Positions 1 to 38,928 of a stretch of DNA of 38,928 bases are shown piece after piece. The DNA is from a virus. Every line of letters starts with the position of its first letter. The stretch's first letter is position 1. The notes under the pieces were generated by a model. That model made no database searches and was not told the DNA's origin. It worked only from the letters and a program-made list of their open reading frames with translations. The DNA is taken from positions 1 to 38,928 of IMG/VR virus record IMGVR_UViG_3300042387_002375. One strand, written 5' to 3'. The translations under genes and the position numbers were made by a program.

Positions 1-1766
1 CCAGTTGTGATTTCTAAACCACCAGCAGCAGTAATTGTGCCAGTAGCATGTAGATCACCATTGATGGTTCCACCAGTGAGGTTCAAGTAGTTAGTAGCAA
101 CTGAGGAGCTGAGAGAAGCAATTTGGCTGTCGATCTTGGAATCAAGAGCGCCAGAAACAGCAACCATTTCAGTATGAAGAGCTTCTTCGGCAGCAGTAGC
201 GCGAGAAACTTCGCTGTCGAGTTGACCTTGGAGATCAGCAGAAACAGACTGAATTGTGGTGTTGATGTTCGAGGAGGCTGTTGCTAGGTTTGCAGCGGCT
301 GCGTCAGCAAGAGCTGTGATAGCTCCGTTGATGTCATTGTCAGCATTTTGAAAAGCGCTAACGATTTCAGTCAAGGAATCAAGAGCAGCTGGGTCGATGT
401 TGCTAAGAACGTTATCAATGCGGCTTGCTAGTGTAGAAGAAACAGAAACAACAGTTGAGTTTAGAGAAGCAACTTCAGAGTCGATCTTGGAATCAAGAGC
501 GGCAGAAGCAGCAACCATCTCAGTGTGTAATGAACCTTCAGCAGCAGTAGCACGAGAAACTTCGGAATCAAGTTGACCTTGAAGGTCAGAAGAAACAGAA
601 GCAACTGTGGAGTTCAAAGAGCTAACTTCAGAGTCAATCTTAGAATCAAGGGATGCAGAAACTGCAGCCATTGTGGTTTCGATTGCAAGATCAGCAGCAG
701 CACGATCAGAAGCTTCAGTAGCTAGATCACCTTTGAGTTCAGCAGAGAGAGCTTCGAGAGAAGCAGTCGAGCCTTGTCCAAGGTTGTCGATTTGAGACTG
801 GAGGTCGCTAGAAACGGTTACAACTGTGCTGTTAAGAGTAGCAACTTCAGAGTCAATCTTGGAATCAAGAACGCCTTCGGCAGTAGTTGCACGGCTTACT
901 TCAGCAGCTAGGTCAGAAGAGATCTGAGAAGAAACTGCGGCCATTGTGGTCTCGATTGCGAGATCAGCAGCGGCACGATCAGCGGCTTCAGAGGATAGAT
1001 CACCTTTGAGTTCAGCAGAGAGAGCTTCAACTGCAGCAGTAGAAGCGGAATCTAGGTCATCAATCTGAGATTGAAGATCGCTAGAAACAGAAACGACTGT
1101 GCTGTTAAGAGCTGCAACTTCAGAAGCAATTGTTCCTTCAAGTGTCGAAACTTCGCTGTCGATTTTAGAATCGAGAGTAGAAGAAACAGACGCGATTGTG
1201 GAATTAACATTGCCAAGAGTGCTAACTAGGTTAGAAGCAAAGTTTTCGTCATCACCGAGAGCAGCAGCCAACTCGTTGAGAGTGTTGAGAGCTTCTGGAG
1301 CCATGTCAATGACAGCGGCGATAGAAGAATCAATCTTAGCATCGAGGGTGCTAGAAACGGAAGCAACTGTGGAAGTTAGATCGGCGAGATCGCCTTTAAC
1401 TTCAGCAGAAAGAGCTCTAACTGCAGCAGAGCTGTCAGTGTTGAGAGCGTCAATAGAAGCTTGCAATTCAGCAGAAGCGCTAGCAACTGTTGAATCTACA
1501 TAGCCTTTATTGGCTGCATCTGTTTCTGATACAGGAGCGCCAGGAAGAGTAATACCGTCTTCAAAGGTTTTTACACCAGAGATAGACTGAGCAGAAGTGC
1601 GGTCAACGAATGCACCAGAACCAGCAATAGCGATAACGCCATTTGCAGATCCATAATACAATGTGCCACCAACTTCGTTAAATGCCAATTCGCCGCCTTC
1701 GAGTGAAGCAGGAGCACCTGCATCACCAGTTGTACGACGTTTAATAAGGATTTTGTTGAATGCCAT
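1..1766 (-). CDS. Long tail fibre protein, N-terminal part (runs off left edge)
   Basis: The frame is open from the ATG at 1766 to base 1, about 588 codons, so the C-terminus lies outside the window. The N-terminus begins MAFNKILIKRRTTGDAGAPA and soon reads GELAFNEVGGTLYYG, a layout common at the N-terminus of phage tail fibre proteins. A long Ser/Ala-rich stretch of degenerate repeats follows, with units such as LDSKIDSEVASLNSTV and VSSDLQGQLDSEVSRATAAE, which look like coiled-coil or triple-helical shaft. The last visible part (YLNLTGGTINGDLHATGTI) resembles the beta-structured segments that follow fibre shafts. No Shine-Dalgarno sequence is evident. The closest late-type octamer is 69 bases upstream, unusually far for this window. 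Fibre identity is well supported; receptor and host are unknown. Confidence 0.8.
   Translation of the reverse strand, partial: MAFNKILIKRRTTGDAGAPASLEGGELAFNEVGGTLYYGSANGVIAIAGSGAFVDRTSAQSISGVKTFEDGITLPGAPVSETDAANKGYVDSTVASASAELQASIDALNTDSSAAVRALSAEVKGDLADLTSTVASVSSTLDAKIDSSIAAVIDMAPEALNTLNELAAALGDDENFASNLVSTLGNVNSTIASVSSTLDSKIDSEVSTLEGTIASEVAALNSTVVSVSSDLQSQIDDLDSASTAAVEALSAELKGDLSSEAADRAAADLAIETTMAAVSSQISSDLAAEVSRATTAEGVLDSKIDSEVATLNSTVVTVSSDLQSQIDNLGQGSTASLEALSAELKGDLATEASDRAAADLAIETTMAAVSASLDSKIDSEVSSLNSTVASVSSDLQGQLDSEVSRATAAEGSLHTEMVAASAALDSKIDSEVASLNSTVVSVSSTLASRIDNVLSNIDPAALDSLTEIVSAFQNADNDINGAITALADAAAANLATASSNINTTIQSVSADLQGQLDSEVSRATAAEEALHTEMVAVSGALDSKIDSQIASLSSSVATNYLNLTGGTINGDLHATGTITAAGGLEITT
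103..1500 (-). repeat. Degenerate coiled-coil repeats inside the tail fibre gene
   Basis: Related coding blocks recur many times, encoding variants of DSKIDSEV, LNSTVVSVSSDLQ, QLDSEVSRATAAE and ALSAELKGDL. Two long stretches (about 600-770 and 900-1040) are near copies at the DNA level. The repeats are in frame and belong to the fibre shaft. They are not an independent element. Confidence 0.75.
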
Positions 1767-1902
1767 AATTTTATATAGTATTTTTTATTTTTGTTTGAGT
1801 TTTAGTTTAGCGTAGACTTAAAAAGTCCACATATTTACTTATCTAAAACGGCCACATTTTTTGCGGCTTGACACGAACCAAAACAAAAATATTTTTTTCT
1901 TT
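1767..1902. other. Intergenic region, 136 bases
   Basis: AT-rich gap between the two small neck-domain genes and the fibre gene. It holds the octamer at 1836-1843, a small inverted repeat (gactt/aagtc, 1815-1827) and a weak GC patch (GCCGC and GTGGC on the - strand, 1852-1868). No confident terminator or small gene is seen. Confidence 0.4.
1836..1843 (-). promoter_or_regulatory. Late-promoter-like octamer GATAAGTA, distant
   Basis: GATAAGTA on the - strand, preceded by TTTTA, identical to octamers at 4063, 35104 and 19635. It lies 69 bases before the fibre start at 1766. If used it would give a leader of about 60 bases containing the small inverted repeat GACTT/AAGTC (1815-1827). Confidence 0.45.
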
Positions 1903-2184
1903 TTAGAAAAATCCGCCATCCCGAACATTCAAATCTACCAAATCCTTGCCTGAAGTATAAATGATAGTGTTTTCCGGATCTGCAGAAGTTGTTATAACAA
2001 AAGTGTCGATGTCATCTAAATGAACACTTCCCGGCATGCTCGGATCAACAGACAAGCTCGCAGTATTTGCTCTAATCATTATGTTCGGAGCGTTTTCAGC
2101 AAGTGCTGACAAAGAATATAGCATATCGATTGCTTTTTTATGCTCTGCAGTAAAAGGCTTTCTGTTAAAAATATTGTTGCTCAT
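1903..2184 (-). CDS. Small protein repeating the C-terminal domain of the gp14-like neck protein
   Basis: A 93-residue protein. Its ATG overlaps the stop of the previous gene (TGATG at 2182-2186), so it is probably translationally coupled. The C-terminal half reads DTFVITTSADPENTIIYTSG and ends VRDGGFF. This matches the ends of the two upstream genes, TFVIQTSGKPDDDVYYTTN...TGGIV and FYEIKTLDNPNDVITYVTG...DGGTF. The N-terminal part (KPFTAEHKKAIDMLYSLSA) also resembles the neck protein's LFTQDYADLLLTMFSAT. It appears to be a free-standing copy of that domain. A virion or assembly role is inferred from the operon; no database family is recognised. Confidence 0.75.
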   Translation of the reverse strand: MSNNIFNRKPFTAEHKKAIDMLYSLSALAENAPNIMIRANTASLSVDPSMPGSVHLDDIDTFVITTSADPENTIIYTSGKDLVDLNVRDGGFF

Positions 2185-2525
2185 CAGAACGTTCCTCCAT
2201 CCATCAACATTAAGTCTTCTGCTCCAGAAAGTCCCGTAACATAGGTAATAACATCATTTGGATTATCAAGAGTCTTGATTTCATAAAACTCTTGAGTTGC
2301 TGTCCTGTCTACCAAGTATCTTCTCATAATAATTCCTTCATTATTTTCTAAGAATTCCCTTGTATATTCTGCAGAAGAAAGCAAAGCAGCCGTGGCAGTT
2401 GATTGATTCTCATAGAAAGGAACCGAAGGAGGACAAGGAACAAACGGAGCAACTGCGGGCGGAACATAATGATTCTCATGAGTTACTCCTCCGTAGTATC
2501 CGTATGGTTTTGATTTATTACTCAT
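2184..2525 (-). CDS. Small protein repeating the C-terminal domain of the gp14-like neck protein
   Basis: A 113-residue protein whose ATG overlaps the upstream stop by one base (TAATG at 2523-2527). A Tyr/Pro-rich N-terminus (HENHYVPPAVAPFVP) resembles the segment NHFIPPNPPECV of the gp14-like protein. The C-terminus (EFYEIKTLDNPNDVITYVTG, ending LMLMDGGTF) matches the ends of both neighbours. It therefore looks like a paralogue of roughly the last 118 residues of the neck protein. It may assemble with that protein at the head-tail joint, which is inference from synteny. No enzymatic motif is visible. Confidence 0.75.
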   Translation of the reverse strand: MSNKSKPYGYYGGVTHENHYVPPAVAPFVPCPPSVPFYENQSTATAALLSSAEYTREFLENNEGIIMRRYLVDRTATQEFYEIKTLDNPNDVITYVTGLSGAEDLMLMDGGTF

Positions 2526-3571
2526 TAAACAATGCCTCCTGTAAAGACTTCAAAAAGATTAATCGAAGACAAGTTTGTTGTATAATAGACGTCATCGTCT
2601 GGTTTTCCGCTTGTTTGAATAACAAATGTTCTTAGATTTCCATCAGAAGACAGCAGAGTTCTTGTCATGATTTCGTTTGTATGATTTGCAATATAAACTT
2701 GCTCAAGTGCCATGGCATCAATGTCAATAGCGCCTGTAGAAGTAGCTGAGAACATTGTGAGTAGCAAATCTGCATAATCTTGAGTAAACAGTTCTTGCTT
2801 CTGATAAGGTCCTGGAACTGCACTCAAACCAGTTGCAACTAGACCTTCAACACACTCAGGAGGATTTGGCGGTATAAAATGGTTTGGTGCTGTATCAAGT
2901 CCTGCATTATCTTGATCATAATAATCATAAATGCATTTTGCAGAATTTTGAACGGAATCTGGATATGGTTGGAAGAGTTCTTCTGGATTTGCTCCAAGAG
3001 CCAATCTTCCGTAATCTCCCACATCATTAATTTGCTTATTATTTGGACCAGTTTCAATTCCTGGCTCATAAGAATATTCATAGCGCTTACATTTGATATA
3101 CCAAACATAGTGGCCCATCAAAGCATTTGTCATCGGAAGGTACTCATCATCTCTTTCAGTAATCTCGTAGATTGGAGCGCTTCTTCCGCCAGGTCTATCT
3201 GCTCCATATTCTGTCAGCTGAATTAGATCTCCTGCCTTTGGCTCCATGCCACAGCCAATTCTATCATAAAAAGAAGATATGTGAACAACTGCTGTCATGT
3301 CGCAATCAGCCATAATGCCAAATTTTGAAAGCATCAAAGAATCGTTTGTAATATCAGTCAGCATTATCAACTCTTCAAACTTTCCGTATTTTGCTGTCGG
3401 ATCTTCCCCATAAAGAAAATTATGAGAAGTCAGAGTATAACCATGCGTAAAATAAGTAACAGAAGTGCCAAAGTGTTCAATCTGCTCCCTCCACCATTTT
3501 GAGTAGTTTTCCCGCTCATTGGCGTTGTTATTCTTGTTCAGATAACGAACTCTGTCCATTGTTTTTAGCAT
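2525..3571 (-). CDS. gp14: gp14-like neck (head-tail connector) protein
   Basis: The region after residue 20 follows the T4 gp14 pattern. A sequence around YFTHGYTLTSHNFLYGEDPT corresponds to the gp14 segment with LIFGED. Then come a hydrophobic strand with KFGIMADCDMTAVVHIS (gp14 has FGMQVQDEVTLSI), PKAGDLIQL (gp14 PKEGDLIYF) and PIYEIT (gp14 LFEI). T4 gp14 helps complete the neck that joins the DNA-filled head to the tail. This protein is longer (348 versus about 256 residues) because of an extra C-terminal region that recurs in the next two genes. The ATG at 3571 overlaps the upstream stop by 7 bases. A TTG at 3598 and an ATG at 3559 are alternatives, and none has a clear ribosome-binding site. 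Confidence 0.68.
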   Translation of the reverse strand: MLKTMDRVRYLNKNNNANERENYSKWWREQIEHFGTSVTYFTHGYTLTSHNFLYGEDPTAKYGKFEELIMLTDITNDSLMLSKFGIMADCDMTAVVHISSFYDRIGCGMEPKAGDLIQLTEYGADRPGGRSAPIYEITERDDEYLPMTNALMGHYVWYIKCKRYEYSYEPGIETGPNNKQINDVGDYGRLALGANPEELFQPYPDSVQNSAKCIYDYYDQDNAGLDTAPNHFIPPNPPECVEGLVATGLSAVPGPYQKQELFTQDYADLLLTMFSATSTGAIDIDAMALEQVYIANHTNEIMTRTLLSSDGNLRTFVIQTSGKPDDDVYYTTNLSSINLFEVFTGGIV

Positions 3572-4056
3572 TTTAGACCAGGAGGAAGTTTTATCCAAGA
3601 GTGCATTAGAATATCATAAATTCCTGGATATTCATCATGTTCACGCACGTCTCGAACGGTTGGAATATAACGAATTGGATGAAGAGTGCCAACTGCAAGG
3701 CGACCACTAATTGCATCAGCCATCTTTAGTAAATCTTCAGCAAGCAGACCATCAATATCAATGTCCATCAAATCTTTATTAATAACAATAAGAACTTTTA
3801 GTTCGCATGTTCTGTTCTTATTGCCTGGCTTCAGAGCATCGCCAACAAGAACAAATTTTTTAATTCTTTGAACTTGATTGCCACAGAACATTTCAATATC
3901 ATTAACAATCTGAGCATGCACTCCAGGAAGCAGCACAGGATCTAGTCCAACTTCAGAATAACGGAAGATTCCTGGATCAAGTTCATTTGGACCAATGGGC
4001 GGCTTGCCAATTGTTAGATAATTTCTTAGCTTCAGTCTGTCGACTCTCTTTTTCAT
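3565..4056 (-). CDS. Nucleotidyltransferase-like protein with degenerate active site
   Basis: A 163-residue protein. Residues 66-95 (KKFVLVGDALKPGNKNRTCE, then LKVLIVIN) have the layout of a small nucleotidyltransferase fold, where families carry VGSA...G...SDxDL followed by a hydrophobic strand. Here the Ser after Gly is Asp, and the metal-binding DxD is replaced by CELK. A later segment (ISGRLAVGTLHPIRY, then GIYDIL) recalls phage proteins of this type as I remember them. If the fold is right, it is probably catalytically dead. It is first in a four-gene transcript leading into the neck gene, with a late-type octamer 6 bases before its ATG. It could simply be an unrelated structural protein. 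Confidence 0.55.
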   Translation of the reverse strand: MKKRVDRLKLRNYLTIGKPPIGPNELDPGIFRYSEVGLDPVLLPGVHAQIVNDIEMFCGNQVQRIKKFVLVGDALKPGNKNRTCELKVLIVINKDLMDIDIDGLLAEDLLKMADAISGRLAVGTLHPIRYIPTVRDVREHDEYPGIYDILMHSWIKLPPGLKC

Positions 4057-4062
4057 TCAATT

Positions 4063-4070
4063 TACTTATC
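4063..4070 (-). promoter_or_regulatory. Late-promoter-like octamer GATAAGTA
   Basis: GATAAGTA on the - strand within TTTTTTGATAAGTAAATTGA, 6 bases before the ATG at 4056 and just downstream of the terminator at 4084-4115. It is the likely promoter for the neck-gene operon. Confidence 0.65.
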
Positions 4071-4083
4071 AAAAAATTTGAAC

Positions 4084-4115
4084 AAAAAAAGAGCCCCTGA
4101 TGGGGCTCTTTTGAC
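4084..4115 (-). terminator. Rho-independent terminator after the 314-aa gene
   Basis: A perfect GC-rich stem (agagcccc 4090-4097 and ggggctct 4102-4109) with loop TGAT, extended by A-T pairs. On the - strand it is followed by a run of seven T. It ends the transcript of the gene at 5080-4136 and separates it from the neck operon. Confidence 0.85.
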
Positions 4116-4135
4116 TTTTGGCATCTAATAAAAGA

Positions 4136-5080
4136 TTATTTGATGAAATCTCCCTTCTTAACAGTAGACTTCACTTCAGCTTTGCTCTTTTGGAGCTTTG
4201 GAGCTGGTTTGAAAGAAGCTTGGGTTTTGAATTTGCCAGCAGAAGCTTTGCCACCTTTTGGAGCAAGCTTGCCAACTTTGTTCTTCTTGCTCATAAGAGA
4301 CTTGCCTTTGGCAGGAGAAAGAAGCTTTGGTTTGTCGAGAGATTCTTTAACAGGAGCTTCCTCTTCTTCGCCGAATTCTTCATCAAATTCGTCTTCTGTA
4401 TAAGAACCTTCTTCCTCTTCGCCTTCCTCTTCTTCAGCAGAATAGGTTTCGAGTTTGTCGAGGATAGATCCAAGACGGGCTTGGAGATCTTTGAGATCAG
4501 CAATGAGATCTTCAGAATCTTCTTCGGACTCTTCGGATTCTTCTTCCATTGGTTCTTCTTCAGTTTCAACTTCATCAGCTTCGAGATCAAGATCTTCGTC
4601 AGCAGAGAGTTCGGTTTCAGGAGCTTCCAATGCTGGTTGCTCGTCTTGTTCTAGTAGGGTTTTTTTGAATAGGGTTTCGAATGCGCTCATAGTATAACTT
4701 TCTTTTTTAATTTCTTTTTTTGGAGATTCTTCTTTGTCTTCTTCTTCATCAAATTCTGATTTAGGAACAACTTTTTCATCTTCCATTTCCTCAACTTCTT
4801 CATCATACTTCTCCTCTTTAGCAGGTGCTGTGCCCTTAAATTTGGCTTTTGGAGCACTGCCATGAGTTGGAGCTGTTTCTGAGCTTGTGGAAATTTTGTA
4901 GTTTGGACCTTGATCGAGCTTTGCTTTTTCAGGGCCTTTTGTTACTTCTGGCTTTTCGCCAAAGACTTCTTCGTTGGATTTAAGATCACCAACGACAACG
5001 TTAGAAGGGCTGGTTAGATCGTTCTTTTGTGCTTCGGAAAGCAGAATTTTTTCGTATAGGTCAGACAATGAATTTTTCAT
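4136..5080 (-). CDS. Acidic protein with basic C-terminal tail; possible internal head or core protein
   Basis: A 314-residue low-complexity protein. Residues 85-125 and 150-240 are very rich in Glu/Asp and the last 70 residues are Lys-rich (KSLMSKKNKVGKLAPKGGKA). The N-terminus (MKNSLSDLYEKILLSEAQ) resembles T4 capsid-targeting peptides, short N-terminal segments cut by the prohead protease after an (L/I)xE site; here LSE precedes Ala17. A second similar segment begins at Met131 (MSAFETLFKKTLLEQ, with LLE), so an internal start at 4690 or a tandem fusion is possible. Acidic core proteins and basic DNA-binding internal proteins are both packaged in T4 heads. This role is inference from composition and context; no family is recognised. 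Confidence 0.6.
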   Translation of the reverse strand: MKNSLSDLYEKILLSEAQKNDLTSPSNVVVGDLKSNEEVFGEKPEVTKGPEKAKLDQGPNYKISTSSETAPTHGSAPKAKFKGTAPAKEEKYDEEVEEMEDEKVVPKSEFDEEEDKEESPKKEIKKESYTMSAFETLFKKTLLEQDEQPALEAPETELSADEDLDLEADEVETEEEPMEEESEESEEDSEDLIADLKDLQARLGSILDKLETYSAEEEEGEEEEGSYTEDEFDEEFGEEEEAPVKESLDKPKLLSPAKGKSLMSKKNKVGKLAPKGGKASAGKFKTQASFKPAPKLQKSKAEVKSTVKKGDFIK

Positions 5081-5089
5081 GTGTATTTT

Positions 5090-5097
5090 TATTTATC
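5090..5097 (-). promoter_or_regulatory. Late-promoter-like octamer GATAAATA
   Basis: TTAGATAAATAAAAA on the - strand, 9 bases before the ATG at 5080, in a 24-base gap between genes. The same extended form occurs at 19582 and 37912. Confidence 0.65.
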
Positions 5098-5104
5098 TAA
5101 TTTG

Positions 5105-8100
5105 TCAAATTTTTCCGCAATTTGGATCAAAATATTTTATCAGACTCTGAAGATTTGTCCAGAGCTGTTCTGATAATCTGTTGATAACTGCATTTGTAAC
5201 AATTTCGTTTTGTCCAATCACTAAATCTTCTTTAGAATAGGTTGGAGCTTTGTATGATTTACATTCCGTTGCATCATAAAACAGAGAGTTTCTTAAAACT
5301 TCAATATTATCCCACAAGCGATGGAATGCTTTTTGATAAACCCAAGGCTGGATGTATTCTTCTTTGTGAATTAAAATTTCGTTTAAATCCCAATACAAAA
5401 TTGAAAGAATTGGAGCTCTTGTAGAAATTAGCTCCATACGGTCAACAAATTTTAAAACTTTGTCTTCAACGGCAACATAAACATTTCTGTGTTCGTCTTG
5501 ATAAATGCTATTAAAGTTTGTTAAAACGTTTCCGTCAGCGCATACAAAATTGCTTATCATCTTTTCGAAAAACGATCCAGTTCTAAAATATTTTATAACC
5601 CCTGCGCTGTGTGCAATGTAAATTACTTCTCTGTGATTATAAGAGCAAGTAATTTTGCTTGGAGCTGTAACTTCCTTATCCAAAAAATATTCAAAGTTTA
5701 CGGAACCGTCTTCATTAAAGACAACAACCTTGCTTGCAAAAAGCACATGCAATTTTGATTGAGAGTCTTGACAAACACTCAGAGGTTCTTCGCTTGTAGC
5801 AATTTCTGTATCAATTGTCTGGACATGCTTTCCTATAGAAGTAAATCTCTTAATGCATTTATTGCCACTGTCAGCAACAAGCACTTGGTTATCTTGATTT
5901 ACATGAATATCTTTTGGTTTATTAAATCCGTACAGACTTTTCTTGAGGCCATATCTTCCCCAAGAATTAAAAAGAACAAAAGAACTGTCTTTAATCTCAT
6001 AAACGCAAATTCTTGGAATTAAAGAATCTAGAACATATAATTTGCCTTCTTTCGTTTGTGTGATTGCTTCAATATTAGCAAAAGAAAAGATTTCGTCAGC
6101 AATGCCTCTTCGAGCAATTAAAGTAGACTCGTAAGTATCATCAAGTAAGTTTAGTTCTGTGTTGTGAGCTATCACCGTTTGGCCATTTGGAAGATGTAAA
6201 ATTCCTTTAATGACACATCTCGTCTTATCGAGACAAAACGGAATTGGAAAAAAGTCTTGATCGATTGTAGAAATATGCCACTTGCCTTTATCACAATTCA
6301 ATAGCTCTGAATCAACCTCACAAGATTCATACTTCCATTTCTTAGCATATTGTCCAGCACTTTTTGAGTCCTTCCATGTGGTAAAAACGTCAGAAGTCGA
6401 TCGTTTGCGAACCCTCCATTTCCATTCCAAACAGTATTTTTGCAAGCAAGAAGGATCTCCAACTTGCTTTGTACATTCATGATCTAACCAGTATATTGGA
6501 AATCCAGCCGTTTTGTCTTCGCCTGTGCATACCTCATGTTGTGACCATGCAACTTCTTCTGAATTGTTTGGAGGACATTCTATATCAGACCAAGCATAAG
6601 TTGGATTGCCAAGCCAACCATAAAATTTACTTGCCTTGTTATAAACTAGCGTATAGTCTTTAACTTGCTCCGTTAAATTATAAAGCTTCTTGACTATATT
6701 GTTGATATTGTCTTCTACTGCCCATTCATTTGGAGAAATTAAAGGAACCGATGTAAGAGACAAAGTCAGAGGAGTATCAATCGATCTGTACGAATCTGTA
6801 TCAATTTCATCAAAACTGTCGACAATTTCCACCATGTCTGGCAAAATATTAACAATCGTTTGCTCTTGTTGCACGCTTTGATTATAAAAGATTGCATAAG
6901 CAGAAAGAGTTTTTGTGCCTAGCTTATCGAATGAAAGCACGAATGATTCTTTTAATTTGCTTCCAGACAATGTAACAGATGTTCCGTCTTCGGAATCTAT
7001 TGTTACCTGCTTTAAAGCAAAAACATCGTCCGCATAAATTTCTAGTGATTTTACTAAGACCTCTTCGTTGCGCAAATTTAAAAAATTTGGAATATACGGC
7101 TTGATATAAGGAATTGGAGTAATTGTACAATTTGAACTAAACGTTTCAGTCTGAGTATTTTCTAGCCAATCATAAGGAGGATACTTTATTTGTACAATTT
7201 TTTCAACAGACACCATCTGAGTAACAGTCGTGCTATCCGTCGGAGAAATTTTTAAAAACGTTGGAGTTTCTTGCAGCCTAACATCATATGCCAACGGAAA
7301 ATTATATGTAGAGATTCCCTTTAACTGTTTTTTCCATGTCCAGTCTCCTCCTCGAGATACTGTATCAAGTTCCCAAGTAGAATTATCTAACCTTTCCGTC
7401 AAAATTGAAGATAAACCAATTTGTCTTACAGTTGCAACAAATTGTTGATTAGAATAATCATAGGGCAAATTAAACTGATTAAGAGAAAATGGCGTATTAT
7501 AAAAATACTGCGAAACCGTTGGATATGGCTTGATCTGTATGCTGTCTTTCAGCAAAGTGTTTGAACTGCTCTGAAAGCCATCTGCATCAAGAGACGAAGA
7601 AAAGAAGCTGTAAAATTCTGCTTCTCCTGTGCTGTCATTATATTTTATAACTGGGCCATCTTCCTTAATGCTTTGATCAACGAGTCTAAGATGGATTGGT
7701 ACCTTTTCGTTTTGAGATGAAAGAGAAGTAATTGCAACAGTCGTTGTGCTGTTTGTTGCACTGACTGCATACAAGGACTGAGAAAGATTATCTAAGCTAT
7801 TGCCAATTAGCCAAATTCCTGAAACACTGTTTGTAATACTTGCTGTAGACAAATTGATTACTTCTGTATGACCTTCTCCGTAAAAATACAATCCAGGAGA
7901 TTCAAAATAATTTTCTGCGCTCAAGGCATACTGAATGCAACACAGCTCATCAAAATATGTGCTGGGATAAGCAATAAAATTTGCTATTGGAAAATTACTC
8001 AGAAATACTGCTGACAAAGAAAATTGTCCGAGATCAAAACCGTCATTTGCTGACAAATATACATCGACCGAAGAAATTGTTGGCACTTGTCTGCTAAAGG

Positions 8101-8314
8101 ACACATCAAAGCCGCTAACAAAGCTGTAACTATTGCGAGATGAATTATTAATTGAATACTCAGCAATATAGTTGGCAGTTGCCTGCGAAACAAAATTCGA
8201 AAGCTCTTGATCGCTCAGTTTAACCGAAGCAGTATAGTCGACAGAAGAAACTTCCCTATAAAACACAGAGTTGTTGCTTTGTCTTTCAAAATTTACAAAC
8301 AGATCGAGAGCCAT
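5105..8314 (-). CDS. Large virion protein with Ig/PKD-like, Trp/Cys-rich and NHL propeller domains
   Basis: A 1069-residue protein. Residues 1-400 are Ser/Thr-rich beta sequence. Residues about 415-490 look like an Ig/PKD-type sandwich (ending KTLSAYAIFYNQSV). Residues 575-675 are Trp/Cys-rich and contain CLQKYCLEWKWRV, TTWKDSKSAG and KKWKYESCE, closely matching a module in the 481-residue protein of the same cluster. Residues about 750-960 carry NHL-type propeller repeats, clearest at GFNKPKDIHVNQDNQVLVAD followed by SGNKCIKRF. The C-terminus is charged and helical. No export signal is present, as expected for a virion protein. A baseplate or tail-tip role is inferred from its neighbours and size. 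Confidence 0.75.
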   Translation of the reverse strand: MALDLFVNFERQSNNSVFYREVSSVDYTASVKLSDQELSNFVSQATANYIAEYSINNSSRNSYSFVSGFDVSFSRQVPTISSVDVYLSANDGFDLGQFSLSAVFLSNFPIANFIAYPSTYFDELCCIQYALSAENYFESPGLYFYGEGHTEVINLSTASITNSVSGIWLIGNSLDNLSQSLYAVSATNSTTTVAITSLSSQNEKVPIHLRLVDQSIKEDGPVIKYNDSTGEAEFYSFFSSSLDADGFQSSSNTLLKDSIQIKPYPTVSQYFYNTPFSLNQFNLPYDYSNQQFVATVRQIGLSSILTERLDNSTWELDTVSRGGDWTWKKQLKGISTYNFPLAYDVRLQETPTFLKISPTDSTTVTQMVSVEKIVQIKYPPYDWLENTQTETFSSNCTITPIPYIKPYIPNFLNLRNEEVLVKSLEIYADDVFALKQVTIDSEDGTSVTLSGSKLKESFVLSFDKLGTKTLSAYAIFYNQSVQQEQTIVNILPDMVEIVDSFDEIDTDSYRSIDTPLTLSLTSVPLISPNEWAVEDNINNIVKKLYNLTEQVKDYTLVYNKASKFYGWLGNPTYAWSDIECPPNNSEEVAWSQHEVCTGEDKTAGFPIYWLDHECTKQVGDPSCLQKYCLEWKWRVRKRSTSDVFTTWKDSKSAGQYAKKWKYESCEVDSELLNCDKGKWHISTIDQDFFPIPFCLDKTRCVIKGILHLPNGQTVIAHNTELNLLDDTYESTLIARRGIADEIFSFANIEAITQTKEGKLYVLDSLIPRICVYEIKDSSFVLFNSWGRYGLKKSLYGFNKPKDIHVNQDNQVLVADSGNKCIKRFTSIGKHVQTIDTEIATSEEPLSVCQDSQSKLHVLFASKVVVFNEDGSVNFEYFLDKEVTAPSKITCSYNHREVIYIAHSAGVIKYFRTGSFFEKMISNFVCADGNVLTNFNSIYQDEHRNVYVAVEDKVLKFVDRMELISTRAPILSILYWDLNEILIHKEEYIQPWVYQKAFHRLWDNIEVLRNSLFYDATECKSYKAPTYSKEDLVIGQNEIVTNAVINRLSEQLWTNLQSLIKYFDPNCGKI

Positions 8315-8320
8315 TTAGAT

Positions 8321-8328
8321 TATTTAAC
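8321..8328 (-). promoter_or_regulatory. Late-promoter-like octamer GTTAAATA
   Basis: GTTAAATA on the - strand, 6 bases before the ATG at 8314. The same octamer occurs at 13197 (-) and 36925 (+), each just before a start codon. Confidence 0.55.
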
Positions 8329-8357
8329 TTCGGAATCGAATAAATTCTTCCTTTTGT

Positions 8358-10829
8358 TCAACTCCAAACAATTCTTAACAAATCAGCATACAACGGTTTT
8401 ATTTCACCAACAATTTGTCTGAGCTCTGCTTCAATAATTTCTTTTGTCAGAGGATCTGTTATGCCTGTTCCACACAAATTGATATTAAAAAATTGAGATT
8501 TAGCGCCAGGCATCTTATGTTTGAATACCCTTTCCACTTGCTCCACATACTGCGTAAGAGGAAGAGGCATAGGCCAATATAAATCTTCAGCAATAACAGA
8601 AGCTCGGATATAGGACTCTAAATTAAAATTTGGTATGCAATAGTCATAAATTCTTATATCTCCAATTTTTCCGTTAAAAATGCAACTTGTGTGTTTAGTT
8701 TCAGAATTTAAACCGAGAGCATTTCCTGTTGGAGATCCAATAAAAAACGTTGGCTGCAAGTCATAAGAAACTTCATATTGTCCTGGAAGAGTCAAATTAG
8801 CAATATTTGTTGCATTAGCCCATAACTGAAATCTCTTATTTTTGTAGTTGAGTACCAAATGTTGCCAACTATTAAGCGTCCAAGTATCAATTGGAGACAT
8901 GGCTTTAAAGATTGTATAAAATAAAGAATCTTTAGACAAATCTTTGACAGAAGCTTTCAAAACAATTTGTGGCTTATTGTTATAGGGAGAAAGTTGATTG
9001 AAAATACGCTTTCTTTCGTAGCCAGTAAAATCTCCTTCTGACAAAAATTCAAAAGATTCAATGTTTTGAGCATATCGTTTAATAATATTTACGTCAAACA
9101 TCGTTTTCAAGTCTGTAACAGAATCAATAACGCCGTCAAGAGTATAAAAATACAGTTTCTTTTCATCTGAATAAAACACTGCACAGTACCATTGCTTTGC
9201 ATTCGTTTGTCTGTCAAATCTTTTAATAAAGCTAATGTTCTTTTTAGCACTTGTTCTTTCGACGTTTGTTCCAATTAACAGTGTTTTAGTAATTGTTGAG
9301 CTGCTCGGATCGACAATTGACACGCTGTTTCTTCCATGCAAAACCCATAATTTTCCGTCTGGATCGACTGATATTTTTGTAGCATTCTCGGAAAACGTTA
9401 AAGCCAGAACATCGTTTTTATATAAATTTCCGTCAAGTTTAATTGACCATTTCGTATCTTCTATAAATTTAACATCAAGCACTTCATTTGTCAAAACAAG
9501 CTCGTCTGTATCTTGTTCAGAATTGTAAGAAAATGCAGCAATCGTGTCTGTTTGAATTGTTTGCGGAATTGTTTGAAGCAACTTTAAGTTGTTGTCAAAT
9601 ACATGCACAGATTTGTTCGTAACAACATAAAAGTCATCATTCCTGCCGCACAAAATTTGTTTAGGTAGTTCGCCACTCAAAGGAAAAGCAAATAGAGTAT
9701 CCGGATCTGAAAGATTCTTTGTTGACCTTATTATTTTTCCGAGGTGATCCATTTTATAAATTACGCCGGCTGTGTCATTTTGACAAACAATAACATGATC
9801 GTTTGAATCAATTGCAAAGCAAACTGGATTAACAGGAGAAAAATTCTTTTGGAGTGTCTTGTCGAAGAATCCAAATCCTTCTTGGTTAATCATCAAAACA
9901 TGACCATAAGCAGTTTCCGGAATTGCAATAAAAGGATAAGCATCAAGAGTATCCAAACAAATTCCGACACCACCTTGAGTTGAAAAATTTCCAACAATTT
10001 GCGTCGAAACGTTAGCTTGCCAGTTATCTGATTGGGTCCACAGCGTCCAAGTAAACTCATTTGTGGGAGTATAGTTTGGACTATAATCAACAGAACACTC
10101 GACGTTGGAGCTATGTTTAAAATTAATAATGGGATTAATAACTCGACCGGCTTCCGAAACTGTTGGGTAGAGATCACTTGCTGGAGCAGAAGATTTAATG
10201 TTAACAACTAATTTGTTCGAGGACCGATCAATTGATTCTTGTCCCCAATTAAGCAGATGCATTTTTAACCGCTCAGAACTTGCTCCTTCAAATGTTGTTA
10301 GTAATTGATCAAATGAAGTTTCACCATAATGAAAATACCTATATAAAACACCTGGTTCAAAAACCATTTTTGAAGGAATGTCTTTAAAAATTGGATCAAG
10401 TCTAACGTACGGAGGATACTCGAGCAATTGAGCTTTAGCAATCGAATAATCAAATTTACCTGGATTATAAAATCTGTCCATCCATTGAATCACGCCCGTA
10501 TTTGGATTTTTGTATAACCAGCTACAAAACCATGTGCCGTCCGCAACATCGCTCGGTGAACCATGATGAGTTTGGTTTCCGTAATTTTTTTTGCTCTTAA
10601 AAATTTTATCAGCTGCTGCTGGAAATGCGCCAGCTGCTGCTCCGTTTGCAATTAAATTTGTTTCCGTTAGCTTAACGGGAGTGGTGTAAACTGGAATGTG
10701 AAAGTATGTTTCTTGATTCTTTTTAAAGACAATTTCTTTTTGATCGTGCTGATAACCAAAAGTTAAGTTTTCTGAAGTTCCTTCGCGATTCTTGTTTATA
10801 TAAAGCTTGTTGTATGTTCTATTGTTCAT
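8358..10829 (-). CDS. Virion protein with a beta-propeller apparently nested in a LamG-like domain
   Basis: An 823-residue protein. Residues 55-77 (TETNLIANGAAAGAFPAAAD) match a segment of the 1842-residue + strand protein (ETTLIASGALAGSTPSVAD). Residues 258-315 (EFTWTLWTQSDNW, then GGVGICLD) resemble the first half of a LamG/concanavalin-like sandwich. Residues 645-740 (LNSWQHLVLNYKNKRFQLWA, FIGSPTGN, FNGKIGDIRIYDY) resemble its second half. Residues 330-580 between them look like propeller blades (PVCFAIDSNDHVIVCQND, KISVDPDGKLWVLHG). The C-terminus (LYWPMPLPLTQYVEQVERVF) is a separate helical segment. The start overlaps the upstream stop by 4 bases (ATGA), so translation is probably coupled. 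It is most likely a baseplate or tail-tip component. Confidence 0.72.
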   Translation of the reverse strand: MNNRTYNKLYINKNREGTSENLTFGYQHDQKEIVFKKNQETYFHIPVYTTPVKLTETNLIANGAAAGAFPAAADKIFKSKKNYGNQTHHGSPSDVADGTWFCSWLYKNPNTGVIQWMDRFYNPGKFDYSIAKAQLLEYPPYVRLDPIFKDIPSKMVFEPGVLYRYFHYGETSFDQLLTTFEGASSERLKMHLLNWGQESIDRSSNKLVVNIKSSAPASDLYPTVSEAGRVINPIINFKHSSNVECSVDYSPNYTPTNEFTWTLWTQSDNWQANVSTQIVGNFSTQGGVGICLDTLDAYPFIAIPETAYGHVLMINQEGFGFFDKTLQKNFSPVNPVCFAIDSNDHVIVCQNDTAGVIYKMDHLGKIIRSTKNLSDPDTLFAFPLSGELPKQILCGRNDDFYVVTNKSVHVFDNNLKLLQTIPQTIQTDTIAAFSYNSEQDTDELVLTNEVLDVKFIEDTKWSIKLDGNLYKNDVLALTFSENATKISVDPDGKLWVLHGRNSVSIVDPSSSTITKTLLIGTNVERTSAKKNISFIKRFDRQTNAKQWYCAVFYSDEKKLYFYTLDGVIDSVTDLKTMFDVNIIKRYAQNIESFEFLSEGDFTGYERKRIFNQLSPYNNKPQIVLKASVKDLSKDSLFYTIFKAMSPIDTWTLNSWQHLVLNYKNKRFQLWANATNIANLTLPGQYEVSYDLQPTFFIGSPTGNALGLNSETKHTSCIFNGKIGDIRIYDYCIPNFNLESYIRASVIAEDLYWPMPLPLTQYVEQVERVFKHKMPGAKSQFFNINLCGTGITDPLTKEIIEAELRQIVGEIKPLYADLLRIVWS

Positions 10830-11725
10830 AATGAAGTATTGAACGTTCCAGAGGTTGCAAAATTTGTTTTTGTGATTGCTATGTTCACGTTAATTTCTTC
10901 CGCATTGGTTATATCTTCAAGAGAACAACTGACAAGCAAATTGGTATCCAATTGAATTTGCTTTTTAACATCAACGGTTTTTTCTTGTTCTGTTAAACCA
11001 AATTCGTTATAATACCTAACCTCTTTCGAAGACGGATCAAAGTCATAAGGAACGCTGTCATCTGAAAGAAATATAGGAACAAAGAGATATTGGTTTACAA
11101 CCGTTTCGTTAAGATGCAGTCCCACACAACGAAGAACTCTGTCGCTGCCGTAGGAAAGATATCGGTAACCTTCGCTTGTTAGATTTTTTAAAGCAATTTG
11201 ACTGTTCAGTACAACTATTTCAAATCTTTGTCTGTGAATGTCTTCTTGCAAGGGCTCGTCTAGCAAAATTAAATCATAGGGATAATTTTCTGCTACTGCG
11301 ATTTGTTGTTGATTAGTTTTTAGCTCAATTATCCCACTTTCGATAGGAAACGTATTAAAAATCACATCTGTGCCTTTGCCACCAACAAAAAATTGTTTGT
11401 TTCGTATTTTTATAATATTGTCTCCGTTTAAAATTTCTGTATTCGGCACAGAAAGATAAAAGCAACAAGCAATGTTTTTGAGACCAACCTCGGTCGTTGG
11501 TTGATCAAATATTTCTTGAATATCTCTTCGCTTTGTTAAAACGATGGCATTTTGTTGACTAAAGGCTCCGTCCGCACAATCTGTTAATAAATTGTGCTCA
11601 TAATATCTCAAGCCACTGTCAACAACTCCGTATCTTGCATTTAAAGCTTCTTTGGAATTATAGTTATATGCTAAGCGAAGCGGAGACAGAGAAGAAAGAG
11701 ATAATGTTTTAACTTCAAAAGACAT
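10826..11725 (-). CDS. Uncharacterised virion-cluster protein
   Basis: A 299-residue protein I do not recognise. It is predicted to be mostly beta structure with scattered Cys (ADCADGAF-like region near residue 50, IACCFYL near 85) and no repeats, transmembrane segments or catalytic motif. It sits between the 481-residue and 823-residue structural genes. Its start is 14 bases after the upstream stop and its TGA overlaps the next ATG. A weak octamer (ACTAATTA, 11731-11738) lies 5 bases before its ATG. Its place in the cluster suggests a tail or baseplate part, possibly an adaptor between the larger proteins. Confidence 0.65.
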   Translation of the reverse strand: MSFEVKTLSLSSLSPLRLAYNYNSKEALNARYGVVDSGLRYYEHNLLTDCADGAFSQQNAIVLTKRRDIQEIFDQPTTEVGLKNIACCFYLSVPNTEILNGDNIIKIRNKQFFVGGKGTDVIFNTFPIESGIIELKTNQQQIAVAENYPYDLILLDEPLQEDIHRQRFEIVVLNSQIALKNLTSEGYRYLSYGSDRVLRCVGLHLNETVVNQYLFVPIFLSDDSVPYDFDPSSKEVRYYNEFGLTEQEKTVDVKKQIQLDTNLLVSCSLEDITNAEEINVNIAITKTNFATSGTFNTSL

Positions 11726-11730
11726 AAATG

Positions 11731-11738
11731 TAATTAGT
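11731..11738 (-). promoter_or_regulatory. Weak late-promoter-like octamer ACTAATTA
   Basis: ACTAATTA on the - strand, 5 bases before the ATG at 11725. It departs from the core TAA[AG]TA by one base but keeps the usual spacing, and it resembles ACTAAATA at 21970. It could be chance in an AT-rich gap. Confidence 0.3.
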
Positions 11739-11739
11739 T

Positions 11740-13185
11740 CTAAGAAGCAGACAATTGGTGATTCCAGAGAGCCAAGTCATTATTTAGTTCTCCGAGATAT
11801 GCTGTTCCTTTTTCCGTTAATTTGTTTTGCAATAGATGGAAATCTACAGCGTTATTTGGTTCGAATTCTAGAGGACCGATAACAACAGCAGCACAATCAG
11901 AAGTGTTTGTAGAACTTGCATATGCAGTAATTGACGGATAAAAACAACTGCTGTCTGTAGCTGTTCTATAATATGTGTGGATTACATCATAGTTTCTTGG
12001 ATCATCAACATCGAAGCCGTATTGGTCCGAGTATACAAACGGTTCCTCTTTGTTTAGATCGTATCTTATTTGCTCAAAGAGCGGACTGCCATCACCCAAG
12101 TCCCAAACAATCCTTTCAATCGGAAAGCTGCCACATCGAATGTATCTTGGCGACAATCTTACAGTGTGCGGAGAGGTATTTGAAAGTGGTTGTTGTTCGA
12201 TGTGAAGATAAACAGTTGGAGGAATTTCTATAATTTTAATATGAGCTTCTTGTGTGGTAGTAAGAGTTTGAGCAGATAATAAAGGTACCACTTCTAAACA
12301 ACCAGCACCCCGAACTTGTCTCCAAATGCGAGGAATTATTTCGTTAGTTTTTGTATCTTTCCAAGAAATTTTTTGATTCAACACCTCATTAGAATTACAC
12401 AAAACCTTATTCCATCTCCATGAAGAATCTTCTGCACGAGTTTCGATACAAGGGCCGGCAGCATCATCCCAAGTTACTTGATAAGGACCTTGAAAGACGG
12501 CATCATCCCAAGTTCTCGGAAGATCTGTAGAAGGCAGTCTTTCTTGCCGAGGCTCAACAGAAGCATAAATTTCTGTTCTTCTGTCACAATCTTCATTAAA
12601 AAAGTTATACCACTGCCACGAAAACGGCAACCTATCTTCCGTTGACTGCCCTCTTTCGTAATATACTCCGTAAGAGCCCAGAGCATCATCTTCACACTTC
12701 TCGTATATCCATCTTTTTTCAAAGGTTCCAGCAGATGCAGTATTTGCCCAAGTGGTGTTTTGAGGAGAATCTAAATCACATTGTCTGTTATACCAATTCC
12801 AATCTACACAATGTCTTTGCAAACATTCGAAACGACCTTCATTGTTCAGAGTAATATACTGAGTTTGTTCAATTTTTAGAGTATACTCTCCAGGCATTAT
12901 GTAGTTATGGCAAAAAATATGTTCTCCGGAAGTTGTTGTGCTCTGTGTACTCGTTTCTGAGTTATAAAAATCTCCGAAATTTGCCTTCCTGTTAAAAGCG
13001 AGTGCGAATACATTTGGTCTTCCAATAATAGATTTTATCTGCATATTACAGAAAGGAGCATATCCGATAAGTTGTCCTTCTGAACAAAGACAATCGACAA
13101 GAGTAGACTGGACAGGATTTCCTTCATCCCAACTATAATCAGTCGGAACGGTTTTTACTGAAAGATATTGTGCATCAATGTACAT
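11740..13185 (-). CDS. Virion protein with Trp/Cys-rich repeats and a PKD-like domain
   Basis: A 481-residue protein. It contains three related Trp/Cys-rich segments: residues 121-164 (CLQRHCVDWNWYNRQC, TTWANTASAG, KRWIYEKCE), about 188-248 (FSWQWYNFFNEDC, RTWDDAV, GPCIE) and 255-298 (SSWRWNKVLCN, ISWKDTKTN, GAGCLE). The first is close to a segment of the 1069-residue protein. Residues 335-440 contain a PKD-like domain with WDLGDGSP and a later Tyr-rich strand (DVIHTYY). There is no signal peptide. It is the first gene of a four-gene structural transcript reading toward 5105. The Cys content is unusual for a cytoplasmically made phage protein and may reflect disulphides or metal binding in the virion. 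I know no named family for it. Confidence 0.72.
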   Translation of the reverse strand: MYIDAQYLSVKTVPTDYSWDEGNPVQSTLVDCLCSEGQLIGYAPFCNMQIKSIIGRPNVFALAFNRKANFGDFYNSETSTQSTTTSGEHIFCHNYIMPGEYTLKIEQTQYITLNNEGRFECLQRHCVDWNWYNRQCDLDSPQNTTWANTASAGTFEKRWIYEKCEDDALGSYGVYYERGQSTEDRLPFSWQWYNFFNEDCDRRTEIYASVEPRQERLPSTDLPRTWDDAVFQGPYQVTWDDAAGPCIETRAEDSSWRWNKVLCNSNEVLNQKISWKDTKTNEIIPRIWRQVRGAGCLEVVPLLSAQTLTTTQEAHIKIIEIPPTVYLHIEQQPLSNTSPHTVRLSPRYIRCGSFPIERIVWDLGDGSPLFEQIRYDLNKEEPFVYSDQYGFDVDDPRNYDVIHTYYRTATDSSCFYPSITAYASSTNTSDCAAVVIGPLEFEPNNAVDFHLLQNKLTEKGTAYLGELNNDLALWNHQLSAS

Positions 13186-13196
13186 TTGCTGTTTAT

Positions 13197-13204
13197 TATT
13201 TAAC
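13197..13204 (-). promoter_or_regulatory. Late-promoter-like octamer GTTAAATA
   Basis: GTTAAATA on the - strand, 11 bases before the ATG at 13185, downstream of the nrdB terminator hairpin. It would restart transcription for the structural cluster. Confidence 0.5.
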
Positions 13205-13217
13205 CTTTGAAAAAGGA

Positions 13218-13250
13218 AAGTCTCACCAGATTGGTCGTCTGATGAGACTT
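13218..13250 (-). terminator. Hairpin terminator downstream of nrdB
   Basis: An 8-bp perfect inverted repeat (aagtctca 13218-13225 and tgagactt 13243-13250) encloses a mismatch, a 4-bp inner stem (caga/tctg) and a 7-base loop. On the - strand it is followed by TTTCCTTTTTC. It lies between the nrdB stop and the next promoter-like octamer, which is where a terminator is expected. Confidence 0.6.
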
Positions 13251-13276
13251 AGGTTCGACTCCGAAAATTATTTTAG

Positions 13277-14344
13277 TTACAAACTAAATCCTTCAAATTC
13301 GCTTTCGTTGATGTCTGTGTTTCGAGCTCCAATCTTATACGAAGAAATTTCCGTTTCCTGAGGAGCAACTTGAACTTTGCTGGAGTCCATGTAGGAATCA
13401 AGCCATCCAGAAATTGGATTATCTTTTTGATTAAAAATCTTTTTATAACCCAAGGAGCGCAACCGGTTATCAGCAAGCCACTTACAATAACCTGACAAGG
13501 ATTCTTCATTCAAACCAAGCAAACTTCCTTTACTAAACAAATACTTTGCCCATTCAATTTCTTGCATAGTAGCTTCATAGTACAAATCATAAACCAAAGA
13601 GTCGTACTTCTTAACAACGTCCTGGAAACCTTCTTCTGGAACATCTCGCAGAATCTTAATCAAATTTTGTGTTACTGCAAAGTGCTGAGCTTCGTCTCTT
13701 TGAATGAGTTTGATAATTTTTGCATTACCTTCCATGCGACCTCTATAGCCAAAATAAAAAGAACAAGCAAATGATACATAAAATACCAGACCCTCCATAA
13801 CATTTGTTGAAAGAATGGCCTTATAAATTCTGTCTCGGATGTCATCAGAATTTGGATCTGCTCCAAGAAGTTGATCATAATTTGAACGAATGATTTCTTT
13901 TCTCTTCATGATTTCTTTATCAGCATAAATGGAATCAAAGAATTCTCCTGGCTTTGCAAACAAGTTTCGAAAAACCCATGAGTAGCTTCTTGAATGGATA
14001 ACTTCGAAGTCTGCCCATTTTGTCATACATGCTTCTAATTCCGAATTAGTAACAAATTCTCGAAGCGAAAGGATACTTCTACTCAGCATACTATCTCCAA
14101 GCGTTTGGAAGCGGATATTACTGTCAAAAACAAACCTTTCAGACTCTGTCAGTTCTTGATAGTCACTCTTATCTTTAATCAAAGTAACTTCTTCTGGTCT
14201 CCAGTGAAACTCGTCTTGCTTCAAATAAAGATCATCGAAGATTGGATATTTCAAAAGATCATATCGCTGCAGGCCGAGATCCTCACCAAGAAACAAAGGT
14301 TGAGTTAAGGGATTTACTGCTGTTTCGTTGAGTACAGTTTTCAT
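13277..14344 (-). CDS. nrdB: Ribonucleotide reductase class Ia, small (radical) subunit
   Basis: A 355-residue protein that aligns along its length with E. coli NrdB. It makes the tyrosyl radical that NrdA uses to reduce ribonucleotides for DNA synthesis. The di-iron ligands are all present: Asp84 (TLGDS), Glu114 and His117 (FEVIHSRSY), Glu184 (NVMEG), Glu218 and His221 (RDEAQH). Tyr121 of that second motif matches the radical Tyr122 of E. coli. The tail keeps the radical-transfer Tyr (SSYKIG) and an acidic, aromatic end (ESEFEGFSL) like the peptide that docks on NrdA. The ATG at 14344 lies 4 bases after the nrdA stop. A GTG at 14365 would overlap nrdA and is less likely. The enzyme looks fully functional. 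Confidence 0.97.
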   Translation of the reverse strand: MKTVLNETAVNPLTQPLFLGEDLGLQRYDLLKYPIFDDLYLKQDEFHWRPEEVTLIKDKSDYQELTESERFVFDSNIRFQTLGDSMLSRSILSLREFVTNSELEACMTKWADFEVIHSRSYSWVFRNLFAKPGEFFDSIYADKEIMKRKEIIRSNYDQLLGADPNSDDIRDRIYKAILSTNVMEGLVFYVSFACSFYFGYRGRMEGNAKIIKLIQRDEAQHFAVTQNLIKILRDVPEEGFQDVVKKYDSLVYDLYYEATMQEIEWAKYLFSKGSLLGLNEESLSGYCKWLADNRLRSLGYKKIFNQKDNPISGWLDSYMDSSKVQVAPQETEISSYKIGARNTDINESEFEGFSL

Positions 14345-14348
14345 AATT

Positions 14349-17300
14349 TTAAATTGTGCAAGCACCTCCAGAGCAAGAAGAATCTTCTTCCTTGTTCATC
14401 AGTTGCTCTTTGTCGTTATCGTTTGTGTTTGTATAATAAATTGTTTTGCCTCCCAAGCTATAATGGTGCATCATTTCTTTAATAACTTTAGAGTGTGGAA
14501 TCATTTTGTTTGGATAATGAGAATAGTCATAATAAAAATTCACAGACATTGCCATATCAGTAAACTTCTGAATAGCTGCTACGATGTTAAGATACCCGAT
14601 ATTATCCTTCATGTCAAATGCAATTGTGTATCTATTTTTCCATTGAGTTGCATTCGGAGCAATTACAGGAACTGTTGAAGCCTTTGATTTTTTATAGGTG
14701 ATCAAACTACGAATTGGTTCAAATCCGTTTGTGCTGTTTTGAATGACGGAACTGTTGTGAGCAATACAACCATTTTCTAGAGCATAATGGTGAACATTTG
14801 CTACTTCAATATCATAAGTTTGAACTTGTTCTGTCAATTTTGTTATTTTGGAAATCTTTGAAGAATTAGTCTGCAAGCAAACGATATTGTCCTCTTCTTT
14901 AAGATCTCTCACGCAAATCCAAGCATCAAATGATCCTTTACTAACAAGAAGTTTGTGGTTTCCTGTGAATTTGTAGCTTTTTCCGTCTTCGAATTCTATG
15001 TCATATGCGTCAGAAGAATTACCGTTATAATAAGCTCTCTCTACAATTTGATCTCCTTCAAGTGTTTTAACATAAAATGGTTTAGGAAGTTCGTACCAAC
15101 CAGGAACACCTTGCTCCTCAATGGACTTTGTATCCAAACCAGCTTTCGCAAAAAGATCTTCTAGTGCAAAAATTCCTTGTGGAGTTTGGATTCTTGTATC
15201 AAGAGCCTGACAAGACTCACATGGCATATGAGCAGAAGTAGTCGAGTTTCGCAAACCATATTGCAAAATATCTTTTCTCAAAGTCTCCCAATCCATCTTC
15301 AGAGGAGTAGTTACAATTGCATCGAGTTTGTCTTTTTTGTAATGATCAATTGGAAGAAGTCCTTTGGAATAAGTTGTTCTGTCAAACTTTTCACATTTTC
15401 CTTTTTCCTTAGCAAGCTCCATACTTGACTTCAAACAAAAGTATTGCTGCTTTTCCATAAAGTCTGCAACAAAGTTTGGAGCTTCTTTGTCTTCAAACTT
15501 CAAATTATTTTTGGCAAGAACTGCTGCAAGGTTTGTAATTCCGATGCCAAGGCTTCTTCTCTTTGTTGCAAAATTTTCAGCAGCCGGACAGAAGTATTCT
15601 TGGTAGTCAATAATTTCATCAAGCATGCGCACAGTAATATCACAAACTTTTTCAAATTCGTTATCAGAAGCAATTTCGAGCCAGTTAATAGCCGCAAGAA
15701 TACAAATACCAATTTCTGCGTCTTTATCTTCTAAAGACTTTAAAGGAACGATAGGGTGTGTTACTTCTTGGCAGTTATGAACAAGAATATTATTAGCAAA
15801 GAAGTTTTCTGTATTTCTTACGGTAATATCATAAACGGGCTCAACTTTCTGATATCTCGAAATCTTTGAAATTTTTGTTGGAGCATTAGTAATAAGAATA
15901 TCGTCTTGAACAAGATCTCGAGCAAGAACATAGCCTTTATTTTCTGTAAAGATTTTATGCTCTGGTGTGCACTTAACAATATTGCCTTTCTCGTCTTCGA
16001 TCTCGATGAGTTCAATCGATTCTCCGGTTTGAGCAAAAGCAGTAATTTCTGAATAAACGACTTGCTTTGAAGAAATATCATAAGACTTAACCTTCAAATC
16101 TTTGGAAGTCTTTACATAAAAATCCAAATCTTTCATTTGAACAGTTAGATTTTGTCCGTCTGTTTGAATATCGATCAGCGTGTCTCCAGTTACACACAAA
16201 TTTGACATTTGTACGGTATCTAACCAAGCAGAATGGCTATTAACATTATCAACATTGATAATATAAATTCGTCCAGTTTCGATGCGTTCTTTTGTAATCA
16301 AATCAAACAAATCACGAGCAGAAATAGTCTTCTTAAATTTCAAAGAAGAATCTTTCTCATACTTTACATAAAGTTCGTCAAACTCTTCTGTGCCAAATTT
16401 TTCAAAAAGATCTTTGCATTCATGAGACGAGAACAAAGTAATGTTTTCATTATTCAACCAGCGCTGATAAAACAACTTGGACATGCCAATAGAGTAATCA
16501 AGTTTGCGCACACGGTTTTCTTCTGTTCCTGCATTATTTTTCAGAACAACAATGTCTTCGATTTCATAATCAAAAACAAATACAGTTGTTGTTGCTGAAC
16601 CACCTCGAATGCCATTTTGGTGGCAGCTCTTGACGGTAGATTCAAAAACTTTCAAGAAAGGAATCTTGCCAGTATGAATAACATCTCCGTTGCGAATTGG
16701 AGCACCCAATGCTCTTACATGAGCAAAATTAAAGCCAATGCCATAACGATTAGCAGTTGCATGACCAATTGCTGAAACATTTGCAAGAATCGAAGCCATG
16801 GAATCATCTACTCCAGCAAGCAAGCAAGAAGCAAAGCTTTTAAGAGGAGTTCTGACGCCAGCCATAATCGGAGTTGGCAAATTAATCTTATGCTTGCTAA
16901 AATAGTTATAAGCTTTCTTTACATAATCCAAGCGTGTTTCTTTTGGATAATTGGCAAAAGCAATTGCAGCAATCAGAATATATGCAAACTGCGGAGTTTC
17001 AAAAACTTCCTTGGTCTTTCTGTTCTGCACAAGATATTTGTCGATTAGTTGTTTGATGCCTGCATATGTAAAAATAAAATCTCTGTCATGATCAATGAAC
17101 TCGTCAATCTTATTGAGTTCCTTTTCAGAATACAAATCAAGAATTTCAGAGGTATAAACGCCAGCAGTAACGTTCTTCTTAATCAAATCGATTAGCTTTG
17201 GAGGATTCTTGCCACCCCAAACGTTTTTTCTGAGTTGATAGGTAAGCAAACGAGCAGCAACATATTGATAGTTTGGAGTATCAATTGTGATCAAATTAGC

Positions 17301-17498
17301 AGCAGATTCAATGAGCACTTGATGAATTTCTTCGGTCGTAATTCCGTCTCTAATATTAATCTTTGCATTGATTTCAATATCTGATAAGCTGACATCCTTA
17401 ATGCCGTCAACAGCCCACTTGACTGTTTTGTTAATCTTATCAATTTTGAAAACTTCTTTTTCTTTTGACCGTTTGATCACTTGTATTTCTTTTTCCAT
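14349..17498 (-). CDS. nrdA: Ribonucleotide reductase class Ia, large subunit, with two mini-inteins
   Basis: The 1049-residue precursor contains inteins at 435-575 and 763-915. Spliced NrdA would be 755 residues, close to E. coli NrdA (761). Residues 1-95 form an ATP-cone. Active-site residues are present: Cys225 (SFASC), Asn433, Cys576 and Glu578 (N-L, then CQE after splicing) for the Asn437/Cys439/Glu441 set, and Cys599 (IGIC) for Cys462. The radical-path Tyr pair is at 1021-1022 (KTIYYT), and the C-terminal redox pair is Cys1042 and Cys1047 (CSGGAC). It reduces ribonucleoside diphosphates together with NrdB. Its ATG follows the previous stop by 5 bases and nrdB follows directly, so they are probably co-transcribed. 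Without splicing of intein 1, the thiyl-radical Cys cannot sit in the active site. Confidence 0.97.
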   Translation of the reverse strand: MEKEIQVIKRSKEKEVFKIDKINKTVKWAVDGIKDVSLSDIEINAKINIRDGITTEEIHQVLIESAANLITIDTPNYQYVAARLLTYQLRKNVWGGKNPPKLIDLIKKNVTAGVYTSEILDLYSEKELNKIDEFIDHDRDFIFTYAGIKQLIDKYLVQNRKTKEVFETPQFAYILIAAIAFANYPKETRLDYVKKAYNYFSKHKINLPTPIMAGVRTPLKSFASCLLAGVDDSMASILANVSAIGHATANRYGIGFNFAHVRALGAPIRNGDVIHTGKIPFLKVFESTVKSCHQNGIRGGSATTTVFVFDYEIEDIVVLKNNAGTEENRVRKLDYSIGMSKLFYQRWLNNENITLFSSHECKDLFEKFGTEEFDELYVKYEKDSSLKFKKTISARDLFDLITKERIETGRIYIINVDNVNSHSAWLDTVQMSNLCVTGDTLIDIQTDGQNLTVQMKDLDFYVKTSKDLKVKSYDISSKQVVYSEITAFAQTGESIELIEIEDEKGNIVKCTPEHKIFTENKGYVLARDLVQDDILITNAPTKISKISRYQKVEPVYDITVRNTENFFANNILVHNCQEVTHPIVPLKSLEDKDAEIGICILAAINWLEIASDNEFEKVCDITVRMLDEIIDYQEYFCPAAENFATKRRSLGIGITNLAAVLAKNNLKFEDKEAPNFVADFMEKQQYFCLKSSMELAKEKGKCEKFDRTTYSKGLLPIDHYKKDKLDAIVTTPLKMDWETLRKDILQYGLRNSTTSAHMPCESCQALDTRIQTPQGIFALEDLFAKAGLDTKSIEEQGVPGWYELPKPFYVKTLEGDQIVERAYYNGNSSDAYDIEFEDGKSYKFTGNHKLLVSKGSFDAWICVRDLKEEDNIVCLQTNSSKISKITKLTEQVQTYDIEVANVHHYALENGCIAHNSSVIQNSTNGFEPIRSLITYKKSKASTVPVIAPNATQWKNRYTIAFDMKDNIGYLNIVAAIQKFTDMAMSVNFYYDYSHYPNKMIPHSKVIKEMMHHYSLGGKTIYYTNTNDNDKEQLMNKEEDSSCSGGACTI
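14754..15212 (-). other. NrdA intein 2 (153-residue mini-intein)
   Basis: Precursor residues 763-915. It starts CQALDTRIQTPQG (block A), has a Thr-x-x-His block B (YKFTGNHKLLV), and ends TYDIEVANVHHYALENG then CIAHN (blocks F and G) before extein Ser916. It interrupts the sequence equivalent to E. coli ALMPSET/SSQ. There is no room for a LAGLIDADG or HNH homing endonuclease, so it is a splicing-only element that cannot move by itself. Splicing chemistry appears complete: Cys1, His-Asn end, Ser+1. Confidence 0.93.
15774..16196 (-). other. NrdA intein 1 (141-residue mini-intein)
   Basis: Precursor residues 435-575. It starts CVTGDTLIDI (block A), has block B VKCTPEHKIFT with Thr-x-x-His, and ends VYDITVRNTENFFANNILVHN-like blocks F and G, with His-Asn before extein Cys576. 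It sits exactly before the Cys equivalent to E. coli Cys439, the catalytic thiyl-radical residue, which doubles as the +1 nucleophile for splicing. No homing endonuclease domain is present. Confidence 0.94.
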
Positions 17499-17503
17499 AT
17501 TTT

Positions 17504-18061
17504 TTAAATTTTTGTTGCAAATAGGCTGATATAATGCTTCTCGGAAATTTCTTCAAAGCTTGTTTGATTAAAGTCAGGAAAGTGCCTCAAGACTAGTTTC
17601 TTATAAAATAACAGAAGTCTTTCGTCTTTCGGCTCGGAAATCTCGAATGCAATTTTTGTCATTTGATTTAGATTATACTCTTTTTCTACAAAACTTTTCA
17701 AAAAAGATAATTTAAGTGCGGTGAATAATTCAAAAGACAATAATTTTGAAAGATTTATATTAAGCAAGTTTTTGTTTAAATCTTGTAAGGAAATGTAACA
17801 AGACACTTCGGATCCATTTTCCTCAAAACTAATAACTATATTAAACTCTTTTCCGTCAAGCGTTTGAATCAAGTAAGAGCATGACGGTTCTTTTGTGGTT
17901 AACTCGCAATCTTCAATTAGCGTCGCAAACATACTAAGTTCAGCTGCTTTATAAAAATATCTATCCCAATCAATAGCGCTCTCATCCAAATCTTTAGTAA
18001 AAGGATCTTTCAAACGAACTGACTCATAAAGAGCAGCAATATAATCGTTGTCTTTATTCAT
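17504..18061 (-). CDS. Uncharacterised phage protein in the nrd cassette
   Basis: A 185-residue protein with no named family that I can assign. The middle (SYLIQTLDGKEFNIVISFEE) is a beta-hairpin pattern. The later segment (KIAFEISEPKDER, then LLFYKKLVLRHF) resembles a recurrent phage arrangement in which a beta strand with 'F..sE.kd.R' precedes a helix with 'lY.kLv.R'. A GNAT-like or other alpha/beta fold is possible but unproven. This start has the best Shine-Dalgarno in the window: AAGGAG, 4 bases before the ATG at 18061, inside the end of the upstream gene, which it overlaps by 8 bases. That differs from the late genes, which mostly lack such sites. Confidence 0.72.
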   Translation of the reverse strand: MNKDNDYIAALYESVRLKDPFTKDLDESAIDWDRYFYKAAELSMFATLIEDCELTTKEPSCSYLIQTLDGKEFNIVISFEENGSEVSCYISLQDLNKNLLNINLSKLLSFELFTALKLSFLKSFVEKEYNLNQMTKIAFEISEPKDERLLLFYKKLVLRHFPDFNQTSFEEISEKHYISLFATKI

Positions 18062-18800
18062 GAAACTCCTTCAAATAATCTGGTCTTATCGAATACAGCG
18101 TAAAGAAAGCAAAAAATGAGTTTGGTTTATATTGAAATGACTCATCTAAATACAAGTCCTCATTAAAAATTCCTTCTTTATCTACTTCAAAAGCAACCAT
18201 CTTCTTTTTGACCTCAGTTCCTTCATCATCAATTCTCATAGAAAGCTCTTTAGAAAGAATTGGAATATGATGTTGTGGATTATTGGTTGCAAACAAATAA
18301 ATTCTGTTTCCTTTGTGCTTAAATGAAGTTCTGGAATCTTTAGGGTTCAATCCGAGCCTTAAAATCTTTTCTTGTCTATCTTTTTCTGTAATATGAAAGA
18401 CTCTAAAAGAAGCAATCGCATTTTTGCTCAACGTAACAGGATATTTGGGCTCAAATTGATATATGTCTACATTATTTTTTCCCATCGTGTGTTTTACAAT
18501 TCCGTAACCCTGTTGATTTAAAATTCTATTCAATTCGTCAGATTGTTCTTGGAATTGTTTTGCGTTTCTCACAACGATCGTAACAGTATTTGGAACTCCG
18601 AATTTATAAGGCTTCGTTGGTTGTAGTAAAGGAATATCTTCAACTTCTACAATATAATTTTTAAAAGAACCAAATAAAGCAGCTTTCAAGTTCTTGGAGC
18701 CATAAGAAACTTCCAATCCTTCTCGGAGTATTTTTTTGTTTGCCCAGTAATCAAGGAACGAAGCTCCTAAGACACGTTTTGTTGGAAATGCTTCTATCAT
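18054..18800 (-). CDS. Uncharacterised protein with an ADP-ribosyltransferase-like segment
   Basis: A 248-residue protein starting at the ATG at 18800, which overlaps the upstream TGA (ATGA). Residues 128-170 (SFRVFHITEKDRQEKILRLG then LNPKDSR and NRIYLFATN) have the layout of ART-fold proteins of the 'HxT...IL..GL.P' type, in which a His on the first strand binds NAD. The C-terminus (FFTLYSIRPDYLKEF) also fits the last strand of such domains. The residues needed for catalysis cannot be assigned with certainty. T4 uses ADP-ribosyltransferases to modify host proteins, but here function is only suggested. It is encoded in the nrd cassette, between a 61-residue gene and the 185-residue gene, and the three are probably co-translated. 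Confidence 0.65.
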   Translation of the reverse strand: MIEAFPTKRVLGASFLDYWANKKILREGLEVSYGSKNLKAALFGSFKNYIVEVEDIPLLQPTKPYKFGVPNTVTIVVRNAKQFQEQSDELNRILNQQGYGIVKHTMGKNNVDIYQFEPKYPVTLSKNAIASFRVFHITEKDRQEKILRLGLNPKDSRTSFKHKGNRIYLFATNNPQHHIPILSKELSMRIDDEGTEVKKKMVAFEVDKEGIFNEDLYLDESFQYKPNSFFAFFTLYSIRPDYLKEFHE

Positions 18801-18982
18801 ATATCTTCGTGTCTGTTTACTGGCTCTTTCCAAAGCTCATAACCAATCTTTTCATCGTACTCCAAAGAAAGCTTCATAACCTTTTGATAAAGATCTGCAG
18901 ACCATTCAAAATCAAATCTGCAAAGAACATCGCCAAGGTAATAAAAACCATTTGCAAGCGCTTTGTAGAAGAAGTATTTCAT
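18797..18982 (-). CDS. Small uncharacterised phage protein
   Basis: A 61-residue protein starting MKYFFYKALANGFYYLGDVL, with an amphipathic aromatic N-terminal helix and an acidic C-terminal half (SLEYDEKIGYELWKE). It is not clearly a transmembrane protein, because the hydrophobic stretch is broken by Lys and Asn. Short proteins with this 'FYK..AN.FYY.GD' start seem common in large T4-like phages, but I know no function. Its stop overlaps the next ATG, which supports its being real. It heads the nrd cassette. No late-type octamer lies upstream, so an early or middle promoter in 18983-19036 is likely. Confidence 0.65.
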   Translation of the reverse strand: MKYFFYKALANGFYYLGDVLCRFDFEWSADLYQKVMKLSLEYDEKIGYELWKEPVNRHEDI

Positions 18983-19036
18983 GAATTTTGAGAGATAGTT
19001 CGAGCGTGATTGTCTGTTATTATTTCAAAATTTCAA

Positions 19037-19576
19037 TTAATTTGTTTTGAAATTTCCGCCACCAGGCTTCGTGTCATCCCATTTATTAGAATTTGGAAGG
19101 ACAACGTTTTTATTTGTCAGATTGATTTCTGCTTTGAGATCATCTGGAGTGGTTTTGATTTCTTCCGGACCGTGAATTTTGCTTTTGCGACGGAGACTGT
19201 CAGGAATTGGTCCACGATTATTAAAATCTGGACCCGCTAATTCGATTAAATTTAACGGAATAGTTGTCGGATTTGCATACAAACCCGGAGCATGTTCAAC
19301 ATATATGTCTGCATAGAGGAAGTCGGATCCGACTGATCCAGAGTAATTTGTAGAAGTGGATGGATAAATTGATTTAATAGCTCCAATACGAAGATTGAGA
19401 TCAAAAGTTGGCTCTAACAAAGATTTAATAAAGTCTTGAAAGGATTGAGCTCGGTTTAAAACATACTCGTGCTTCAGAGCTTCCTTCTTAACGCGGACTC
19501 TGTCACCTACTAAAAATCCTCCAGACTCAAAACGAGAAATCTCGCGTTCGAAAAGTAAATTAAATTTGTTTGCCAT
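19037..19576 (-). CDS. Uncharacterised late protein
   Basis: A 179-residue protein I do not recognise. Residues 18-45 (GGFLVGDRVRVKKEALKHEY) look like a small SH3/KOW-type barrel strand pair. A second beta segment follows (LYADIYVEHAPGLY, then PLNLIEL). The last 60 residues are polar and probably disordered, with KIHGPEEIKTTPDDLKAEIN. It is transcribed divergently from the baseplate genes. An octamer (GATAAATA) 5 bases before its ATG marks it as a likely late gene, unlike the nrd cassette just downstream. Confidence 0.68.
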   Translation of the reverse strand: MANKFNLLFEREISRFESGGFLVGDRVRVKKEALKHEYVLNRAQSFQDFIKSLLEPTFDLNLRIGAIKSIYPSTSTNYSGSVGSDFLYADIYVEHAPGLYANPTTIPLNLIELAGPDFNNRGPIPDSLRRKSKIHGPEEIKTTPDDLKAEINLTNKNVVLPNSNKWDDTKPGGGNFKTN

Positions 19577-19581
19577 ATTTT

Positions 19582-19589
19582 TATTTATC
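19582..19589 (-). promoter_or_regulatory. Late-promoter-like octamer GATAAATA
   Basis: TTTAGATAAATAAAAAT on the - strand, 5 bases before the ATG at 19576. It forms one side of a divergent promoter region with the + strand octamer at 19635. Confidence 0.65.
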
Positions 19590-19634
19590 TAAAAATTGTT
19601 TCAAATTCAATTTTTCTTTTTGTGTGATTTTGCT

Positions 19635-19642
19635 GATAAGTA
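19635..19642 (+). promoter_or_regulatory. Late-promoter-like octamer GATAAGTA
   Basis: GATAAGTA on the + strand, 6 bases before the ATG of the gp25-like gene at 19649. It is the likely promoter for the baseplate operon. Confidence 0.65.
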
Positions 19643-19648
19643 TTTTTA

Positions 19649-20149
19649 ATGGCCATTAAAATCTCCAATCTCCAGCAAATTGCTAATCAGTATGCTCAAA
19701 AGGCATATTATTACAAAGATTTGCATTTGGACTTTGAAAAAAACGGAGAATACAATACAACTCTTGGCAAAAAAATTGAAGGAAACGACCTGAAAGTAGA
19801 TTTTGATGAAAGTGCTATAAGAAACTCTTTAAAAAACCTTTTCAACACAAAACCAGGACAGAGATTTCTTTTTCCTCTTTATGGTCTTGACCTTTATCAG
19901 TATTTGTTTGAAGCAGTCAATGAGTTTAATGGTCAGCTAATTGGCGAAAAGATTGTAACGTCTATTGAAAATTTTGAGCCGCGCGTAGTTGTTCGTGAAT
20001 GCAATGTGGTTGCTATGCCCGATGATAATCAATATGATATAACAATTATTGTAGAAATCCCTATTCTTAATTCATTAGCTTCTATAAATACTGCTTTGGA
20101 CATTAAGACACAATCATTCATCTTTATAGAAACTTCGAGAAACCGATGA
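19649..20149 (+). CDS. gp25: gp25-like baseplate wedge protein
   Basis: A 166-residue protein. Residues 60-115 contain the gp25/GPW signature: LKNLFNTKPGQRFLFPLYG, a middle LYQYLFEAV, then IENFEPRVVVRE. This family is a conserved part of contractile-tail baseplates (T4 gp25, also in type VI secretion) and links the wedge to the sheath. It is somewhat longer than T4 gp25 (132). Its TGA overlaps the ATG of the gp6-like gene (ATGA at 20146), the same 25-then-6 order as T4. This pair is the strongest evidence for a myovirus-type tail. Confidence 0.93.
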   Translation: MAIKISNLQQIANQYAQKAYYYKDLHLDFEKNGEYNTTLGKKIEGNDLKVDFDESAIRNSLKNLFNTKPGQRFLFPLYGLDLYQYLFEAVNEFNGQLIGEKIVTSIENFEPRVVVRECNVVAMPDDNQYDITIIVEIPILNSLASINTALDIKTQSFIFIETSRNR

Positions 20150-21981
20150 CAAACGAAACAACAAACGATTTTCCTCTTCCAAAAGACACATATGCTGCTT
20201 TTGATGCAATCTCTTTGCGCAATCTGATTATTGAGAGATTGAATGACAAAGGAGTCTTCACCGATCAAAATTATATAGGCTCCAATCTTGCTGCTATTAT
20301 TGATATTGTTTCCTATTCTTTCAATACCTTAATTTATTATCTAAACAGAACCAGCACGGAATCTACTTTTACAGAAGCTCAGCTTTATGAAAACATTAGC
20401 AGAATTGTTAAGCTTCTTGATTATAAGCCAGTTGGCTATCAAACTTCTACTCTAACCTTTCAGTGTTCTGCTGACAATAGAGACAATAGCTTTGATTTAG
20501 TTAATGGCGTTTATACAATTCCGAGATATTCTTATCTAACAATTGGAAACATTCCTTTTTCTTTTAATGAAGACGTTTCGTTTTCAGTTAGCCAGCAAAG
20601 CGTTCTAGAGCTAACAGACATTACAAACAGAAAATTGTTATTTCAGGGTGTTTACAGAGAAAATCCAATACACACAGCTTCTGGAGATTCTAATGAAATA
20701 GTTACGATAAACGTTGCAAATGCTCTTGTTGATCACCTCAACATCGACGTTTATGTTTATGAGATTTCTCAAAATAGATGGGTTCAATACAGAGAAACAC
20801 CAAGCTTGTATACTGAACAGCCTTCAACGAGAAGTTATGAAAAGCGCTTGAATCCAAACTTCTTGTATGAAATTACATTCGGAGACGGAGTAAACGGAAG
20901 AAGATTGCAGCAAGGAGATCGCGTTGCAATTTACTTCTTGCAGAGTTCTGGAGATCTTGGAGTTATCGGGCCAAGAACTTTGAGCGACCCTCAGCTCGAT
21001 AGATCTATTTTCAATACGACTGCTTATGAAGCAATTCTTTCGGATGTAAAGCAAGATCAACAATCCTTTTTGTTGACAGCTCCTCTGTTTCAAAGATTAT
21101 TTTTTGATAACATTTCCGGATCCACTGTACCAAAGAACGTTGAAGATGCAGATAGCATTAGAAAAAATGCTCCTGCAAATTTCAAAAGCCAGTACCGTCT
21201 CGTTACGATTTCAGACTACGAAACGTTTATCAAAACTAACTTCAACAACTTTATCGGAGACATTAAGGCATTTAGCAATTGGGATTATACTTCAAAGTAT
21301 TTAAAATACTTCAATGATATTCAAGTAAGTCCAACTGCTTTTCGTCAAATCATGTTGAACCAGGTGCTTTATTCAGATGCTTGCAATTTTAATAATGTTT
21401 ATTTGTGCGGTGTTCCAAAAGTTGCACAGGGTTCTACTTTAAAATATTTGCTGCCTGCTCAAAAAGAATTAATTATTTCAAATCTTCAGCCTTTAAAAAT
21501 GTTGACAACCGAGACAACGTTTGTTGATCCAATCTTCAAGGCACTAACATTTGGCGTAAAGTCTGTTGATTCTGAAGTTGTTGTTAGCGATGCAGACTTT
21601 ACTCAAGTAGAATTTGCAAAAACTCCAGGAAATAACAGAAACAACCAGAGCATTATTGCAGACATTGTTAATGTGTTCCAACAATTCTTCAGTCCTCTTC
21701 GACAAGAAATTGGCGGCATGATTGATCATAGCTTGTTAACAAGCAATATTTTGTCAATTGACGGAATTTCTTCAATTACTACAAGAAGACTAGACACAAA
21801 TGAATCGACTGAAGGTCTTTCGTTTTATTTGTGGAATCCAACATATCCAGACCTTGATAAAAAAGCTGTCGTCAATAATCTTATTCTCAGTCCTTTTGAA
21901 TTTTTGTACTTCCAGGATCTACAAAATGTTGCAAGCAAGTTTGTTGTAATAGAAAGTCCGTACGTAAACACTAAATATTAA
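20146..21981 (+). CDS. gp6: gp6-like baseplate wedge protein
   Basis: A 611-residue protein that follows the layout of T4 gp6 (660 residues). The N-terminal helix region with SLRNLIIERLNDKG and GSNLAAIIDIVSYSFNTLIY matches gp6 (NLIEWLNG, GSRLNVLCDLLAYNTLYI). A beta region follows with FLYEITFGDGVNGRRLQQGD (gp6 has FYFGEG). Then comes a segment around RLVTISDYETFIKTNF (gp6 RCVTATDYDTFVSERF). In T4, gp6 dimers form the inner ring of the baseplate and drive its change of shape. Gene order with the gp25-like gene supports the call. Confidence 0.92.
   Translation: MTNETTNDFPLPKDTYAAFDAISLRNLIIERLNDKGVFTDQNYIGSNLAAIIDIVSYSFNTLIYYLNRTSTESTFTEAQLYENISRIVKLLDYKPVGYQTSTLTFQCSADNRDNSFDLVNGVYTIPRYSYLTIGNIPFSFNEDVSFSVSQQSVLELTDITNRKLLFQGVYRENPIHTASGDSNEIVTINVANALVDHLNIDVYVYEISQNRWVQYRETPSLYTEQPSTRSYEKRLNPNFLYEITFGDGVNGRRLQQGDRVAIYFLQSSGDLGVIGPRTLSDPQLDRSIFNTTAYEAILSDVKQDQQSFLLTAPLFQRLFFDNISGSTVPKNVEDADSIRKNAPANFKSQYRLVTISDYETFIKTNFNNFIGDIKAFSNWDYTSKYLKYFNDIQVSPTAFRQIMLNQVLYSDACNFNNVYLCGVPKVAQGSTLKYLLPAQKELIISNLQPLKMLTTETTFVDPIFKALTFGVKSVDSEVVVSDADFTQVEFAKTPGNNRNNQSIIADIVNVFQQFFSPLRQEIGGMIDHSLLTSNILSIDGISSITTRRLDTNESTEGLSFYLWNPTYPDLDKKAVVNNLILSPFEFLYFQDLQNVASKFVVIESPYVNTKY
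21970..21977 (+). promoter_or_regulatory. Late-promoter-like octamer ACTAAATA
   Basis: ACTAAATA lies 6 bases before the ATG at 21984 and overlaps the end of the gp6-like gene. The TAAATA core and spacing fit the set; the second base is unusual. It may be a secondary promoter in the operon. Confidence 0.4.
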
Positions 21982-21983
21982 AC

Positions 21984-24900
21984 ATGTCTTTAGAATTTTC
22001 TACATCTCCAGACACAAAGGGTGACGTTTATGCAACAACGTTTGTTTTCAAAAAAACGACTTTGCCTTCCTATACAATAACAACTTGGGACTTTGGAGAT
22101 GGAAATTTTGTTTATAATCAAGAAGAAGCTTCTCATGTTTATAATTTTCCTGGAGTATATAAAGTTTCTTTGTCTGCATGGTCGGAGCAAGGAAGTCTGG
22201 AAACGTTTTCGGAATTAATCGACGTCGATTATATTTTAAGAGACGCAATTATTATTGATCAAATTCCTTCTCGTTGGGGCGTACCCGGTTTGCCTTCTGT
22301 AGAACCTTTTGTTGTCAGTTTGACGTCTGCAAAAATTGATGAGCCTTTAAGTGTTGTTCTTCAAGCACTCAATACAAAATCTGTTCCGCATTATGCTGTT
22401 CCAGAAAAATGGAACTTTCTTGTTCCAAAATGGAGGTTTGTTGATGCAACTACGAATCAAATTTTGGACGGTCCAATACCACTCAGCACTACTCCGGTTT
22501 ATAAAGACTCGGTACAAATTGCCGTCAAAGGCCAAGCTTCTTTTTATTATGTTGATGATCTTGCAACAGGAACAGATCCAACACAAAGCTGTCCGTTGCT
22601 AATAACTGCCACTCTCAGCACAGAAAGCTTTTCTTATCCTCCTGAAACCTTAATATATCCTTATCACAGTTATAGTAACTCAGAAGTAGCTCGAGCAGTT
22701 ATTGCTTGGCAGATTAGCGATGTTGTTCCAACCGATCTTAAAGTTACAGAAAATTTTTTAAATGACGTTTATCCAATAAAGTGGGCCGGCGTGCCCATTC
22801 CAATAATGATTACTTGTCGTTTCAATCCTTCCACGATTGAATCGTTTTCTTCAAGCTCTGCAGTATCTTCCACAGACGTTTTGTCATATCCAAGAACAAA
22901 CGAACTTGGAGGCATTTCTGCCGTTGATGTTAAAATTATAGGTTTGAGCAGCTCGCAATATACAGTAGACGAAGCTCCTTTGTATTTTAAAGCAACAGAC
23001 GAATCTAACAATGTATCAAGTGGTTATATTTTTACAACCGTTACTCCGCTTGTAACAGCTAATACCGTAACAATTCAAGTCAGCACGGTTGCTCATAATC
23101 AACTAGAAAGTGAAAACGAATTTCCCTTTCCGGACGGCTTTCCGATTACGCCCGAAGTTTATATTTCTCATCCCTTTGAAAGCAACATTAATAAAGTAAA
23201 TGTAGTTACATATCCAACCAATTGCGCAGATATTGAATATTTTAAAAATCTCGGCGTTCTGACAGACGGTTCCATATCTTTTATTGGAATGCCTGTCTTG
23301 TCTTCAAACTCTGTAGACAATTTGCAATTATCTGGAACTAATGGCATCTATGCAATTACATATAATCCCGTAAAGGAATTGATTTATGCTGGCGATGCAG
23401 ACCAAGATAAAATTTATGTAATCAATATTCGCAACGAAATTATACAGACTCTTTCGTTGTCTGCTCTATTTGGAGAACTTGGAAGTGCTCCTTCCTATAT
23501 GTCAATTGACAGCGAGCACAATGTTTGGATATCTTTGTATGATAGATATACTGCACTAAAATATAATAGTAGCTTACAAACCCTTCTTGCTTCTGCAGTT
23601 CCGACATTTTTTGATAATCTTGAAGAGTTTGACGAAGGAAGTCCTCTGATTGCTCCACCAATTGCTGAAACAGACAAAGAAAACGATGTATGGATATGTT
23701 ATTCACATCCTGTGAGCAGCTGTCTTTTAAAATTTGATAGCAACGGAGATTATGTTGCTTCAGCAGAAAATTTGCCTCTTGACAGTGTTCCGGTCAGCCT
23801 TGCAATTACCAAACAGAACAATGTTTGGGTTGCTTGCAGAGAAGCAAACGAAGTCCGATGCTATAACACAAACGGCAACTTGCTTTCTTCTTTTGAATAT
23901 AATACACCAAGTCATATAGCAGTCGACCGTCAAAATAATTTGTGGATTCTTCATGGTTATAATTTGTACAGCATGCTGAACACAACAACTCTTGCAGGAA
24001 GCTCTTGGAGAATTGAGACAAAACCAGAATTAAAAACCGAGATTGTCTTTGATCATTATGCTCCTCTGTCAGAGTATTCCGCTGAAGATCTTGATATAAC
24101 AGATGACACAAATGAAATATGGGGTGGTCTGACTGTTGATGTTTATAACAGAGCTTGGTTCATCGACAACGAAAATAATACAGCTGGCGTGTTTTCAGTA
24201 TTTACTCCAGAAAATATTAGAATTTTTGATGTTCAACCAACCGCTTCTACAAATTATATTCTGAGAACTGGCGACAGCTTTGTTACAGAAATTGATACAA
24301 CTATTATAAGATCTGCTCAAACTATTGGAGACTGGTCAGGCAACAGATGGTATCAAAAATACGCTGGTCAGTATAGCTCGGTTCCAGTATCTGGCGTTTC
24401 CGTTCCTTTTGCTATCAAAGATTTAAATGCAGAAGCTCGAATTGCAAAAGTTAATGACAGCTTTGATTGTGCAAATCATTTTAAATCTTTGGCACTTCCA
24501 GAAATCTTGAGCAGAAATACAGAATTCTTTGAAACGTTCTTGCCTGGAGTCGTTGGCTACGGAGATGCCGGAAAGGAAGACCTTGGAAGAATTGTTTACG
24601 AAAAAACAGCAAACTTTGTACCAAACCATGCAGATATTGATACATCCGAAATTGATCAATTAATGTCTACTGCAAGTGCTTTGTCAGTTCCAACAAAAAC
24701 GTTTGGAGTTAATTTTCCTGAAGAAATCAAACGACTTCTTAGCATCTTTTCTGTTCAAAAGCATTATTTAAGAGGCGTTCCAAATTTAGAAGCAGATATT
24801 AACAACAACATTGGTCCAATATTAACAGAAACTGATTTAATTAGTGCTGAGCAATATTTGTTTATGAAAGACAAAAGATATGATGTTTTTCAGCTCGTAT

Positions 24901-25169
24901 ATGTGGCTCCAAACGATGATTTAGGAAATGTGTACCCGTTGTCTCTTTTGCAGGTAGAAGGATCCAGACAACCTTTAATGGAGAACTATTATTTCTTTCA
25001 ATATGATGACACTAAGTCTAACGGATATCAATCAAATTTAATTGACTGGGATTCGCCAAATACAACAATATCTTATACTTTATCAACAAACGAAGAATGG
25101 TATGGCGAAGACCAAATGGTCGAACTGTACTTTAATAACATATTAACAAAGCGTTTGTTTGAAAAGTAA
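21984..25169 (+). CDS. Large baseplate-associated protein with PKD and propeller domains
   Basis: A 1061-residue protein next to the gp6-like gene, where T4 has gene 7. Residues 1-85 form a PKD-type domain (TTWDFGDGNFVYN, HVYNFPGVYKVSLSAW). Residues 450-740 contain propeller-like blades, including GIYAITYNPVKELIYAGDAD, YMSIDSEHNVWISLYD, LAITKQNNVWVACRE and HIAVDRQNNLWILHG. The C-terminal region (KTANFVPNHADIDTSEIDQL, then FPEEIKRLLSIFSVQKHYL) resembles the C-termini of virion proteins encoded beside gp6 in marine T4-like phages, as I remember them. It is probably a wedge or baseplate-rim component. Propellers are usual in binding proteins, so a carbohydrate-binding role is possible but unproven. 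Confidence 0.8.
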   Translation: MSLEFSTSPDTKGDVYATTFVFKKTTLPSYTITTWDFGDGNFVYNQEEASHVYNFPGVYKVSLSAWSEQGSLETFSELIDVDYILRDAIIIDQIPSRWGVPGLPSVEPFVVSLTSAKIDEPLSVVLQALNTKSVPHYAVPEKWNFLVPKWRFVDATTNQILDGPIPLSTTPVYKDSVQIAVKGQASFYYVDDLATGTDPTQSCPLLITATLSTESFSYPPETLIYPYHSYSNSEVARAVIAWQISDVVPTDLKVTENFLNDVYPIKWAGVPIPIMITCRFNPSTIESFSSSSAVSSTDVLSYPRTNELGGISAVDVKIIGLSSSQYTVDEAPLYFKATDESNNVSSGYIFTTVTPLVTANTVTIQVSTVAHNQLESENEFPFPDGFPITPEVYISHPFESNINKVNVVTYPTNCADIEYFKNLGVLTDGSISFIGMPVLSSNSVDNLQLSGTNGIYAITYNPVKELIYAGDADQDKIYVINIRNEIIQTLSLSALFGELGSAPSYMSIDSEHNVWISLYDRYTALKYNSSLQTLLASAVPTFFDNLEEFDEGSPLIAPPIAETDKENDVWICYSHPVSSCLLKFDSNGDYVASAENLPLDSVPVSLAITKQNNVWVACREANEVRCYNTNGNLLSSFEYNTPSHIAVDRQNNLWILHGYNLYSMLNTTTLAGSSWRIETKPELKTEIVFDHYAPLSEYSAEDLDITDDTNEIWGGLTVDVYNRAWFIDNENNTAGVFSVFTPENIRIFDVQPTASTNYILRTGDSFVTEIDTTIIRSAQTIGDWSGNRWYQKYAGQYSSVPVSGVSVPFAIKDLNAEARIAKVNDSFDCANHFKSLALPEILSRNTEFFETFLPGVVGYGDAGKEDLGRIVYEKTANFVPNHADIDTSEIDQLMSTASALSVPTKTFGVNFPEEIKRLLSIFSVQKHYLRGVPNLEADINNNIGPILTETDLISAEQYLFMKDKRYDVFQLVYVAPNDDLGNVYPLSLLQVEGSRQPLMENYYFFQYDDTKSNGYQSNLIDWDSPNTTISYTLSTNEEWYGEDQMVELYFNNILTKRLFEK

Positions 25170-25192
25170 GCTTGTTGTTTGCGTTTTTAACG

Positions 25193-25200
25193 AATAAGTA
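25193..25200 (+). promoter_or_regulatory. Late-promoter-like octamer AATAAGTA
   Basis: AATAAGTA lies 9 bases before the GTG start at 25210, in the 40-base gap between the 1061-residue and 1842-residue genes. Confidence 0.5.
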
Positions 25201-25209
25201 AATCCAAGC

Positions 25210-28200
25210 GTGGAAAATATCTTTTTAAAACAACTTGCGAGCAGAGACATTATTACATCTCAAGAAGATATTAATGCTCCGTTTTCATTTGTTGAATGGA
25301 AGCAAAGGCGCTTAAATTATGCAGAGTCTGATATTGTTTATCACTATAATCAATACGTAATTGATTGGTTTACTCGAAATAAAAGCAAGCCAGTTTCCCA
25401 AAAGTTTTTGCTCAGACAAAAATATTTATATTTGCTTAGTCAATTGCAATTATTTTTTTCTGACGAAGAAAAAAACCAGTGGTACAATAAAGTTAATTTA
25501 GCAGACGAAAAAGAATTGTTGCTTGCTATTCCGTATTTTGCAAAAAAGCTCAAAACAATTGCTTTGTATTATTTAAAGCTTCGCAAAAAATTAAAAAATA
25601 CCAAGCTGCGCTATAATTTAGTCGGAACAGAAACAGGACTTGCTCAAGAAATTCAAAACCGTTTGCTGGAAGTATTTTCTTCATTAAACACAGAGCTTCC
25701 GCCAGAGATTCAAAACAACTTGCCTCAATTTGAAGATCTTCAAAATAACTTCACTGTTCAAATAGAGCAATTATATGACGACTCAGTATACTTCGATCGA
25801 GACCCTGCTGTTGCTTTGTCTGCATATTACGATCCGTTTCATCAAGCAACTGCAGATTTTTTTGCAACAAAAGGATTGACTCTGTCTTCTGATGAATGGA
25901 TTTTTAATTCTTTTAATGTTCCAGTAACTGCTGACTTGAATGTATTTGTTAGTCAGTTAACTGGCAACGTATTTGAGCAGTCCGATGCCAACTCATACGG
26001 TTCTTTTATACAAAAATTTTTAGGAGAAAGCAAGTTTACGACTGCGTTTGCTTCAGCTTCTTCGACAACCGTGCTGAGCGACGTTTTGATTTTAACTGGA
26101 ACAAATTTCTTTTATTATCCTTATGGTCCTTCTAGCACTACGTTATTGTCTGGGATTCTTCCTTCTGTAGCCCTCAGCTCAATCAACATTCCTGGCTCAA
26201 CTTCTTCGACGGTAATTAGTGGATCTGACGTCATTTATGTAAAAGTCGGAGACGAAATTAAAAAATCTTGGCTAAAATACAGCGATTATCTTACAAGTAA
26301 CAGAATGCTCGAAGCTGATCTGGTTGACAAAACTACATCGTTTATTTTTCCTTTTCCTGGTTATGGTCTTTCTGCAGAAGATGTAGAATGGACAGGTCCG
26401 AGTTTATCATCTACACCTGAATATCAATTTTTAGTAGATCCTTACAAAACTGTTGTTAACGACGCATATTGGAATCAAAGCTTGCCGTCAGACGCAACAA
26501 TTACAGTTCCAATTAATGAAACTACTTTGATTGCAAGCGGAGCGCTTGCCGGAAGCACGCCTTCAGTTGCAGATAAAATATACTTGAGAGAAAGAAGCGA
26601 AGATGCCCAAAGTGCTTCTACAATAAAGCAAGCAGCTTGGTTGTTCAAACCTCAAAAAACAAACATTCCAATTTCTATTACAACGAGTGCCAGCGCTTTC
26701 TTGTGGCCATTTCACCATGTAAGCTCAGCAAGCAACTCTATTCCAAACTATGTTAAATCTTCTCAAGGATTTTTCAAAGAAGTCTGTCATCCAACAGACA
26801 TTAATCAACTCGACGTGCCTTTTGCTGTTGCATCAAATGAATTTCAATATGCTGAAAAGGTTTTTAAACTTCAAAAGTATGATGATTTAACAATAGATGC
26901 AATAGAATGTTGCTGGCTTTCTGGCTGTTCTTTGTCGGCTGATGATTATGCATGGACAACTCAAGGTGGGTTTTCGTGTTATTTGTCAGCAGGAAAGACA
27001 ACGAAATTTGTTTGGACCGGACCAGACAATACTCCGATTGATCAAGTTTTTACATACATTGACCATTCGCCAAATTGTCCGTTTGTAACACTGTCAGCAG
27101 ATACTGATAATCCAAGCAGTTGTGCTTGTAAACAAGTTTACTATTCTCCTTTTGGTCATAGTGGAGCAACGTTTGCAGACAACAACGCTCGAGCTGACTA
27201 TATTGCAGTAGATACAGAAAATAATTTGGATTCGTTCGACTCAGGATCATGGAGAGACAGTCTTTCTAGCACGTCTAATACTTCTGAAGAATTTGCTTGG
27301 TTCAAAACCAATGAAAACAATTCTTGGGGCAATGGAAGTTGGGTTGCAACAAATGGTCAAACGCCTTTTAACCTCAAGACAGGAAAATCTTATTTTTACA
27401 AACGAACTGCTTCAAGAGACAAAACCTTCTATCCGCCGTATATTGTTAATTTTAAATATGCCCAGAATAATACAAAGTGGATAGAGGCGAGACAACTTGC
27501 TACTGGAGACTGGATTTCGACAGACAAACCTTCAAATTTAAAACTATATCCTGGTGACATAATCAAATGGGAAAAACAGCCAGTAAATACCTTTTACCAG
27601 CTTTCTACAATAAGTTATGATGCTTTTCCAGAAAGACGCAACAGTGCTTGGTGCACACATGATTATTTGCCTCTGAGCGGTTCAATATGGCCAGCTTCTC
27701 CTGATCCAAATCCCGAAGGTCCAGAAACTATTATTATATGGCCAGCAGAACAGCAAAATTTAGGTCAAGACAGAGATCTTCAATTTCCTTTGTATGGTAA
27801 CGAGCCAATAACATTTCCGGACGTCGAAGAGTACTATTGGTGGAGAATTACCAGAACACCGTATGCAGACCAGTACACAAACAACTATACTATAACAGCT
27901 CTGAGTTCAGATCCTTTTACAGGAGAGCACGAACAAGCAAGATGCCGTACTGGTACGGTGTGGACTAGTCACTCTGGATCACTAGCAAATGGGTATTTTG
28001 ATAAGCTTCCGTATCAAAATCACATAACAGTTTCTTGGCCTTCAACATATCCAGAAAGATTTGGTGCTATTTGCTATCCGTCAATTACTGCTGAAAATGA
28101 TCCTCAGTATCCTCAATTTTTCGAAGATCCAGTATTAATTGATGACATAACTAAAATCCATTGGTGGAAAATAATAAGTCCTTTAAGTGCTTATTATGTG

Positions 28201-30738
28201 TATGATCCAACTGTTACAGTATTGACCGGCACAAATCTCATGACAGTTCCTGTTACTGGCTTGTCAGCAACTTATTCGTTTTATTTAAATTTAACAGGAA
28301 CATACAATTTTGAAATTTCTGCTCAATTAAACAGTGGTTTAGATTTTTATTTTAAACAAGTTCCGACATTGACTGCTATTCCTCCAATTGTTTATTGGGC
28401 GCCTGGTTCCACTTTCGTAACATTTTCCCCAACATTGACTGGAACATACGCTACAGATGTTTCAGCAAAGCTTGTTAACGGAGCAGATTATTATTTTAAT
28501 ACAATTCCGTTGATTACAGCAGTTCCAAACCAAGTTGTTGAAAAAGTTCCTCTTCAAACAAATCATCCGGTCACAAGTTACGCAATTCAACAAACTCTTG
28601 TTCCTGTTCCTAGCAAAGACGTTAAGCCTTACTGGGCAGTACTTAATATAAATCAGCAAGACCCAACAAGAAACGAAACGGGATATCAAAAAAATTATAT
28701 CGATGGATATTTGCCAGACAATTTTCCGAGGATTTCGCCAATCGAATTTAATTTTGGAGACATAATTGATTATGAAAGAAAAGGTCCTAGATTTGTTTGG
28801 AAGCAACCGCTGACATACAGTGAATTTGAAGACTCGGAGCAATGGATGCAAATTACTCAAGAAACTTTGAGTAGTACAGACAGAGAGCCTGATCAAATAG
28901 TTACAGCAACGACTGATCCGACGAATATTGTTCTCAGTAACTTTATTGACGGAAAACCTGTAGAAATAACATATATTGCAAAAAACAGCTTTACTTGGCA
29001 AGTATCAACAGAGTTTATCAACCCTCTTTCTGACATTCAAAAAAATATCACTACGGATTTGCTTTTTGGTACTGTCGAACCATGGAATGTTCTTTCTAAT
29101 AGATTTTATCCTACAATTGCAACAGTTCCGACAACAGAAAATCTTTATTCAGAGAAAGAATCTGGAGGATTTTTTACACCTACGAAGCTTGGTGCCTCTC
29201 AATACATTAACGATAACTTCACGCCAATAATTTCAGGAAATTATTATCAACAATCTTTATTGTCAGAAGATACCTCAAAACATATTGGAGGACGAGGATT
29301 AACGAAGACAGAGCAAGATACAATTTATGATTGGGAGGAAAATAATCAGTGGCTTAAAGAACCTTCTACTGCAAACCAGCTGGCCGGTGCTGTTAAGAAA
29401 TCTTTAACAAAGTCCTTGCAAACGTTTGTTCCTTATCAGAACACAGTTGATCAAAAACAATTTGGTTTAATAACTCCAACAAGCAGAACATCGCCATGGG
29501 GCGGACCTGCTGGAGATCAGTGGACAGATAAGCTCAACGAACCGAAAGGATTTACTGGCGTTCGCAACGTTTCTGCTTGGTCTGACAAACAGATACTAAA
29601 GCAAAATCAAAAAGTAATGGATAGCTGGGTTACTGATATTTTTGGAAATCAATATGGCTTATTTAAATCAATTGATTCAGACACAGATATTTATCACAGA
29701 GCTCAGATTGGAGGACAGCTATGGACAAGAACGAACGATCAAATTGTAAAGCCAGGTTATGTTGCGCTGTCAGCTGTTATCGAACCTTTCAAGTCGATTA
29801 ATACAAGCATTTATCAACAACTAACAGGAGAAGGAATTACTAATGTTGATTGTTTCTTTGATACGTTGATGATACAAACTTCAAGCATTGCACTATTTTC
29901 AAAACTTCGTTATAATTACGAAAGTGCTGCTATTGAAGCTTTAATTGATAATACAAGATTTAAATTGCTCACTTCTACGAACTTTGTAGAAACGAAAGTT
30001 GGTCAGAATTGGTTTTTTCCTACAGAAAAGAGCGTCTTTAATGTATTTACTACAATATCCGCTAACCAACTTCTTCCAGAACTCTTTGAGCTGGATCTCG
30101 TCAACAATACGTTCATCAAACAATTTCCTTATAGTCCGCAGCAACAGGCTTCTGTAATCAGTAGTTTGAGCAGCTTGAGCGTACAGTCAGTTGATGTTGG
30201 TTTATTGACATATAGCAAACAAACTCAGCAATTTTTAATATCCATTCCAGGAAAGCTAACAAATAACGAACAATTTCTTGTTGATGTTATATTGAATGAC
30301 AGAGAGCAGCTCGACATCGAATCGATAATAATTTATACAGATACGAAGCACCCAGCTATACCGTTTCCTAAAAAAATAACTATCACGAATGATTATTTTT
30401 ATGACGAAGTTCCTTTCGAGGTTGGAATAACATCAACAATCGTTGTTCCGACAAGAGATACTGTCGTCGTTTCTATTTCCGCAATTAACAACCCAACATA
30501 TTTTGAATTAATTAACTTTACTTCAAACGTTACTGCCGCAAATGACGGAACGTTTTCGGCCTTTTTTAACCAAACAGGACTCTATCAAGTCAATTATAAA
30601 GTTGGAAATGATTTTGGTTACAACATGGGCTGTTTAACATTGTCTGCAGTCGACAGAGAAGATGTAATATTGCTCAATGGTTATGATGGCTTCTTGAAGC
30701 TGAATGGTTATAACGGAAGATTCGTCATCAAACAATAA
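25210..30738 (+). CDS. Giant virion structural protein, 1842 residues
   Basis: The largest gene in the window, with a GTG start. The N-terminal 160 residues are helical and charged (LLRQKYLYLLSQLQLFFSDE, AIPYFAKKLKTIALYYLKLR, RYNLVGTETGL). This pattern recurs in virion proteins next to gp6 in marine T4-like phages. The rest is mostly beta. Residues 437-458 (ETTLIASGALAGSTPSVADK) match the 823-residue - strand protein. Residues 1028-1075 and 1076-1123 are a 48-residue duplication (LTGTYNFEISAQLNSG and LTGTYATDVSAKLVNG). Residues about 1438-1490 (QWTDKLNEPKGFTGV, SWVTDIFGNQYGLFK) form a conserved-looking block. The C-terminus ends in an Ig-like strand set and a short LNGYDGFLKLNGYNG repeat. It is probably a baseplate component or fibre anchor; exact role unknown. 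Confidence 0.8.
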   Translation: MENIFLKQLASRDIITSQEDINAPFSFVEWKQRRLNYAESDIVYHYNQYVIDWFTRNKSKPVSQKFLLRQKYLYLLSQLQLFFSDEEKNQWYNKVNLADEKELLLAIPYFAKKLKTIALYYLKLRKKLKNTKLRYNLVGTETGLAQEIQNRLLEVFSSLNTELPPEIQNNLPQFEDLQNNFTVQIEQLYDDSVYFDRDPAVALSAYYDPFHQATADFFATKGLTLSSDEWIFNSFNVPVTADLNVFVSQLTGNVFEQSDANSYGSFIQKFLGESKFTTAFASASSTTVLSDVLILTGTNFFYYPYGPSSTTLLSGILPSVALSSINIPGSTSSTVISGSDVIYVKVGDEIKKSWLKYSDYLTSNRMLEADLVDKTTSFIFPFPGYGLSAEDVEWTGPSLSSTPEYQFLVDPYKTVVNDAYWNQSLPSDATITVPINETTLIASGALAGSTPSVADKIYLRERSEDAQSASTIKQAAWLFKPQKTNIPISITTSASAFLWPFHHVSSASNSIPNYVKSSQGFFKEVCHPTDINQLDVPFAVASNEFQYAEKVFKLQKYDDLTIDAIECCWLSGCSLSADDYAWTTQGGFSCYLSAGKTTKFVWTGPDNTPIDQVFTYIDHSPNCPFVTLSADTDNPSSCACKQVYYSPFGHSGATFADNNARADYIAVDTENNLDSFDSGSWRDSLSSTSNTSEEFAWFKTNENNSWGNGSWVATNGQTPFNLKTGKSYFYKRTASRDKTFYPPYIVNFKYAQNNTKWIEARQLATGDWISTDKPSNLKLYPGDIIKWEKQPVNTFYQLSTISYDAFPERRNSAWCTHDYLPLSGSIWPASPDPNPEGPETIIIWPAEQQNLGQDRDLQFPLYGNEPITFPDVEEYYWWRITRTPYADQYTNNYTITALSSDPFTGEHEQARCRTGTVWTSHSGSLANGYFDKLPYQNHITVSWPSTYPERFGAICYPSITAENDPQYPQFFEDPVLIDDITKIHWWKIISPLSAYYVYDPTVTVLTGTNLMTVPVTGLSATYSFYLNLTGTYNFEISAQLNSGLDFYFKQVPTLTAIPPIVYWAPGSTFVTFSPTLTGTYATDVSAKLVNGADYYFNTIPLITAVPNQVVEKVPLQTNHPVTSYAIQQTLVPVPSKDVKPYWAVLNINQQDPTRNETGYQKNYIDGYLPDNFPRISPIEFNFGDIIDYERKGPRFVWKQPLTYSEFEDSEQWMQITQETLSSTDREPDQIVTATTDPTNIVLSNFIDGKPVEITYIAKNSFTWQVSTEFINPLSDIQKNITTDLLFGTVEPWNVLSNRFYPTIATVPTTENLYSEKESGGFFTPTKLGASQYINDNFTPIISGNYYQQSLLSEDTSKHIGGRGLTKTEQDTIYDWEENNQWLKEPSTANQLAGAVKKSLTKSLQTFVPYQNTVDQKQFGLITPTSRTSPWGGPAGDQWTDKLNEPKGFTGVRNVSAWSDKQILKQNQKVMDSWVTDIFGNQYGLFKSIDSDTDIYHRAQIGGQLWTRTNDQIVKPGYVALSAVIEPFKSINTSIYQQLTGEGITNVDCFFDTLMIQTSSIALFSKLRYNYESAAIEALIDNTRFKLLTSTNFVETKVGQNWFFPTEKSVFNVFTTISANQLLPELFELDLVNNTFIKQFPYSPQQQASVISSLSSLSVQSVDVGLLTYSKQTQQFLISIPGKLTNNEQFLVDVILNDREQLDIESIIIYTDTKHPAIPFPKKITITNDYFYDEVPFEVGITSTIVVPTRDTVVVSISAINNPTYFELINFTSNVTAANDGTFSAFFNQTGLYQVNYKVGNDFGYNMGCLTLSAVDREDVILLNGYDGFLKLNGYNGRFVIKQ

Positions 30739-30741
30739 ATA
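30734..30741 (+). promoter_or_regulatory. Late-promoter-like octamer AATAAATA
   Basis: AATAAATA overlaps the TAA stop of the 1842-residue gene and ends 5 bases before the ATG at 30747. Confidence 0.5.
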
Positions 30742-30746
30742 ACAAT

Positions 30747-31334
30747 ATGGCAGACAAAAGAATTACAGAATTATCAGCAGTAAGTTCAATTAACTTTGAC
30801 AACGATTTGCTGCCAATCGTTAATGAAGGCTTTACAAAAAAAATTACAATCAGAGCTTTTAATGAAGCACTCGAAACAATTTCCTATCAGGGAACTGATT
30901 TAAAAGACCTTTCTGCTAACTGGCAAAGCACATACGGAATTGTTAGTGCAAATTCAGAAAGCTGGCAAAATGCTTATACTGCTGTTGCTCCAAACTCTGC
31001 TAATTGGACAAGTGCTTACTCAACAGTCCAAGAAAACTCTGCCACTAATTGGAGCTATCAAGGAACAGATTTAAAGGACCTTTCTGCTAATTGGGAGAAT
31101 ACATATACCACTGTCAGTATGAAGTCTGCTGATTGGGATGCTGCTACTTTTAACCAAGAATTAACATATACAGAACAATTAACAGGACTGAATGCATGCT
31201 TGAGAATTACTGTGAATGGTTCAACTAGATATTTGCGCTTGTTCGAAATTGGACCAGAAATATTCGAGTTCGGAACAGAGGATGCTTTGGATGTAGTAAT
31301 TACAGAAGCTAGCGAAACAATATTTTTCGATTAA
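30747..31334 (+). CDS. Short tail fibre protein with Trp-spaced repeats
   Basis: A 195-residue protein. The N-terminus (MADKRITELSAV, then DLLPIVNEGFTKKITIRAF) is a typical fibre attachment segment, nearly shared with the next gene. Residues 45-130 are repeats of about 15 residues in which Trp, Tyr and Asn recur (DLSANWQSTYGIVSANSESW, ANWTSAYSTVQENSA), with a second copy of SYQGTDLKDLSANW. The last 50 residues form a beta cap (LNACLRITVNGSTRYLRLFE). The short length and missing tip suggest a small fibre or whisker, or one that carries another fibre. It is probably co-transcribed with its neighbours. Confidence 0.75.
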   Translation: MADKRITELSAVSSINFDNDLLPIVNEGFTKKITIRAFNEALETISYQGTDLKDLSANWQSTYGIVSANSESWQNAYTAVAPNSANWTSAYSTVQENSATNWSYQGTDLKDLSANWENTYTTVSMKSADWDAATFNQELTYTEQLTGLNACLRITVNGSTRYLRLFEIGPEIFEFGTEDALDVVITEASETIFFD

Positions 31335-31337
31335 ATA
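31330..31337 (+). promoter_or_regulatory. Late-promoter-like octamer ATTAAATA
   Basis: ATTAAATA overlaps the TAA stop of the previous gene and ends 5 bases before the ATG at 31343. Confidence 0.5.
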
Positions 31338-31342
31338 AAAAC

Positions 31343-32527
31343 ATGGCTCAAAAGAAAATTTCCCAATTATTAGAAGCAACGACTCTTATTCTGTCGTCAG
31401 ATCTTTTACCAATCGTCAACGAAGGTTCTACAAAAAAAGTTACACTTTCTGCTTTTTTTGCTAGCATCGATCCACAAACTACTCTTGATGCAGGAGTCAG
31501 AGACCTTTCTGCCGTTTGGCAAGATTCGTCCACAGTTGTTCAAACTAACTCAGCAGCATGGGCAATCGACATTTCTATTGACACGGGAGTAAGAGACCTT
31601 TCCGCTACTTGGCAAGATTCTTCTACTGTAGTTCAAAATACTTCTGGAAACTTAGAATCTTCTTTTACTTTCGTCGTAAACAATTCAGCAAAGTATGATG
31701 ATGTTTCTACGATTGTTCAAACTAACTCTGCGTCTTGGGCCATTGATACATCCATCGATACAGAAGTGAGAGATCTTTCCGCTAAGTGGGAGGACTCTTC
31801 TACAATCGTTCAAACTAACTCTGCTGCATGGGCAATTGACTCAACTATTGATGCTGGCGTGAGAGATCTTTCCGCTAAGTGGGAAGATACTTCCACCAAT
31901 GTTCAAAGTGCTTCTGCTAATTGGATTTTTGATGGCGGCAACTCAAAAGGTGCAGAAATTGTTATTGGGACAAATGATGAGCATGCTTTGAGCTTCGAGA
32001 CAAACAATTCAACAAGAGTTGTAATTGCTAGTAGCGGTAAAGTAGGAATTAATGAAAGTTCGCCAGAAGCTAAGCTACACGTTTCTGATGGCTCAGCTGG
32101 CTCCGTTACAGCTCCAACAAGTAGCGTCAGTGTTTTTGAAAGCGCAGGCAATGCTTATGTATCTTTGTTGAGTCCTAATAGCCATTATGCTGGCGTTGTC
32201 ATGGGTGGTCCGACAAATCCTTATGGATCTTATGTTAGTTGGAATCACGACAATCTTTCTTTAAAGGTAGGCACGAATCATACCGGAGCATCCATTCAAG
32301 TGCTTGCAGGAACTGAACAAGAGGCATTGAGAATTGCTTCTACAGGAAATGTTGGCGTCGGAACTACTTCTCCAAGCGAGAAGCTCACAGTTTTTGGAAA
32401 TATTAGTGCTTCCGGAAATTATAAATTTGGAAGCACTTCGTCGGCACCGAGTGATACAGTCACTCCAGTTGCTTGGGTAGAAGTTTTTGTGGGCACAACT
32501 GCTTATAAAATGCCGCTATATCAGTGA
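31343..32527 (+). CDS. Tail fibre protein with 31-residue repeats
   Basis: A 394-residue protein. The N-terminus (MAQKKISQLLEA, then DLLPIVNEGSTKKVTLSAF) is paralogous to that of the 195-residue gene before it. Residues 51-194 carry repeats with a 31-residue period (GVRDLSAVWQDSSTVVQTNS, then AAWAIDISID). A beta region with KVGINESSPEAKLHVSDG and GNVGVGTTSPSEKLTVFGNI follows, a pattern very common near the ends of phage fibres. The last segment (VEVFVGTTAYKMPLYQ) is a short strand that probably closes the trimer. A shared terminator lies 28 bases downstream. Confidence 0.85.
   Translation: MAQKKISQLLEATTLILSSDLLPIVNEGSTKKVTLSAFFASIDPQTTLDAGVRDLSAVWQDSSTVVQTNSAAWAIDISIDTGVRDLSATWQDSSTVVQNTSGNLESSFTFVVNNSAKYDDVSTIVQTNSASWAIDTSIDTEVRDLSAKWEDSSTIVQTNSAAWAIDSTIDAGVRDLSAKWEDTSTNVQSASANWIFDGGNSKGAEIVIGTNDEHALSFETNNSTRVVIASSGKVGINESSPEAKLHVSDGSAGSVTAPTSSVSVFESAGNAYVSLLSPNSHYAGVVMGGPTNPYGSYVSWNHDNLSLKVGTNHTGASIQVLAGTEQEALRIASTGNVGVGTTSPSEKLTVFGNISASGNYKFGSTSSAPSDTVTPVAWVEVFVGTTAYKMPLYQ
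31493..31924 (+). repeat. 31-codon repeats in the 394-residue fibre gene
   Basis: In-frame copies of (G/E)VRDLSAxWxDSST begin at residues 51, 82, 141 and 172, spaced 31, 59 and 31 residues. The third and fourth copies are nearly identical at the DNA level. The 59-residue gap contains a diverged copy lacking the GVRDLSA part. Confidence 0.8.
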
Positions 32528-32550
32528 TAGTCAGCAACAATTAAAATTCG

Positions 32551-32577
32551 AAGAGGGCTCTGAAAAGAGCCCTTCTT
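32551..32577. terminator. Bidirectional terminator between convergent fibre genes
   Basis: A 7-bp perfect stem (gggctct 32555-32561 and agagccc 32566-32572) with a GAAA tetraloop and T-rich flanks (TTCTTT on +). It lies between the + strand fibre gene ending at 32527 and the - strand gene ending at 32580, so it can stop both. Confidence 0.85.
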
Positions 32578-32579
32578 TG

Positions 32580-35096
32580 TTAGCGACTGATTTCTTCCCA
32601 ATCTAACGAAGCAAACATTCCGGAACTGTTCGTAGTATCTGTAGCAGCCACTAAAGTTAATTCAAAAGGAGTCTTTGTCAAATTGTTTCGTTCTAGTTGG
32701 AATTTGAACAAAGCCTCTTTAAGGACATCCAAATTCGGAGAGCCTTGGTTAGAAGCATTCAAGAAGCCACTTGCGAGAATTCTTCCTCCTGCAAAGCTTG
32801 TTCCGGTAAGATTATATTCAACAGCACTATCAACTCCCGCATCAACCCAGCTTCCTCCTGTCGTAACTCCGGTTGCTCTGACTTGCCAGTTGTAATTAAT
32901 ACCATTTCCTCTTCCGAGAATTGAAAGAGCAGTTAAAATGACAATTGCATCGAGCCTGTCCGGAGTCGTTTTTAAACGAATCGAAACAATTGGATAGTAT
33001 GTATCCACTGCTGCAAATGTTCTTGGAGTTGATATTGGAATTGAAACTGCTTGTTGCAGGCCTCTTAATTCATAACCACCTTCGGAAATTACTGTAGAAC
33101 AAATTTGCTTCATTGTACGTGATCCGCCAGTTGCTCCTTTGTTAATAATTTCATACCTCAAAGGCAATGAAGCAGTTGTAATGTATGTCGAAAAAATTAA
33201 ATTCGCATGATGGAATGAATGACAGAGAATAAATTGGCCGTTGATTATAAAGCCAGTTCGAACAGTTCCGACTCCCAACCATTCAATGTCCATCCATTGG
33301 ATTTGAGCTTTTGTAACATCTAGCGTAAAGCCCGAAGGTCCTGTTCCGTCTAGCTTGTCACCATTCCATAATGTTTGCGGAACAATTGTTTCTGAAGAAG
33401 GAGAACCGTTTACTAAGCTTCTTTCAACAAAACTTGGTGTAGCACCATCTAACTGAAAATAGATTCCATTGTCTTGACCAAAATAACCTACTCTTTGAAT
33501 GACATTTTGAGCAGACGGAGCCATTACAAATGTATTCATGACCAAGAGACCTTTTCCTGATTGGTAGCTAAAGACTTTTGTGGTTTCACGAATCACCGAA
33601 GAACCTGATAAATTGCTAACAGTCATTTCAATCAGCCCTTGATTTTGATTAAATGAAGTGGATCCACCAACTGCTGTCAAAGAACTCCAAAGATTATTAT
33701 CACGATATCTATGTGAAGAATCAAAAAGAGTTAAAGGATTAGAAACTCTTAAGCGACCAAATGCATCGGTATTCAGAGCACCAGCTACAAAAGAAACTGG
33801 AACAGGATTTGTTACATTAACATTCAGAGAAGAAGTGGCAGGAGTTACAGAAACATTGTTATTTCCAAGATCTTTCAGAGCAATTGGATTGAGAACATTT
33901 ACACCAGTTGTTGGATTTGTAACTGTTATGCTGGTTAATTGATTTGTAACAGAAACTGCGCTAACTGGATTGAGAATTGTAATTGATCCGGAAACTGCAG
34001 CAGTATTTAAAATATAAACAGCAGATGTTGGATTAGTAATTGTAACACTACCAGAAACTGCAACAGTATTGAGAACATTTAAAGCTGTTGTCGGATTAGT
34101 AACAGTGACTGCTGTAATTGGATTGAGAATTGTTACAGATCCAGAAATTGCTGCTGTGTTTGAAATGCTGATTGATGTTACTGGATTTAAGATTGTAATT
34201 CCTGTTAACTGATTTGTTAAAGAAACCGAACTGATTGGATTAAGAACCGTCAGACTTCCGGACACTGCAACAGTATTGTTTACATTTAGAGAAGTTACAG
34301 GATTTGTAACGGTAATGCTTGTTAGCTGGTTTGTAACAGAAACTGAGCTAATTGGATTAACTATTGTAACACTACCAGAGATTGCTGCTGTGTTTAAAAT
34401 GCTAATTGCAGTTACTGGATTGAGAACCGTAAAAGCAGAAATTTGATTTGTAATACTTACAGAGCTTACTGAATTGATTACTGAAAGGCTTCCAGAAACC
34501 GCTACTGTGTTCAAAACATTAACAGCAGTCGTTGGGTTTAAGATTGTAATTCCTGTTAGTTGATTAACCAAACTAACAGAACTGATAGGATTTGCTATTG
34601 TAACACTTCCCGAGATTGCAACCGTGTTTAAAACGCTTACTGAAGTAATTTGATTGAGGATTGTGAAACTTGTTAACTGGTTTGTAATGCTCACAGCAGT
34701 CACTGGAGCAACTTCTAAAATTCTTAGAGCACTGAGAGATTTATTAACTGCTGCAAAATTTCCAGCTTTGTCGCCAATTGTTATATCATCAATCGAAGAT
34801 TCTAAATCTTGAGTAAGAACTTTTAAAGCATTTCCTTGACCTGTTCCAAGAGAAACAATCGTGGCTCGAATGCTTGGATTAACTCCATCTGCCAGTTCCA
34901 CAGATCCGATGTTAATATCTGAAGCACTGAGAGAAATTGAAAGATCGCTCAAGTTTGTTATATAACCAGCTCTTGCGAAGAGTGGTCTATTTGCATCATT
35001 CTCGATAGGAATCCAAGAGAATGTTTCAGCCATTCCGACATTATATGAAGGAGGCTCGCCTGGAGTGCCAGTTATGATTGGAGAAAGAGTTGCCAT
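32580..35096 (-). CDS. Beta-solenoid virion protein with conserved C-terminal tail domain
   Basis: An 838-residue protein. Residues 131-405 are an array of short rungs with a regular Asn, such as SVTIANPISS, VSLVNQLTG, ITILNPTTA and VNVLNTVAVSG. Four rungs make a 39-residue unit, as expected for a beta-solenoid with an Asn ladder. From residue 445 onward comes a domain (AFGRLRVSNPLTLFDSSHRY, KVFSYQSGKGLLVMNTFV, DKLDGTGPSGFTLD, IEWLGVGTVRTGF, SFHHANLIFSTYITTASLPL) that resembles a C-terminal domain of structural proteins in many marine phages. It is probably an appendage attached to the tail or head. It is convergent with the + strand fibre genes and has its own octamer. Confidence 0.82.
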   Translation of the reverse strand: MATLSPIITGTPGEPPSYNVGMAETFSWIPIENDANRPLFARAGYITNLSDLSISLSASDINIGSVELADGVNPSIRATIVSLGTGQGNALKVLTQDLESSIDDITIGDKAGNFAAVNKSLSALRILEVAPVTAVSITNQLTSFTILNQITSVSVLNTVAISGSVTIANPISSVSLVNQLTGITILNPTTAVNVLNTVAVSGSLSVINSVSSVSITNQISAFTVLNPVTAISILNTAAISGSVTIVNPISSVSVTNQLTSITVTNPVTSLNVNNTVAVSGSLTVLNPISSVSLTNQLTGITILNPVTSISISNTAAISGSVTILNPITAVTVTNPTTALNVLNTVAVSGSVTITNPTSAVYILNTAAVSGSITILNPVSAVSVTNQLTSITVTNPTTGVNVLNPIALKDLGNNNVSVTPATSSLNVNVTNPVPVSFVAGALNTDAFGRLRVSNPLTLFDSSHRYRDNNLWSSLTAVGGSTSFNQNQGLIEMTVSNLSGSSVIRETTKVFSYQSGKGLLVMNTFVMAPSAQNVIQRVGYFGQDNGIYFQLDGATPSFVERSLVNGSPSSETIVPQTLWNGDKLDGTGPSGFTLDVTKAQIQWMDIEWLGVGTVRTGFIINGQFILCHSFHHANLIFSTYITTASLPLRYEIINKGATGGSRTMKQICSTVISEGGYELRGLQQAVSIPISTPRTFAAVDTYYPIVSIRLKTTPDRLDAIVILTALSILGRGNGINYNWQVRATGVTTGGSWVDAGVDSAVEYNLTGTSFAGGRILASGFLNASNQGSPNLDVLKEALFKFQLERNNLTKTPFELTLVAATDTTNSSGMFASLDWEEISR
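33882..34706 (-). repeat. Asn-ladder repeat array in the 838-residue gene
   Basis: About seven tandem units encode a four-rung, 39-residue block ending in (V/I)SGS. Most units are 39 residues. Two consecutive units are 30 and 21 residues, each shorter by 9 residues, as if whole rungs had been lost. The DNA period is 117 bases. It is protein-coding repetition. Confidence 0.85.
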
Positions 35097-35103
35097 CTTG
35101 GCT

Positions 35104-35111
35104 TACTTATC
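35104..35111 (-). promoter_or_regulatory. Late-promoter-like octamer GATAAGTA
   Basis: GATAAGTA on the - strand, 7 bases before the ATG at 35096, in the short gap after the tail fibre assembly gene. Confidence 0.6.
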
Positions 35112-35127
35112 AATCATTGAAGCTTTG

Positions 35128-35499
35128 TTAAGGTTTTTGAGGCCAGACAACTTCTTCAGGAGCCTTAAACGTTGAAGTGATGTCGCGAAGAGCTTGTCTG
35201 TAAGTTAGCCAAGCTTCTTTAGAAGGTTTTGGAGCAGCATCAGAAAGTACGACCCAATCAGAGTCTTTTAATAAAGAATCTCGTTTTGCTCTTATTTGCT
35301 CCCATGTAAGAGAAGCTACTGGTGGAACAATAGCAATCGGACAACCATTTTCGTCTGGAACGATTCGCTTTCCTTTTGATTGTTCAATAAACAAATTATT
35401 GTATAACTCCTCTGTAATTTTAATTGCGTCTAATGGCATATTTTTGCCATGAAGCTCATCGTGATAAAATCCCTTTGTGGTTTTTGAATAATATATCAT
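35128..35499 (-). CDS. Probable tail fibre assembly chaperone
   Basis: A 123-residue protein starting at the ATG at 35499, 2 bases after the fibre gene stop (an AGGA lies upstream). The N-terminal half (MIYYSKTTKGFYHDELHG, ITEELYNNLF) and the C-terminal half (SLTWEQIRAKRDSLLKDSDW, then WLTYRQALRDI and WPQKP) have the layout of Tfa-type tail fibre assembly or chaperone proteins. These help the C-terminal tip of the neighbouring fibre to fold and trimerise. The position directly after a fibre gene with a typical tip supports the call. An upstream start would overlap the fibre gene and is unlikely. Confidence 0.8.
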   Translation of the reverse strand: MIYYSKTTKGFYHDELHGKNMPLDAIKITEELYNNLFIEQSKGKRIVPDENGCPIAIVPPVASLTWEQIRAKRDSLLKDSDWVVLSDAAPKPSKEAWLTYRQALRDITSTFKAPEEVVWPQKP

Positions 35500-35501
35500 A
35501 A

Positions 35502-36905
35502 CTATGTTCCTAATGCTATCCACGTAATTCCTATTGGATCTGGATTGGTATTTACAAACTCATCAGAAAACCATGTAAACGTTGAAGTTGTCCAACTAAC
35601 TACCTGAGCCATTCTTTGAGCTCCAACCCCAGAAGGATTCCCGTCTGATGTATAGGTGCCGACAACAACGTTAAATGTTTGTGCGAACGTTGTTGGAAAA
35701 CTAACGGTTGCTGCATTATTAGCTCCTGGTGCAGCGTTATTTGATGTGCTTCCCCATTGAATGAGTAGCCCATTTGGTAATTTTGTCCAACCGTTTGCAG
35801 CTAAAGATTGAGTGAATCCTCCCGCACTAATAATAACATCCGTTGTTCCGTCTGTTACGGAAATTCCAGAACCAGCTCTAATTTTTTTAAATTGAAGATT
35901 GGACCCGCTTTTAGTTGTTGCGGGAACGATTGAGCCTTCTCCAGATGCTCCTGCAATGTTTTGAGAATCTACTATAGCATTGGGAGCGCTTATTGTAAGC
36001 GTATCGCTTGCTTCAGAAACCGTAATATTCGTTCCTGTTGCAGCAATTGACTTAAATCTCAAATTAGTGCCAAAAACGTCTTTGTATACACCAATACCAG
36101 TTCCGACAGTAGATCCTCCTGTTATTCCTCCACTCCCTCCTCCTGCAGCATTAATTGTAACCGAATTGGCAGCTTCAGAAAGAGTAACGTTCGTTCCGGC
36201 TTTAATTCTTTTAAATTGCAAATCCACTCCAGACTTCTGAGAGAATAAACCAGAGCCATCAGAAGATGTTCCGAGATTAGAGGCAGTATTTGCTTCTCCT
36301 CCTCCGACACCCGTCGAGTCAATTTGAATATCATTTGGATTATTTGTAACAATAACACCAGCACCAGCTTTAATTGTTTTAAATTGTAGAGTGTTTCCAA
36401 CGTTCGTAGTATAAACCTTCCCTACTCCTGTTCCGACATTGGTTCCGCTCGTCGGATCTGTGGAAGAAATAATAACATTGTCTCCAACCGTCGTTACTGT
36501 TGTGTTAGAGCCTCCTACAATAGTTCTTAAAGAAAGAGGAGTTGATATAGTGTCTTTTAAAATTATTCCGCTTCCGCTTCCAACATTGGTTGATGAGATT
36601 GTTGCTAAAGTTGTTACAGAAATTTTTACCGTATCGCTATCTTCAACGACAGAAACATTATTTGAACCGCTTGTAATTTTTTTAAATTGCAAAGTATCAT
36701 TAACAATTTGTTTATAAACACCAATTCCGCTTAGTCCGATGTTTGTGGCAGAAAGGGTGTTTGCAGAAAGAGGGGCAAAGTAAGAGGCAGAAAGTTGACA
36801 CAAAGCATTATCCAGAACTTCAAAGTTGCTGTTAATTTTTGGAAGAGAATTGCCAATGCATTCATTGCGATCAATTTCTTCCATACTGTTATAACAAAAA
36901 GCCAT
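35502..36905 (-). CDS. Receptor-binding tail fibre with six beta repeats and a terminal tip
   Basis: A 467-residue protein from the ATG at 36905. The N-terminus includes KINSNFEVLDNALCQLSA, common in fibres. Residues 56-363 contain six repeats of about 48 residues, each built on GVYK...TLQFKKI.SG..NVSV...DTVKIS (the 'LQFK.I.AG.N..V' pattern). Residues 370-467 are a tip domain starting NGWTKLPNGLLIQWGS, with SFPTTFAQTFNVVVGTYT and ending DPIGITWIALGT. That form is well known at the C-terminus of phage fibres and binds the host surface. A Tfa-like gene follows. A TTG start at 36920 lies inside the promoter octamer and is rejected. Confidence 0.9.
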   Translation of the reverse strand: MAFCYNSMEEIDRNECIGNSLPKINSNFEVLDNALCQLSASYFAPLSANTLSATNIGLSGIGVYKQIVNDTLQFKKITSGSNNVSVVEDSDTVKISVTTLATISSTNVGSGSGIILKDTISTPLSLRTIVGGSNTTVTTVGDNVIISSTDPTSGTNVGTGVGKVYTTNVGNTLQFKTIKAGAGVIVTNNPNDIQIDSTGVGGGEANTASNLGTSSDGSGLFSQKSGVDLQFKRIKAGTNVTLSEAANSVTINAAGGGSGGITGGSTVGTGIGVYKDVFGTNLRFKSIAATGTNITVSEASDTLTISAPNAIVDSQNIAGASGEGSIVPATTKSGSNLQFKKIRAGSGISVTDGTTDVIISAGGFTQSLAANGWTKLPNGLLIQWGSTSNNAAPGANNAATVSFPTTFAQTFNVVVGTYTSDGNPSGVGAQRMAQVVSWTTSTFTWFSDEFVNTNPDPIGITWIALGT

Positions 36906-36910
36906 GAAGT

Positions 36911-36918
36911 TATTTATC
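36911..36918 (-). promoter_or_regulatory. Late-promoter-like octamer GATAAATA
   Basis: GATAAATA on the - strand, 5 bases before the ATG at 36905. It is paired with the + strand octamer at 36925, only 6 bases away, in a 33-base divergent gap. Confidence 0.65.
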
Positions 36919-36924
36919 AAACAA

Positions 36925-36932
36925 GTTAAATA
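36925..36932 (+). promoter_or_regulatory. Late-promoter-like octamer GTTAAATA
   Basis: GTTAAATA on the + strand, 6 bases before the ATG at 36939. It faces away from the - strand octamer at 36911. Confidence 0.6.
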
Positions 36933-36938
36933 ATTGCA

Positions 36939-37904
36939 ATGAAACGTAGTTATGATCTAGAAAGTATTTTTAGCAAAATATCCCAAGGAAATTCTTTGTT
37001 CAATTCGTTTTTAGAGCAAACTTTTACCTTCTTCTGGAATAAAAAGAAAACGACTTATCAAACAACATCAAAGAATTCCGTTGAGTATGGAGTTGGTTGG
37101 ACTTATTCCAACGGACATCCTTTATCAGCAGATCCTTCTCAAATTATTTGGAAAATTACTCCAGACGAACACACGGTTGGTTATGAAGGAAATCAAACGG
37201 CAATGGCCATCGGAAAAGTTTCAACAACTCCAACGACTACATGGTACACAGATCATATTTTTGACAATGATAAATTTTTTCATGATTATTCGTCAGGAGA
37301 CGTATTTTTGAATGATGGAAGCTTAACTCTTAAAGGATCAAATGAAAACATTAATCTAAGTGCTGCAAATACAGGAATAAGAATTCTGAATGGCAATATT
37401 ACTTCCGCACAAGGGAATATTCATTTAAGTTCAGGAAATATATTATTGAATGGAGCAAACAAAGGAATTACAGTATCTTCTTCGGATGGTTACATAACAA
37501 CTCCACTACTTTCAGCAATTTTGTTAACTGCTACAAATGTCATTCAAAGAGGAACGCATACAAAGCAAACGGTTGATTTAGGAACATATTCAATAACCCA
37601 AAATTTAACGATAAGTGTTCCTTGTAGCACGTCAGATTATTTTTATATAGAGTTTACAGGAACAACTGGGGTTACATTATACACAAAAACTTTTAATTTT
37701 CAAAACGTTCCTTTAAATTATTATCAAATTGAACTAGAGATTACTTCAAGCGATGATACGAATTTGCAATGGCCTTCTGGAATAACTTGGAGAAACAATT
37801 CTTTGTTTGGTCAAACTTCTTCTGGTCAAAGAACATATCTTGTTACTTTAAAGACAAGAGACAAAGGTTTAAATTGGCTAGCCTCTTACGATACATATTT
37901 TTAA
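36939..37904 (+). CDS. Fibre-like or adhesin-like structural protein
   Basis: A 321-residue protein. The N-terminal 45 residues are helical (SIFSKISQGNSLFNSFLEQT). The middle (residues 120-190) has a short-strand, Gly/Asn/Ser-rich pattern (DGSLTLKGSNENINLS, NTGIRILNGNITSAQG, NIHLSSGNILLNGANKG) typical of beta-helical fibre parts. The C-terminal 120 residues form a beta sandwich-like segment (SDYFYIEFTGTTGVTLYT, YQIELEITSSDD). I recognise no named family. Its divergent position from the receptor-binding fibre and its late octamer suggest a virion appendage, perhaps a second adhesin. Confidence 0.68.
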   Translation: MKRSYDLESIFSKISQGNSLFNSFLEQTFTFFWNKKKTTYQTTSKNSVEYGVGWTYSNGHPLSADPSQIIWKITPDEHTVGYEGNQTAMAIGKVSTTPTTTWYTDHIFDNDKFFHDYSSGDVFLNDGSLTLKGSNENINLSAANTGIRILNGNITSAQGNIHLSSGNILLNGANKGITVSSSDGYITTPLLSAILLTATNVIQRGTHTKQTVDLGTYSITQNLTISVPCSTSDYFYIEFTGTTGVTLYTKTFNFQNVPLNYYQIELEITSSDDTNLQWPSGITWRNNSLFGQTSSGQRTYLVTLKTRDKGLNWLASYDTYF

Positions 37905-37911
37905 ACTTTTA

Positions 37912-37919
37912 GATAAATA
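37912..37919 (+). promoter_or_regulatory. Late-promoter-like octamer GATAAATA
   Basis: TTTAGATAAATAAAATAT on the + strand, 6 bases before the ATG at 37926. It has the same extended form as 5090 and 19582. Confidence 0.65.
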
Positions 37920-37925
37920 AAATAT

Positions 37926-38564
37926 ATGAACGAAACACAAAAAAATCAAATTTGGCAAATTGCTGAAGTATTCCGTGGATCAAAGAACTCCACAAGCTTG
38001 AATGATATTATCCGCTTGGCTCAGAAAGATCTTTTCAAGGATCTCGTCAAAGAAGAATTTCAAAACGAGAATTTTGTAAAGTCCATTAAATTTGAATGGC
38101 ACTGCACAGCCCAAGATGATTCCGTTGAATATATTAACGGAAAAATTGTTATTGATAAAGACAAGCTTGTTGACGAAAGAGATCTTTTCAGAGGCCGTCC
38201 AAACAACATTGATTATGGTGATGGTCGTTCGGTTTTTGTTGATGTTCGTCCAGGATTTCCTTCAGAAGAAGCAACAGAAGTAGAAATGGAGTGCTATGGT
38301 GGCATTCGTTATTTCCGTGATGGCGTTGTTGATCCTTTCAAGAGAGCAGAAGACTTTATTGAGAATTTTTACTCTACTGCTCGTTTGCTTCAATTAAAAG
38401 TTTGGTGGGATGCAATTCCCCATGAAGCCACTCCAAAGCTTGCTGCAGTTTATCAATGGAGTGATGGAGTTGTCAAGGCTGCAATTGGCGGAGCCACATC
38501 CTTTGAACAGCCTCCATTTACCTTTGCTGAAGTCGCTGAAGAAGTTGCAACATTAGCTGCCTAA
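37926..38564 (+). CDS. Uncharacterised late protein
   Basis: A 212-residue protein I do not recognise. It begins with a helical region (QIWQIAEVFRGSKNSTSLND). A mixed beta region follows (FEWHCTAQDDSVEYINGKIV, RSVFVDVRPGFPSEE, VEMECYGGIRYFRDG), and it ends in a helical, Ala-rich tail. It has no repeats, membrane segments or catalytic motif that I can name. The octamer before its start and the flanking fibre-like genes suggest a virion or assembly role. Confidence 0.68.
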   Translation: MNETQKNQIWQIAEVFRGSKNSTSLNDIIRLAQKDLFKDLVKEEFQNENFVKSIKFEWHCTAQDDSVEYINGKIVIDKDKLVDERDLFRGRPNNIDYGDGRSVFVDVRPGFPSEEATEVEMECYGGIRYFRDGVVDPFKRAEDFIENFYSTARLLQLKVWWDAIPHEATPKLAAVYQWSDGVVKAAIGGATSFEQPPFTFAEVAEEVATLAA

Positions 38565-38569
38565 TTCTT

Positions 38570-38928
38570 ATGTCCCTTACAAAAATTACAGATGAAGTAA
38601 TTGCTTTATCAACAATTAGTTTTGACAAATTAACTCAAGGAGGTCCTAGATGGAGTTCTTCTGGAGTTATTTCAGCAACTGGTTTTGTTGGGGACGGTTC
38701 CGGTTTGACTGGTGTTGGAGCAGTTGTTGATGCAGGAGCAATTCAGAACATTATTAATTCTAACACAGTTACTGGTTATATTACTGCTGATGGCTTTATT
38801 GGAGATGGTTCCCGGTTATCAAATCTTTTTCCTGCAGCAAGTGTTATTGAAGTTAATGATTCGCTTTTTACAATTCTTCCAGAGCACGATAATGCTACTT
38901 TAGTTTTTAATAATGGAGCAACTATTGA
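38570..38928 (+). CDS. Fibre-like protein, N-terminal part (runs off right edge)
   Basis: The frame is open from the ATG at 38570 to the end of the window, 119 codons. It starts MSLTKITDEVIALSTISFDK and soon has GFVGDGSGLTGVGAVVD and GFIGDGSRLSNLFPA, two copies of the GDGSxL element that is very common in phage tail fibre and host-interaction proteins. The gene begins 5 bases after the previous stop, without its own octamer, so it is probably co-transcribed with the 212-residue gene. Confidence 0.75.
   Translation, partial: MSLTKITDEVIALSTISFDKLTQGGPRWSSSGVISATGFVGDGSGLTGVGAVVDAGAIQNIINSNTVTGYITADGFIGDGSRLSNLFPAASVIEVNDSLFTILPEHDNATLVFNNGATI

Follow-up and report, generated by a model that had tools for sequence, protein, structure and literature searches.

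The window analysed here is the whole of a 38,928-nt stretch of viral DNA (IMG/VR record IMGVR_UViG_3300042387_002375, positions 1 to 38,928), which represents a genome fragment. It contains baseplate wedge genes, early-type nrd genes and a series of octamers, most of them close to gene starts (Table 1), and several of its late genes stand in tandem, 2-14 bases apart. When a phage database was searched, the 1069-aa protein found no match, and identities were 21-25% for gp6 and 32-34% for gp23 among the matches listed (20 of 286 and 30 of 2494 records, respectively).

Table 1 Octamers and genes in the window (gap, bases between octamer and start codon).
Feature	Position	Strand	Remarks
octamer GATAAGTA	1836..1843	-	69 bases from start 1766; directly after terminator-like hairpin 1851-1867
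octamer GATAAGTA	4063..4070	-	gap 6, ATG 4056; intrinsic terminator (stem 4087-4112) just upstream
octamer GATAAATA	5090..5097	-	gap 9, ATG 5080
octamer GTTAAATA	8321..8328	-	gap 6, ATG 8314
variant octamer ACTAATTA	11731..11738	-	gap 5, ATG 11725; variant enriched at gap 5
octamer GTTAAATA	13197..13204	-	gap 11, ATG 13185; terminator-like stem 13218-13250 upstream
nrdB + nrdA (with intein splicing domain)	13277..17498	-	early-type genes, no octamer
octamer GATAAATA	19582..19589	-	gap 5, ATG 19576; divergent with gp25 gene
octamer GATAAGTA	19635..19642	+	gap 6, gp25 ATG 19649
gp25	19649-20149	+	baseplate wedge gene; T4-type anchor for finding relatives
gp6	20146-21981	+	baseplate wedge gene; T4-type anchor for finding relatives
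octamer ACTAAATA	21970..21977	+	gap 6, ATG 21984
octamer AATAAGTA	25193..25200	+	gap 9, GTG 25210
octamer AATAAATA	30734..30741	+	gap 5, ATG 30747; preceding gene's stop codon within octamer
octamer ATTAAATA	31330..31337	+	gap 5, ATG 31343; preceding gene's stop codon within octamer
octamer GATAAGTA	35104..35111	-	gap 7, ATG 35096
octamer GATAAATA	36911..36918	-	gap 5, likelier ATG 36905; divergent pair within 33 bases
octamer GTTAAATA	36925..36932	+	gap 6, ATG 36939
octamer GATAAATA	37912..37919	+	gap 6, ATG 37926

Position of the octamers in the window

An octamer of the form NNTAA[AGT]TA was found 5-11 bases before 15 of the 27 window starts, on the coding strand as originally predicted (binomial P = 5e-26, with a chance rate of 0.007 per start derived from 53 NNTAA[AGT]TA sites on both window strands). 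The gap is 5 bases in five cases, 6 in six, 7 in one, 9 in two and 11 in one; the original prediction had counted ten gaps of 5-6 bases. Its statement that almost every structural gene has such an octamer was too strong: the adjacency to starts holds, but the octamer is missing from genes that come second or later in an overlapping group, and 11 of the other 12 starts lie inside, or at most 5 bases from, the preceding ORF. The arrangement does not extend to the octamer at 1836, and the gene starting at 1766 would have a leader of about 64 nt. For the ORF listed at 35502-36920, the true start is more likely ATG 36905, which gives the gap of 5.

The unusual feature of these octamers is their position and not their number. 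RWTAARTA occurs 17 times on both strands of the window, which is not above chance (shuffle mean 18.1), and 13 of these 17 are coding-strand sites located 5-11 bases ahead of a start codon. The near-matches at 11731 (gap 5) and 21970 (gap 6) fit the core NNTAA[AGT]TA, and among octamer-less starts of the clade TAATTA was found 28 times at gap 5 versus 2.6 times on average at the remaining gaps. Terminator-like stems were not more frequent in the window than expected by chance, and a search of the window for sigma70 region 2 found none.

Spacing and Shine-Dalgarno use in relatives

The window belongs to a widespread, uncultured, aquatic group of T4-related phages. From the last scan, 80 of 108 relatives were kept, and 110 representatives were chosen by gp6 similarity. 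Gene starts were taken from our own ORF caller (longest ATG, with GTG/TTG as fallback) and were not curated. The set with little use of Shine-Dalgarno (SD) sites (SD-less) comprised 92 representatives, L067 (no octamers, very long branch) being left out, and the SD-user set comprised 17 representatives and G005 (18 loci in total, six of them having just 3-6 starts each), assigned by hand from SD content without using the box gap. From another pair of sets, split by octamer presence or absence, only the SD signal was used as evidence. The core TAA[AGT]TA was used for the count of window starts, divergent pairs and terminators, and TAA[AG]TA for the clade counts by gap, SD use, gene class, gp25 start codon and downstream position and for the purine profile. 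Identical 40-base upstreams were counted once, and related sequences are not independent.

In the 92 SD-less representatives, NNTAARTA was found at gap 5-8 before 374 of 1623 starts, compared with a mean of 28.7 (maximum 36) in dinucleotide shuffles of the same upstreams. The same motif preceded only 26 of 6665 in-frame and 71 of 24107 out-of-frame internal ATGs, and thus the check proposed with the original prediction, run on the clade, did not refute it. The counts at gaps 4, 5, 6, 7 and 8 were 9, 164, 109, 59 and 42, respectively. Among the hexamers of its composition, TAAATA was the most frequent at gaps 5-8 (255), followed by its one-base-offset copy ATAAAT (135), and the other 13 were found at most 80 times; the TAAGTA and TAATTA variants are also common in this group. 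When the upstreams were aligned on the octamer, T at +2 reached 58-66% in every gap class. GTG starts of gp25 were confined to gap 5 (14/18 there and 0/51 at gaps 6-14). The box was present before 55 of 572 downstream cistrons (0-4 noncoding bases upstream) versus 497 of the 1051 remaining starts.

In the SD-less group, starts of every kind rarely have SD sites; the late starts lack clear SD sequences as originally described, but this rarity is not limited to them. The AAGGAG noted before 18061 in the window is present, but lies inside the overlapping upstream ORF. In SD users and T4, the same box stands mostly at least 14 bases upstream of the start, and in the SD-using relatives it is about 10 to 25 bases further away than in the SD-less group. 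Only 6 of 374 near-box starts in the SD-less set were SD-positive, compared with 46 of 77 far-box starts in the SD-user set. On a tree of 85 rows (G005 and every representative that had 7 or more starts, with its own SD cut of 25%), the SD label requires only 2 changes, and therefore the association between SD use and spacing rests on few events. In T4 (150 kb examined), the box is most often found 21-30 bases ahead of the start, with SD sites between. P-SSM2 (40 kb examined) is SD-poor, yet its box is at least 12 bases from the start, which indicates that being SD-poor is by itself insufficient for the start-abutting arrangement. S-PM2 has octamers at gaps 12-37 (30 kb, mostly replication genes). 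The first 35 kb of Rhodothermus phage RM378, described in print as a Far-T4 phage, has three octamers within 60 bases of its 35 starts (gaps 6, 14 and 40), and the start-abutting arrangement was not found there.

Late-gene association and candidate transcription signals

The box follows gene class. In SD-less loci, it was found at gap 5-14 before 121 of 249 late genes versus 2 of 126 early genes (TAA[AG]TA core; Fisher 1e-24). The major capsid gene gp23 is an exception, with the box at gap 5-14 in 0 of 15 SD-less loci. Several of these loci have an SD-like AAGGAG at gp23, which suggests that the ribosomes serving the group may not be wholly SD-blind. Looking up gp55 homologues, as the original prediction had proposed, identified a gp55-like sigma (phrog_234) in 5 of the 16 records searched, with E values of 4e-16 to 4e-30; none was found in the window, which is a fragment, nor in 10 other searched records. 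For gp45, a small and divergent protein, 2 of the 16 records, which are partial genomes, gave a match. The profile of gp33 (phrog_254), also small and divergent, matched nowhere in the 16 partial genomes at E 0.1, and gp33 may still be encoded. No C-terminal clamp motif was obvious by eye in the gp55 homologues, which leaves coupling to a sliding clamp hypothetical, and the PF02916 clamp search (0/15) was uninformative, being silent in all controls also.

The T4 late-promoter box starts at -13 (PMC2988020), which places +1 five bases past the box. The step in the gap counts at gap 5 is where this geometry sets +1 on the start codon. In addition, a purine peak was observed at octamer+6 in T4 (81%, n 31), in SD users (85%, n 116) and in SD-less starts with gap 10-14 (75%, n 137). 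The peak is thus seen with the start codon further away, and +1 would lie at box+6. Mosig and P-SSM2 showed no clear purine peak at this position. The leaderless reading agrees with the step and the purines, but of the 638 starts with an octamer at gap 5-35, 365 show a gap of at least 7, and thus many octamer mRNAs would carry short leaders, which would be commoner than none.

Among divergent pairs 10-80 bases apart, each of the two genes had a box, facing outward, in 61 of 120 SD-less pairs versus 1 of 16 SD-user pairs. Intrinsic terminators precede 14 of 624 octamers, compared with 0-1 in five shuffles, and at 6 of these starts the T-run ends 10-14 bases before the ATG. Terminators are about as frequent upstream of octamer-less starts (8/410), and hence they are not special to octamers. 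By eye, 4 of the 14 terminator-octamer starts (L031, L032, G002 and G012) seem to belong to a single gene family.

Some octamer-less starts, including those of the polymerase and gp44, have sigma70-type boxes equally near the ATG, which the original prediction had missed. TTGA at a 15-19 spacer accompanied 20 of 53 near-start TATAATs versus 2% of 1936 coding TATAATs. In early upstreams, TATAAT occurred 78 times on the forward and 70 times on the reverse strand (shuffles 51), and the frequent reverse-strand copies count against the sigma70-box reading.

Interpretation and relation to known systems

Taken together, we consider it highly probable that the octamer is a T4-type late promoter making leaderless or near-leaderless mRNAs for an SD-independent host, with some early genes arranged alike by sigma70. 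NNTAA[AGT]TA would serve as promoter box for a late sigma of the T4 type, a gp55 homologue that presumably binds it, and the box would be set so that +1, five bases past it, meets the start codon or falls a few bases before. Late mRNAs would thus be leaderless or have leaders of a few nucleotides and, judging from promoter position, would be translated without leaders. No leader would be needed because the host ribosomes, as the sequences suggest, would be independent of SD pairing, and some early genes would be arranged likewise behind sigma70-type TTGANN-N16-TATAAT promoters. With less confidence, we lean towards a broader view, in which the whole lineage is largely leaderless or near-leaderless in both phases (sigma70 early and gp55 late) and the SD lineages have late promoters about 10-25 bases further upstream.

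The octamer could instead be a Kozak-like, A/U-rich translation-initiation signal for an SD-blind ribosome, on mRNAs starting further upstream, as the original prediction had allowed. The rarity of SD sites in the clade and the boxed minority of downstream cistrons would fit this, and the SD-less Flavobacterium prefers A at -3, -6, -12 and -13 (PMC6847099), where a gap-5 octamer spans -6 to -13. We nevertheless rejected it as the main explanation and consider it improbable, because such a context should not be missing from the early genes of the same genomes, which are translated as well, and starts with 0-4 noncoding bases need translation too, yet have the box far less often than the others. 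Moreover, the preference is for a specific hexamer, SD users and T4 have the same box mostly far from the start, and close divergent pairs leave little space for another promoter. The late-gene tracking, the gp55-like proteins, the divergent pairs and the few octamers after a terminator support the late-promoter reading of the original prediction.

About as improbable is that the late promoters are real but translation occurs mainly from longer read-through transcripts, so that short leaders matter little. Tandem late genes only 2-14 bases apart would permit this, with internal promoters being supplementary; however, half of the close divergent pairs, which have no same-direction transcription upstream, are boxed on both sides, and some octamers have a terminator directly ahead. 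We give almost no weight to the possibility that the pattern is a side effect of AT-rich intergenic DNA and of TAA stops before starts. The motif does include TAA and its total in the window is not above chance, but the dinucleotide shuffles contradict this explanation, the box is missing before early genes in these genomes, and the T at +2 in every gap class and the purine peak with a distant start are not accounted for.

T4 late transcription uses an 8-bp TATA box (consensus TATAAATA) with gp55, gp33 and gp45. T4 late promoters and the NATAAATA boxes of T4-like cyanophages resemble the present octamers in the TAAATA core, late-gene specificity and a gp55 homologue, and T4 also shares the purine peak at box+6. 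In contrast to the distant boxes of T4 and P-SSM2, the box of the present phages adjoins the start, and they also differ from T4 in their common TAAGTA and TAATTA variants and unmatched gp33. Far-T4 phages (Roux et al. 2015, PMC4360716) likewise have T4-type structural genes on aquatic contigs; T4 core transcription-regulation genes were reported as undetected in that work, whereas gp55 homologues and late-type boxes are present in the window's relatives. Zheng et al. 2011 (PMC3160421) took a TA-like box some 10 bases ahead of the start codon as the sign of a leaderless gene, but those genes are cellular with a housekeeping sigma, and the present ones are phage genes apparently with late sigma and sigma70-type promoters. 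According to the AR9 paper (PMC5312081), phage transcripts 'are often leaderless' and phiKZ late transcripts begin within a TATG motif, whereas AR9 leaders of 26-491 nt are unlike the start-abutting promoters here. In the open-access literature, judged by titles and the beginnings of abstracts, we found no paper describing late promoters of the T4 type that abut start codons.

For the host, gp6 alignment against 84,980 species genomes gave 221 pattern matches, none confirmed, the tRNA-Gly of G002 gave no host match, and no phage-encoded bS21 turned up in the 16 records searched. F. johnsoniae has leaders averaging 33 nt and the promoter TAHHTTTG (PMC6847099), and Flavobacterium-type translation lacks SD sites, as here. 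A Bacteroidota host, proposed for one Far-T4-like genome (PMC7198788), is not supported, since TAHHTTTG is not enriched in early upstreams (21 vs 19.4 in shuffles), but it may still be correct.

We propose that this group and its SD-using relatives offer a natural comparison for the co-evolution of promoter placement and translation initiation, and that they could allow the translation type of a host to be read from sequence alone. Phages make late structural proteins in larger amounts than any other product, while translation without a leader is generally described as weak in the bacteria studied best. If the broader view is true, promoter position would be able to evolve as a trait coupled to the host translation system, and the mass production of structural proteins would be sustained by leaderless translation free of SD sites.

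Octamers adjoining predicted gene starts

The window spans 38,928 bases of a virus record and is probably a fragment; among its gene products are gp25 and gp6, which are baseplate wedge proteins of T4 type, and a class I ribonucleotide reductase. RWTAARTA is not in excess in the window (17 sites vs 18.1 expected), and 13 of the 17 lie on the coding strand, 5–11 bases upstream of a start. With the form NNTAA[AGT]TA, 15 of 27 window starts are marked (P = 5e-26), which confirms the adjoining octamer of the original prediction as real. Eleven of the twelve unmarked starts lie inside the preceding ORF or within 5 bases of its end; among these eleven are nrdA, nrdB, the later genes of tandem groups, and 18833, situated inside a 61-aa ORF. 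For the twelfth, 1766, an octamer lies 69 bases upstream, immediately past a terminator-like hairpin.

Using four gp6 scans of viral contigs, at least 202 related loci were collected, some sharing one contig (the last scan kept 80 of 108 relatives), and 14 related contigs were taken in full length; all gene starts are predicted. Varying sets of T4-type gp4, gp6, gp13–gp25, DNA polymerase, gp41, gp44, gp46, gp47, uvsW and uvsX were found in eight of these contigs and the window. Among the matches listed, isolates are far off, with gp6 identities of 21–25%, and gp23 is 32–34% identical to cyanophages and single-cell marine viruses.

The octamer position was examined in 1623 distinct starts from 92 representatives without Shine-Dalgarno (SD) sites (SD-less). 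The counts were 14, 5, 6, 9 and 9 at gaps of 0–4 bases between octamer and start codon, and 164, 109, 59, 42, 63, 41 and 33 at gaps 5–11; the gap-0 count is partly due to a conserved ORF end upstream of gp44. The gap 5–8 total of 374 compares with a mean of 28.7 in shuffled upstreams, and the spacing proved particular to gene starts, as predicted, since internal ATGs carried it in 26 of 6665 in-frame and 71 of 24107 out-of-frame cases. The T4 late box begins at -13 according to PMC2988020, and with this geometry gap 5 would be the nearest allowed if +1 must stay outside the coding sequence.

Features of the window and of related contigs
Feature	Location	Strand	Remarks
Divergent starts	window 36905 / 36939		33 bases between; both boxes fit inside
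nrdA, 1049 aa	window 14349-17498	(-)	matches to the intein splicing domain, Pfam PF14890, in three stretches; two insertions by eye
Three successive proteins	window 1903-3598	(-)	similar C-terminal motifs DGGFF, DGGTF, TGGIV; their Gly-Gly codons create SD-like GGAGG ahead of two of the starts that follow
gp55-like sigma gene of G001	L078:4826-5893	(-)	~150-aa insertion in conserved sigma core, intein-like by eye; no match in Pfam
tmRNA of G003	L093:7028-7454		ARAGORN predicts a tag of 33 residues, which is unusually long
Six tRNA genes of G006	L130:2582-3623		close to contig end; CCA encoded; possible host markers

Late promoter or translation signal

The octamer had alternatively been proposed to be a translation-initiation signal. 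At gaps 5–14, it marks 121 of 249 late homologues vs 2 of 126 early ones (both nrdA), and it precedes 55 of 572 starts with 0–4 noncoding bases upstream vs 497 of 1051 other starts, which argues against a translation signal. Taken together, the sequence data support the main reading of a T4-type late promoter that abuts the starts and would yield leaderless or near-leaderless mRNAs. Late homologues without a box are mainly gp6 (80 of 90), gp4 (13 of 13), gp25 (13 of 82) and gp23, and 61 of 120 close divergent pairs have a box on both sides. Homologues of gp55, gp33 and gp45 had been suggested as a further check, and this expectation held in part: among 16 records searched, gp55-like sigma genes occur in five (G001, G002, G003, G004 and G006, all SD-less and 5 of the 6 largest) and gp45 in two, and gp33 was found in none.

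Intrinsic terminators lie just upstream of 14 of 624 octamer starts vs 0–1 in five shuffles, and about equally often upstream of octamer-less starts (8 of 410). In 6 of the 14, the T-run ends 10–14 bases before the ATG, and one of the 14 is in the window, where a looser scan gave more candidates with no excess in the first 20 kb (8 vs 11.9 by chance).

Predicted transcription starts, leaders and SD use

In octamer alignments, T occupies +2 in 58–66% of each gap class. Purines peak at the sixth base past the octamer (box+6) in T4 (81%, n=31), in SD-using relatives (85%, n=116; +8 also 84%) and in SD-less starts with gaps of 10–14 (75%, n=137) and 15–50 (62%, n=181); Mosig and P-SSM2 pooled gave no clear peak (62% at +6, 69% at +9, n=42). 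RNA polymerase favours A or G at +1. GTG starts in the gp25 family are limited to gap 5 (14 of 18, vs 0 of 51 at gaps 6–14), which, given this preference, fits +1 at the first base of the start codon, but of all 18 GTG starts at gap 5, 14 belong to this one gene family. Assuming +1 at box+6 for octamer starts at gaps 5–35, the 638 SD-less starts would have no leader in 164 cases, at most 3 nt in 374 and at most 9 nt in 552, and the 106 SD-user starts in 5, 11 and 33, respectively.

In the SD-using relatives (G005, G009, G010, G011, L053, L060, L146, L147, L148, L209 and smaller ones), the octamer is mostly farther upstream than in SD-less ones. Their starts with a box at 14–35 comprise 46 SD-positive and 31 SD-negative, and at 5–8, 1 and 10; the corresponding SD-less counts are 1 and 105, and 6 and 368. 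On the gp6 tree (85 rows), the SD label requires 2 changes, which suggests one or two switching events. T4, in the parts examined, has its box distant from starts as in SD users, and Mosig mostly so, with some near ones. P-SSM2, in the part examined, is SD-poor (5 of 43 starts SD-positive), yet its box lies at 12 or more bases, so the arrangement is not forced by SD loss alone. In 35 kb examined of RM378, a cultured Far-T4 phage, the arrangement is absent.

gp23 and early genes

Judged by its upstream sequences, gp23 departs from the pattern consistently and would have a leader: the abutting octamer is missing in 15 of 15 SD-less loci, and several upstreams contain SD-like AAGGAG, though SD sites are otherwise rare in the group. 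These stretches look conserved between relatives by eye.

Upstream of octamer-less SD-less starts, TATAAT occurs 78 times vs 51 in shuffles (maximum 59) and 70 on the reverse strand, with 29 of the 78 at gaps 5–14; the Bacteroidota box TAHHTTTG showed no enrichment there. At gaps 4–12, 20 of 53 TATAATs have TTGA at spacer 15–17, compared with 2% of 1936 coding TATAATs at spacer 15–19. Homologues of gp44, DNA polymerase and gp41 are among the genes with such sigma70-type boxes, which mark a minority of the 985 octamer-less starts. Because +1 lies about seven bases past TATAAT, mRNAs from these promoters would be leaderless or nearly so.

In conclusion, the sequences point to a T4 late promoter variant that is unusual in where it is placed and in that some sigma70-type promoters in these phages match it.

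Follow-up and report, generated by a model that had tools for sequence, protein, structure and literature searches.

Two endonuclease-free inteins interrupt the active site of a phage class Ia ribonucleotide reductase at sites that are also occupied in other phages

The nrdA gene carried by the viral DNA analysed here (IMG/VR record IMGVR_UViG_3300042387_002375, positions 1 to 38,928; the whole 38,928-nucleotide stretch is referred to as the window) was found to encode the large subunit of a class Ia ribonucleotide reductase (RNR) interrupted by two contiguous inteins, neither of which contains an endonuclease. The best explanation, to which we assign a probability of roughly 0.9, is that the NrdA precursor would mature by two splicing reactions in cis and that both inteins belong, as members without an endonuclease, to phage RNR intein families that occur mostly in split form. 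The features of the region are as follows.

14349-17498, minus strand: nrdA precursor, class Ia RNR large subunit with two inteins, 1049 aa, stop codon at 14349-14351
16197-17498, minus strand: N-extein, aa 1-434, with the ATP cone, the all-alpha domain and the first part of the barrel, including Cys225 and Asn433 (E. coli Asn437)
15774-16196, minus strand: intein 1, aa 435-575, 141 aa, C1...KCTPEH...VYDITVRNTENFFANNILVHN, contiguous, without endonuclease
15771-15773, minus strand: Cys576 codon, +1 nucleophile of intein 1 and, by alignment, equivalent of the E. coli thiyl-radical Cys439
15213-15773, minus strand: middle extein, aa 576-762, with Glu578 (E. coli Glu441) and Cys599 (E. coli Cys462)
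15219-15221, minus strand: Cys760 codon, position -3 of intein 2, whose spacing with Cys763 (Cys1) would correspond to the known Cys-3/Cys1 redox trap
14754-15212, minus strand: intein 2, aa 763-915, 153 aa, C1...KFTGNHK...TYDIEVANVHHYALENGCIAHN, +1 residue Ser916, contiguous, without endonuclease
14352-14753, minus strand: C-extein, aa 916-1049, which contains the pair of C-terminal cysteines and the Tyr-Tyr pair equivalent to E. coli Tyr730/731
13277-14365, minus strand: nrdB, small subunit, overlapping the end of nrdA, without intein (PRK09101 337 bits, cut-off 346)

The nrdA gene is one open frame, and no frameshift or stop was found across its 1049 codons. It was assigned to class Ia NrdA by its match to PRK09103 (845 bits, cut-off 813) together with the presence of the catalytic residues. 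Matches to Pfam Intein_splicing (E=2.7e-23) fell in three stretches of the protein, and two stretches were matched by TIGR01445 intein_Nterm (49.2 bits, cut-off 24.5) and by TIGR01443 intein_Cterm (42.2 bits). When the inteins were cut out at C1...HN, the joined extein amounted to 755 aa (434+187+134) and retained Cys225, Cys599, Asn433, Glu578, Cys1042, Cys1047 and the Tyr-Tyr pair. Since all checked RNR catalytic residues are kept in the exteins, the spliced NrdA looks functional as judged from its sequence. AlphaFold models of intein 1 and intein 2, each with a few flanking residues, gave a single compact domain with a mean pLDDT of 93.5 and 94.0, respectively, which leaves no space for an endonuclease. 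Both models have the HINT fold and, among PDB structures, match inteins best, with the split intein NrdJ-1 (8ubs, TM 0.86) for intein 1 and TvoVMA (4o1s, TM 0.78) for intein 2. Searching the PDB with a short peptide returned no match. Both inteins are mini-inteins, contiguous in one open frame with no nested endonuclease, and neither is divided over two ORFs. These findings confirm the presence of two endonuclease-free inteins in NrdA, with exactly the lengths of 141 and 153 aa given in the initial annotation.

The placement of both inteins was examined by phmmer alignment against E. coli NrdA. Intein 1 is inserted between the residues aligned with Leu438 and Cys439, and Cys576 aligns with Cys439, so that the radical cysteine is also the +1 nucleophile, as had been proposed. 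Intein 2 lies between the residues aligned with Thr624 and Ser625, Ser916 being the equivalent of Ser625, which agrees with the earlier placement in the MPSET/SSQ region. Both have the features of class 1 inteins: C1/C+1, TPEH in block B, the block F Asp (VYDI) and a C-terminal HN in intein 1, and C1/S+1, TGNH in block B, the block F Asp (TYDI) and a C-terminal HN in intein 2. The statement that blocks A, B, F and G are complete in both holds for intein 2, in which the block F His is present (VHHYALENG), but only in part for intein 1, in which Glu occupies the place of this His (NTENFFANN). Among 57 distinct viral inteins at the catalytic-cysteine site, this place is occupied by His in 42 and by Glu in nine; because Glu recurs in these relatives, it is, on sequence comparison, a recurrent variant rather than a sign of decay.

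In the proposed maturation, Cys1 of each intein would undergo an N-S acyl shift, the N-extein would then pass to the +1 residue, which is Ser916 for intein 2 and, for intein 1, Cys576, later the radical Cys, and cyclisation of the last intein Asn followed by an acyl shift would yield native NrdA in which the thiol of Cys576 is free. The roles of Asn437, Cys439, Glu441 and the substrate phosphate loop are general RNR knowledge. Before splicing, intein 1 would part Asn433 from Cys576 and Glu578 (E. coli Asn437 from Cys439 and Glu441), and intein 2 would cut the substrate phosphate loop. As both inteins interrupt parts of the active site, the precursor should be inactive, and the earlier suggestion that active NrdA needs two splicing events would hold; we infer, too, that both inteins splice efficiently. 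A contrary reading is that nrdA is decaying and that its inteins no longer splice, as was suggested for the nrdA of Campylobacter phages (PMC3653736). The replaced block F His of intein 1 and the degenerate nrdA reported in those related cases would fit such decay, which nevertheless appears extremely improbable here, given the uninterrupted reading frame, the retention of every checked catalytic residue and of all other splice-block residues, the intact nrdB next to it and the recurrence of the block F Glu mentioned above.

It had also been suggested that the cysteine chemistry could make splicing sensitive to the redox state. Two cysteine pairs are present, Cys1/Cys+1 in intein 1 and Cys760 (-3)/Cys763 (1) in intein 2, the latter being absent from the initial annotation. 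A Cys-3/Cys1 disulphide is known from Pab MoaA and an engineered Ssp DnaE and a Cys1/Cys+1 disulphide from Pab PolII (PMC3922620; PMC10663303), and the M. smegmatis DnaB intein provides a further redox precedent (PMC6195587). By analogy, the inteins might act as redox gates, oxidation joining Cys1 to Cys+1 in intein 1 or Cys-3 to Cys1 in intein 2 and leaving NrdA inactive until the cell is reducing. However, Cys was also found at the -3 place of site 2 (the intein 2 site) in 33 of 123 intein-less NrdA sites; being common in NrdA without an intein, it belongs to the host site and is not an adaptation to the intein, nor was it selected for it. Moreover, Cys occurs at positions 1 and +1 in all 57 distinct viral inteins at site 1 (the intein 1 site), and the pair is hence non-specific, and the class Ia enzyme, unlike MoaA, works in air. 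By analogy with the known cases a redox trap is possible but not indicated, and we consider redox gating by the inteins very unlikely. A shade less likely again is the fuller version, in which maturation would be gated through two different natural traps in one protein, Cys1/Cys+1 with the radical Cys and Cys760/Cys763; if it were true, active RNR would form only in a reducing host cytoplasm.

The distribution of the inteins among related NrdA proteins was found to be patchy. The nearest NrdA, from locus L044, is 88% identical in amino acids over the joined 755-aa extein and carries no intein at either site, the seams being exact. No intein match was found at 76 of the 80 nearest NrdA loci, six of which end before one or both sites; a site-1 intein is present at the other four (L073, L076, L079 and L080), and L076 is also occupied at site 2. 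In contrast to the exteins, which are only 22% identical, intein 1 is 59-63% identical to the intein of L002, which lies at the same seam in an RNR of another type (NrdE-prime), indicating lateral movement between RNR subfamilies. In DNA, the two most similar inteins share only 69% identity. The idea that both inteins are old, vertically inherited residents of this NrdA lineage whose endonucleases were lost and which have simply become fixed would account for the lack of an endonuclease in either of them and for their GC content (0.34 and 0.36), which is close to that of the exteins (0.35-0.37). We regard it as unlikely, since the 88%-identical relative is empty at both sites, most of the nearest loci show no intein match and intein 1 resembles the intein of a distant RNR much more closely than the corresponding exteins resemble each other. 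The empty sites of this relative also contradict the earlier description of the inteins as fixed, in the population sense. The other part of that description, that they depend on others for movement, is plausible, as relatives of both inteins have free-standing ORFs between their halves, some of which are recognisable endonucleases. From these relatives we infer the source of mobility for the window's inteins; no endonuclease remnant in the inteins and no free-standing endonuclease in the 38.9-kb fragment was found among the ORFs searched against Pfam and PHROGs. No clear signal of a co-conversion tract was seen beside either insertion in comparison with L044. Both inteins may occupy active-site spots because the DNA of the active site is conserved and imprecise loss would be harmful.

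Positions 13277-17511 of the window correspond to L044:4989-8333, nrdA and nrdB being approximately 90% identical in protein. The flanks in the 11.3-kb L044 locus show no protein similarity to the window and only nrdA and nrdB match, and on sequence comparison nrdAB may be a cassette that moves between phages. Elsewhere in the window, positions 19649-25169 and 32580-36920 encode contractile-tail phage structural genes, including a gp25-like baseplate wedge, a phrog_219 baseplate wedge, a tail assembly chaperone, a tail fibre and virion proteins. Positions 5105-8314 and 8358-10829 encode large proteins of 1069 and 823 aa, respectively, in which an NHL repeat and a weak laminin-G-like match were detected. 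No tRNA genes were found in the window.

The relatives of the two inteins occur both in contiguous and in split form. The 57 distinct viral inteins at the catalytic-cysteine site comprise 43 that are split with a long insert, 10 that are contiguous and four that are split with a short gap; L073 carries a further short-gap split intein at site 1 that was missed by the regex. In the usual split layout, the N-half ends with a stop and is followed by an ORF and then by the C-half, which starts from an ATG. The inserted ORFs include an HNH (L007) and a GIY-YIG (L076) endonuclease, and others had no Pfam family match. At L004:4285-4440 (site 1), a TAA is followed directly by an ATG, and at L185:4922-5101 (site 2) there is one in-frame TAA with an ATG 33 nt further on; both are otherwise continuous and contain no endonuclease. 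On their sequences, these two inteins are one codon away from the contiguous form, or the reverse. In the tree of splicing domains the contiguous form is scattered, requiring at least six changes, or four in a smaller, more careful tree, with modest support in either case. Intein 1 pairs with the contiguous L002 intein (96/93), beside the split L007 intein with weaker support. The fact that its nearest relative is also contiguous counts against a change from split to contiguous; a single origin of the contiguous forms would be compatible with the starred branches of the tree alone, and the split-to-contiguous direction is not forced by the tree. The simplest reading of these sequences is that the inteins of the window are contiguous, endonuclease-less members of families that would mostly travel split and with endonucleases. 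One seam holds every stage, split with an endonuclease, split by one stop codon and contiguous, and because all of them occur at an identical seam, intein gain, fracture and re-fusion become directly testable. This series, which lies outside the interval covered by the initial annotation, is the most interesting part of the analysis. The same catalytic-cysteine seam is moreover reused across RNR subfamilies whose exteins share only 22% identity, and the window offers a clean double case, with two inteins in one active site and an 88%-identical relative without inteins to compare it with.

Among all the loci collected for comparison, counted by regex, both sites were empty in 125, site 1 only was occupied in 59, site 2 only in four and both in six; as intein queries had been used to choose part of these loci, the numbers are not population frequencies. 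Inteins resembling intein 2 were also found at KPSG^T in the class II NrdJ of phages, which is the equivalent loop by motif. Intein 2 itself shares 89% identity in its C-half with the split intein of L017, compared to 68% in the N-half and 58% in the exteins. Between the halves of that split intein (L017:4336-5751) lies a 472-aa ORF without a Pfam match, whose C-terminal end gave the impression of Vsr-like nucleases. A third occupied place in phage NrdA, with an intein or insertion, was seen near extein residues 292-301 (the SCSQGGVRGG region of E. coli) in L008 (around 3065-3559), L032 (2901-3566), L039 (3001-3432) and L037 (1177-1683). Relatives of intein 1 were also observed in terminase-like proteins with a CLLIDDP-type motif in phage contigs and bacterial genomes (L013:1339-1791, L014 and genome loci such as L284, L285 and L294). 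One C-half profile scan of GTDB genomes returned 37 loci, none of which had an RNR-like +1 context under the narrow pattern used.

Inteins favour conserved, often catalytic, sites (PMC2814812), some 80 curated inteins were known in RNRs by 2009 (PMC2795772), and in the NrdB of Aquifex two iron ligands are separated by an intein (PMC8772380). The position of intein 1 is shared by 50 of the 57 viral inteins at the catalytic-cysteine site, which lie exactly before the Cys, and by the isolates P1201, PAU, nACB2 and TG1; that the placement is exceptional is not supported, and its uniqueness is ruled out. As sequence comparison indicates, neither placement is new, the same sites being occupied in other phages. 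The remaining seven of the 57 lie one residue later. Such a second register, NLC^C, was seen in L032, L036, L037, L042, L180, L186 and L190; here position -1 is taken by the radical Cys, and residue 440 has been changed to a Cys that would act as +1.

The inteins of Corynebacterium phage P1201 (CP1201 RIR1), Sphingomonas phage PAU and Acinetobacter phage nACB2 are, like intein 1, contiguous and inserted precisely at SNL^C, the catalytic Cys forming the +1 residue, and with approximately 150-160 aa they are likewise too short for a nested endonuclease, although their identity to intein 1 is low (24-31%). The proteins of P1201 and PAU are of the NrdE type according to paper or annotation, whereas that of the window is NrdA; the P1201 record labels its intein a 'hypothetical intein', and the P1201 NrdE was reported to be active (PMC3653736). 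The NrdA of Yersinia phage TG1 has the same SNL^C seam and its N-terminal part is 37% identical, but the intein is split, and a gene annotated as an HNH homing endonuclease separates the two halves. The closest solved relative of intein 1, both by sequence (E=2e-15) and by fold, is NrdJ-1, which also comes from an RNR but is naturally split, in contrast to the contiguous intein 1. NrdJ-1 derives from a class II RNR, in which the catalytic Cys occupies position -1 and Ser position +1. Mth RIR1 of Methanothermobacter is an endonuclease-free mini-intein with Cys at +1 in an NP^C motif; its host is an archaeal class II enzyme with a single intein, compared to two in the NrdA of the window. This mini-intein is used in the pTWIN vectors (PMC7765530). 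The NrdA of Campylobacter phages CP20, IBB_35 and WX1 has, like that of the window, inteins at both active-site places. Their site-2 intein is contiguous in CP20 and IBB_35 and 35-36% identical to intein 2. At site 1 they differ from the window: the insertion point is shifted by one residue, to behind the Cys439 equivalent, and the intein is split, its two halves being separated by ORFs. IBB_35 has a third intein. According to PMC3653736, Dassa et al. (2009) described 'fractured gene' split inteins from marine metagenomes that interrupt nrdA/nrdJ. This layout is shared by most of the relatives found for both inteins, whereas the two inteins of the window are contiguous and without an endonuclease.
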